NCBI GenBank assembly: GCA_024687845.1 | Contig: JAILEL010000262.1 | Coordinates: 1 to 38,837, forward strand | Origin: Eubacterium sp. | GTDB taxonomy: Bacteria; Bacillota_A; Clostridia; Lachnospirales; Lachnospiraceae | Direction: 5' to 3' | Length of the DNA: 38,837 nucleotides | Part shown: positions 1 through 38,837 of the stretch, one piece after another | Layout: every line of letters starts with the position of its first letter | How positions within the stretch are numbered: the first letter of the stretch is position 1 | Notes under the pieces: model-generated | Told to the model about the DNA's origin: nothing | The model's input: the letters and a program-made list of their open reading frames with translations, nothing else | Databases searched by the model: none | Made by a program: the position numbers and the translations under genes

Positions 1-323
1 ACGTATTTAAATGCTCGAACTTTTACATAATAAATGGTATCTTCTGAAAATCCTTTCTTTGTAATAATTTTATTCTTTGGATTCTTTATATGATACTGCT
101 TTTTACCTTTCGTAAAATTTTTATCTTTAGCATAGTATAATTGATACCCATATGCGTTCGTACTATATTTGATTTTAATACTTATAGAACCAAAACTTGT
201 ACTTGAAACTGACGTAATAACACTTTTATATGCAGTAATAGAACTACTTGCTGCATACGCTGGAATATCAGAAAGAATAAAACTCATAATCAAAATCAAT
301 AATAATAAATTTTTTTTCTTCAT
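1..323 (-). CDS. Secreted protein, N-terminal part only (signal peptide plus Fn3-like repeat)
   Basis: This open frame begins with ATG at 323 and runs off the left edge, so only about 107 residues are visible. The start is supported by a GAGGAGGTG ribosome-binding site about 7 nt upstream. The N-terminus is MKKKN followed by a leucine/isoleucine-rich stretch and an AYAAS cleavage-like site, a classical Sec signal peptide. The mature part contains YGYQLYYAKDKNFTKGKK and ends in the window with YYVKVRAFK. This is the pattern of fibronectin-III/Ig-like repeats in many clostridial cell-surface proteins. The role is probably extracellular or wall-associated, but the functional domain, if any, lies outside the window. 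Confidence 0.7.
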   Translation of the reverse strand, partial: MKKKNLLLLILIMSFILSDIPAYAASSSITAYKSVITSVSSTSFGSISIKIKYSTNAYGYQLYYAKDKNFTKGKKQYHIKNPKNKIITKKGFSEDTIYYVKVRAFKY

Positions 324-499
324 AAAAAGCACCTCCTCAAATATTTATTAACAGAATACAAAAAGCCTCTACAATTCGATATTTTCACCTCCATTTTATG
401 TATTATATTTATAATATCTTTATCATATATTTCTAATATATTATCACATCTAAAGATACTTTACAATTGTCTCACATTATAATTCTGAGGTGTGAAACT

Positions 500-673
500 A
501 TGTTTGAAATCAAGAAAGAAGCTACCGACTACGAGAATAAGTCATTACGGTTGCCAAAAGAACTAATAGACAAAGTACAAACTTTAGCTACAGAAAATAA
601 CACATCATTTAATAAGGTTGTTATACAGTGCATAGAGTATGCTTTAGACAATATGAAATCAGATAACGAATAA
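500..673 (+). CDS. Small ribbon-helix-helix (Arc/MetJ-like) protein
   Basis: A 57-residue protein. ATG at 500 is chosen over an upstream in-frame ATG at 467 because a GAGGTG site sits about 8 nt before it. The pattern KSLRLPKELIDKVQTLATEN (a short basic beta strand, then two helices) matches ribbon-helix-helix DNA-binding proteins such as Arc-like repressors and antitoxins. Such proteins dimerise and insert the strand into the major groove of repeated operators. No toxin gene follows, and the gene is closed by a terminator directly after its stop. A cluster of GGGATTA-like repeats lies just downstream and could be its target, but that is inference. It could be a remnant of a mobile element. 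Confidence 0.65.
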   Translation: MFEIKKEATDYENKSLRLPKELIDKVQTLATENNTSFNKVVIQCIEYALDNMKSDNE

Positions 674-677
674 ATAT

Positions 678-717
678 ACCGCTCCCAACAAAGTATCATC
701 TTGTAGGAGCGGTTTTT
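678..717 (+). terminator. Rho-independent terminator of the RHH gene
   Basis: ACCGCTCC (678-685) pairs perfectly with GGAGCGGT (706-713), followed by a T run. It begins 5 nt after the stop codon of the ribbon-helix-helix gene. Confidence 0.85.
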
Positions 718-739
718 CTATGGTATCATAGGCACAACA

Positions 740-878
740 CACGGGATTATTAAAGAATTTACGCACGGGATTAGTAGTGTATATAGTCCCATAATAGCCG
801 TGTAGTCCTTATAAACGGTGTATGTTATACATATTGTCTAATAATGGGATTATCTGAAATAGTTCTAATAATCCCACG
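740..878. repeat. Cluster of GGGATTA-type short repeats in a gene-free stretch
   Basis: No coding frame is convincing between 718 and 903. The stretch holds at least four copies of a short motif: CACGGGATTATT at 740, CACGGGATTAGT at 764, AATGGGATTATC at 844 and, inverted, AATAATCCCACG at 867. A related inverted form, AGTCCCATAATAG, lies at 785. Spaced copies in both orientations resemble operator or iteron clusters, and the neighbouring ribbon-helix-helix protein is the obvious candidate ligand, though nothing proves this. Confidence 0.45.
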
Positions 879-903
879 ACTTATCTATCCTATATCTCAG
901 TAA

Positions 904-946
904 CAAAAAACACCGCAAACCCTAATATATTAAGAGTTTACGGTGA
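904..946 (-). terminator. Rho-independent terminator after tRNA-Leu
   Basis: Read on the minus strand, CACCGTAAAC pairs with GTTTGCGGTG (one wobble) across an AT-rich loop and is followed by TTTTTTG. It lies about 6 nt beyond the tRNA-Leu 3' end and closes the two-tRNA transcription unit. Confidence 0.85.
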
Positions 947-951
947 TTCAC

Positions 952-1037
952 TGCCGGCGACCGGGGTCGAACCGGTACGGGTATTACTACCCACGGGATT
1001 TTAAGTCCCGGGCGTCTGCCAATTCCGCCACGCCGGC
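952..1037 (-). tRNA. tRNA-Leu (anticodon UAA)
   Basis: An 86-nt class II tRNA. Acceptor GCCGGCG pairs with CGCCGGC, discriminator A. The anticodon stem-loop GGGACTTAAAATCCC gives loop CTTAAAA and anticodon TAA. A long variable arm (GTGGGTAGTAATACCCG region) and a T-arm with GGTTCGACCCC are present. CCA is not encoded. It is probably co-transcribed with the upstream tRNA-Asp from the promoter at 1279-1307. Confidence 0.95.
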
Positions 1038-1038
1038 A

Positions 1039-1188
1039 TATTGCTTGATTCGCTTGCGAATCGAGCACCCGAGCAACACGATAGTGTTGCTTCGAAGCAC
1101 TTGCAGTGGTTGAAGTATCTCGTAGAGATACTGAAAGCAATGCAGTGCGTTCCGAGAGCTTGATTTGCTCTGCAAATTCAATAAAAAA
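1039..1188. repeat. Array of short hairpins in the spacer between the two tRNA genes
   Basis: The 150-nt spacer is largely a string of small self-complementary units: GATTCGCTTGCGAATC near 1048, GCAACAC-GATA-GTGTTGC near 1073, AGTATCTC-GTA-GAGATACT near 1115, and an imperfect unit around TTTGCTCTGCAAA near 1166. Stem sequences differ from unit to unit while the two-armed, tiny-loop design is constant. On the transcript they would fold as beads between the tRNAs and could act as processing spacers. Similar arrays occur at 17027-17160 and 28258-28364. Confidence 0.6.
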
Positions 1189-1262
1189 CGACCCAGACGA
1201 GACTCGAACTCGTGACCTCCGCCGTGACAGGGCGGCGCTCTAACCAACTGAGCCACTGGGCC
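1189..1262 (-). tRNA. tRNA-Asp (anticodon GUC)
   Basis: A 74-nt tRNA without encoded CCA. Acceptor GGCCCAG pairs with CTGGGTC, discriminator G. The D-loop contains the usual AGTTGGTTAGA. The anticodon stem CCGCC/GGCGG encloses loop CTGTCAC with anticodon GTC. The T-arm contains GAGTTCGAGTC. It is the first gene of the tRNA transcription unit. Confidence 0.95.
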
Positions 1263-1278
1263 TTAAATCAGCTTTTTT

Positions 1279-1307
1279 ATTATATTATTTTTTCTTTTAA
1301 AATGCAA
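1279..1307 (-). promoter_or_regulatory. Promoter of the tRNA-Asp/tRNA-Leu unit
   Basis: On the minus strand a TTGCAT -35 box (1302-1307) and a perfect TATAAT -10 box (1279-1284) are separated by 17 nt. The predicted start is about 10 nt before the tRNA-Asp 5' end. Confidence 0.8.
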
Positions 1308-1637
1308 CAGTTTTTTTATGATGACTCAATTGAAGTAGATAGTCCAATCAATGAAGGAGTAGAACCAGTCAAGAATCCGGTTCAGATTGCTGATGAACTT
1401 ATCGACCAGTTAGATGAAACAATTGAAACCAATCCTGATAATGCGATAGGCAAGGCTGCAAAGCTTATGCAGAATCATCTTAAGCTTACCAAAAATCCTT
1501 TATACGGAGAGATTCTAAAGGAAAATCCTTTCTATCATAAGATATATAATACTGTTTTTACAACATTTCCTGAGATGAACTTTGAGAATATCGGTAATGA
1601 TAAAATGCTGAAGCACTGTATCGTAGCCGTGGCATGA
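1302..1637 (+). pseudogene. Degenerate reading frame of unknown origin (about 111 residues)
   Basis: The frame from ATG 1302 reads like protein in its middle (acidic, with NPVQIADELIDQLDETIETN and LKLTKNPLYGEILKENPF). However, the first codon lies inside the -35 box of the tRNA promoter, there is no ribosome-binding site, and the first residues come from AT-rich promoter DNA. Another open stretch in the +1 frame begins at 1634. I read this as the residue of a larger gene that lost its 5' end, or possibly a chance frame. I do not recognise a family. No function is assigned. Confidence 0.3.
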
Positions 1638-1711
1638 AAGATCTGTTACTAACTGTAATGCCTGGCAAAAAAATCCAAATAAAGGTAAAGCTCCAACTGC
1701 TTAAAATAGAT

Positions 1712-1750
1712 GGGGAGATGCTCGCGAATGCGAACATCTCCCTTTATTCT
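1712..1750. terminator. Terminator hairpin at the end of the hyp/nif-like operon
   Basis: GGGAGATG (1713-1720) pairs with CATCTCCC (1735-1742), and the stem continues inward after one mismatch (TCGC/GCGA). T-rich DNA follows on the plus side and a less regular AT-rich stretch on the minus side. It lies about 50 nt beyond the hypE stop codon and faces the plus-strand remnant, so it could serve both directions. Confidence 0.7.
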
Positions 1751-1759
1751 TATCTTCTT

Positions 1760-1783
1760 AATAACTATTCACGTTTAACTCAA
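1760..1783. repeat. Copy of a dispersed repeat related to GTTACTATTCACGG
   Basis: Reads TAACTATTCACG then TTTAACTCAAAA, closely matching the left arm of the branched element at 17445-17474. It sits just beyond the hypE stop codon. Confidence 0.5.
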
Positions 1784-1796
1784 AAAGCAACTATTT

Positions 1797-2801
1797 TTAA
1801 CAGATTCGTGGAAGAAGTTCTCCTGTCGGACGTGAGAGCATTGTCTTTGCTCCTACTGCTGTTGTCACTACAACTTTGCCCTTGTTCTCTTCTGTTACTT
1901 CTCCGATTATGCAGGCTCCTTCTGAGTTAGGACATGTCTTTAATACTTCAACTATTTTATCAGCTTCTGATGCAGGTGCAAAAATAACAAGTCTTCCTTC
2001 GCATGCAAGATAAAGTGGCTCAAGTCCGAGCATTGAGCAGACTCCTTTTACACCATCAGCCACAGGTACCGCTTCTCCGTCAAGTGCGATTCCAACGTTG
2101 CTCTGTCCTGCTATTTCATAAAGCACTGTTCCCACTCCACCACGAGTGGCATCTCTTATTACATGAACATCCTTTGTAGCCTCAAGAATCTTCTGTACAT
2201 TGATGGAAAGTGGCGCACAGTCACTTGTAATATCTGCATCTATTTTGAAATCATTTCTCGCGAGTAAGATAGTGCATCCATGACGTCCTATATCACCTGT
2301 TACTATAATCTTATCTCCCGGCTTTGCAAGCGCACCTGATGTTTTTACTCCATCCATAATACGTCCGATTCCGGTTGTTGTAATAAATATTTTATCAACC
2401 TGTCCTTTTCCCGCAACCTTTGTATCTCCAGCAACCATCTGTACTCCGGCCTCTGCTGCAGTCTTCTCCATAGCAGCCGCAATCTCCTCAAGCTTATCCA
2501 TTGGAAATCCTTCCTCAATAATAAAGCTGCAGGTCAGATACTGAGGCACTGCTCCCATACACGCTATATCATTTACTGTTCCACAGATTGAAAGCTTACC
2601 AATATTCCCCCCTGGGAACTCGTATGGTGAAACTATAAATCCATCTGTTGACATAGCAAGCTTCCCTGCCGGAATATCCAGAACTGCGGCATCATCCGCC
2701 GTAAGATTTGGATTTGAAAAATGTTGTTTAAAAATTTTGTCTATAAGTTCTGAGGTCTGTACCCCACCAGAACCATGAGCTAATGTAACTACTGATTCCA
2801 T
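1797..2801 (-). CDS. hypE: HypE, carbamoyl-dehydratase of the Fe(CN)2CO pathway
   Basis: A 334-residue HypE of normal length. HypE takes a carbamoyl group from HypF onto its C-terminal cysteine and dehydrates it with ATP to a thiocyanate, the cyanide donor for the HypC-HypD iron site. The protein begins with the PurM/SelD-type motif LAHGSGGVQTSELI, has DDAAVLD at about residues 36-42, and ends exactly in PRIC, so the essential terminal cysteine (C334) is present. It is the last gene of the operon, 85 nt after hypD. A hairpin terminator follows. No truncation is seen. Confidence 0.95.
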   Translation of the reverse strand: MESVVTLAHGSGGVQTSELIDKIFKQHFSNPNLTADDAAVLDIPAGKLAMSTDGFIVSPYEFPGGNIGKLSICGTVNDIACMGAVPQYLTCSFIIEEGFPMDKLEEIAAAMEKTAAEAGVQMVAGDTKVAGKGQVDKIFITTTGIGRIMDGVKTSGALAKPGDKIIVTGDIGRHGCTILLARNDFKIDADITSDCAPLSINVQKILEATKDVHVIRDATRGGVGTVLYEIAGQSNVGIALDGEAVPVADGVKGVCSMLGLEPLYLACEGRLVIFAPASEADKIVEVLKTCPNSEGACIIGEVTEENKGKVVVTTAVGAKTMLSRPTGELLPRIC

Positions 2802-2886
2802 ATCATTTCCTCTTTTTTTTGTATTTTATTAAAACTTTCCCATATTGTTACTTTAGAATCACATAAGTAAGGAAAATTTTAATAAT

Positions 2887-3948
2887 TTAAACTTCAATCC
2901 CTATTGTAGGTCCATAATGGTAATATGCTGCGCAGGCTCCTTCATCTGAAACCATACATGCACCTACCGGATGAATCGGTGTGCAGACCTTGCCAAACAT
3001 TGGGCAGTCTGTAGGTTTGCATTTGCCCTGAAGAACCTCAGGACATCTGCAGGCTGGATTTCCTTTTCCTTCTATCTTAGGAATGCTGTATTTTACTCTG
3101 GAATCAAAGTCCGAATATTCTGCACGAAGCTTCATTCCAGACTTTTCTATGATTCCAAGTCCGCGCCACTCACTGTCGCAAGGCTCCATAACCGCATCCA
3201 CCAGCTTCTGAGCTGCTACATTGCCTTCATCCTTTACTACTCTCGGATAGCAGTTAACAAAAAACGGCTTTCCTTCCTTTAGCTTCTGAACAGTCACAGC
3301 CATTGCTGTCATAAGTTCGTTTGCGGTAAAACCAGCAACTACTCCTGACACGCCTTCATTAACCAGCTCCTTGCAGATTGCATTTCCAGTTATTGCATTT
3401 ACATGTCCCGGATATAGAAATGCATCAGCACTTCCCTTCAGCTTTTCATATGCATTTGGCATAGTCTTGTTGGCAGTTAGTATTGAGAAGTTACTAAGTC
3501 CAAGCTTTTTAGCCTTCTTAACTGCAAGACACGCTGATGGTGTTGTTGTCTCGAATCCAACAGCTAGAAATACAACCTGCATTTCCGGATTCTCCTTAGC
3601 CAGCTCCACTGCATCATCAGGTGAATACACTGGACGGACATCTGCACCCTCTGCTCTTGCTCCGGCAAGGCTCATTTTCGTTCCTGGAACCTTTATAAGA
3701 TCGCCAAATGTACATATGATGCATTCCTTTTCTTTTGCAAGGTAAATAGCCTCATCTATATACCCGACTGCTGTAACACATACCGGACATCCTGGACCTG
3801 ATATAAGATCAATTGTCTCTGGAAGAAGACTTCTGATTCCCAGTCTGAATATCTCGTGAGTATGAGTTCCACACACTTCCATGATTCGAACCGGCGGTCC
3901 ATCATAGGACTGTATTATCTCACGAGCATTTTTTATTACATCGTTCAT
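2887..3948 (-). CDS. hypD: HypD, iron-sulfur scaffold for Fe(CN)2CO assembly
   Basis: A 353-residue HypD. With HypC it holds the iron to which CO and two cyanides are attached before transfer to a hydrogenase precursor. Family signatures are intact: MEVCGTHTHEIF (C26 and nearby histidines), GPGCPVCV (C54, C57, redox-active CxxC), FLAVGFETT, and a C-terminal cysteine cluster for the [4Fe-4S] centre (C300, C302, C310, C315, C322). It lies 48 nt after hypC and 85 nt before hypE in the same operon. Together with HypC, E and F it completes the set for the Fe(CN)2CO unit. The nickel-insertion proteins HypA and HypB are absent from the window. Confidence 0.95.
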   Translation of the reverse strand: MNDVIKNAREIIQSYDGPPVRIMEVCGTHTHEIFRLGIRSLLPETIDLISGPGCPVCVTAVGYIDEAIYLAKEKECIICTFGDLIKVPGTKMSLAGARAEGADVRPVYSPDDAVELAKENPEMQVVFLAVGFETTTPSACLAVKKAKKLGLSNFSILTANKTMPNAYEKLKGSADAFLYPGHVNAITGNAICKELVNEGVSGVVAGFTANELMTAMAVTVQKLKEGKPFFVNCYPRVVKDEGNVAAQKLVDAVMEPCDSEWRGLGIIEKSGMKLRAEYSDFDSRVKYSIPKIEGKGNPACRCPEVLQGKCKPTDCPMFGKVCTPIHPVGACMVSDEGACAAYYHYGPTIGIEV

Positions 3949-3996
3949 TTTTTTATCCTTTCATATCAGCGCTTATATGAGCTGAATAAGCTGATC

Positions 3997-4218
3997 TTAT
4001 CTTGCATGAGCTGTAAGTCCGGCCATCACGCCTTCCGTTTCTGTATTATCATCTGCAGTAATCTTAGCAATAGCTACTCCAGCATGAACCATAACATAAT
4101 CGCCCGGTTCAAGATCTTCCAGAAGCTCCGCACTGACATCTCTCTTAGCACCGCTGGCATCAATAACAGCAGTACCATCCTTAACACTAACTACTTTAGC
4201 AGAAAGTCCTACACACAT
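3997..4218 (-). CDS. hypC: HypC, small chaperone for the Fe(CN)2CO unit
   Basis: A 73-residue HypC. ATG 4218 is the right start because it yields the family N-terminus MC, whose C2 becomes the N-terminal iron-binding residue, and because GGAGG and AGGAG sites lie just upstream. The open frame extends further 5' only by running into the preceding gene. The histidine in DYVMVHAG (H45), matching the functionally important HypC histidine, is present. Oddly, the usual proline after MCxxx (MCLAIP-type) is replaced: here it is MCVGLS. It follows the PARG gene by 16 nt and precedes hypD. HypC escorts iron from HypD to a target protein; which protein that is here is open. Confidence 0.9.
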   Translation of the reverse strand: MCVGLSAKVVSVKDGTAVIDASGAKRDVSAELLEDLEPGDYVMVHAGVAIAKITADDNTETEGVMAGLTAHAR

Positions 4219-4234
4219 TCTCCTATCCTCCGTT

Positions 4235-5038
4235 TTATTTATTTTCAAATACACTCCTGAACGTAGTGATATTTCTTCCGTTCTCACTTCCATATATTGC
4301 AAAGCATATTTCGTCAAAGCATTTTCCATATTCTTCTTCAACAATGACTTTCTTAAAATACTGTGCAACGTCTTCAGGTTTGTTACCAAATGCACCGCAG
4401 CCCCAGGCTCCGAGCACTAGTGTCTTATACCCATATTTAACAGCTGCAGTGAGCATTATTCTGATTCTTGTTACAAATGTATTCTCAATCAGCTCAGCTC
4501 CTGCCAGCATAGCCGCTCCATATCTGTTTGGCGCGGGAACTGTCACAACTCCCATTACCACAGGCTGCTCCAGAAAGTTATATTTCTCATCTCTGAATAC
4601 CACCACATTAGGTGATATGAGCATGTAATCCGACTCAACCCTGCTGGCATGAGTATTATTGTATTTGTACATTTCCGATGCTTTCTTTGAATCTATTGAA
4701 GCATAGAGTGTACTGCATCTGCAAAGTGCTTCCTCCTGAGCATTAGCTCCAATCCTAAAGCCGCCCCCCGGGCTGTGAGCATTTGCAAAGTTCATAACAA
4801 GTGGATTATTAAACTGGCGTCCTGCCTGAAATGAATCTGCGTTGATCACGCTTATCTTGCAGTCCGACTTCTTAAATGACGATAGGTCAAGACTGCATAG
4901 CTTCTTTCCCATGTCAGGACTTATTACATATACTTCCTCATAATCTATCTGTGGAAGCAGTATTTCTTTTCCGTTTACACTATATTTCCCATCCTTAGTT
5001 ATCTGAATTGTTTCATTTGCAATTCTAACATTACTCAA
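4235..5038 (-). CDS. Bacterial-type poly(ADP-ribose) glycohydrolase (macrodomain, TIGR02452/PARG family)
   Basis: A 267-residue protein with the PARG signature GGG-x7-QEE: GGGFRIGANAQEE at residues 91-103, where the second Glu is catalytic in characterised PARGs. NPLVMNFANAH precedes it and LVLGAWGCGAFGNKPEDVA follows near residue 210, both typical of the TIGR02452 family. These enzymes cut the ribose-ribose bonds of poly(ADP-ribose) and bind ADP-ribose in a macrodomain. The gene is embedded between hypF (30 nt) and hypC (16 nt), so it is co-transcribed with hydrogenase-type maturation and nitrogenase-like genes, a context I do not know from characterised systems. Its substrate here is unknown. 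Confidence 0.85.
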   Translation of the reverse strand: MSNVRIANETIQITKDGKYSVNGKEILLPQIDYEEVYVISPDMGKKLCSLDLSSFKKSDCKISVINADSFQAGRQFNNPLVMNFANAHSPGGGFRIGANAQEEALCRCSTLYASIDSKKASEMYKYNNTHASRVESDYMLISPNVVVFRDEKYNFLEQPVVMGVVTVPAPNRYGAAMLAGAELIENTFVTRIRIMLTAAVKYGYKTLVLGAWGCGAFGNKPEDVAQYFKKVIVEEEYGKCFDEICFAIYGSENGRNITTFRSVFENK

Positions 5039-5068
5039 TATGTCTCACCTCTTTTTCGATAGAAAGTT

Positions 5069-7516
5069 TTAATTGGAGCCTGAGAAAAGCCCCGCAAGCG
5101 CCTGACCTACACAGATGCCTCCGTCATTCGGCGGTATCAGACTATGTCGCAGTACTCGCAGATTCTTCTCCTCGAGAAGCACCTCTACAAGTCCGAGAAG
5201 TAGTGTATTCTGAAATACCCCGCCCGAAAGTGCTGTTGTTTTTATTCCTGTTTCCTCACTGAATCTAACTGCATTTCCGGCAATCATTTCAGCAAGCTTT
5301 ACATGAAACTCCAGCGCAAGCTTATCTGAAGTCTCTCCATTTAATCTTTCATTTGCAATAAATCTTACAAGACTATTTGTATCCTTTATTTCATAGTTCC
5401 CATATACTTTTGTTTTCACATTTTCATCTAGCCCAAGTATTTCATTATAGTAATCGGTATGATGATTTTTCATTGTATTATGGGAAGTACCTATAACTGT
5501 TTCAGCATATCTCTGTGCTGCGAACATAAGAGAAGTTGCCGCCTCTCCCTCAAATGTTGAGCTTCGTCTAATTCCAAGCACAGCACTTACTGCGTCGAAC
5601 AACCTTCCTGCACTGGTAGAGGTTATGCTGTTAATTCCAGTTCTTGCCATATTCTGCAGGATGCTGTATTCCATTTCAGAGCAAAGACTAAGTCCACTAC
5701 ATATTTCATCCTTACTGAGTATTTTGCTTCCAACAGCATTACTTCCAGCAGCATTACCTTCAGCAGCGTTACCTGCAGATGCTTCTGTATCACCTGCTCC
5801 CATAAAATCTCCAAGAATCGATGCTGCTATCCTCCAGCCTTCCTTGGAAGACATATCTCCGCCGCATTGGATAAATGGAGCTATACTTCCCAGTCTTTCG
5901 AATCCATCCAGTCTGCAGAGAAGGTATTCTCCTCCCCAGATAGTTCCGTCAGTTCCATATCCGGTTCCATCAAAGGAAACCCCTATCACCTCGTCCAGAT
6001 AATTATTCTCTGCCATGCAGGAAAGGATGTGGGCATAGTGATGTTGTATCTTCTTCACCGGAATCCCGAGACTCTCAGCAACAGCAGTTGTATTATACTT
6101 CGGATGCAGGTCGGCTACAACTAGTTTTGGTTCAGCCTCAAGCAGAGTCTTCATTCTTTTAATGGATTCTTCAAGAGCATTTACAGTTCTTATATCTTCC
6201 ATATCACCGACATAAGCAGATGGATATATAAGAGAATCTTTTGCAATTGCAAATGTATTCTTCAGCTCACCACCAATTCCAAGTACATTTCCCTTAATCG
6301 AGTCATCACTTAGCATAATCGGAAGTGGGGCGAAGCCTCTTGAACGTCTTATCATATATGGACTTCCTTTGTAGAAATCCATAACCGTATCATCAGCTCG
6401 GGTTCTTATGGTTCTGTTATTTGAAAGAACTATATCAGTAAAATCCGATATTTCATCTATGGCATCCTCATCTGTCCTGCAGATAGGTGCACCTGATGCA
6501 TTTGCGCTTGTCATGACCAGACAGTCAGAGACTTCATATCCATCATCATAATCAAAAAGCAGCATATGGACAGGTGTATATGGCAGCATTACTCCGACCT
6601 TCGGATTACCCGGTGCAACCGACTCGGCCAGGGATGATTCCGCTTTCTTACTAAGTAGCAGGATAGGCTTCTGAAAGCCTGTGAGGTACTCATGCATTTC
6701 CCTGCATTCTATGTGGCACTCCCTTTTAACAGTGTCTTCATTCTTCATCATCACTGCAAAGGGTTTCATAGGTCTGTTCTTAAGAGCTCTAAGCCTTGCC
6801 ACAGCCTCTTCATTTCGGGCATCACAGCATAAATGGAATCCCCCGATACCCTTTATGGCACAGATTTTTCCCTCTATTATAGCCTTTCTCGCTGCAGAAA
6901 TGGCACTGCGTCCTTTTGTATCTGTTCTTACAAGCTTACCTTCTGATTCATCTTTTATAAGAAGATAAACCTCAGGTCCACAGTCTGGGCAGCAGACTGG
7001 CTGTGCATCATAGCGTCTGGTCTCTGGATGAGTATATTCATATTCGCATTCAGGACACATTTTAAAATCCTTCATGCTCGTTCTTTCTCTGTCATAAGGC
7101 ATCGAATCCAGTATCGTAAGTCTTGGTCCACAGTTTGTGCAGTTGATAAAGGGATGAAGGTAGCGTCTGTTTTTCTTGTCATAAAGCTCCTTCTTACATT
7201 TATCGCAGATAGCAATGTCCGGAGATACAAATATATCTCCCTCGTCTTTCTCGCTCTCTATTATTTCAAATGTATCAAACTTAGGTCTATCTACGAGCTT
7301 GGTGATTATATTCAGAATCATTGCTCTTTCAGGAGGGCTGTACATGAGCGAAGATAAAAGATTGCTGACATTCTCTCCCTGAGCAAATATTTCAACATAG
7401 GAGCCCTTGTTAGATACAGTTCCGGTTATGTTATTTCTCAGGCAGGTACGGCTTACAAATGGTCTGAAACCGACACCCTGAACGATGCCATATACTCTTA
7501 TGTTGGACGTAATCAT
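5069..7516 (-). CDS. hypF: HypF, carbamoyltransferase of the Fe(CN)2CO pathway
   Basis: An 815-residue HypF, a little longer than usual. It converts carbamoyl phosphate and ATP to carbamoyl-adenylate and passes the carbamoyl group to HypE. Domains in order: acylphosphatase-like with VQGVGFRPF (12-20); two zinc fingers (C104/C107/C126/C129 and C154/C157/C176/C179); YrdC-like with KGIGGFHLCCDA; Kae1-like with HHYAHILSCMAE, DGTGYGTDGTIWGGE and LSGGVFQN. A low-complexity insertion (about residues 572-596, repeats of AGNAAEG/AGSNAVG) is coded by roughly 15-nt tandem repeats at 5728-5790. AAGGAG precedes the ATG at 7516. It follows the last nitrogenase-like gene by 25 nt. Confidence 0.95.
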   Translation of the reverse strand: MITSNIRVYGIVQGVGFRPFVSRTCLRNNITGTVSNKGSYVEIFAQGENVSNLLSSLMYSPPERAMILNIITKLVDRPKFDTFEIIESEKDEGDIFVSPDIAICDKCKKELYDKKNRRYLHPFINCTNCGPRLTILDSMPYDRERTSMKDFKMCPECEYEYTHPETRRYDAQPVCCPDCGPEVYLLIKDESEGKLVRTDTKGRSAISAARKAIIEGKICAIKGIGGFHLCCDARNEEAVARLRALKNRPMKPFAVMMKNEDTVKRECHIECREMHEYLTGFQKPILLLSKKAESSLAESVAPGNPKVGVMLPYTPVHMLLFDYDDGYEVSDCLVMTSANASGAPICRTDEDAIDEISDFTDIVLSNNRTIRTRADDTVMDFYKGSPYMIRRSRGFAPLPIMLSDDSIKGNVLGIGGELKNTFAIAKDSLIYPSAYVGDMEDIRTVNALEESIKRMKTLLEAEPKLVVADLHPKYNTTAVAESLGIPVKKIQHHYAHILSCMAENNYLDEVIGVSFDGTGYGTDGTIWGGEYLLCRLDGFERLGSIAPFIQCGGDMSSKEGWRIAASILGDFMGAGDTEASAGNAAEGNAAGSNAVGSKILSKDEICSGLSLCSEMEYSILQNMARTGINSITSTSAGRLFDAVSAVLGIRRSSTFEGEAATSLMFAAQRYAETVIGTSHNTMKNHHTDYYNEILGLDENVKTKVYGNYEIKDTNSLVRFIANERLNGETSDKLALEFHVKLAEMIAGNAVRFSEETGIKTTALSGGVFQNTLLLGLVEVLLEEKNLRVLRHSLIPPNDGGICVGQALAGLFSGSN

Positions 7517-7541
7517 GCTGGCTCCTTTCTTTTAATCGTTA

Positions 7542-8651
7542 CTATGTGTATATCAGCACAGAATCATCATGCATCCTTCCGGACACAGCAAAATGTGGAT
7601 AATCGACGAATCCTCCTCTGTAGCCTGCCGCCTTGAGAAGTGGTTTCATATCAGCGTCTCCTATTATCAGATCGTACGCATTCTGAGATGCAATTTCATA
7701 CAGTTCGTCCTCATTTGACAGCTTGAAATCATGTGCTTCTGAATACTCCGGACTCTGCATGAAAAATGTAGCGCAGTCAATCTTCAGGCTGTCTGACTCA
7801 GCATCAATCCCCTTAAACTGGCGAATAATATCTCTTAGTTCATTTGCTGCAAACTGAGAATGGATAATGAGGATCTTCTTTTCTTCAGGTCTGATCTTAC
7901 TCATTACATCTGACACAACCTCGTCTGGAATAAATGGAAATCCCACCTCATACGGCACTCCGTATTTTTCTTCCATGTATCTGGCCGCCTTAAGCCCCTG
8001 GACACTGACCACAAGATTCTTCTCTAATCTGGGAGCCTGGGCTATCGCCTCGAGCCCTGATCCTACCGAATAGAGAACTATATCTTCATAATCATATTTT
8101 TTGCATAACTGAGTAAGCGGCTCTGCTGTTGAGTAACCAGTTTCCAGAGGAGTAGCGCCAATCACACCAAGCTTTCCCTGAGGTTCTCCATTATCCTTAT
8201 CTTCCGCTCCAGCAAACTCCCTGAACAGCTCATACCAGGTTTCTTCCTCACCCTCATCATAATATCTGGTTCCGGTGCAGCTCACTGTTATGCAGGGCAC
8301 TCCTATCCTTTTCTCTGCCATTTTCTTAATGGCCTTCATATCGGTAGCAATAACTGCAGGAACCGGAGTTCCAACTACTGCCGTAAAATCACATTTCAGA
8401 TATTCCTGGGCACTTGCCATCTTATCAATAAGCTTATCATCACGTCCCATTATCGCATCCATATCACGAAGTCCGGCACTGAAAACAGCACTTTTTTTAG
8501 TAAACCATCTGGGCTCATCAAAACCGCACACATTTCCGGCACAGCCACCTGCATCACATATAACTATAATGCCACCTAGTTCATATAGCACTCCACAGGC
8601 ACCCGACTGATCCGGCGCAAAGGGAGATAAATATTTCAGTAATTTTTTCAT
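7542..8651 (-). CDS. Nitrogenase component 1-like protein (short type), module 2
   Basis: A 369-residue member of the NifD/K/E/N oxidoreductase superfamily. SGACGVLYELGG (C19) and ICDAGGCAGNVCGFDEPRW (C32, C37, C42) resemble the first two P-cluster-ligand regions. Where the third ligand is expected the sequence is VVGTPVPAVIATD, with no cysteine, unlike its paralogue at 10805-12040. It shares the DEPRW motif with that paralogue. It is much shorter than NifD or NifK (about 480-520), with a reduced C-terminus. It is third in the order NifH-like, long subunit, short subunit. Probably it pairs with the product of 8689-9963 and binds an iron-sulfur cluster at the interface. Substrate unknown. Confidence 0.8.
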   Translation of the reverse strand: MKKLLKYLSPFAPDQSGACGVLYELGGIIVICDAGGCAGNVCGFDEPRWFTKKSAVFSAGLRDMDAIMGRDDKLIDKMASAQEYLKCDFTAVVGTPVPAVIATDMKAIKKMAEKRIGVPCITVSCTGTRYYDEGEEETWYELFREFAGAEDKDNGEPQGKLGVIGATPLETGYSTAEPLTQLCKKYDYEDIVLYSVGSGLEAIAQAPRLEKNLVVSVQGLKAARYMEEKYGVPYEVGFPFIPDEVVSDVMSKIRPEEKKILIIHSQFAANELRDIIRQFKGIDAESDSLKIDCATFFMQSPEYSEAHDFKLSNEDELYEIASQNAYDLIIGDADMKPLLKAAGYRGGFVDYPHFAVSGRMHDDSVLIYT

Positions 8652-8669
8652 TATTTTTCCTCATCTATT

Positions 8670-8699
8670 GTTACTATTCACGGATAAATCAGAATACAC
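8670..8699. repeat. Copy of a dispersed intergenic repeat beginning GTTACTATTCACGG
   Basis: Thirty bases starting GTTACTATTCACGG match the left arm of the branched element at 17445-17474 at about 26 of 30 positions. On the coding strand it overlaps the last codons of the upstream nitrogenase-like gene and fills the gap to the next one. Confidence 0.55.
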
Positions 8700-9963
8700 T
8701 CATGAGATTCTCAAAGAGTTTTATCACTCCGTCATAGCCAAAAGGCTGATTATCGTCACACCACTCAATTCCCTTTGCTGTAGGATGATAGTATTTGCAA
8801 TCGGAACCGATATACATGTCTATCTCTTCCTCTTCATAAAACATCATTGTTGGTGAAAGATTTGAATAAACCTTGGTATCAGGACTAAGCTCAGCAAGTC
8901 TTTTCAGGAATTTGGAATTCAGTTCTCCGATTGTTGCGAAGATTTCCTTAACCTCAAAGCCTTCTTCAACAAGCATCAGAGCCATTTCAATGGAATCTCC
9001 ATTCTGAATCTCCCCAACTGAGAATCTGACCTTTCCAACCTTCTGTTTAAATGCATCTATGGTGTCTCTTACCTTCTGATAATACTCTTCATCATTTATT
9101 TTAGCTCCCAGTGCATTTCCAAGCAGCTGATACTGGTTGTGTATCTTATCTATCCTGTACAGTCTGAGAAGTTCAATAAATGGTATTCCAAGTCTGTCCT
9201 GAATATTCTGGGCAGCTGCTCTGGCTTCCGGATTCAGAACCAGATTGAAGTTTGCTTTAGACATTTCCTTATATTCGGCAAATGTTTTCGCTCGCGATAG
9301 TTCTCTTATATTTTTAATTCCTATTGACTTCATCAGTGGGTATAACTCACAGCTGTCAAAAAGCGGAGTAAAAAATCCCATTATATTCATGTCCTGAGGA
9401 ACCTTCTCAGTCTTTTCCAGCAGACTGTAAACAGAAGTTCTGACAGCCGCCATAGGTGGAAGTCTCTTCTCTCTTGTAAGAGCGTACATGTAACAAGCAA
9501 CAGCAGGAACTCCGGTCTTTTCCGTAACCTTCCTGCAGACTCTTTCCATATCCGTTCCCAGAAGAGCATCCACGCAAGTGATACAAATCATGATTGCAGA
9601 TGGCTTTTTTTCAAGAACTGCCAGTACCTCTTCTGCAGCAGCCGGAATCTTAGTAAGATGTCTTCCTGTTACAATGTCCGTATCATCCAGAAGCTGAAAG
9701 AAGAATTTGTTTTTATACTCCGGTGCAAATCTGAAGAGCGAAGTGTTTCTTCCACAGCAGCCGGGAGAAACCAGCAGCATGACTGACTCAGGAACAGCAA
9801 GCCCCGCTCTTTTAACTCCGAAGCCCTTGGCACCCGGAGAATTAAAGTATAGAGTTGCCGGTGAACTGTATATCAGATGGTCGGAGCTTTTCATTTCACG
9901 TGGAAGACCTGAAAGCCCCAGCTCTGCAAGTTGTTTGGTTGTCTGGTAAAATGCATTGTTCAT
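8689..9963 (-). CDS. Nitrogenase component 1-like protein (long type), module 2
   Basis: A 424-residue NifD/K-superfamily protein. LLVSPGCCGRNTSLF (C69, C70) corresponds to the second P-cluster-ligand region (GPxGC in NifD) and MICITCVDALLGTDME (C130) to the third (TTCxxExIGDD in NifK). The first ligand region reads NSPGAKGFG and has no cysteine. Later segments (RFSVGEIQNGDSIEMALMLVEEG, FATIGELN) look like the Rossmann-like domains of the family. It starts 31 nt after the nifH-like gene at 9995-10750, the HDK order of nitrogenase operons. Family-level assignment is firm. The reaction is not known and this is not a canonical nitrogenase, since FeMo-cofactor ligands are not recognisable. Confidence 0.8.
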   Translation of the reverse strand: MNNAFYQTTKQLAELGLSGLPREMKSSDHLIYSSPATLYFNSPGAKGFGVKRAGLAVPESVMLLVSPGCCGRNTSLFRFAPEYKNKFFFQLLDDTDIVTGRHLTKIPAAAEEVLAVLEKKPSAIMICITCVDALLGTDMERVCRKVTEKTGVPAVACYMYALTREKRLPPMAAVRTSVYSLLEKTEKVPQDMNIMGFFTPLFDSCELYPLMKSIGIKNIRELSRAKTFAEYKEMSKANFNLVLNPEARAAAQNIQDRLGIPFIELLRLYRIDKIHNQYQLLGNALGAKINDEEYYQKVRDTIDAFKQKVGKVRFSVGEIQNGDSIEMALMLVEEGFEVKEIFATIGELNSKFLKRLAELSPDTKVYSNLSPTMMFYEEEEIDMYIGSDCKYYHPTAKGIEWCDDNQPFGYDGVIKLFENLMSVF

Positions 9964-9994
9964 ATTGATTTAATCCTTTGATTATTCCATTATA

Positions 9995-10750
9995 TCAACT
10001 GTCTTCTTCGATAAGCAGTCTGGCAAGATCAAGAAATCTCTTGCTGACCTCAAGCTCCGGATTGCCTTCTATTACAGTTTTTCCCATATCTTCGTAGTGA
10101 ATAATATCGTTAGTTCTCGGTATGTCTGCAACAATTGGAAGTCCGGCCTTTTCTGCAAACGCACGAACCTTTTCCTCTTCTCCTTCAACGGCGCGTCGGT
10201 TCATAACGATTCCCCTGACCTTAGCATAACTCCTGTCTTCAAAATTCTTTACAGCAGTATTGATGTTATTAGCTGCATACAGAGCCATTTTCTCACCGGA
10301 TGTAACGATGAGAACCTTTTCTGCATATCCCTCTCTGATTGGTGCTGCAAATCCACCGCAGACTACGTCTCCCAAAACATCATAGAGCACAGCATCTGGC
10401 TTAAAGGATTTAAAGAGCTCCAGCTCTTCGAGAAGTGAAAATGTAGTTATTATTCCTCTTCCTGCACATCCTAGTCCCGGTGTAGGCCCCCCTGTTTCTA
10501 TACAGAGAACCCCTCCAAAGCCCTGTTTCGTTATCTGATCCAGCGAAGCAGGTTCCTCGTCATGCTCCCTCATATAATTCATAACAGGCATCACCGGTTC
10601 ACCATTTAGAAGATTTGCAGTTGAATCTGCCTTAGGATCACATCCTATCTGAATAACCCTTTTTCCAAGAGACGCAAGCGCCGCTGACAGATTAGACGTC
10701 ACCGTAGATTTTCCAATTCCGCCCTTACCATATATTGCTATCTTAATCAT
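9995..10750 (-). CDS. NifH-like ATP-dependent reductase (iron protein), module 2
   Basis: A 251-residue NifH/BchL-family iron protein. In this family a dimer carries one [4Fe-4S] cluster and donates electrons with ATP hydrolysis. Walker [10 protein letters not shown] is at 8-16. CDPKADST lies at 37-44. The cluster ligands are C95 in GLGCAGRG and C131 in GDVVCGGF. R98 of GCAGRG matches the arginine that DraT ADP-ribosylates in classical NifH. It is shorter than NifH (about 290), mainly at the C-terminus. It heads the second H-D-K-like module. About half of its residues match the paralogue at 13578-14333 by eye. Its electron acceptor is probably the pair encoded directly downstream. Confidence 0.9.
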
Positions 10751-10804
10751 TAGAATTTCCCTCGTTTTTCTTTTTTAATACTGATGTACTAGCGTCCCAC
10801 AAAA

Positions 10805-12040
10805 TTATATAAGATCAAATGGAATCTCTCTGTTAATCAGGTTCAATGCTTCTTTATGGAAGCATCTTCCCGAAAATGCATCATGTGGGAGTCGGATAAA
10901 TCGCTTGCCTTTACATATCGGTTTAAAAAGCGGGTCCGCAATTATCACATCTGATTTTCTGATCTCCTGCTCCAGAATATCCTCATCATCACAGGACACA
11001 TCGCCTGATGAATCCTTTGCAGCTATCAGCTGAGTCATGTCTCCGTCTCCGACACTTTCCAGAACCCGGACTCCTACTTCACTTTCAAGAGATAGCGCAG
11101 CTGCAAGTGATGCTGAAAGAACACTCTCTCCGATAACTGCCACCTTGTCTCCCTTTATCCTGTATTTTTCTGCCGAACTTATATTCATTTTGCTACTAAC
11201 TGACAGTTTTAGTTCTTCAAGCAGCTTTTCAGAAAACTTTTTACCATAAGGCGTTCCAACAACAAATGGTATTCCAAAGCTTTCATACAGATATTCTGCA
11301 AGGAGCCTGCCGCCTGATGAAACAACAAGGCTCACATCAGCCAGTCCCAGTCGCCTGATCTCATCAAGGCTGGTATCAACTCCAATCATTGAATTAACTC
11401 TGTATCCTCCAGCTTCAAGCCACTTTCTTATATAAAATGTACTTCCTCGCGACGGCTCATCTTCGTCAGCAGGAAAGCTGCAGGGAAAATCAAGCGGTGT
11501 AAGGCCGAGTACATTAACTGACAGTCCCTTTTTCTCATTTTCTTTGTCATTAGGTACATCCTGTGATCCGCTTGGATTTTGGCCATCTGGGTCGGACGAA
11601 GTGAACTTTTTTGCCAGTTCAAGATATGCCTGCTGAACTCCCGAGATATAACTCTGCATTCCATTTGTTCTTACATTGAAGCTTGGAATACCTGTTTCAT
11701 TTTCTACCTCATAGGCTATGGCATCAAGGTCAACTCCCGTCATAGCTGGAAGCGGTGATGCGCATATTGCAACAAACTCAGGCTTTAGCTCATTTGCGGC
11801 AAGCACCAGATCATGTACGAACCGGTCATCATTACCCATTATGGCATCCTTCTCGGTAAAGCCCGAGATATACATCATACTGTCCTTATCGTACCACCGG
11901 GGTTCATCATGGGTGGTATAAGTCGAATTACAGCCTGACGCATCATGTATGACAGTCATTCCACCATACTCATAAAGTGCCGAACAAAAGCCTGACGTGT
12001 CGGCCGCATATATTGAAATTATCTTCGCAGTCTGATTCAT
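10805..12040 (-). CDS. Nitrogenase component 1-like protein (short type), module 1
   Basis: A 411-residue NifD/K-superfamily protein, clearly paralogous to that at 7542-8651: SGFCSALYEYGG (C19), IHDASGCNSTYTTHDEPRWY (C37) and AICASPLPAMTGVD (C93). Unlike the paralogue it keeps a cysteine at all three positions expected for P-cluster-like ligation. A low-complexity stretch rich in Asp, Asn and Ser lies around residues 150-170. It is the third gene of module 1 and pairs most likely with the 459-residue subunit upstream. The 102-nt gap before it contains a small hairpin (ACGGA-GCAA-TCCGT at about 12058) but no clear promoter. Confidence 0.8.
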   Translation of the reverse strand: MNQTAKIISIYAADTSGFCSALYEYGGMTVIHDASGCNSTYTTHDEPRWYDKDSMMYISGFTEKDAIMGNDDRFVHDLVLAANELKPEFVAICASPLPAMTGVDLDAIAYEVENETGIPSFNVRTNGMQSYISGVQQAYLELAKKFTSSDPDGQNPSGSQDVPNDKENEKKGLSVNVLGLTPLDFPCSFPADEDEPSRGSTFYIRKWLEAGGYRVNSMIGVDTSLDEIRRLGLADVSLVVSSGGRLLAEYLYESFGIPFVVGTPYGKKFSEKLLEELKLSVSSKMNISSAEKYRIKGDKVAVIGESVLSASLAAALSLESEVGVRVLESVGDGDMTQLIAAKDSSGDVSCDDEDILEQEIRKSDVIIADPLFKPICKGKRFIRLPHDAFSGRCFHKEALNLINREIPFDLI

Positions 12041-12142
12041 TTTTTATCCTTCTATAAACGGAGCAATCCGTATGTCATATGATGTCAAAAGGTACTATTG
12101 ACACCTATATCAAATATATATTTACTATCTTTAAGTTTTATT

Positions 12143-13522
12143 TTACAGGCAGCTGGCGCAGCCGATTCCCTTATGACTGATCAGCTTCTTGGTATCCTTT
12201 GGTGACTTGAATGCATCCATGATTTCTTCAGCCATTCTTATTATTCCATCAAGACCGTACATGCCACCGCCATCAGCAATATTTACAAAATAAGGAGTAT
12301 GGACAAAATATGCAGCTTTCTGGCCTATCGCAACTATTTTTCCATCTTCTTGTTCGTTATGGCTGCTGTTATTTTCCATTTCTGACTCATATTTATTATC
12401 CAGGAATCTCATAGCCGGATCCATGGTTGGATATACTTCAATGTCCGGTCTTAATTCTTTCAGCTTCTCAAAATGCTTTCTCTCATCCTTCCGGAATACA
12501 TCGCTGTAAATTGTTTTTACATTGAAGCCATACTCTGTGAGGCAGCGGGTAAGTCCCATGATGCTCGGAGTTGCTGAATAGTCTATAACTACAGGTGTAT
12601 CTCCCACCATATCCTTCGCCTGCTTCATTGCAAGCTCTGCCTCATTTTTCTTTTTTTCTATGTATTCATTCAGCTTGTCAGGTTCTACCCCAAGTGCTTC
12701 ACCTAAGGCTTTCAGATTCTTCACTATATCTTCGAAGTCGTAACTAAGTTCTGCATAAACCCATGGAACATTTAGTCTGTCAGCAAGCTTCTTAACTCCT
12801 ACATTCGCAACAGGAAGATAGGATATAAGAAGTGAAGCAGCTCCCAGTTTCAGATATTCATCATAAGTTTCACAGCTATTAATTTCCCAGACCTCTTTGC
12901 CTGCCAGTCGGCTAAGCTCGAAAATGTCAGAAGTCTTGTCAGTCGCTCTGTCACAGCCCACAATCGCCACCAGATTGTCGTCCTTCTCCAGCTTTTGTAC
13001 CGGTTCATAAAGACTTATCTTCATCATTGCATCAGGCGACATAGTCTTTCTCATGGTTGGTGTCATATAGCAATCCACGAAAAATGTACCGGGAAACTTC
13101 TCTGAAAGTTCATCTGCAATAACTCTGAAATCACAACCTTCAAACATATGCATGCAGCTGAGATATACCAGAATACATCTCGGACGGTTCTCCATCTGTT
13201 CTACTATATGTGAAACACCCTCAACTACTCTCGATTCCATTTCACCATTCCACATGTCCTTCTCACGAAGTGAAACCCAGGACATACGCTCCATAAGGTT
13301 CATCTCAGCTGCAGTAAGAATAACACCGCGAAGACACCCCTGCGCACAGACATAGACCTGATGAGTCTCCGGAATCAGCATTCCGGTATGGACTATATTC
13401 CACACACCTCTTGCAGGTGGATTGTATTGAAGTCCCTCATAAAAAGGAGTATCAAAATCAAGCTCCTCCAAATGAATAGGCTCCGGTATTCTTTTATTAT
13501 TTGTATGTAAAGCTTCTAACAT
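12143..13522 (-). CDS. Nitrogenase component 1-like protein (long type, Cys-rich tail), module 1
   Basis: A 459-residue NifD/K-superfamily protein. ATG 13522 (GAGG 9 nt upstream) is preferred over a TTG at 13591 that would overlap the nifH-like gene and lacks a ribosome-binding site. VYVCAQGCLRGV (C59, C63) corresponds to the second P-cluster-ligand region and VYLSCMHMFEGCDF (C123, C130) to the third. The first region (YNPPARGVW) lacks a cysteine. Near residues 305-320 VIDYSATPSIMGLTRCL resembles a cofactor-pocket loop region. The extreme C-terminus is GIGCASCL, a CxxC tail not seen in the other three subunits. It follows the nifH-like gene by 55 nt. Confidence 0.8.
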   Translation of the reverse strand: MLEALHTNNKRIPEPIHLEELDFDTPFYEGLQYNPPARGVWNIVHTGMLIPETHQVYVCAQGCLRGVILTAAEMNLMERMSWVSLREKDMWNGEMESRVVEGVSHIVEQMENRPRCILVYLSCMHMFEGCDFRVIADELSEKFPGTFFVDCYMTPTMRKTMSPDAMMKISLYEPVQKLEKDDNLVAIVGCDRATDKTSDIFELSRLAGKEVWEINSCETYDEYLKLGAASLLISYLPVANVGVKKLADRLNVPWVYAELSYDFEDIVKNLKALGEALGVEPDKLNEYIEKKKNEAELAMKQAKDMVGDTPVVIDYSATPSIMGLTRCLTEYGFNVKTIYSDVFRKDERKHFEKLKELRPDIEVYPTMDPAMRFLDNKYESEMENNSSHNEQEDGKIVAIGQKAAYFVHTPYFVNIADGGGMYGLDGIIRMAEEIMDAFKSPKDTKKLISHKGIGCASCL

Positions 13523-13577
13523 AACAAGCGTCCTCGATATATTTATCACATGTTTTACAAGATTTAATAAGGTGGAT

Positions 13578-14333
13578 TTAGTTGTCAGCAAAGTCTGACA
13601 CTACTCGGTCAGCTAAGGCGAGAAGTTTCTGACACACATCACTTTCCGGAAAAAGCTCCACAACGGTTTTTCCGGCAGTCTCAGCCTTCTCAAAGAGCTG
13701 GCTTCTAGGAATAACCGCAGCTACCTCTGTATTAAAATCCGCAGCCAGTGTAGCAGCATTTTCTTCCTCATGCTCAACACCGCGGCAGTTCAAAATGATT
13801 CCGCCCAGCTTTGCATAGTCTCTCTTCTTGAAGTTCTCAACGGCCATTGCAATATTTGCAGCGGCATAGATTGACATTTTCTCTCCAGAAGTAACTATAT
13901 AAACCTTATCTGCATAGCCCTTACGCATAGGCATTGTAAATCCACCGCACACAACATCCCCCAGAACATCATATACAACCACATCTGGTTTGTATGTCTC
14001 ATAAGCTCCCTTAGCTTCGAGGGATTCGAGAGCATTTATGATTCCTCTGCCGGCACAGCCCAGTCCTGGAACCGGACCACCAGCCTCTACACAAAGAACC
14101 CCAGCCGAGCTCTGCTTTACCATATCTTCAAGTGTAAAAGGCTTTCCGCTCCTTACCAGATCAAGAACAGTGGTCATCTCCTCCTTCGGTCTTAGAAGAG
14201 AAGTCGAATCTGCCTTTGGATCACAGCCAATCTGCATAACCGTAAGCCCCCGTGCAGCCATCGCCGCACTCAGATTTGAAGAAAGAGTAGATTTACCAAT
14301 CCCACCCTTCCCATATATTGCAAATTTAATCAT
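13578..14333 (-). CDS. NifH-like ATP-dependent reductase (iron protein), module 1
   Basis: A 251-residue NifH-family iron protein. Walker [10 protein letters not shown] is at 8-16, CDPKADST at 37-44, cluster cysteines C93 (GLGCAGRG) and C129 (GDVVCGGF), and R96 at the classical ADP-ribosylation position. It is the first nitrogenase-like gene of the operon, directly after the TM1266-family gene. Having a second, diverged NifH in the same transcript suggests that each one serves its own D/K-like pair, as in NifHDK versus NifEN-type assembly, though NifEN shares NifH. The C-terminus is short compared with NifH. Confidence 0.9.
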
Positions 14334-14380
14334 GATATTTTTCCTTTTTATATTTCAACATATCTATATTAGAATCCCTA

Positions 14381-14629
14381 TTAATCCTCTGGAGAATACA
14401 CTGTCTTGGTCGTAACTCCATCTATTCGTCCAATCTTTCCGGCAAGTGTATTAATAATATCCTGCCTTGCATCTATGGCAATACTAATAATACTGATATT
14501 TTTCTTCTGATATGGTATTCCCATTCTTCCGATTATGTATTTGCCATATTCATGAAGTACATTATTTATTTCGTTTGCCGCTTCTGTATTTTTAACTATT
14601 ATTGCAATCACAGCTGCTCTTGTATCCAT
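14381..14629 (-). CDS. TM1266-family (iron-only hydrogenase system putative regulator) protein
   Basis: An 82-residue ACT-like/ferredoxin-fold protein: TRAAVIAIIVKNTEAANEIN, then HEYGKYIIGRMGIPY and SIISIAIDARQDIINTLAGKIGRI. This matches the small NikR-C/ACT-like TM1266 family that is routinely found beside HydE, HydF and HydG. Start ATG 14629 is chosen because GAGGGG lies 7 nt upstream; the adjacent ATG at 14632 has only 4 nt. Members lack the ribbon-helix-helix DNA-binding part, so a ligand-sensing or chaperone role is as likely as transcriptional control. It sits 47 nt before the nifH-like gene and 60 nt after hydE. Confidence 0.8.
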   Translation of the reverse strand: MDTRAAVIAIIVKNTEAANEINNVLHEYGKYIIGRMGIPYQKKNISIISIAIDARQDIINTLAGKIGRIDGVTTKTVYSPED

Positions 14630-14672
14630 CATCCATCCCCTCAATTTTGGTTTCATTTTTTGATTATCCGTA

Positions 14673-14688
14673 GTTACTATCCGTGATA
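14673..14688. repeat. Diverged copy of the GTTACTATTCACGG repeat
   Basis: GTTACTATCCGTGATA lies in the gap between the hydE stop and the TM1266-family start. It is a weaker match than the copies at 8670 and 17445. Confidence 0.3.
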
Positions 14689-14689
14689 C

Positions 14690-15757
14690 TTATGATAGAT
14701 AATCTCCCCTGGTTATCACAACTTTGTATCCTATACTTTCCATCCGCCGCTCTATGCACCCACGACATTCAGACGAGGTGTCTCCAGTACAGATTTTGTT
14801 ATCATATAACATATATTTATCCCTGACCTGAACCGGCGACAGATTCGGCATTATTACATTTGCCCCAGCAAGGATTCCCTGCTCACGACCATTTGGTTTT
14901 ATAGTTCCAAGTGCAGTAGTTGCCGGAAGCAGAACCTTCGGAAGCATCAGCCTGCATAAGCTGATCATAAAAAGAGTAGTCTCATAGGAGCCCTTCGGTT
15001 CATTTTTAAATGGCGTATCTGAATGTGGGAGAAATGGACCAAGTCCGATCATTTCCGGTTTCAGCTTCTCCATAAGCAGCATATCATCTGCCAGGCATTC
15101 GCTGGTCTGTCCAGGCGAACCAATCATCACTCCACAGCCCGTCTGATATCCAAGTTTTTTCAGATCCTCCAGACACCTGATGCGGTTTTTCCAGGACATA
15201 TTCTCAGGATGAAGCTTTCCATAATGCTCTTCATTTGCCGTCTCATGTCTAAGAAGATATCTATCCGCACCTGCTTCTCGATAAGCCTTATACTCCTCAT
15301 AAGACTTTTCACCAAGCGAAAGTGTAACTGCGCAGTCCGGATATTTCTCCTTCAGCTTACTGACAATCCCGCATATCATATCCGTCGTATAAAAGGGATC
15401 CTCGCCACTCTGAAGCACAAACGTCCTGAAGCCGTACATATATCCACTTTCACAGCAGCTTAGAATATCCTCCACACTCAGCCTGTATCTCTCAAGCTTA
15501 GTATTCCCAGCACGAAGACCACAGTAGTAGCAGTTTCTATTACAGATATTAGAAAACTCAACAATGCCTCTTATAAAAACATCCTTACCATAGATTTTAT
15601 CCGCCAGAGTTCTCGCCCTGCTCGCTGCATAAATCCTGTTCTCTTCAGTAAAAGAATCAAACAGAGAAGACCACTCCTCGCGAGACAGATGCTCCCCCTT
15701 TTCAATTCTATCTATGAGAAGATTATTCTCTATATTATTATTTGTTTTGTTGTTCAT
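14690..15757 (-). CDS. hydE: HydE, radical SAM [FeFe]-hydrogenase maturase
   Basis: A 355-residue radical SAM protein of the HydE/BioB-like type. RGIVEFSNICNRNCYYCGLRAG carries the CX3CX2C cluster motif (C72, C76, C79). A second CX7CX2C site at the C-terminus (C323, C331, C334) matches the accessory cluster site known in some HydE proteins. GVMIGSPGQT and GLGPFLPHSDTPF are HydE-like barrel motifs. In [FeFe]-hydrogenase maturation HydE acts on the Fe(CO)2(CN)(cysteine) synthon made by HydG to build the diiron subcluster. HydG is not encoded in this window. It starts 7 nt after the hydF stop, so the two are translationally close. Confidence 0.92.
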   Translation of the reverse strand: MNNKTNNNIENNLLIDRIEKGEHLSREEWSSLFDSFTEENRIYAASRARTLADKIYGKDVFIRGIVEFSNICNRNCYYCGLRAGNTKLERYRLSVEDILSCCESGYMYGFRTFVLQSGEDPFYTTDMICGIVSKLKEKYPDCAVTLSLGEKSYEEYKAYREAGADRYLLRHETANEEHYGKLHPENMSWKNRIRCLEDLKKLGYQTGCGVMIGSPGQTSECLADDMLLMEKLKPEMIGLGPFLPHSDTPFKNEPKGSYETTLFMISLCRLMLPKVLLPATTALGTIKPNGREQGILAGANVIMPNLSPVQVRDKYMLYDNKICTGDTSSECRGCIERRMESIGYKVVITRGDYLS

Positions 15758-15764
15758 ATCATTA

Positions 15765-17000
15765 CTACAACTCCTTATAAAGATCCGGAAGTATCTCCAC
15801 GCTTCTTTTCAGTATCCCATTCATGTAAGCTATTGCGACTCCATAATTTGTAAATGGAATTCCAACGTCCTCAGCGCATTTCATTCTATATATCATTTCT
15901 CTTGAACTCAGCATGCATCCGCCACAATGGATTATCAGGCTGAACGTAGAGAGGTCATCCGGGAATTCATTTCCTGATGACGTAATTATCTGCAGCTTCT
16001 TTCCTGTCCTTTTCGCCAGAAGCTTCGGAAGCTTTACTGTTCCAATATCTCCACATTGTCTATGGTGGGTACAGCCCTCACTTATTAATATCTTGTCTCC
16101 GTCCTTTAGGCTGTCGATTGCTTTGGCTCCGGGAACTGCCGTATTCAGGAAGCCTTTATATCTCGCCATAAGAATTGAGAACGAAGTAAGCTTGATATCC
16201 TCCGGAACTATGTCCTTTACTATCTTAAAGGCCTGGCTATCCGTTATTACAAGGTCTGGTTTTATTCCGCCACTCGTCATCCTGTCCAGAAGCTCTTCCA
16301 GCTCAGTTTCCCTCGTTGTGATGGCAAATGCACCAACATCCAGAATGTCTCTCAGTGCCTGCTGCTGCGGAAGAATTAGTCTTCCTTTCGGAGCTGATTC
16401 GTCTATCGGAATTACAAGCACGATGGTCTGTCCCTTACTGATCACATCACCCACAAGTCGCACTGGGTTGTCAGATGAAGGTGAAAGACTTCCTATCTTC
16501 TCTTTCAACTCCTCGATATTGGTTCCTTCAGTTGCACTGACATACATATAGTCTATTTTATGATCAGATGAATCCTTTTCCTCAGATTGTTCCATCTTGC
16601 TGCCAACAAGATCCACCTTATTCTTAACAACAATAAAAGGAATATCCTTTTCCTTAAAAATCTGAATTATTTCCCACTCAGATTCATCCATTTCTCTTGT
16701 TGCATCTGTTACCAGAATCGCTATATCTGTCTTGTTCAGAATCTGACGGGTTCTCTTTACTCTCAGTTCTCCCAGCTCACCGCTGTCATCAAATCCAGGA
16801 GTATCTGTTATCAGAACCGGTCCCAGAGGAAGCAGCTCCATGGCTTTATTAACAGGATCCGTCGTTGTTCCCAGGGTATTTGACACTACAGAAATCTGCT
16901 GATTGGTTATTTTATTTACAAGGCTGGACTTGCCACAATTTCGTTTTCCAAAAAAGCTTATGCGAAGTCGTTCACCCGAAGGTGTATCATTTAAACTCAT
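15765..17000 (-). CDS. hydF: HydF, GTPase scaffold of [FeFe]-hydrogenase maturation
   Basis: A 411-residue HydF. The GTPase domain shows GKRNCGKSS (18-26), GTTTDPV (44-50), DTPG (66-69) and NKVD (127-130). The C-terminal iron-sulfur domain has EGCTHHRQCGDIG (C310) and HCGGCM (C359, C362), the three conserved cluster cysteines. HydF holds the diiron precursor and transfers it to apo-hydrogenase. ATG 17000 is preferred because GGAGG lies 7 nt upstream; the in-frame ATG two codons earlier is too close to that site. It is the first gene of the fifteen-gene operon and is preceded by a long structured leader. Confidence 0.95.
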   Translation of the reverse strand: MSLNDTPSGERLRISFFGKRNCGKSSLVNKITNQQISVVSNTLGTTTDPVNKAMELLPLGPVLITDTPGFDDSGELGELRVKRTRQILNKTDIAILVTDATREMDESEWEIIQIFKEKDIPFIVVKNKVDLVGSKMEQSEEKDSSDHKIDYMYVSATEGTNIEELKEKIGSLSPSSDNPVRLVGDVISKGQTIVLVIPIDESAPKGRLILPQQQALRDILDVGAFAITTRETELEELLDRMTSGGIKPDLVITDSQAFKIVKDIVPEDIKLTSFSILMARYKGFLNTAVPGAKAIDSLKDGDKILISEGCTHHRQCGDIGTVKLPKLLAKRTGKKLQIITSSGNEFPDDLSTFSLIIHCGGCMLSSREMIYRMKCAEDVGIPFTNYGVAIAYMNGILKRSVEILPDLYKEL

Positions 17001-17026
17001 AATCATACCTCCATTTTTAAAACAAA

Positions 17027-17160
17027 GAGTGTCGCTTGCGACACTCTCCGCGCGAGGCGCGTGTTGCCAAAGGCAACTATCTACCTATCGCGCCGAGATG
17101 CATCCTTAGCGGAGCGTTTTTTATATAATAGGGAACGCAGTTTCCTATTATATAAAAAAA
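17027..17160. repeat. Hairpin array and long inverted repeat between leader terminator and hydF
   Basis: A perfect palindrome GAGTGTCGCTTGCGACACTC lies at 17027-17046, followed by CGCGC-GAG-GCGCG (about 17049-17061) and GTTGCC-AAA-GGCAAC (about 17062-17076). At about 17117-17160 two AT-rich arms of about 19 bp (TTTTTTATATAATAGGGAA and its near-complement) face each other across CGCAGT. The design resembles the arrays at 1039-1188 and 28258-28364. Confidence 0.6.
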
Positions 17161-17183
17161 CACTCCTCACAAATGAAGAGTGT
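17153..17183 (-). terminator. Intrinsic terminator inside the operon leader
   Basis: On the minus strand ACACTCTTC pairs with GAGGAGTGT (nine pairs, one G-T) across loop ATTTGT and is followed by seven T residues. It lies between the predicted promoter and hydF, so it would stop transcription ahead of the operon unless overridden. Alternatively it ends an upstream short RNA. Confidence 0.65.
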
Positions 17184-17353
17184 CTAGGTACTTTATATTA
17201 CTGACCATTCACCAAAAAAGGTGTAGTTCTTCTCACAGGTCAGATATTTTTCAGTCTTCTATTCTCTCCAAATGCTTCTATCTCAAGCCGCTCCGAGTCT
17301 GTTTCTCTTAGAAACAAAACTTAAAGCGAGTTTCAATATCAGGTTGGAAAATC

Positions 17354-17381
17354 ATTATAACATTTTTAGTTATATTTTCAA
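17354..17381 (-). promoter_or_regulatory. Probable promoter of the hydF-to-hypE operon
   Basis: On the minus strand TTGAAA (17376-17381) and a perfect TATAAT (17354-17359) are spaced by 16 nt. This is the best sigma-A-type match upstream of hydF. The surrounding DNA is AT-rich, which lowers certainty. Confidence 0.55.
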
Positions 17382-17444
17382 ACTGATTTTTAACGAATTA
17401 TACATATATTTTTCTTATGCTGTTTTTTCAATTCCCAGGCTGCA

Positions 17445-17670
17445 GTTACTATTCACGGTTAACTCAAAACACACTCTTAAGTCCGCATCGCATAACACTT
17501 ATTCTTATGCAAGCATAAATAAGTTTATATGCGATGCTCTATTGCTGCTAACGCAGCACTGAATCGTGTGTTTTGAGTTACCTGCTTCACAGGTATTATG
17601 AGATAGGTAATCAAAAAAAGCCTGCAAGCAGTCATTTTTTGTTACCTATCTCATAACCGTGAATAGTAAC
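17445..17670. repeat. 226-bp multi-branched (cloverleaf-like) inverted-repeat element
   Basis: Outer arms GTTACTATTCACGG (17445-17458) and CCGTGAATAGTAAC (17657-17670) are perfect complements. Directly inside lies a second pair, TAACTCAAAACACAC (17460-17474) with GTGTGTTTTGAGTTA (17566-17580). That pair encloses a hairpin with arms GCATCGCATA/TATGCGATGC (17485-17537) and GCTGC-TAAC-GCAGC (17544-17557). A third pair is TTATGAGATAGGTAA (17596-17610) with TTACCTATCTCATAA (17642-17656), preceded by CCTG-CTTCA-CAGG. The arms abut one another, giving a closed branched structure with no coding frame. The right outer arm also encodes the last residues of the XRE gene. Confidence 0.8.
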
Positions 17671-18022
17671 GGTTTCCAAATATTTTACCATATTCCAGCA
17701 GATGCTCCAGTCCCAAAAGTTCAAGGTCTGTCTTCGGTCTTTTTTTCTTTCTGGCATTTATTGCATCCATTACCTCTTTTTTCGCTGGTCCATCTCCTGT
17801 ATCTATTATGACCAAAAGGTCCTCCATATGAACATTGAAAAGTTTGCTCAGCTTATGCAGATGCTCTACCGATGGAAGAGACTCCCCACGGAACCATTTG
17901 TATATTGACTGGGGACATGCCAGTCCCAGATACATCTGGATGCATTTAACATCATAGCCTTCCTTTAAAATGTATTTTTTTATCTTTAAACCTGTCAGTT
18001 TAATATCGATTCTTGCTTCCAT
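17651..18022 (-). CDS. XRE-family helix-turn-helix regulator
   Basis: A 123-residue protein with a Cro/CI-type helix-turn-helix: CIQMYLGLACPQSIYKWFRGESLPSVEHLHKLSKLFNVHMEDLLV at about residues 28-72. This is the usual layout of a DNA-binding XRE domain, ending in a basic tail with ARKKKRPKTD. GGAGG precedes the ATG by 7 nt. Its last six codons (RYYSRL) are formed from the right arm of the branched repeat element, so the element abuts or has replaced its original 3' end. The gene stands alone between terminators. Its targets are unknown. Confidence 0.8.
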   Translation of the reverse strand: MEARIDIKLTGLKIKKYILKEGYDVKCIQMYLGLACPQSIYKWFRGESLPSVEHLHKLSKLFNVHMEDLLVIIDTGDGPAKKEVMDAINARKKKRPKTDLELLGLEHLLEYGKIFGNRYYSRL

Positions 18023-18063
18023 GTCTCATCCTCCAATCAAACGAGTTTTTCAACCTTTCTTAA

Positions 18064-18092
18064 ACCATAACATTTTTTTATCCAGTTGTCAT
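18064..18092 (-). promoter_or_regulatory. Probable promoter of the XRE gene
   Basis: On the minus strand ATGACA (18087-18092) and TATGGT (18064-18069) are spaced by 17 nt, about 40 nt before the start codon. Confidence 0.5.
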
Positions 18093-18115
18093 TGGCACAT
18101 TAGTTAAATATAAAT

Positions 18116-18145
18116 AAGGTTGTGAACCATTAGTTCACAACCTTA
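18116..18145. terminator. Strong terminator hairpin after the Hsp70 gene
   Basis: AAGGTTGTGAAC pairs perfectly with GTTCACAACCTT across a 5-nt loop, with AT-rich sequence on both sides. On the minus strand it lies 26 nt past the Hsp70 stop codon. Confidence 0.8.
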
Positions 18146-18170
18146 AATTTCTGACACATTATAGTTATAA

Positions 18171-20093
18171 TTACAGCTCACTCTCCCAGCCATCCAGGAA
18201 TTCTTTGAGCTTCTTACGCTCCTTCTCAATGATTCTCTTATCCTGTGTGTTAAGAGCCATTTCAAACTTTCTGGCCTCATTTTCCAGAACTTCTCTGTCA
18301 ATTCCAAGAGCTTCCTCATACAGTCTTTCAAGTCTTAGAAGCAGAAGTTTGTTCTCTTCCTGATCTCTCGGATGTATCTTCAGATACGCCAGCTCCTTGA
18401 ATCTTGCCTCTATCTCTTCGTCTGTCATTTCGGTATATTGTCCCTTAATGATCTGGCGATATTTTTTCTCAGTAGAGATAACCTTAACTTCTACCTCAAG
18501 GATAGAATTGATGTCATAGGTATAAGTAACGTCCACTGCCTCCTGTCCAGCCTTGGCCTTAGGAACTTCGATTTCGAGTACCCCAAGCTCGAGATTGTTC
18601 CTTGCCATACGGCTTTCGCCCTGAAGTACATTTATCGTCAATCTAGTCTGATTATCATGTACAGTATAGAACCGCTCTGTACGGCTTGCCGGAATAATGG
18701 TATTTCTCTCTATTATCGGACAATAATGTCCGTTCTCACGAATCCCATCTCCCAGCTCTACGGAAACCTCTGTTCCGAGAGTGAATGGACACACATCTGT
18801 CAGAACTACCTCTTTGATAGATTCTCTTCGTTCCTTCATGGCGCCCTGAATTGCCGCTCCAAGTGCCACAGCCTCATCCGGATTGATACTGGTATCTGGA
18901 AATGTGTGGAAGAGCTTGCTGACAAATGTACGAACGCCCGTCAGTTTAGTTCCGCCACCAACAAGAACTATCTTATTAATATCGGAAAGCTTAAGCTTGG
19001 CATCTGAAAGAGCACGCCTTACAGGAACTCTGATTTTGTCATACAGGTCTTCGCATGCCTTGTCGAATTCAGCATAGGTAATAGACATCTCCCGGATTTC
19101 TGCATTGCTGTCATCCAGAGATTTTTTTCTATTTTCTGAAGCAGGCACTTCCTGTTCTGAGATTTCTGATACAGATGCTTCCTGCTCTGATACTTCCGGA
19201 GCAGCGTCATCCAAATTCAGGTCTTTACTTTCTTCATCCTTCCTGCTAAATGCAACTACCTTTTTACTTTCATTACCAGATTCTTCTGATTTATTTTTCT
19301 CTACAGCTGGACTGTCTGCCTGTTTCTTTCCATAAATCTTGCATTTCATGACCGCCTTGCCATTATCGGAAAGTTCGATCTTGCACTGCTCAGCAGCCTT
19401 TCTGATAAGCGCCTTTTCCCTGAATGATATCTCATAACGGTCTATATCAGGATTGTTCTTAAAGAACATGTCCTCGATTATCTGAGTAAAGTCCTCTCCA
19501 CCCAGATAGTTATCTCCAGCTACTGCACGCACCTCCAAAATAGGTGGGAAATAATCCAGTATCGAAACATCCAGCGTTCCTCCACCAAGGTCAAACACAA
19601 GATTCTTTGCCGGCTTATTATCATTATAGAGTCCATAAGCTATGGCCGCTGCCGTGGGTTCGCTTATGATTCTCTCCACCTTAAGGCCTGCCAGTTCTCC
19701 GGCTCTTTTCGTAGCCTTACGTCTCATATCATTAAAATATGCCGGCACACTGATGATTGCTTCTTCAACTGCTTCACCAAGGAACTCCTCTGCATCCTCC
19801 TTCAAGCTTCTAAGCACAAACGAAGACAGTTCTTCAGCGGTAAATTCCTTATCACCCAGAGAAAACTTCTTATCGCTTCCCATATCCCTCTTGAAAACAG
19901 CAGCACTGGTTTCGGGATAGAGTCTCATTCTCTCCTGAGCTGTTTTTCCAACATAAACCTCACCATTTTCGTCTATACTCACAACAGATGGTGTAAGATT
20001 CTCTCCTAAACGATTCGGTATAATCTTCGGACCTTCATCAGTATAATATGCAATTAAACTATTTGTTGTTCCTAAATCAATTCCTACTATCAC
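18171..20093 (-). CDS. Hsp70-family chaperone with a long acidic insertion
   Basis: A 640-residue Hsp70. The ATPase domain has [10 protein letters not shown] (4-13), [12 protein letters not shown] (168-179) and [15 protein letters not shown] substrate-binding domain follows ([14 protein letters not shown], then [13 protein letters not shown]). An insertion of about 80 residues (about 256-334), rich in Ser, Glu and Lys and containing [16 protein letters not shown], interrupts the ATPase domain where DnaK has only a short loop. The start codon is GTG, one base after the stop of the TPR gene, so translation is probably coupled. It is not the housekeeping DnaK: no grpE, dnaJ or hrcA is near. It most likely serves the adjacent J-like TPR protein. 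Confidence 0.85.
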
Positions 20094-20094
20094 T

Positions 20095-23000
20095 TTAATT
20101 CTCTGCCTCTAATTTTGCTATAGCTATCTCCAGATCAACATTTTCCGGAGCTATCTCTAAACACTTTCTATAATATTTTATAGTATTTTCCTTATCTCCC
20201 TTTAATTCAGCAATCCTTCCCAGGATATATATCTTATCATAGCATACATCATATTTGCAGAAATTACACGCAAAACATTTATCTACATCCCCCAGACACT
20301 CCATAGCCTTCTCTTCATCGCCTTTAAGGAAATACAGCATAGCAACATGACTATATCTGAGTGGGCTCACTGCCGGTATCGAAACGTAATTTTCAACGGT
20401 TCCATTTGTCTTCGCAATAGCCATAAATGCCTGTTCTGCAACATATTTGGCCATAGCTTTATTACCATCAGCGTAGCATGCTGTCGCATAACTTCTAAGA
20501 AGTTCAACAAAGTCTCTAAGGTCTTCAAGGTCTTCTATCCCAGCTTTTACAAGAAGATTTATACCACCATCCTTGGCAACTATAGGATACCCTTCCTTAA
20601 AAAGCCCCTTCACATAAGAATCCACTACAGGATGTTCCTGCTTCATACTAATGCTCTTCTTATAATATTCGATTGCTTTCCTTTTATTCTGGAAGAAAAG
20701 CAGATATTCATTAGCAAGAGAACGGAAAATCTCCGAAGCTACATCCTTATCATTTCCGGAAAATCTTGTATCTAAATGCTTATCAAGATAACCATAAGCC
20801 TTAAGCAGCCCCATAAGCTCCTTATTGAATACCTCATCAGTCTTTTTCTCGTCCCCAAGCATATAACAGGCTTCAGTTTTATCAATAAGGCAGGAAACTA
20901 TATTCTTTAAATACCATTTATTCTTTGTCTTTTCATACTTTTCCTTATATAACTGAAGCAGTTCATCGATGGTTGCTAGCGCATTCTTAGCATCGCGGGC
21001 CTTCATATAGATACGCTTGATGTCTTCCTTACGATTAATAGCCATTCCGAATCTGTCAATGCATTCCTGAAGAACACGTATAGCATCTTCATATTTATGT
21101 ACTGACTCATAAACCTTTGACAGATTGACAAATGGAGTCGGTGTTTCATCGTCTTCCATAATTTCGATTGCTTTCTTGAAGGCTTCTTCCGCTTCCTCGA
21201 ATCTGCGTCTTCTGAGAAATGTAACACCGAGTGCATTATATGCATACTCATTATTTGGATCTATTTCTATAGCCCGACGGCAGTCTTGCTCTGCCTTTTC
21301 AAACTCATAGCCCTCAATATATTCAAGCGCTCTCTCGATTCTATAATAATCATCTTCCTTAATCTCAAGCTGTCTCGTGGCATGTGCCACTGACTTATGA
21401 TAATAATCAAAGTTCTCAAGTTCAGAGAATTTATCCTGATAAATATCCATCAGTCGATTATTTACTGCTATATGCTCAGGATTCATTTTTAAGCATTTCT
21501 TATACTGAGCCTCAGCCTCTTTTGACCTCTTATCCCTCCTCAGATATTCACCATATTCAAAATGAATATTATCATCATCAGGATAGTACTCCAGCATTTC
21601 CTTATAAACGCTATCTGCCTTGCTACCTGTAAATTCCTTATAATCAGTTTCTACCCAGAGAAGTCTCTTGTTTTTCTTATCTAATTCAAAGCCTTTATCA
21701 AGATACTTTTCAAGCTCGTTCAGCTTCGTTCTCTTACCGTTTTCATCACGATAGTTCACAAGGAAATATGCTATATCCGCATAGTAATCTATAATGCTTT
21801 CTATATCAGTTTCGTCCTCATCTACATTTTTCTGAATCTTTTTAAATAATTCATAAGCTTCGGCCTGCTTTCCTTCTCTGGATAAAGCCTTAGCTTTAAA
21901 AAGTCTCAGCTCATCGCTGTCGATTTCCTCCTTCTCAGCCCTGTCAACTACTGAAATAACGTCTTTATGCTGATTATAAATAGAGAAAACCTTTGCAGCT
22001 AAAACATATGCTTTTTTATATTGAGGAACATCTCTGATGATATTGTAGTAATCATCTATGACCATCTGAGCATTTCTTAGCTCATATGCAGTTTCCTGTC
22101 TATGCACATACGCCGGTACACAGCGATCAGACTTTTCAAGGATCTTATTCCATACCTCCAAAGCAGCACTATGATCTTCCATTTTAGTATAGAGCTTTCC
22201 AAGGGATTCCATATAGAACAGAAGTTCATTTAAGTCCTTATATTTATCCTCCAGGTACATAACTGCCCTCTTATAGAAGACTATTGCCTCGTCGTTTTTT
22301 CCAAGTTCCTCGTTGCAGGCAGCTAATATATAGTAGCAGAATGCAGTTCTTTCGAGACGTTCACTTTCTTTAGCACTTAGTTCCTCGCCAGCATTCTTCT
22401 TCTTGTGAAGTTTGTCAATCATATCCACCCATTTCTGAATATATGGATATGCTTCATCAAACTTTTTGTCATTGAAAAGACTTCTGCCATAAAGGTTATT
22501 GTATCCATAGAATATTTCATCATCCGGTTCGATATTATCGAGTATTCTGAAAACACCTTCAGTATTTTCAGTTCTGAAATATGCCCAGGCAAGCTCCATT
22601 TTTTCTTTATTGGTAGCTTCCCCACTCTGGATTTTCTTCTCATATAATTCTACGGTTACGGCACTTATCTTCTTTAGAAGCTTGATTGCTTCGTTATTTC
22701 TGGAATTAACATCCAACGATTTTATAACAGCATTGCTGGCATTTTCCATTTCACCCTTTACAAGATACATCATTCCCTTTGCGACAAGGGCCATGATAAA
22801 TGATTCTCTGTCACTTAGAATCTTATCCAGCTCCTGCTGTGAACGTTCAAGGATTTCTTCCTCCTGATGCTCAAGAGTGCATTTCTCCCAAAGAGCTCTC
22901 ATAGTAACATAAGCAGACATGGCTTTAAGGTAATAATCAGAAAGCATTTCATCGTCACTGAATAGAACCTTCTCTGCAAGCTCACCTGCTTCCTGCAAAC

Positions 23001-23943
23001 TCCCGTCCAGCTCAAGAAGGCGGATATATCCTGCAAGCTCCATAGGATGCCACAGTTTTTCAGAAACCATATTCTCAAGGGCACCCTTAAGGAGTTCAAC
23101 TGACAAATGATACTGCTGGCTTATCTCCTCATCATTGTAATCCTCATCGTCCTCATCCTTCATTCTGGTTTCTTTCATATACTTAAACTGAATGATTCTA
23201 TCAACATAATTAACGATGTTAAGTCCATACTGAATATAATTATCTTCTTCAACTGAGTACTTATCCTTCTCAAACAGCCCCGGCTCAGCTTCCACATTTA
23301 TTTCAGGGAAAATGTCCCCAAATCTCTCCTCATATTTTGCCCTTTCAGCCAGCTCAAAATAATCGAAAAAGTCTTCATTTGCCGCACGGAAGATAATAAA
23401 GTTGATGAATTCTTCCGGAAACATTTCAACCAGATTTTTTTTCTCTTCGGTAATATTAAATGCCTTGTCAAAGGCTGCCCAGATTTTGTAAGGATACTGA
23501 AAATGTCCCATTGTATAAGCAAGGAATTTTTCACGCATGGCATCGGCAGTATCAAGTTCACTGCAGATAGGGTCACTGAGCCACTGCTCCCACTCATTTA
23601 TGTCAAGACGTCTGCTGAGATCACGATAGATGGTATCGGCTTTATCCATATGCACATCGAATTCAGTCTTTACTCCATCTGTCATGAAGCCTTCCTCTGA
23701 AGCCGGACCATCCTCATATGGATTATCAACTCCCTCACCCGCGTCGCTATTGGCAGAGCTGGTTTTTTCAGCTTCGTCACTCAGTCTCATAGCTTCTTCA
23801 AATGCCTCTCGCAGCATTTTAAATCCTTCCGGATTATCCTCTGGATTATTCTTCACAACCTCAGTTCTATATGCTGAAAGAATCATATCCTTATCAACAG
23901 TTGGTTCAATCTTCAGAAGCTTCCATACATCGTTACTATTCAT
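20095..23943 (-). CDS. Giant TPR protein with a degenerate J-like N-terminus
   Basis: A 1282-residue protein, apparently cytoplasmic (no signal peptide or membrane segment). Residues 1-55 look like a J-domain ([25 protein letters not shown], then [13 protein letters not shown]), but the HPD motif is replaced by NPE in NNPEDNPEG. The rest is rich in tetratricopeptide-type repeats, for example [20 protein letters not shown] and [20 protein letters not shown] cysteine-bearing stretch near the end has [12 protein letters not shown]. It lies directly before the Hsp70 gene and after a glycerophosphotransferase-like gene. It probably recruits the partner Hsp70 to a client, the TPRs binding that client. 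Confidence 0.75.
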
Positions 23944-23981
23944 TATTATATATGATCCTTTCTATCAGTTATTTTCGGTAA

Positions 23982-26735
23982 TTATTCATGCTCCAGGCAG
24001 TATTTTTCTATCTCATCATAGATTCTCTGACAGTTATTTCTGTCATCAAATTCAAAGAAGTCATCAGCTCTCATCTTGTAGAGTTCCTTCATCTTGCAGC
24101 CTTCTTTCATATAATCCACCAGAAGCTCTACCAGTTCATCCTTCTTATGAACAATCTCTCCAAAGGCCATGGTATCATAGTGAAATGTACCTTCTTCATA
24201 ATGTGCTTCCAGTTCATCCGGATGATAATATACAAGCGGTTTCCTCATGTAGGCAAAATCGAACTGGATTCCGCTATAATCCGTTACCATCAGACTGGAC
24301 TCACAGAACATTTTTTCATAGCTCATATCACCCACGGATGGAATGATATCTACAAAATCATTTTTATCAAAATCCTCAGCCTGAGAGCTTACAATAGGAT
24401 GCAGAACATACGCTATTCTGTAACCATACTTCTTCGCGGCTGCAATAAGCTTTTTATCATTTATCAGACGGTTATAAACCTTGAAATAAGGAGTATCCCT
24501 GAAGTTTGGATTATAATCCCTCTGCACTCCCTCATTCTTAGTTACAAGCATTGCCGACTGCATTCTCCATGTTGGGGAGATCATAATCTGCTTCTTGTCA
24601 TTATCGATCAAACCATCATATCTCGGAACTCCCGTAAGCCTGAGCGCATCATATCCCACATAGTCATATACAGGACGCGACAGATTCTCTATCTCATATC
24701 GGGAAGCACAGAAATATAATCTTGTGTTGTCCCTGAGTCTCTGCTGTGCCAGAGCTATCTTCTGAACAGATAGTCCATGCTGAACACAGACTGTATGAAA
24801 ATCTACAATTCCTCTGATATATCTCGAATTCTCCAGATAATAATCATTGAATGCAAATACTGTAGAGTTGGAAACGACCATCATATTTGCATTAAGGAAT
24901 ACAAGTCTGTGAAGGAAGCTGCCTCTCTTCAGAGGTTTGTAACCCTCATTTTTCAGACGTTCATAATCAGTAGATGATTTGTCGAGAAGGTAGTAGAGCT
25001 TTCTCTTCTTTCTGTTTTGATTTTTCTCCTCCTGCATCTTGCAGGCATATTTGTACAGATATTCAGAAGAATCTCCACCCTTGTAAATCTTATCGAAAAA
25101 CATCCAGATATCTTTATTCTTAAAATATGGTCTTGTAATGACCCATGCAGCCCTCTGAAGCCAGAATCTGAAACGATGCATTTTAAAAGAAGTCAGAAGC
25201 TCCCATCCGGTTGCTATTTCTTTGGATGCCATGTCGCTCCAGCTGTATTCGGAGATCACGATGCCGGTAGCTAGATGACCACCCTTTTCAGTTTCAATCT
25301 GACTTGTGGTAAGAAGCCATTTTCCAGCGTGCCAGTAGCTATTTATCGGATAAGCTGCAAGTCTGCTAGTATGTGACTTGAATTCATATGCTATCTCATA
25401 TGGAGAAGAATCGTATTCTATGAAGAACCTTAAAACATTTCGTTCTTTCTTAAATACGCTGTCATAGATATCATCTATTGGAATGCTTACATGAAAAGGA
25501 TATCTCTTGTAGGCAGACTCACCGAAATATTTCGTAAGGCTGTATCTCTCACACCACTCAGGCTCATAGCGTCTTCCATTTATCTCAAAATAATATTTTA
25601 TCTTATCTCTATAATAGATATCTGGAAATGAACCATCTATTTCAAGACATCCATTCCGGTAGTCCATAAACTGGATATTACATCTAAGGACTGAACTGCT
25701 GTGAACCGGCAGTCCATTTTGCATTATAAATAGTGCAGGATATCTTACATTTACGGTGTGGAAGAAGTCTTCAGGAATATAGTCCAACTCAGCAAGATAT
25801 TCCTCCATATCCTGCAAGGCTTCAAAGCCCTTGAAGGTTGTTCCGGGACATGGTCTTATGTTCTGAGCAGCATCATGAGAGTCGGTACTGCTCCCCTCTT
25901 CAGCGCCAAAGTATTTCAGTCTTAGAAGCATCCTGCTTAACTGAAAATCACGTTTATAGACAGGATATCTGAGTACGCTCATAATGATCTCATCATCAAT
26001 ATATGAAAGCACCTGATTGATTCTTTCTTTAAATATCTGAATCTCTTCTTCATTCAGAATATGCCTGTTGGCATTATTCTTGTTAGCATCCAGCCTGCAT
26101 TTTATATTATACATGGAATAGAGCTGAACAATATAAGGGATATCGCCCTTTTGCTTATATCCTTCCAGCATGGGAAGAAGAAAATCCTTCATGTTGTTTA
26201 GATACCAGACCTTATCATAGATTCCGATAAATTCACGGAAATCCTCGTCACCAGGTTCACCCTGTTTATACTTCAGCTTAGTTTTCTGTTTAACTAAAAA
26301 TGCATGATTTTCTATCAGTCTGAGCAGAAAATCAGCTTCATAATTATATTTTAGCTGACTTCTAAGTCGGAGTTTCCCTCCTTCAGCCCTGCTGATTTCT
26401 GAAATCACACTAAGCCTTATCATTACTCCAGTTATCCGGTCTGGAAAATCAAAGAAAGTTTTAGGGGTGACGAGTGCCGCCTCCGGATTTTCATCAAGGT
26501 AATCTGCAAGCTCATTTGCCAAAGAGTAGGCTCGTTCTCCAGCTCTGCCGCTTAGAACATTCTCCTCTCCCTGCTGGCTGATATCTTCCAGAACCTCCCC
26601 CGAAATACGATCCTGTGGGGAAAGAACAAGGAGATAACCATCCCCATGTTCATCTAAAAATGTATTAAATTCCTGTATAAAGGAATCTCTTTCTTCTTTT
26701 ATTATAATGTGAACCTTGCCACTTTCTCCCGTCAT
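23982..26735 (-). CDS. CDP-glycerol glycerophosphotransferase-family protein (TagB/TagF-like)
   Basis: A 917-residue protein. The last 300 or so residues match the CDP-glycerol:glycerophosphotransferase family: VVSNSTVFAFNDYYLENS, VCVQHGLSVQKIA, ISPTWRMQ, then LMVTDYSGIQFDFAYMRKPLVYY. Such enzymes transfer glycerol-phosphate (or a related polyol phosphate) to teichoic-acid-like or other cell-surface polymers at the inner membrane face. The N-terminal 550 residues are unassigned. A second glycosyltransferase-like or stalk domain is possible. It lies 38 nt before the TPR/J-like gene, suggesting one operon. It is longer than TagF of Bacillus subtilis (about 750). Confidence 0.75.
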   Translation of the reverse strand: MTGESGKVHIIIKEERDSFIQEFNTFLDEHGDGYLLVLSPQDRISGEVLEDISQQGEENVLSGRAGERAYSLANELADYLDENPEAALVTPKTFFDFPDRITGVMIRLSVISEISRAEGGKLRLRSQLKYNYEADFLLRLIENHAFLVKQKTKLKYKQGEPGDEDFREFIGIYDKVWYLNNMKDFLLPMLEGYKQKGDIPYIVQLYSMYNIKCRLDANKNNANRHILNEEEIQIFKERINQVLSYIDDEIIMSVLRYPVYKRDFQLSRMLLRLKYFGAEEGSSTDSHDAAQNIRPCPGTTFKGFEALQDMEEYLAELDYIPEDFFHTVNVRYPALFIMQNGLPVHSSSVLRCNIQFMDYRNGCLEIDGSFPDIYYRDKIKYYFEINGRRYEPEWCERYSLTKYFGESAYKRYPFHVSIPIDDIYDSVFKKERNVLRFFIEYDSSPYEIAYEFKSHTSRLAAYPINSYWHAGKWLLTTSQIETEKGGHLATGIVISEYSWSDMASKEIATGWELLTSFKMHRFRFWLQRAAWVITRPYFKNKDIWMFFDKIYKGGDSSEYLYKYACKMQEEKNQNRKKRKLYYLLDKSSTDYERLKNEGYKPLKRGSFLHRLVFLNANMMVVSNSTVFAFNDYYLENSRYIRGIVDFHTVCVQHGLSVQKIALAQQRLRDNTRLYFCASRYEIENLSRPVYDYVGYDALRLTGVPRYDGLIDNDKKQIMISPTWRMQSAMLVTKNEGVQRDYNPNFRDTPYFKVYNRLINDKKLIAAAKKYGYRIAYVLHPIVSSQAEDFDKNDFVDIIPSVGDMSYEKMFCESSLMVTDYSGIQFDFAYMRKPLVYYHPDELEAHYEEGTFHYDTMAFGEIVHKKDELVELLVDYMKEGCKMKELYKMRADDFFEFDDRNNCQRIYDEIEKYCLEHE

Positions 26736-26770
26736 CCCAGTGTCTTACTTCCTTACCATTTAATTAAGCA

Positions 26771-26797
26771 TTACTATTTCCGGTCAACCCGGAATAG
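26771..26797. repeat. Intercistronic palindrome related to the dispersed repeat
   Basis: ACTATTTCCGG and CCCGGAATAGT face each other across a short loop between the ridA stop and the glycerophosphotransferase-like start. There is no T run, so it is not a typical terminator. The half-sites resemble the TTACTATTCACGG repeat. Confidence 0.4.
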
Positions 26798-26801
26798 TTT
26801 C

Positions 26802-27179
26802 TCACAGCTCAGCGATTGCTTCAATCTCAATCAGCACATCCTTCGGAAGACGTGCAACCTCTACGCAGCTTCTTGCAGGGAAATTCTCAGTAAAATACTT
26901 TGCGTAGATCTCATTTACCTTTGCAAAATCATCCATATTCTTAATGAACACAACAGTTTTTACAACATTTCCGAGTGAAGTTCCAGATGCCTCAAGAAGA
27001 GCTTTTACATTTTCAAGCGCCCTCTCAGCCTGAATCTCGATACCACCTTCAACAAGGGTATTGGTAGCTGGATCAATCGGAATCATTCCCGATGTAAAAA
27101 GCAGATTTCCTACCTTAACAGCCTGTGAATAAGGTCCAATAGCAGCAGGAGCCTTATCAGTTGATATAATTTCTTTCAT
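26802..27179 (-). CDS. ridA: RidA family enamine/imine deaminase
   Basis: A 125-residue RidA (YjgF/YER057c/UK114) protein of standard length. RidA hydrolyses reactive 2-aminoacrylate-type enamines released by PLP enzymes. Start ATG 27179 has AAGGAGG about 8 nt upstream and gives the usual N-terminus [20 protein letters not shown]. The catalytic arginine region [14 protein letters not shown] and the end [10 protein letters not shown] are intact. It follows cvfB by 65 nt on the same strand. Confidence 0.93.
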
Positions 27180-27244
27180 TTTCTTTTCCTCCTTTATAGA
27201 AGAGTAACCTATGAAGTTACTCATATATACTATATATGTGATTT

Positions 27245-28186
27245 TCATAATGTAGTAAGTTCAATCCCACTCTCTGTAATCTTCACAATGCCTTCCTTCA
27301 GAAGTCTTCCGACTGCCCTTTTAAATGCATTTTTACTTATTCCAAATTCTTTCTTTATAAGAGCTGCGTCTGCCTTATCTGTAAACGGAAGCTTGCCACC
27401 ATAGCTGGCTATTATGTCTCTTACCATTTCCGCATCTTTTTCCATCTGCTTAGGAATCTCATCACGCATTGCAAGATCCATCTTTCCATCATCTCGAATC
27501 TTAACAATTCTGCAGCTTACCTCATCACCAACATACAGATTTTCAAAGATTTCATTCGAATGAATAAGACCTGAATACTTGTAGACTGCATTATTATCAG
27601 AAGCATTTTCTTCAAACTTTAATGCCACAAATGCACCAAAATCCTTCTTGATATTATAAACTACACCCTTTACATGATCGCCTCTTTTGAGTGGTTCACA
27701 TTTTGAGGCTGAATCCTTATCTTCTGCTTCATCATTAGCAGGGTTGTATTTACCAAGTGCATCAGAAATCTTCATAGAAGCAGCAAGTCTTCCTGTTTTA
27801 TCCTTATACAGCTTTACAAGATAGGATTTTTCCTGCTGAACCTTCACAGTCTGCTCCTTAAAGGGCAGGAACAGATCCCTGCTGAGTCCCCAATCAAGAA
27901 ATGCACCGATATCCGTTACTGACTTAACCTTAAGTCTCTTGATCTCGCCCAGTACTATTAGCGGCTCGTGAGTTGTGGCGATTGGACGGTCTTCCGAATC
28001 CATATATAGGAAAACTCTGACATTGTCTCCTATCTCAAGTTCTGGTGGAATCTGTCTTGTTGGAAGAAGCACATCCTCGGCAGTTACATTTCCATCCTTA
28101 TCAAGCAGGCCTTTACCATCAGTAAGGTACGCACCAACCTCTTTAATTCTGTCAATTCTCAGAATATTCCATTTACCAAGTTCCAT
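27245..28186 (-). CDS. cvfB: CvfB-like S1-domain RNA-binding protein
   Basis: A 313-residue protein of the CvfB/YitL family: N-terminal S1-like modules ([18 protein letters not shown], then [25 protein letters not shown]), a further S1 ([19 protein letters not shown]) and a C-terminal winged helix ([30 protein letters not shown]). Members bind RNA and influence gene expression in Firmicutes. Between S1 domains 2 and 3 there is an acidic linker. AAAGGA precedes the ATG at 28186. It is probably the first gene of the minus-strand run including ridA. A hairpin array lies just upstream. Confidence 0.85.
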
Positions 28187-28245
28187 ATATTAATCCTTTC
28201 CATTAAAAACTGCCAAACATTTAGAAAATATTATTTTAAAAGCCT

Positions 28246-28376
28246 ATTGTACCATATCTGCTTTGCAGATATGCAATCCTTACTTCGTAAGTCTTGGCTG
28301 TGCTTTGCACAGCGTATCCTCGCTTTGCTCGGAGCAACGATTTATCTTTGATAAATCGTTACCCATTGTACCATAT
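28246..28376. repeat. Hairpin array flanked by 12-bp direct repeats
   Basis: Direct repeats ATTGTACCATAT at 28246-28257 and 28365-28376 flank about 107 bp. Inside is a series of small hairpins sharing a T-rich loop: ATATCTGC-TTT-GCAGATAT (which overlaps the left repeat), CTTAC-TTC-GTAAG, GCTGTGC-TTT-GCACAGC, an imperfect CTCGC-TTT-GC unit, and AACGATTTATC-TTT-GATAAATCGTT. No protein is encoded. The flanking repeats look like a target-site duplication. The gene-free gap 28187-28482 otherwise holds only a promoter for the gene at 28483. Confidence 0.7.
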
Positions 28377-28422
28377 TAATGACATAATTCATACAAAAAG
28401 TGTGTTAGTGGGTCTTTTCACA

Positions 28423-28431
28423 TGATATAAT
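28423..28431 (+). promoter_or_regulatory. Extended -10 promoter for the lysozyme-like gene
   Basis: TGATATAAT (TG at 28423-28424, TATAAT at 28426-28431) is an extended -10 element about 50 nt before the start codon. The -35 region is poor, as is common with extended -10 promoters. Confidence 0.5.
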
Positions 28432-28482
28432 AAAGGATGGTTTGTTCTTTTTTTACAAATTTTAGATTTGGAAGGTGACTTT

Positions 28483-29784
28483 ATGTCAGATTCAAAGAAT
28501 TACTATAATAAGAAAAGCACTAATACCTCGTCTCATGTTGTGAGGGCTGAACGTAGTTATAACAGGAATCTAGAACGTATGGAATCCCGTTCTAAGAATA
28601 GAGATAAATTTCTTAGTAAAAATGATAAAAGGCTGGATTCTCTCAGGAACCTGGATGAAGAGGTTTTAAGAAAAAACAGAGCCTCGCGGGATAAAAGGAT
28701 TGAAGATCGCCGCCGCTTTATAGAAGAAAAGATAATAAAGGATGACGAGGTCAAAAAGGCACGCTTTACTCAGATGACTGAAAGAACTGATGATCGACTG
28801 TCTTCAGTCAGGCATAGGAGAGACGAACGAACTGAGAAGCATAGGAAACGAGTGGATGAAAAAAGGCAGATTTACGATGAACGAGTAAGAAAATATGAAA
28901 GTGATCAAAGGATCATTCTGGAAAACCGTCTGAAGCGCGCTGAAAATGATGATAAAAATCTTTTTGGAAAAAGAAAAGCTGTAACCATAAGCGTTGGTTT
29001 TATCTGTCTTATCGCTATTTTTGTTCTAATGCAAAATGTTCTTCCATCTTCCGGTTTAAAGCGTAAAGGAGTCATTGAAAATAATAATGAAATAGCCACT
29101 TTATCCGACGCCTCGATAGAAGTTGTGGATAACCTGAAGCCTGAAAAAACTTATTCAGAAGCTGACGAAATATCTGAACAGCAGCGTTTGTGGGATCTTC
29201 TCATTGAACATTATGATGGAAACACAAATGCAGTACTGGGAGTTATGTGCAATCTTCGGACGGAATCACATTTCAATGCATATAATCTAGAAGATTATAA
29301 TAATGACTTCTGGGGTGTGGATGACCTTACCTATACAGACGACGTTAACAGCGGTGTTGTAAGCAGACAGGATTTTCTTGAGTCACGAGCTTATGATATG
29401 TCAAATGGTTACTATAATGATTATTATCAATGGGTAAATGTAGATGGCGGCTACGGCTATGCTCAATACACTGCCTACATTAAAAAGGAAGAGCTGTTCC
29501 AGTTTGCTGAACAGTGGTTCGCTCCTGGTGGCGCAGGTGAAAACTATCGCTTTAATATTGGTGACCCGGATATGCAGGCGCATTATGTGATATATCTTCT
29601 GGAAAGCGATGAATTTGCATCGCTGGACGCCCAGCTTCGAAGCTCTGGCAATGTACCAGATGCCTGCTATGCATGGCTTAAGCTTTACGAAGTTCCTTTT
29701 GATCCATATTGTGATAATTATTATACCCTCGCCTTCGAAAGAGCTTCATATGCAGAGGAAATAGAAGCTGAGTGCGCAAATTAA
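28483..29784 (+). CDS. Membrane-anchored phage-tail-lysozyme-type protein
   Basis: A 433-residue protein. ATG 28483 (GGAAGGTG 6 nt upstream) is used. Residues 1-165 form a very highly charged Arg/Lys/Glu/Asp-rich, helix-prone segment (for example KRIEDRRRFIEEKIIKDDEV) that should stay in the cytoplasm. One membrane segment follows (VTISVGFICLIAIFVLM, about 170-186). The outside part contains LWDLLIEHYDGNTNAVLGVM and NLRTESHFNAYNLED, the pattern of the phage tail lysozyme domain with the putative catalytic Glu in RTES, then GGYGYAQYT. It probably cleaves peptidoglycan. The type II membrane form with a long charged cytoplasmic tail is unusual. Confidence 0.75.
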   Translation: MSDSKNYYNKKSTNTSSHVVRAERSYNRNLERMESRSKNRDKFLSKNDKRLDSLRNLDEEVLRKNRASRDKRIEDRRRFIEEKIIKDDEVKKARFTQMTERTDDRLSSVRHRRDERTEKHRKRVDEKRQIYDERVRKYESDQRIILENRLKRAENDDKNLFGKRKAVTISVGFICLIAIFVLMQNVLPSSGLKRKGVIENNNEIATLSDASIEVVDNLKPEKTYSEADEISEQQRLWDLLIEHYDGNTNAVLGVMCNLRTESHFNAYNLEDYNNDFWGVDDLTYTDDVNSGVVSRQDFLESRAYDMSNGYYNDYYQWVNVDGGYGYAQYTAYIKKEELFQFAEQWFAPGGAGENYRFNIGDPDMQAHYVIYLLESDEFASLDAQLRSSGNVPDACYAWLKLYEVPFDPYCDNYYTLAFERASYAEEIEAECAN

Positions 29785-29814
29785 ATGAAGACTTAATATG
29801 GGAGACTAAATTTT

Positions 29815-31566
29815 ATGAAGAATAGGCCGTATTTTGTAAGAGATAATTTTATATGTTGTAATATGAAAGCATTATATACATTTGCCCTCATGTTAATATT
29901 TGTAGTCAGCATCTGCCTGTCAGTGAGTCCCGTGCATGCAGCTGGTGCAAGCAAGCTTATAAGCTCAGATACTAAACTTTGTGATAAGAAAAGCATCGAC
30001 GAATTAAATAATAGTGATGTAACTATAGGTGTCGTAGAAGGATTTATCTTTGGAGATCAGGTGAAGCAGCATCTTCCCAATGCTAAGATTTCCTATTATG
30101 AAACCAGAGAAGCTGCTTTCAAAGCACTGTCTCTAGGAAGTATAGATGCTGTCGTTGATGATGATGCTATAATCAGAGCGATGATGAGATCTACAGATCA
30201 GTTTCAGATGATGGATGAATATCTCGAAGACTCCTACTATTCCTTTATTTTTTCCAAAAATGAAGATGGCTATGCGCTTAGTCAGCGCTTCAGTGAATAT
30301 ATCACAAAGCTTCGCTTTGATGGGACTCTTGCAGAGCTTGACAGCAAATGGTTTGGCGACCGAACCGACAATAAAACTAGTGAAGCTCTGCCGATAGCTG
30401 CAGAAGCTGCTATCAGTTTTACCAATGATGCTGAAGCTGCCGAAAATACTAATGCCTCTGATGTTACAGAAGACTCTAACAATAAAAAGATTCTTAGACT
30501 TGCACTTGACGATGATGGAAGTATTCCATTTGCTTATATGTCAGCTGGAAAACCCGTAGGATATGAAATAGATATTTTAGTTGATTTCTGCAAGGAATAT
30601 GGGTACGAAGTATCCATAGATATGACAGATTTTGCCAATATGCAGACTGGTGTATCTAATGGTACGTATGATCTTGGATGTGGTGGAATAACTATTACCG
30701 ATGAGAGAAAGAAATCTTTAAACTTCTGCAGCCCCGTATATAGAGGCGGCGTAGCAGTATGTGTTCTAAATAAAAAAACCGCCAGGGTTAATAATGTATC
30801 TAAAGACGAAGCTACTAATCCGGATGCTGACAGCGAAGTAAAAAGCCAGGATACTTTAGGTCAAAGAGATTCAACAGAAGTCATTAATAATAACAATTTA
30901 CAGCGTGAAAGCAGGATTGCCAACCTGAAGAGACATTTCAGAAAAGCCTTCATTGAAGATAGACGTTATATGCTCTTCACAAATGGAATCGCTGTTACTC
31001 TTATTATAAGTCTTTTTGCAGTGCTTTTTGGTTCACCATTTGGTTTCCTGCTTTACAAGGGGGCCAAACGAGGAACTCTCTTTATCAAATTCATTTGCAA
31101 GGCTATTCTTTGGATAACTCAGGGTGTTCCATCTATAGTACTGATCATGATTCTCTACTATGCTTTTTATAGGGATTTGTTTATTGGAGGAATAATTGCT
31201 TCGATTACTGGTTTCACATTTGCTTTTGCTGAAATGAGCTACCGAAATATAGATAAGAATTCCCGTAGAGTTGAAGAAGGAAAGATAGCCGAGGACTATC
31301 GGCTTGAATATTTTGATGATAAAGAATTCATAAATCGATTACTCAGAGCCTGCGGTAATGATCTTCTCGAGGATTTCAGAGATAATCTTGTAACGGTTAT
31401 CAAGGCCAGTGCAGTGGTCGGTTATGTTGCGGTTCAAGACATGGTTAAGACCTTTGATAAAATAAGGATGGAAAGTCTTGAGACAGTACTCCCACTTCTT
31501 GCAACCACCATTATTTATATAATCATTATAAAAATAATAACTCATGCCTTCCGACCTGCACAGTAA
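29815..31566 (+). CDS. Fused solute-binding (two lobes) and ABC permease protein, amino-acid type
   Basis: A 583-residue fusion. A signal peptide (about 17-43, ending PVHAAG) is followed by a solute-binding-protein-like segment (about 52-185: TIGVVEGFIFGDQV to FDGTLAELDSKWFG). A second, shortened one follows (about 222-318: LRLALDDDGSIPFAYMSAGK, GVSNGTYDLGCGGITITDER). Then comes a membrane permease (about 385-583: GIAVTLIISLFAVLFGSPFG, TQGVPSIVLIMILYYAFY). Fusions of binding protein and permease exist in polar amino acid transporters. Here the permease cytoplasmic loop that should contact the ATPase is altered, and no ATP-binding subunit is next to it. A GGGAG site precedes ATG 29815. It may use a distant ATPase or be decaying. 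Confidence 0.7.
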   Translation: MKNRPYFVRDNFICCNMKALYTFALMLIFVVSICLSVSPVHAAGASKLISSDTKLCDKKSIDELNNSDVTIGVVEGFIFGDQVKQHLPNAKISYYETREAAFKALSLGSIDAVVDDDAIIRAMMRSTDQFQMMDEYLEDSYYSFIFSKNEDGYALSQRFSEYITKLRFDGTLAELDSKWFGDRTDNKTSEALPIAAEAAISFTNDAEAAENTNASDVTEDSNNKKILRLALDDDGSIPFAYMSAGKPVGYEIDILVDFCKEYGYEVSIDMTDFANMQTGVSNGTYDLGCGGITITDERKKSLNFCSPVYRGGVAVCVLNKKTARVNNVSKDEATNPDADSEVKSQDTLGQRDSTEVINNNNLQRESRIANLKRHFRKAFIEDRRYMLFTNGIAVTLIISLFAVLFGSPFGFLLYKGAKRGTLFIKFICKAILWITQGVPSIVLIMILYYAFYRDLFIGGIIASITGFTFAFAEMSYRNIDKNSRRVEEGKIAEDYRLEYFDDKEFINRLLRACGNDLLEDFRDNLVTVIKASAVVGYVAVQDMVKTFDKIRMESLETVLPLLATTIIYIIIIKIITHAFRPAQ

Positions 31567-31576
31567 GGTTGCTCTT

Positions 31577-31605
31577 TTGTTGCTCTTAGTGATGTATAGT
31601 ATAGT
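31577..31605 (+). promoter_or_regulatory. Possible promoter of the frameshifted gene
   Basis: TTGTTG (31577-31582) and TATAGT (31600-31605) are spaced by 17 nt, about 90 nt before the ATG at 31698. Confidence 0.45.
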
Positions 31606-31697
31606 TATGTGAAAGAAATATATGGACATTGGTGTCAAACGAAATTTTAGACGCCATAAGACATACATGTACTGGATAATGTACGGAGGTAATATCA

Positions 31698-32843
31698 TGG
31701 GAGAGAAAACCAAGATGGCAAAAAGAAAAGATGCATATAGAGCAGCAATAAAAAAGACAAAGGGGAGCAAGATCTGTATGAAGCCTTCAGAAACTTAGAT
31801 TCCGCTATTCCTCAGAGGAAGAAGAAGTCACCACTTACAGATGAAGAACTGAATAAGATGAACAAGGCTTATAGAGATGTCATTTTCGAGCTTAACAAGA
31901 AGATAAAAAGTCTTTCTTCAAAAAAGAATGATTTGGAAGAGCAAATTGCTAATCTGGGCAATCAAAATAACACTAGAGATGCTAACACTAAAAAAGCTGA
32001 TCTGAAAAAAACTATTGCTGAGGAACTGCTTCTTAATGAGGATTTTTATAATCGCATTTTCAATAAATTTGAAAAAGGACTTTGCAGGTTTTTCATATAA
32101 AGAAAATAGAAAAAAATTTAAAGAAGATATGTATACTGCACTACAAGAACAATATCAGAGTGAAGACTGTTCAATTCCGAATGAGCGGGAAGGAGCATTT
32201 TTAGATTTAATTAGGAGAATGAATCATGACGAGCTTGTATCGTTCATGGATTATTTTAATAACGCTGTAAGGATTGATAATGGCATAGGATTGAATACTA
32301 ATTATGGTATCAATCAGAAATCCAAGATTGAAAAGAGAAACTCAGCTACAACTATGGTAGCTGACCTTCTAGGATGCGGAAATGTTACAGGTGTAGTTGG
32401 AATAGATAATGATACCAGCTTTGGAACACTTGAGCACGCTTACGGTAATTCTGGAATACTTCTGGAAAACATGACAGTAATTACTGAGTCAACAGCAAAA
32501 ATAATTGAAAATCTTAATCGTAACGTCTATAAAAACATGCTTTATGGATTTGATCTTTCAACAGCAGAAGTCGCTTAAAGCCTGCAATGATTATCTTAGG
32601 ACCAAAAATGAACGAAAGATAATGAAACTGTCTAAGACCAGTAACGGCTATGAGAGATATATGCTGGCTAAGGATGCAAAGGAAAGTATCGAGAAAACTA
32701 TCAAGGCCCTTGATGGTATCATAGAAAAGAATAACAGAAGAAATGGTTATAAGGATCGATTCGCCACATTCAAGGATGTGTGCAGGAGTCTGCCACATAC
32801 CAAATCCAAGACAAAGAATTTTTACTCCATTAAAAAGTTTTAA
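31698..32843 (+). pseudogene. Gene of unknown function broken by three frameshifts
   Basis: ATG 31698 has GGAGG 7 nt upstream and starts MGEKTKMAKRKDAYRAAIKK. Reading then continues only if the frame changes near 31760 (a GGGG run), near 32080, and again near 32560. The joined product would be about 380 residues: a charged N-terminus, a coiled-coil-like part (LNKKIKSLSSKKNDLEEQIANL), then EREGAFLDLIRRMNHDELVSFMDYFNNAVRI and a basic C-terminus (SIEKTIKALDGIIEKNNRR). Protein-like composition persists through all frames, which argues for recent damage or sequencing error rather than chance. No family is recognised. Confidence 0.6.
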
Positions 32844-33631
32844 AATAGTTCATCTAATAGAATAAAGTAATTTATCTTTTCCCAATTCGGCTCGATTCCG
32901 AGTGCTTCGAATAATCCTTCCGGATTAAAGTCGGGATATGTAAGTCCGCCAAATGTTCCGTCTGAATTATGCTTTAGGCTCCTGTAGCAAAGTGCGATGT
33001 CCTTCCATTTATCGCCCACACCTATGTCACCAATATCAATGAATCCGCTTATCTTTCCATTCTCAAAGATAATGTTCGGAAGGCAGAAGTCGCCGTGTGA
33101 AAGTACTGGTTCAAAATCAGGGCGATTATCAACCAGCCACTGATATAACTCTTCCGAATTCTTGAACATACCACCTTCGCCGAAGGTCGTTGGCTCTGAG
33201 TCGCTCATATCTACCCGGTTATTTTCCACTCGGTATTTCGCCTCTTTCAAATCCGCATCTAAATCCCTAATCCCCGGACAATCGGAAATGTCAACGCTCC
33301 ATAGCATATGTAACGCTTCTGCCAAAAGCTTGAACAGTTCCTTTGGATGATTCATATAATACTCATCGCAGGACATTGTGCCCTTAACTTTACTCATCAG
33401 TAGATACTGATACTCGCCATCAGATTCATAGCAGATTACCTTCGGTGCAGGAATCTTTCCCTCAAGCCAGCGCATCATTTCGACTGAAGAGTCATTTTCG
33501 ACACGATACTTTTCAATCTTGAGAACCATATCGTCAAAGATTATAATCTTCGAACCAGACTTGCCGATGTCATCGACCTCGTAGGATTTTCCTGTTATTA
33601 AATTCTGTATATTTTCAGGGATAATAATCAT
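32840..33631 (-). CDS. APH(3')-like aminoglycoside phosphotransferase
   Basis: A 263-residue kinase. ATG 33631 (AAGGA 9 nt upstream) gives almost the length of APH(3')-IIIa (264). Visible motifs: ATP-binding Lys in VLKIE (K38), the catalytic loop SHGDFCLPN (D181), and the Mg-binding Asp in GFIDIGDIG (D199). Strong family-specific segments are VDISDCPG, GDKWKDIALCYRSL, and the end ALGIEPNWEKINYFILLDELF, which closely matches the APH(3')-IIIa C-terminus. These enzymes phosphorylate the 3'-OH of kanamycin-type aminoglycosides. No insertion sequence or resistance gene adjoins it, so it may be a chromosomal homologue with unproven activity. Its 3' end overlaps the convergent frameshifted gene by 3-4 nt. 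Confidence 0.85.
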   Translation of the reverse strand: MIIIPENIQNLITGKSYEVDDIGKSGSKIIIFDDMVLKIEKYRVENDSSVEMMRWLEGKIPAPKVICYESDGEYQYLLMSKVKGTMSCDEYYMNHPKELFKLLAEALHMLWSVDISDCPGIRDLDADLKEAKYRVENNRVDMSDSEPTTFGEGGMFKNSEELYQWLVDNRPDFEPVLSHGDFCLPNIIFENGKISGFIDIGDIGVGDKWKDIALCYRSLKHNSDGTFGGLTYPDFNPEGLFEALGIEPNWEKINYFILLDELF

Positions 33632-33705
33632 TTTCTCTTTCCTTAATTGCTCTAATTCCATTTTCCAACTATATCATAACATTTATACTCTGAATAGAAT
33701 AAATA

Positions 33706-33714
33706 TGATATAAT
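33706..33714 (+). promoter_or_regulatory. Extended -10 promoter for the gene at 33774
   Basis: TGATATAAT with TG at 33706 and TATAAT at 33709-33714, about 60 nt before the start codon and divergent from the kinase gene. Confidence 0.45.
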
Positions 33715-33773
33715 TGGTCCAATCTACTATAAATACATATAATAGATAACTAACTGGTACTAGGAGATTTTCG

Positions 33774-34454
33774 ATGGCTACTATAAGAAATATTAGAATA
33801 TACAGAAGTACAATTGAAAACGTAGATTTTAATTCTCATCCGGAAGGTTTTTACAATCAAGAATTGAATTGCATAGCAACCAGGATTTGTATGAAACTTA
33901 GAGAAAATGAATTTTCCATGGGAGACTTCCATCACCTGTATATTAATCTAACAACATGTAAAGATGAAGGATCAATATGCTTAGCCGGCAGAAGTATCGA
34001 CAAGATTCATCCATGGTACCGTTATTATGACATTGGAATCAGCCAAGAAACATACGATAGTCTTTTAACAAAGGATTGTGTCCCTACAGTAATAGAACTA
34101 CTTGAGAAAACTTTGAAAACACAATTTGCCACACCAGAGTTTGAAGAGACTAAAATATCCGAGTGCGTGTCAGAAGCAGTAACTCAGGGAGCTAACATGT
34201 TGATGAAATATAAAGAGAAAGTTACTTCAAAAGGAAGAGCAGTTCTTTATTTGAGATATCTTGATAACTTTAAATTCTTTCCTTTACTTAAAGTTTTTGA
34301 TGCTGATGATAATGTTATTCTTGAAAAAGATTTACCTGAAACAACAACTTTTGATAACTATGGGCAAATAGGTTTAAGTTATAAAAAAGTCACTATTAAG
34401 CCTAGAAAGAACAGTCGAGAAGCTTTTTATGAACCGATCGAATTCGAACTATAA
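33774..34454 (+). CDS. Conserved-looking hypothetical protein
   Basis: A 226-residue soluble protein, starting MATIRNIRIYRSTIENVDF, with an AGGAG site about 8 nt upstream of ATG 33774. It has no signal peptide or membrane segment. It contains a mixed alpha/beta pattern (SMGDFHHLYINLTTC, KIHPWYRYYDIGIS, GRAVLYLRYLDNFKFFPLL). I do not recognise a family. Its position among immunity-like and regulatory genes hints at an accessory role. Its last codons are part of a 24-nt tandem repeat. Confidence 0.6.
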   Translation: MATIRNIRIYRSTIENVDFNSHPEGFYNQELNCIATRICMKLRENEFSMGDFHHLYINLTTCKDEGSICLAGRSIDKIHPWYRYYDIGISQETYDSLLTKDCVPTVIELLEKTLKTQFATPEFEETKISECVSEAVTQGANMLMKYKEKVTSKGRAVLYLRYLDNFKFFPLLKVFDADDNVILEKDLPETTTFDNYGQIGLSYKKVTIKPRKNSREAFYEPIEFEL

Positions 34455-34488
34455 ATATCAAAAAAATTCGAACTATACATATCAAAAA
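34441..34488. repeat. Two tandem 24-nt repeats at the 3' end of the unknown gene
   Basis: The unit AATTCGAACTATA followed by (A or C)ATATCAAAA occurs at 34441-34464 and 34465-34488 with one main difference. The first copy contains the stop codon of the gene at 33774. Confidence 0.7.
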
Positions 34489-34507
34489 ATGTTGTTGCTT
34501 CTTGATA

Positions 34508-35626
34508 TTAGTAGTATATGGTAAATCGATCTAATGTGTCGTCTATCTTGTATTCTGATCTGTTCTCTTTGAGATAATCTTTATATTTGGACATCTGATA
34601 AAACTCTGGATAACTGAGTGCTACATATATTATGGTATCATTCTTTTCATCCAACAGCGCATATTCATATGCATCACTATATCCATCGTTGGCAATGATG
34701 GCCGGATAGTTATAGGTTTCATCATCATATTTTACCTTCTTGGTGTTTTTAGTAATTGTCTGATTAGTACTCCAATCAATATCTTCTACCACATTTGATA
34801 CTTCAGCCAGCCTATTCTTTTCTGTCTCGTAATCCGCATCGCTGTATTTTACTTCCAGAAAAACATATCCATCTGTATCAAATATACCTTCCTTCAGTCC
34901 CTGGTGATAATCTGCTTCTACTGCCCCGTCCACTGAGTCCGGAAAAAGCAGCAGCTTGGAATTCAGGTCACCTGCGTATTTCTCAACCAGTTTTGTTTTA
35001 TCGTACTTATCTATACCTTCCACTTTTCCAAGCGGCGCATAAATACCATGAAATATATATCCAACTACATATAATATTCCTAAGATGTATTTCAGACTGA
35101 CTAATACTAATGCGAAAACCGAAAATTTAATAAATATGTTAAATCCTTTTTTCTTTGTCAGCTTAGCCAGAACTCCATTTGCATAGAGAGTTGTTATCGC
35201 CAATGCTATCAGGGCTATAAATGATGCTGCAATTGCCATGCCTGATCTCAGCCCTGGCTCATACCCGATACCCTGAAGCACAATAGATAATGTAACTAAT
35301 ATTACACCTATAAATCCTATGATTTGTACCCATTTACATAGTTTGCTCTTCTCCATATCGGCGTATTCTGCCATCTTGTCAGCTACGTCCTTTACTTCTT
35401 CATCCATCATCTCGCTTTTTCTTTCCCCTTCAATTATTTCTCTGACATCCACTTCATAAAAGTCAGCGATTTCCGTAAGTAGAGAAATGTCCGGCATATT
35501 TCTTCCGGTTTCCCATCTCGATACAGTTCTGCTTGTTACAGAAAATTTCTCAGCTAATTCTTCCTGAGTTAGTCCCTTTTCTTTTCGCAGAATCTGGAGA
35601 AATGCTCCCGTCTTCTTCTGATCCAT
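34508..35626 (-). CDS. Membrane-bound XRE-family regulator
   Basis: A 372-residue protein. An N-terminal XRE helix-turn-helix (FLQILRKEKGLTQEELAEKF, SRTVSRWETGRNMPDISLL, about 8-58) is followed by an acidic linker. Three or four membrane segments come next (about 97-117, 129-152 and 165-195). The C-terminal domain of about 170 residues is probably outside the cell (KYAGDLNSKLLLFPDSVDGAV to the end). Such proteins couple a signal at or outside the membrane to transcription. No neighbouring target gene is obvious. The upstream gap 35627-35805 holds a small hairpin (CGAATC-TGGT-GATTCG at 35660-35675) and nothing else clear. Confidence 0.75.
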   Translation of the reverse strand: MDQKKTGAFLQILRKEKGLTQEELAEKFSVTSRTVSRWETGRNMPDISLLTEIADFYEVDVREIIEGERKSEMMDEEVKDVADKMAEYADMEKSKLCKWVQIIGFIGVILVTLSIVLQGIGYEPGLRSGMAIAASFIALIALAITTLYANGVLAKLTKKKGFNIFIKFSVFALVLVSLKYILGILYVVGYIFHGIYAPLGKVEGIDKYDKTKLVEKYAGDLNSKLLLFPDSVDGAVEADYHQGLKEGIFDTDGYVFLEVKYSDADYETEKNRLAEVSNVVEDIDWSTNQTITKNTKKVKYDDETYNYPAIIANDGYSDAYEYALLDEKNDTIIYVALSYPEFYQMSKYKDYLKENRSEYKIDDTLDRFTIYY

Positions 35627-35805
35627 ATTGAAAGTCCTTTCAAAATATTTTGGTTTCTACGAATCTGGTGATTCGAGGTATGACTTGACGATAGAATTTA
35701 AGTCCGTAAAAATCCACGACACAAAGCGAGAAATGCCGTATTTTCTTACCGGACACGGTGTGTCTAGCCTTTAAAATGTTAACTTTTCTTTTTCAGCCAT
35801 CATTT

Positions 35806-36591
35806 TTATTTCCATTTTTCCATGAATGGATTTTGGTTCTTATCTTCTTCAAAAGATTCTGAGGATACACGAATAAATCTGGAATTTTCCGGGTTATCAA
35901 TATATCCTAATATTACCGGATCAATCCCTACAATTGAGTGCACAGCACAAAGCCGATGATTTTCAATGTCATTAATATAATCGTCATCTTCGTCCCCCGC
36001 CATGAATTCCCATCCACTGTCTTCTTCATCATGAGGAGCCGTTCTCATCATATATCCAACTTTCCAGCCATCCTGGGTGATTTTCTTTGATACTACGCAA
36101 AGCTTACCCATGATTTCTTTACGTCGGATAGCCGGTTCCATATATTTCCTGAAATCATTAAACTCTAGTTTATCTGCATCACTTGGAGTATAATCGCTGT
36201 CAATATTTTCAAGTGAAGCATCCCAGATTCGTTTTTCATCTGCATTAAGTCTTAAGCATACAGCAAGACTTAGCAAATCACATTTCTCAACATCAAGGGA
36301 TACCTTAACTTCCTTTAAGAAATTTTTTCCATGATCATCAAAAAGATAGATGATCATTCCTCCATCTTCGTATACATCTGCCTTAGCGACACCAAGATTA
36401 TCCTCATCGTTATAAAATACCATAAATGACGGAAGATGCTCATTGACATACCAATCAAATTCAGTTCCGTTTTTTCCATTCATGTAATAAACTTTTCCAT
36501 TTTCTTCCAATTCACTAAAGGAAAGATTCGGAAGATTTTCCTTTATAGTACTATGAATTTGTTCCTGAATATCTGTTAAAATTGTATTCAT
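35806..36591 (-). CDS. DUF2185 (Imm33-like) domain protein
   Basis: A 261-residue soluble, acidic protein. ATG 36591 (AAGGA 6 nt upstream) is preferred over the ATG six codons earlier. The C-terminal half carries the DUF2185 pattern CVVSKKITQDGWKVGYMMR, then DSGWEFMAGDEDDDYINDIEN and DPVILGYIDNPENSRFIRV. This domain occurs in immunity proteins of polymorphic-toxin systems and related solitary proteins. The N-terminal 130 residues look like an unrelated alpha/beta domain. No toxin gene is visible beside it. A two-TM gene precedes it by 46 nt and may be co-transcribed. Confidence 0.65.
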   Translation of the reverse strand: MNTILTDIQEQIHSTIKENLPNLSFSELEENGKVYYMNGKNGTEFDWYVNEHLPSFMVFYNDEDNLGVAKADVYEDGGMIIYLFDDHGKNFLKEVKVSLDVEKCDLLSLAVCLRLNADEKRIWDASLENIDSDYTPSDADKLEFNDFRKYMEPAIRRKEIMGKLCVVSKKITQDGWKVGYMMRTAPHDEEDSGWEFMAGDEDDDYINDIENHRLCAVHSIVGIDPVILGYIDNPENSRFIRVSSESFEEDKNQNPFMEKWK

Positions 36592-36637
36592 ATATTTCCT
36601 TTTCTCCATTAAATTCTTAATTCCTTCGCCTCTGAAT

Positions 36638-37258
36638 CTATAATAACCACTCTTTAGCTTCTTCGTAATCAGAAAGAAATGTAATCACAGTCCCTTTTTC
36701 TGTTATTATATTAAATGATTTATGCCATATCTTGGCAACACCAACAAATGCTATTTTTCTAATCGGCTTTTCCATACCCATAATATTGAATATTATTGTT
36801 TCAACTATTCGATCAGTAATATCTGTATTATCTAAATTAATTATAATATATGAAGAAATAGATGGTCTTGAGAACATTTTTACATCTTCCACAAATTTCA
36901 TAATCACTTCATCTTCATATGCACCCATTCCATCTAAATGTTCACACCATATTTTCCCACCATTATAGGGTAATTCAAAAGATTTCTTTTTTATACCAGC
37001 TTGTTCATTATCAAAATAATGCTTTGATAATTTTGTATACCTCTTTATTGTTATGAAAATAAAAATCGCCGAAATAATAACTGTGGGAATTAATAAAACA
37101 ACAGCTGCAAAAGCCGTCGCCAACCCCGTTGGATGCCCCGGCTGCCCTGGCGGAATACTATTAAATTCAGCCTTAAAAACACTGGCCAGAATTATTATAT
37201 CAATTATTAAAACTATTAAAATTGGAATTAACCATAATAACGCTCTATTCTTTTTCAT
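36638..37258 (-). CDS. Two-TM membrane protein with STAS-like C-terminus
   Basis: A 206-residue protein with two membrane segments (about 8-28 and 47-69) joined by a short Pro/Gly-rich outer loop (SIPPGQPGHPTG). A cytoplasmic domain follows (SYIIINLDNTDITDRIVETI, KIAFVGVAKIWHKSFNII, TFLSDYEEAKEWLL) whose alternating strand/helix pattern resembles STAS or SpoIIAA-like domains. No family is certain. The gene lies between a ProC-like gene (26 nt upstream) and the DUF2185 gene. Confidence 0.55.
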   Translation of the reverse strand: MKKNRALLWLIPILIVLIIDIIILASVFKAEFNSIPPGQPGHPTGLATAFAAVVLLIPTVIISAIFIFITIKRYTKLSKHYFDNEQAGIKKKSFELPYNGGKIWCEHLDGMGAYEDEVIMKFVEDVKMFSRPSISSYIIINLDNTDITDRIVETIIFNIMGMEKPIRKIAFVGVAKIWHKSFNIITEKGTVITFLSDYEEAKEWLL

Positions 37259-37284
37259 ATATTTTCACCAAGAATAAATTTCAA

Positions 37285-38091
37285 TTACTCAAATGATTCC
37301 TTTGCTTTTTCAGCCGTCAGTCTTCTTTTTTCCAATGTATTATTAAATAGTTCCTCTACAGTTGGTGGAAACTGATTATATATAACTTTAGTTCCTTCTT
37401 CGGTAATTCCGCCTTTTGTTGCTACTCTTGATACAACTTCTTCAAATGTCATATCCTTCTCTAACATAAGACTACCGGTTCCACACATAGTGTTCAGTAC
37501 CATTTTTATTATGTTCTCACGAGGAATATCAGTATGTTCCTCTGCAGTAGTACAGATCACATCGAAAATAGATGCCATAAATCCCGGCATACAGCTTACC
37601 AATTCCGAACCCATTCCAACTTCATTCTCTGGAAGTTCTATAACATCACCTAAAATTCCAAGCAGAGAAGTTAAAATATCCTTATCCGACTGCTCTACCA
37701 TATCGTTATAACATACGATAGTTTGGGATTTATTAATCTCAGCCGTAACACTTGGAATAACCTTGGCAGTTTTATGATTAATAACATTTTTTATCATTTC
37801 AAATGTTATACTACCGTTCAATGTAACAAGCATAGCATCACGTCTGATGCAAGGTGCTATTTCAGCTAGTACAGTTTTCATATCAACAGGCCGAACACAG
37901 ACAAATATTATATCAGCATTCTTTGCAATCTCACTATTGCTGCTTATAGTAGCAATTGATGTCGCATCACCTAGTTTTTCACGTGTACGATTAGCAACCA
38001 ATAAACTTTCTCGATCATACAATCCAGATTCTGAAAACTTCCACAGGAGCATTTTACCCATGCTGCCATAACCTATTATTCCTATCTTCAT
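37285..38091 (-). CDS. ProC/ComER-like NAD(P)-dependent reductase
   Basis: A 268-residue member of the pyrroline-5-carboxylate reductase family. ATG 38091 with GAGGG upstream is preferred to an in-frame GTG at 38112. The Rossmann motif IGIIGYGSMGKML starts at residue 2. VCVRPVDMKTVLAEI and VIPSVTAEI are typical. The proline-binding region reads VATKGGITEEG where true ProC has SPGGTT, so this is probably a ComER-type paralogue rather than the proline-biosynthetic enzyme. No pro genes are adjacent. Confidence 0.75.
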   Translation of the reverse strand: MKIGIIGYGSMGKMLLWKFSESGLYDRESLLVANRTREKLGDATSIATISSNSEIAKNADIIFVCVRPVDMKTVLAEIAPCIRRDAMLVTLNGSITFEMIKNVINHKTAKVIPSVTAEINKSQTIVCYNDMVEQSDKDILTSLLGILGDVIELPENEVGMGSELVSCMPGFMASIFDVICTTAEEHTDIPRENIIKMVLNTMCGTGSLMLEKDMTFEEVVSRVATKGGITEEGTKVIYNQFPPTVEELFNNTLEKRRLTAEKAKESFE

Positions 38092-38174
38092 TTTCTTGCC
38101 CTCTTTTTTCACTTAATAATACATTCTACCTTTTTAGCATTCTCAATATAGCATATAAGAGTTTATCTGAACAG

Positions 38175-38207
38175 AAAAAAAGACGTCACGAACAAGATCA
38201 TGACGCC
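38175..38207 (-). terminator. Rho-independent terminator of the small membrane-protein genes
   Basis: On the minus strand GGCGTCA pairs with TGACGTC (one G-T) and is followed by seven T residues, about 35 nt past the stop of the gene at 38243-38512. Confidence 0.8.
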
Positions 38208-38242
38208 TTAATTATTTTACTATTTCTCTAATTCAACAACTA

Positions 38243-38512
38243 TTACATTTCCTGTTTCTTAGCCTTAGCATACTTACATGCATATCCAAGTGTCATTCCG
38301 AGATAGAATAATGCAAGACCGCCTGTTAGATATAAATTTGAACTAGTCTCCTGATTGTAAGTAATAATTGAATGAAGCTTCATTACTGTACAGAGAGTCC
38401 AGATAAAAGCTGTAAAACCATTGAGTATCATAAGTGTCTTTGGATTATCTTCCTTAAAAAATGACTGCATCTTTGATTCATTATTATTTGTCTTTGTTAC
38501 TGTATTTGTCAT
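38243..38512 (-). CDS. Small two-TM membrane protein
   Basis: An 89-residue protein. ATG 38512 is used because GGGGG lies 8 nt upstream, whereas the ATG five codons earlier has none. A polar N-terminus is followed by two likely membrane segments (LMILNGFTAFIWTLCTVM and LYLTGGLALFYLGMTLGYAC) and a lysine-rich tail. It is the last gene of a small cluster with 38530-38694 and 38716-38837, and ends at a terminator. No family is recognised. Confidence 0.55.
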   Translation of the reverse strand: MTNTVTKTNNNESKMQSFFKEDNPKTLMILNGFTAFIWTLCTVMKLHSIITYNQETSSNLYLTGGLALFYLGMTLGYACKYAKAKKQEM

Positions 38513-38529
38513 TGTTGTATCCCCCATTC

Positions 38530-38694
38530 TTAATGCATTAACCAGAAAGAAAATTCACCTATATGTGTTCCTAATTCAAATGCCGATTTGCAGCTTGCAA
38601 GAATTAATAAAGCTACTACAAGTATTTTGGCTTTCTTATTTTCTTCCAGATATTTTAGTGTTCCTTCTATATACTTTTGTAATTCTCTCATCAT
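38530..38694 (-). CDS. Very small single-TM protein (54 residues)
   Basis: ATG 38694 is preceded by GGAGG at 7 nt. The product begins MMRELQKYIEGTLKYLEE and then has one hydrophobic stretch (AKILVVALLILASC), ending FSFWLMH. It is positioned between two other small membrane-protein genes with short gaps (17 nt downstream), so it is likely genuine despite its size. Confidence 0.55.
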   Translation of the reverse strand: MMRELQKYIEGTLKYLEENKKAKILVVALLILASCKSAFELGTHIGEFSFWLMH

Positions 38695-38715
38695 GTATCT
38701 TCCTCCAACCTATAC

Positions 38716-38837
38716 TTACTCACCAGCATGTTCTTTTTTTTCGTTTTTATATTTATTGAAATATGTTATAGCACAGCTTCCAAATACTACTACCATTGAT
38801 ATTCCTGAAACAAGGTTCCAGCCTGCCTTCTCCCCAC
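38716..38837 (-). CDS. C-terminal end of a small membrane protein (partial)
   Basis: Only about 39 residues are inside the window. The frame reads GWNLVSGISMVVVFGSCAI as a membrane segment, then a charged tail NKYKNEKKEHAGE and stop. The GGAGG of the next gene follows within about 20 nt. The 5' end lies beyond the right edge. Confidence 0.5.
   Translation of the reverse strand, partial: GEKAGWNLVSGISMVVVFGSCAITYFNKYKNEKKEHAGE

What the first reader, a model, noticed from the sequence alone, without database searches (positions are those of the whole stretch)
1797..17000. Fifteen-gene operon joining two nitrogenase-like modules to HydEF and HypCDEF
Seen: on one strand, mostly with gaps under 110 nt, lie hydF, hydE, a TM1266 gene, NifH-like, two NifD/K-like, NifH-like, two NifD/K-like, hypF, PARG, hypC, hypD, hypE. 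Known: HydEF build the [FeFe]-hydrogenase diiron site, HypCDEF build Fe(CN)2CO, and NifH plus NifDK perform ATP-driven low-potential reduction. Inference: the operon makes or uses an organometallic iron cofactor by combining all three chemistries. I know of no characterised system with this combination.
Basis: partly seen in the sequence, partly recalled or inferred. Interest (0 to 1): 0.95.

Follow-up and report, generated by a model that had tools for sequence, protein, structure and literature searches.

The report
Hydrogenase cofactor assembly without HydG
Close relatives of this 14-gene operon lie in gut and rumen bacteria that keep [FeFe]-hydrogenases but nearly always lack the usual ligand-making enzyme HydG, and the operon likely builds the hydrogenase's iron–carbon monoxide–cyanide centre by a different route that joins hydrogenase-assembly proteins to nitrogenase-like ones.

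Summary
In detail: 14 (not 15) same-strand genes, gaps -14 to 102 nt. Of 42 related loci with enough flank, 37 carry the ten-gene core nH1-nD1-nD2-nH2-nD3-nD4-hypF-C-D-E in the same order.

The decisive new fact concerns HydG, the known source of the H-cluster's CO and CN-. It passes its cut-off in 1 of 80 genomes carrying a close relative of the operon's nD3. In an even sample of 245 Clostridia it passes in 0 of 7 carriers and 156 of 238 others. [FeFe]-hydrogenase domains pass in 35 of 35 carriers tested, HydE in 7 of 7. Hyp proteins normally serve [NiFe]-hydrogenases, yet 0 of 7 carriers have one, against 36 of 38 other HypD carriers.

Best reading: a HydG-free route to the H-cluster, in which Hyp proteins supply cyanide and carry iron, nitrogenase-like modules drive low-potential steps, and ordinary HydE/HydF finish. 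A sister form has a FecBCD-type importer where module 2 plus Hyp would be.

A 2012 paper noted the gene association in one sentence. The window's own genome is not held. The chemistry is inferred.

The parts
15765..17006 (-). hydF, H-cluster scaffold GTPase
   Evidence: TIGR03918 547.4 bits, cut-off 325.55; C312, H360, C361, C364 in 29 of 29 aligned sequences
14690..15757 (-). hydE, radical SAM maturase
   Evidence: TIGR03956 557.8 bits, cut-off 254.6; C72/C76/C79 in 40 of 40
14381..14656 (-). TM1266-family small protein, putative regulator of the [FeFe]-hydrogenase system
   Evidence: TIGR03959 110.1 bits, cut-off 60.8; 38 of 42 full-flank loci
13578..14333 (-). nH1: NifH-like Fe protein of module 1
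   Evidence: PF00142 289 bits; C93 and C129 in 60 of 60; fused to nD1 in L131
12143..13591 (-). nD1: NifD/K-like subunit of module 1 (start codon uncertain; internal ATG 69 nt in)
   Evidence: PF00148 71.6 bits; C82, C86, C146, C478 in 60 of 60; AF2 model pLDDT 82, nitrogenase fold
10805..12040 (-). nD2: NifD/K-like subunit of module 1
   Evidence: PF00148 104.6 bits; C19 59/60, C37 58/60, C93 58/60
9995..10750 (-). nH2: NifH-like Fe protein of module 2
   Evidence: PF00142 298 bits; C95 and C131 in 60 of 60; nH2 rows form their own clade, 100/100
8689..9963 (-). nD3: NifD/K-like subunit of module 2
   Evidence: PF00148 107 bits; C69, C70, C127, C130 in 60 of 60; AF2 model pLDDT 83, best PDB match 4wes_B E 5e-18
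7542..8651 (-). nD4: NifD/K-like subunit of module 2
   Evidence: PF00148 71 bits; C32 59/60, C37 and C42 60/60
5069..7516 (-). hypF, carbamoyltransferase
   Evidence: TIGR00143 720 bits, cut-off 466.1; present in 59 of 60 loci with more than 3.5 kb beyond nD4
4235..5038 (-). PARG-like (TIGR02452) gene, accessory: 4 of 42 full-flank loci
   Evidence: TIGR02452 186.7 bits; counts
3997..4218 (-). hypC chaperone, 73 aa from the internal ATG
   Evidence: TIGR00074 58.6 bits, cut-off 48; C2 and H45 in 59 of 59
2887..3948 (-). hypD
   Evidence: TIGR00075 405.3 bits, cut-off 192.8; C26 in 60 of 60
1797..2801 (-). hypE, with the C-terminal cysteine that carries thiocyanate in known HypE
   Evidence: TIGR02124 416.7 bits, cut-off 251.6; C334 in 53 of 53
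1713..1742 (-). terminator-like hairpin after hypE, probable operon end
   Evidence: 13-pair stem, consensus scan only
17354..17381 (-). promoter-like site upstream of hydF, 11 of 12 matches with TG extension
   Evidence: consensus scan only; 48 such sites found in the region against 39.7 expected

Best explanation
[quoted passage not shown] Shown by the calls, in the window: the gene set, order and signature residues. Shown in relatives (the window's own genome is not held): conservation across families and phyla, the near absence of HydG from carriers, the presence of [FeFe]-hydrogenases there, the absence of [NiFe]-hydrogenases from most of them, and hydA directly upstream of one such operon. 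Inferred: module 2 (nH2-nD3-nD4), which travels with hypFCDE, acts on HypCD, most simply reducing iron-bound CO2 to CO or the iron itself. Module 1 (nH1-nD1-nD2), which stays with hydE in most mapped loci of both forms, turns the resulting Fe-CO/CN unit into something HydE can use. TM1266 would be a regulator.
For: HydG (TIGR03955) passes its cut-off in 0 of 35 carriers and 1 of the other 45, so 1 of 80. Five of the below-cut-off hits were tested and all five are ThiH. Two carriers are closed or single-contig by title and length: R. bicirculans 80/3 and Lachnospiraceae AC2031. In 245 Clostridia drawn evenly from one class, the 7 with a close nD3 (E<1e-150) have HydG in 0 of 7 against 156 of 238 (Fisher p 7e-4). 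Restricted to the 167 HydE-positive genomes, it is 0 of 7 against 150 of 160, with one borderline genome (G164) counted as negative (status read off the E-values; p 3e-8). All 7 have PF02906. PF02906 passes in 35 of 35 carriers (32 at E<1e-60), and the 20 best-scoring hydrogenase loci all have the motif ExMxCxGGCxxGGG. HypD passes in 45 of 245. [NiFe] large subunits: 0 of 7 carriers, 36 of 38 other HypD carriers (p 8e-7). HypB passes in 4 of 35 carriers. In L137 a hydA (group A6) lies 322 nt upstream of the operon on the same strand. Operon HydEs fall among HydEs of HydG genomes in several places of the tree, as if an ordinary HydE changed partners. PMC9431212 (passages): HydE+HydF without HydG gave about 1% activation in vitro, doubled by free CO or CN-. 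PMC4161419 (passages): iron-bound CO2 is a candidate CO precursor on HypCD, and an Fe(I)-CO form is proposed.
Against: No biochemistry, and HydG status of the window's own genome is unknown. The H-cluster has one CN per iron whereas HypCD makes Fe(CN)2CO, so a ligand rearrangement or a different Hyp product is needed. Nine sister 'type A' loci keep module 1 (hydE in 6 of 9, TM1266 in 7, hydF in 2) and their genomes lack HydG (0 of 9), but they have no Hyp or module 2 in the locus. HypD is absent from the 3 of these 9 genomes tested. So Hyp is not required in every HydG-less genome and the division of labour is uncertain. One carrier (G573, a 1.7 Mb MAG) also has HydG. Six HydE-positive, HydG-negative genomes of the 245 show neither system (G100, G109, G134, G195, G218, G250; read off), so some absences may be assembly gaps or other routes. 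PMC9431212 (passages) likewise could not find a standard HydG in five acetogenic Clostridium species and offers divergent HydG as one reading. Three of 35 carriers have a [NiFe] large-subunit match, so there Hyp may serve it. The modules' substrates are unknown.
Confidence: 0.75

Rival explanations
1. The operon makes a different organometallic iron cofactor for an unrecognised enzyme, and its link to [FeFe]-hydrogenase is only through shared HydE/HydF-type chemistry.
For: Type A loci show that module 1 with HydE can exist without Hyp nearby. Related nif-FecBCD loci without hyd genes exist (L129, L130, L153). In many loci hydE/hydF are not next to the operon (hydE 29 of 42, hydF 23 of 42).
Against: HydG is missing where the operon or type A is found while [FeFe]-hydrogenases are kept. 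hydA lies directly upstream in L137. No other gene family recurs inside the operon in more than 5 loci.
Confidence: 0.12
2. The nitrogenase-like modules only keep HypCD, HydE or HydF reduced or repair the finished H-cluster; CO and CN come from free cellular pools or a route not seen here.
For: HydE+HydF alone give about 1% activation from trace diatomics in vitro (PMC9431212 passages). The passages of PMC11423573 describe the characterised nitrogenase-like enzymes as NifH-type reductase plus catalytic component.
Against: HypF, HypE, HypC and HypD keep their conserved cysteines with no [NiFe] enzyme found in most carriers, which points to real cyanide and iron-ligand chemistry.
Confidence: 0.12
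3. HydG is merely missed by assembly or profile (a divergent HydG), or replaced by ThiH, and the operon is an add-on.
For: Most carriers are MAGs. ThiH, a HydG relative, is seen in some. One carrier has HydG (G573). PMC9431212 argues for divergent HydG in some acetogens (passages).
Against: 1 of 80 carriers, and 0 of 7 carriers against 150 of 160 other HydE-positive genomes, is too large a gap for assembly loss. Near-complete genomes lack it. Only 13 of 35 carriers have a ThiH-strength hit over 150 bits; in R. bicirculans the only HydG-profile hit coincides with the operon's own HydE.
Confidence: 0.04
4. The Hyp genes serve a [NiFe]-hydrogenase and the cluster is a chance grouping of two maturation systems.
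For: 3 of 35 carriers have a [NiFe] large-subunit match and 4 of 35 have HypB.
Against: 0 of 7 carriers in the even sample have a large subunit against 36 of 38 other HypD carriers. Gene order is kept in 37 of 42 loci, including two Lentisphaerae/Lentisphaeria records.
Confidence: 0.02

Closest known systems
HydE/HydF/HydG pathway of [FeFe]-hydrogenase maturation
   Same: HydE and HydF pass curated cut-offs; client hydrogenases are of a known group (A6 in 3 of 3 tested)
   Different: HydG, the source of CO and CN-, does not pass in 79 of 80 carriers
HypABCDEF pathway of [NiFe]-hydrogenase maturation
   Same: HypC, D, E and F with conserved signature residues
   Different: No HypA/HypB in the operon, HypB in 4 of 35 carriers, usually no [NiFe] enzyme
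NifHEN-like proteins linked to hydrogenase maturation genes in Coprococcus catus GD/7 (Dos Santos et al. 2012, PMC3464626)
   Same: Probably the same system: two closely linked NifHEN-like copies (also in Dorea longicatena), association with hydrogenase maturation proteins, suggested role in metallocluster assembly (passages)
   Different: The passages seen do not mention HydG, HypCDEF without [NiFe], or the importer-containing form joined to hydE; its gene-neighbourhood figure was not seen
Clostridial acetogens without a recognised HydG (PMC9431212)
   Same: HydE and HydF found, HydG not found by known motifs in five species; authors consider unknown ways of ligand supply (passages)
   Different: Passages seen name no nitrogenase-like or Hyp substitute; the word nitrogenase was found only in the reference list
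Other nitrogenase-like reductases: CfbCD, DPOR, methylthio-alkane reductase, isethionate reductase
   Same: NifH-type ATPase plus NifD/K-fold partners; models match this fold
   Different: Scores far below the curated NifH/CfbC/BchL/NifE/BchB cut-offs; gene partners here are hydrogenase maturases
Nitrogenase-like genes with FecBCD-type ABC importers (type C here; nif-like genes with ABC transporters also noted in PMC3464626)
   Same: nH1 clusters with their NifH; same nif-nif-nif-importer layout as type A
   Different: No hyd genes in the four loci mapped; of the six genomes with only such distant hits, four have HydG (two of the six not mapped)

Membership tests
HydEFG [FeFe]-hydrogenase maturation | HydE present | tested here: met
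   557.8 bits against 254.6
HydEFG [FeFe]-hydrogenase maturation | HydF present | tested here: met
   547.4 bits against 325.55
HydEFG [FeFe]-hydrogenase maturation | HydG present in the genome | tested here: not met
   Tested in relatives only: 1 of 80 pass; the window's own genome is not held
HydEFG [FeFe]-hydrogenase maturation | [FeFe]-hydrogenase with H-cluster motif in the genome | tested here: met
   In relatives: 35 of 35, L3 motif in the 20 best loci, 20 of 20
HypABCDEF [NiFe]-hydrogenase maturation | HypC, D, E, F present with signature residues | tested here: met
HypABCDEF [NiFe]-hydrogenase maturation | HypB (HypA not searched in genomes) and a [NiFe] large subunit | tested here: not met
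   In relatives: HypB 4 of 35; large subunit 3 of 35 and 0 of 7 in the even sample
Nitrogenase NifHDK / NifEN | Curated NifH, NifD, NifE scores | tested here: not met
   NifH 301-305 bits against 394; NifE 31-72 against 505; NifD 27-35 where listed against 654
CfbCD (F430 biosynthesis) | Curated CfbC and CfbD scores | tested here: not met
   CfbC 293-301 against 402; CfbD-type TIGR03282 27.9 (nD4 only) against 268
DPOR/COR (chlorophyll biosynthesis) | Curated BchL/BchX and BchB scores | tested here: not met
   BchL 187-207 against 345; BchX 160-200 against 331; BchB 27-37 (nD3, nD2) against 490
Methylthio-alkane reductase | Sequence and partner radical SAM MarB | tested here: inconclusive
   9fmg/9d9u chains match nD1-nD4 weakly (19.8-46.5 bits) and by fold (nD1, nD3); no curated model used, MarB not searched
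H-cluster chemistry | CO/CN infrared bands on operon-matured hydrogenase | not testable with these tools
   needs protein

The most novel reading that the evidence does not exclude
Gut bacteria build the H-cluster with a chimeric Hyp–nitrogenase–Hyd line that has traded places with HydG several times. In the sister form, the Hyp plus module 2 half is replaced by a FecBCD-type importer, which would mean that an organometallic iron–CO/CN unit is taken up from the community like a vitamin and fed by the remaining nitrogenase-like module to HydE.
Probability: 0.2. Interest if true: 0.97.

Novelty: new variant of a known kind. Interest (0 to 1): 0.92.

Why it matters
HydG is the established source of the CO and CN- ligands of [FeFe]-hydrogenases (PMC9431212 passages; PMC3105041 title in search listings). 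A second route in gut and rumen Clostridia would change how H2 production by these bacteria is annotated, and would give a function to a class of NifH-like genes of the kind that distorts nitrogen-fixation surveys of anaerobic and gut samples (PMC8597730 passages; whether those sequences include this operon's was not checked). It would also open the question of where HypCD gets its CO (called debated in PMC4161419, passages), since a dedicated reductase sits next to hypFCDE. It supplies a ready-made cassette to test.

Tried and rejected
Selenocysteine in HydE: TGA codons inside some HydG-profile hits looked suggestive, but in L031 they lie upstream of the hydE start (searches compared). Rejected for that case; the others were not checked one by one.

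ThiH as HydG substitute: five below-cut-off hits were tested and are ThiH, but only 13 of 35 carriers have a hit that strong. Rejected.

[NiFe]-hydrogenase as the Hyp client: rejected as general explanation.

Missing extra gene in the operon: clustering of unassigned ORFs (70 aa or more) in L001-L080 and L131-L137 found none recurring inside it beyond 5 loci: DHFR-like 5, GNAT-like 4 inside, methyltransferase-like 4, and two unnamed families 4 each (names by eye from the letters shown; the list was cut at the 22 largest families).

Placement against named NifEN/BchNB/CfbD/Mar sequences by tree was not done; only internal trees, profile scores and structure matches were used.

Literature: ten searches of the held library and the passages read showed no statement that Hyp or nitrogenase-like proteins replace HydG. 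The library lacks most subscription journals, and only passages or one section of each paper were seen, so this does not prove absence.


Full report
TERMS. 'Carrier' means a genome holding one of the 80 loci L001-L080 found with the nD3 alignment, or one of the 7 genomes of the even sample with nD3 at E<1e-150. R. bicirculans (L038 = G019) is in both sets. The window's own genome is not held, so every genome-wide statement concerns relatives.

THE OBSERVATION. Window 1797-17006 (minus strand) holds 14 genes in transcription order: hydF, hydE, TM1266, nifH-like (nH1), two nifD/K-like (nD1, nD2), nifH-like (nH2), two nifD/K-like (nD3, nD4), hypF, PARG-like, hypC, hypD, hypE. Gaps run from -14 to 102 nt. 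A terminator-like hairpin follows hypE and a promoter-like site lies about 350 nt upstream of hydF (consensus scans only). No hydG over cut-off, hypA, hypB or hydrogenase large subunit turned up among the 30 window proteins scanned.

CONSERVATION. A protein search with nD3 found 2509 relatives among the 7999 candidates scored. A scan of one genome per species with an alignment of 21 members found 451 stretches that encode a relative; the best 80 were kept. By record title they are Lachnospiraceae, Eubacterium, Ruminococcus/Oscillospiraceae, other Clostridia, one Coriobacteriaceae (L071), two Lentisphaerae/Lentisphaeria (L075, L078) and one short Synergistaceae record (L039). In the 42 loci with at least 6.5 kb before and 6.8 kb after nD3, presence is: nD1, nD2, nH2, nD3, nD4, hypC, hypD 42 of 42; nH1 and hypF 41; hypE 39; TM1266 38; hydE 29; hydF 23; PARG 4. 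The ten-gene core nH1 to hypE is collinear on one strand in 37 of 42. The exceptions are L034, L036, L053 (no hypE in view), L057 (no hypF found, hypE moved) and L071 (no nH1, rearranged). Over all 80 loci a hyp gene is in view in 70. Where hydE or hydF is not at the locus (for example L017-L030) I did not locate each copy, but all 7 carriers of the even sample have HydE over cut-off. No other gene was seen to recur inside the operon in more than 5 loci. PARG is therefore accessory.

THE KEY TEST: HYDG. In the standard route HydG supplies the CO and CN- of the H-cluster (PMC9431212 passages). The HydG profile passes its curated cut-off in 0 of 35 carriers and in 1 of the other 45 (G573, a 1.7 Mb MAG). 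As control, in 245 Clostridia drawn evenly from the class, HydG passes in 156. The nD3 alignment picks 7 of the same 245 at E<1e-150 (G019, G245, G156, G093, G235, G170, G193), and by its E-values (9.9e-18 to 6.6e-66) none of these passes: 0 of 7 against 156 of 238, Fisher p 7e-4. Among the 167 genomes with HydE over cut-off, HydG is found in 0 of 7 carriers and 150 of the 160 others, counting the borderline G164 as negative (status read off; p 3e-8). Of the ten others without it, three are the type A genomes described below, six have neither system, and one is G164. All 7 carriers have an [FeFe]-hydrogenase domain (231 of 245 overall at E<=1e-20). Five below-cut-off HydG hits were tested and all are ThiH at 504-524 bits. 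The result is not only a draft artefact: R. bicirculans 80/3 and AC2031 are complete or single-contig by title and contig length. In R. bicirculans the only HydG-profile hit lies where the operon's own HydE lies.

THE CLIENT. The [FeFe]-hydrogenase catalytic domain passes in 35 of 35 carriers, though G009 has only a short fragment (5.7e-9) and G012 and G029 only weaker matches (1.1e-32, 2.8e-25). The 20 best-scoring loci all have the motif ExMxCxGGCxxGGG. Three tested subunits, including that of L137, belong to group A6 by curated model. In L137 (G193) hydA lies 322 nt upstream of nH2 on the same strand. In four Lachnospiraceae loci (L018, L022, L024, L030) a related [FeFe]-hydrogenase-like gene lies 4-5 kb upstream (the L022 copy was scanned, the others match it by BLAST).

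WHY HYP? HypD passes in 45 of 245 Clostridia. Among these, the [NiFe] large subunit is found in 36 of the 38 non-carriers and in 0 of the 7 carriers (for G019, for the other 44; p 8e-7). The two non-carrier exceptions are small genomes (G068, G191). In the 35-carrier set, 3 have a [NiFe] large-subunit match and 4 have HypB (three are the same genomes). So in most carriers HypCDEF has no [NiFe] client in view. The Hyp proteins look intact: HypE keeps its C-terminal cysteine in 53 of 53, HypC C2 and H45 in 59 of 59, HypD C26 in 60 of 60.

THE NITROGENASE-LIKE MODULES. Both Fe proteins keep their P-loop and two cluster cysteines in 60 of 60. nH1 and nD1 are fused into one 698-aa protein in L131, which pairs them. 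In L071, L133, L135-L137 and L151 only nH2 is found in the stretch read, so it may serve both catalytic pairs there. The NifD/K-like proteins score far below curated NifE, BchB and CfbD cut-offs, match NifE/NifD chains only weakly by sequence, and two of them have nitrogenase folds by model (nD3 pLDDT 83, best match 4wes_B, E 5e-18; nD1 pLDDT 82, best 4wes_B, E 3e-15). Conserved cysteines that could hold an iron-sulfur cluster are present in each. A tree of 48 NifH proteins puts nH2 in one clade (100/100) and nH1 with the type A and type C proteins.

A SISTER FORM. Searching nD1 in 295 genomes of one order (12 hits at E<=1e-60), plus the distant hits, gave nine 'type A' loci: L125, L126, L127, L145, L146, L147, L148, L149, L150. 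They carry nH1-nD1-nD2; eight of nine also carry a binding protein, FecCD permease and ABC ATPase (L146 is cut by the contig end). hydE is in the locus in 6 of 9, TM1266 in 7 and hydF in 2 (importer family names from Pfam scans of L126 and L127). None has module 2 or hyp genes in the stretch read. HydG does not pass in any of the 9 genomes. HypD is absent from the 3 genomes tested (G104, G263, G177), and those 3 have PF02906. Conversely no such importer gene (score over 100) was found in L001-L080 (0 of 80) or in the eight other full-operon loci L131, L132, L133, L135, L136, L137, L151, L152 (0 of 8). So module 2 plus Hyp, and the importer, look like alternative suppliers for module 1 plus HydE. 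In L127 the ABC ATPase carries a C-terminal TM1266 domain. Type C loci (L129, L130, L153 with importer; L154 without one in view) have no hyd genes. Of the six genomes with only such distant hits, G107, G183, G214 and G456 have HydG, and G176 and G422 do not (the G183 and G214 neighbourhoods were not mapped).

HYDE IS ORDINARY. In a tree of 50 HydE proteins, operon HydEs sit in several places among HydEs from HydG genomes: G276 (HydG-positive) groups with L071 and L152 at 100/99, and L151 groups with seven HydEs (four from HydG-positive genomes, the borderline G164, and two from genomes with neither system) at 99/97. The window's HydE falls in a 17-row group at 98/89 that holds no HydG-positive row. 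The simplest reading is that HydE has been supplied by HydG or by the new system at different times.

MECHANISM, WITH STEPS MARKED. Known from the families: HypF and HypE turn carbamoyl phosphate into thiocyanate on HypE; HypCD builds Fe(CN)2CO; the CO source is debated, with iron-bound CO2 a candidate and an Fe(I)-CO form seen (PMC4161419 passages); HydE and HydF alone can use trace CO and CN- weakly in vitro (PMC9431212 passages). Inferred: module 2 serves HypCD (hypF present in 59 of 60 loci with room beyond nD4) and reduces CO2 or iron there; module 1 serves HydE (hydE in the locus in 29 of 42 operon loci, and 6 of 9 type A loci); HydF delivers the product. Untested: every substrate, product and the CN-to-CO ratio problem.

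PRIOR WORK. Dos Santos et al. 2012 (PMC3464626; passages) wrote that C. catus GD/7 and D. longicatena encode two closely linked NifHEN-like copies, and that in C. [quoted passage not shown] They also noted nif-like genes with ABC transporters. The passages do not mention HydG or the Hyp/[NiFe] mismatch. PMC9431212 (passages) could not find a standard HydG in five of eight acetogenic Clostridium species and discusses divergent HydG or unknown ways to incorporate ligands. A 2025 study of gut H2 (PMC12578642; section 7 and passages) lists D. longicatena among isolates measured; the text seen gives no value for it by name, and the words HydG, HydE, maturation and maturase do not occur in its main text. 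Ten library searches showed no statement of HydG replacement by Hyp or nitrogenase-like proteins.

VERDICT. The finding is real, widespread and coherent: probably a HydG-free H-cluster pathway. The association was noticed before, the chemistry is unproven, and the division of labour between the two modules is a guess.

Noticed in passing
L125, L126, L127, L145, L147-L150: A sister gene set in which a FecBCD-type importer stands with module 1 where module 2 and hypFCDE stand in the window; HydG does not pass in any of the nine such genomes (with L146).
   Followed up: partly
L127:11266-12321: ABC-transporter ATPase with a TM1266 domain at its C-terminus, linking the putative hydrogenase regulator to the importer.
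   Followed up: no
L131:11709-13805: Natural fusion of the NifH-like and NifD-like proteins of module 1 (698 aa).
   Followed up: yes
L091, L092, L095-L098, L100, L101, L103, L107: Ten of the 20 hydrogenase loci read from carriers have TSCSPGW instead of TSCCPGW in the first H-cluster motif. One paper searched for it held neither string (PMC8924675), so its novelty is open.
   Followed up: partly
window 17158-17185: Terminator-like hairpin between the promoter-like site at 17354-17381 and hydF, possibly a leader attenuator (consensus scan).
   Followed up: no
L018, L022, L024, L030, first 1.5 kb: [FeFe]-hydrogenase-like gene (FeS domain in the L022 copy) followed by a DRTGG-like gene, 4-5 kb upstream of the operon.
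   Followed up: partly
G573 (genome of L015): The only one of 80 carrier genomes with a full HydG; could be contamination or true coexistence.
   Followed up: no
window 4235-5038: PARG-like gene inside the operon in a few relatives only (4 of 42), between hypF and hypC; its role is unclear.
   Followed up: partly
window 17651-38112: Neighbouring genes by family scan: HTH protein, Hsp70-like, a large TPR protein, glycerophosphotransferase-like, Rid and CvfB-like proteins, phage-lysozyme-like protein, solute-binding protein, Imm33-domain protein.
   Followed up: no
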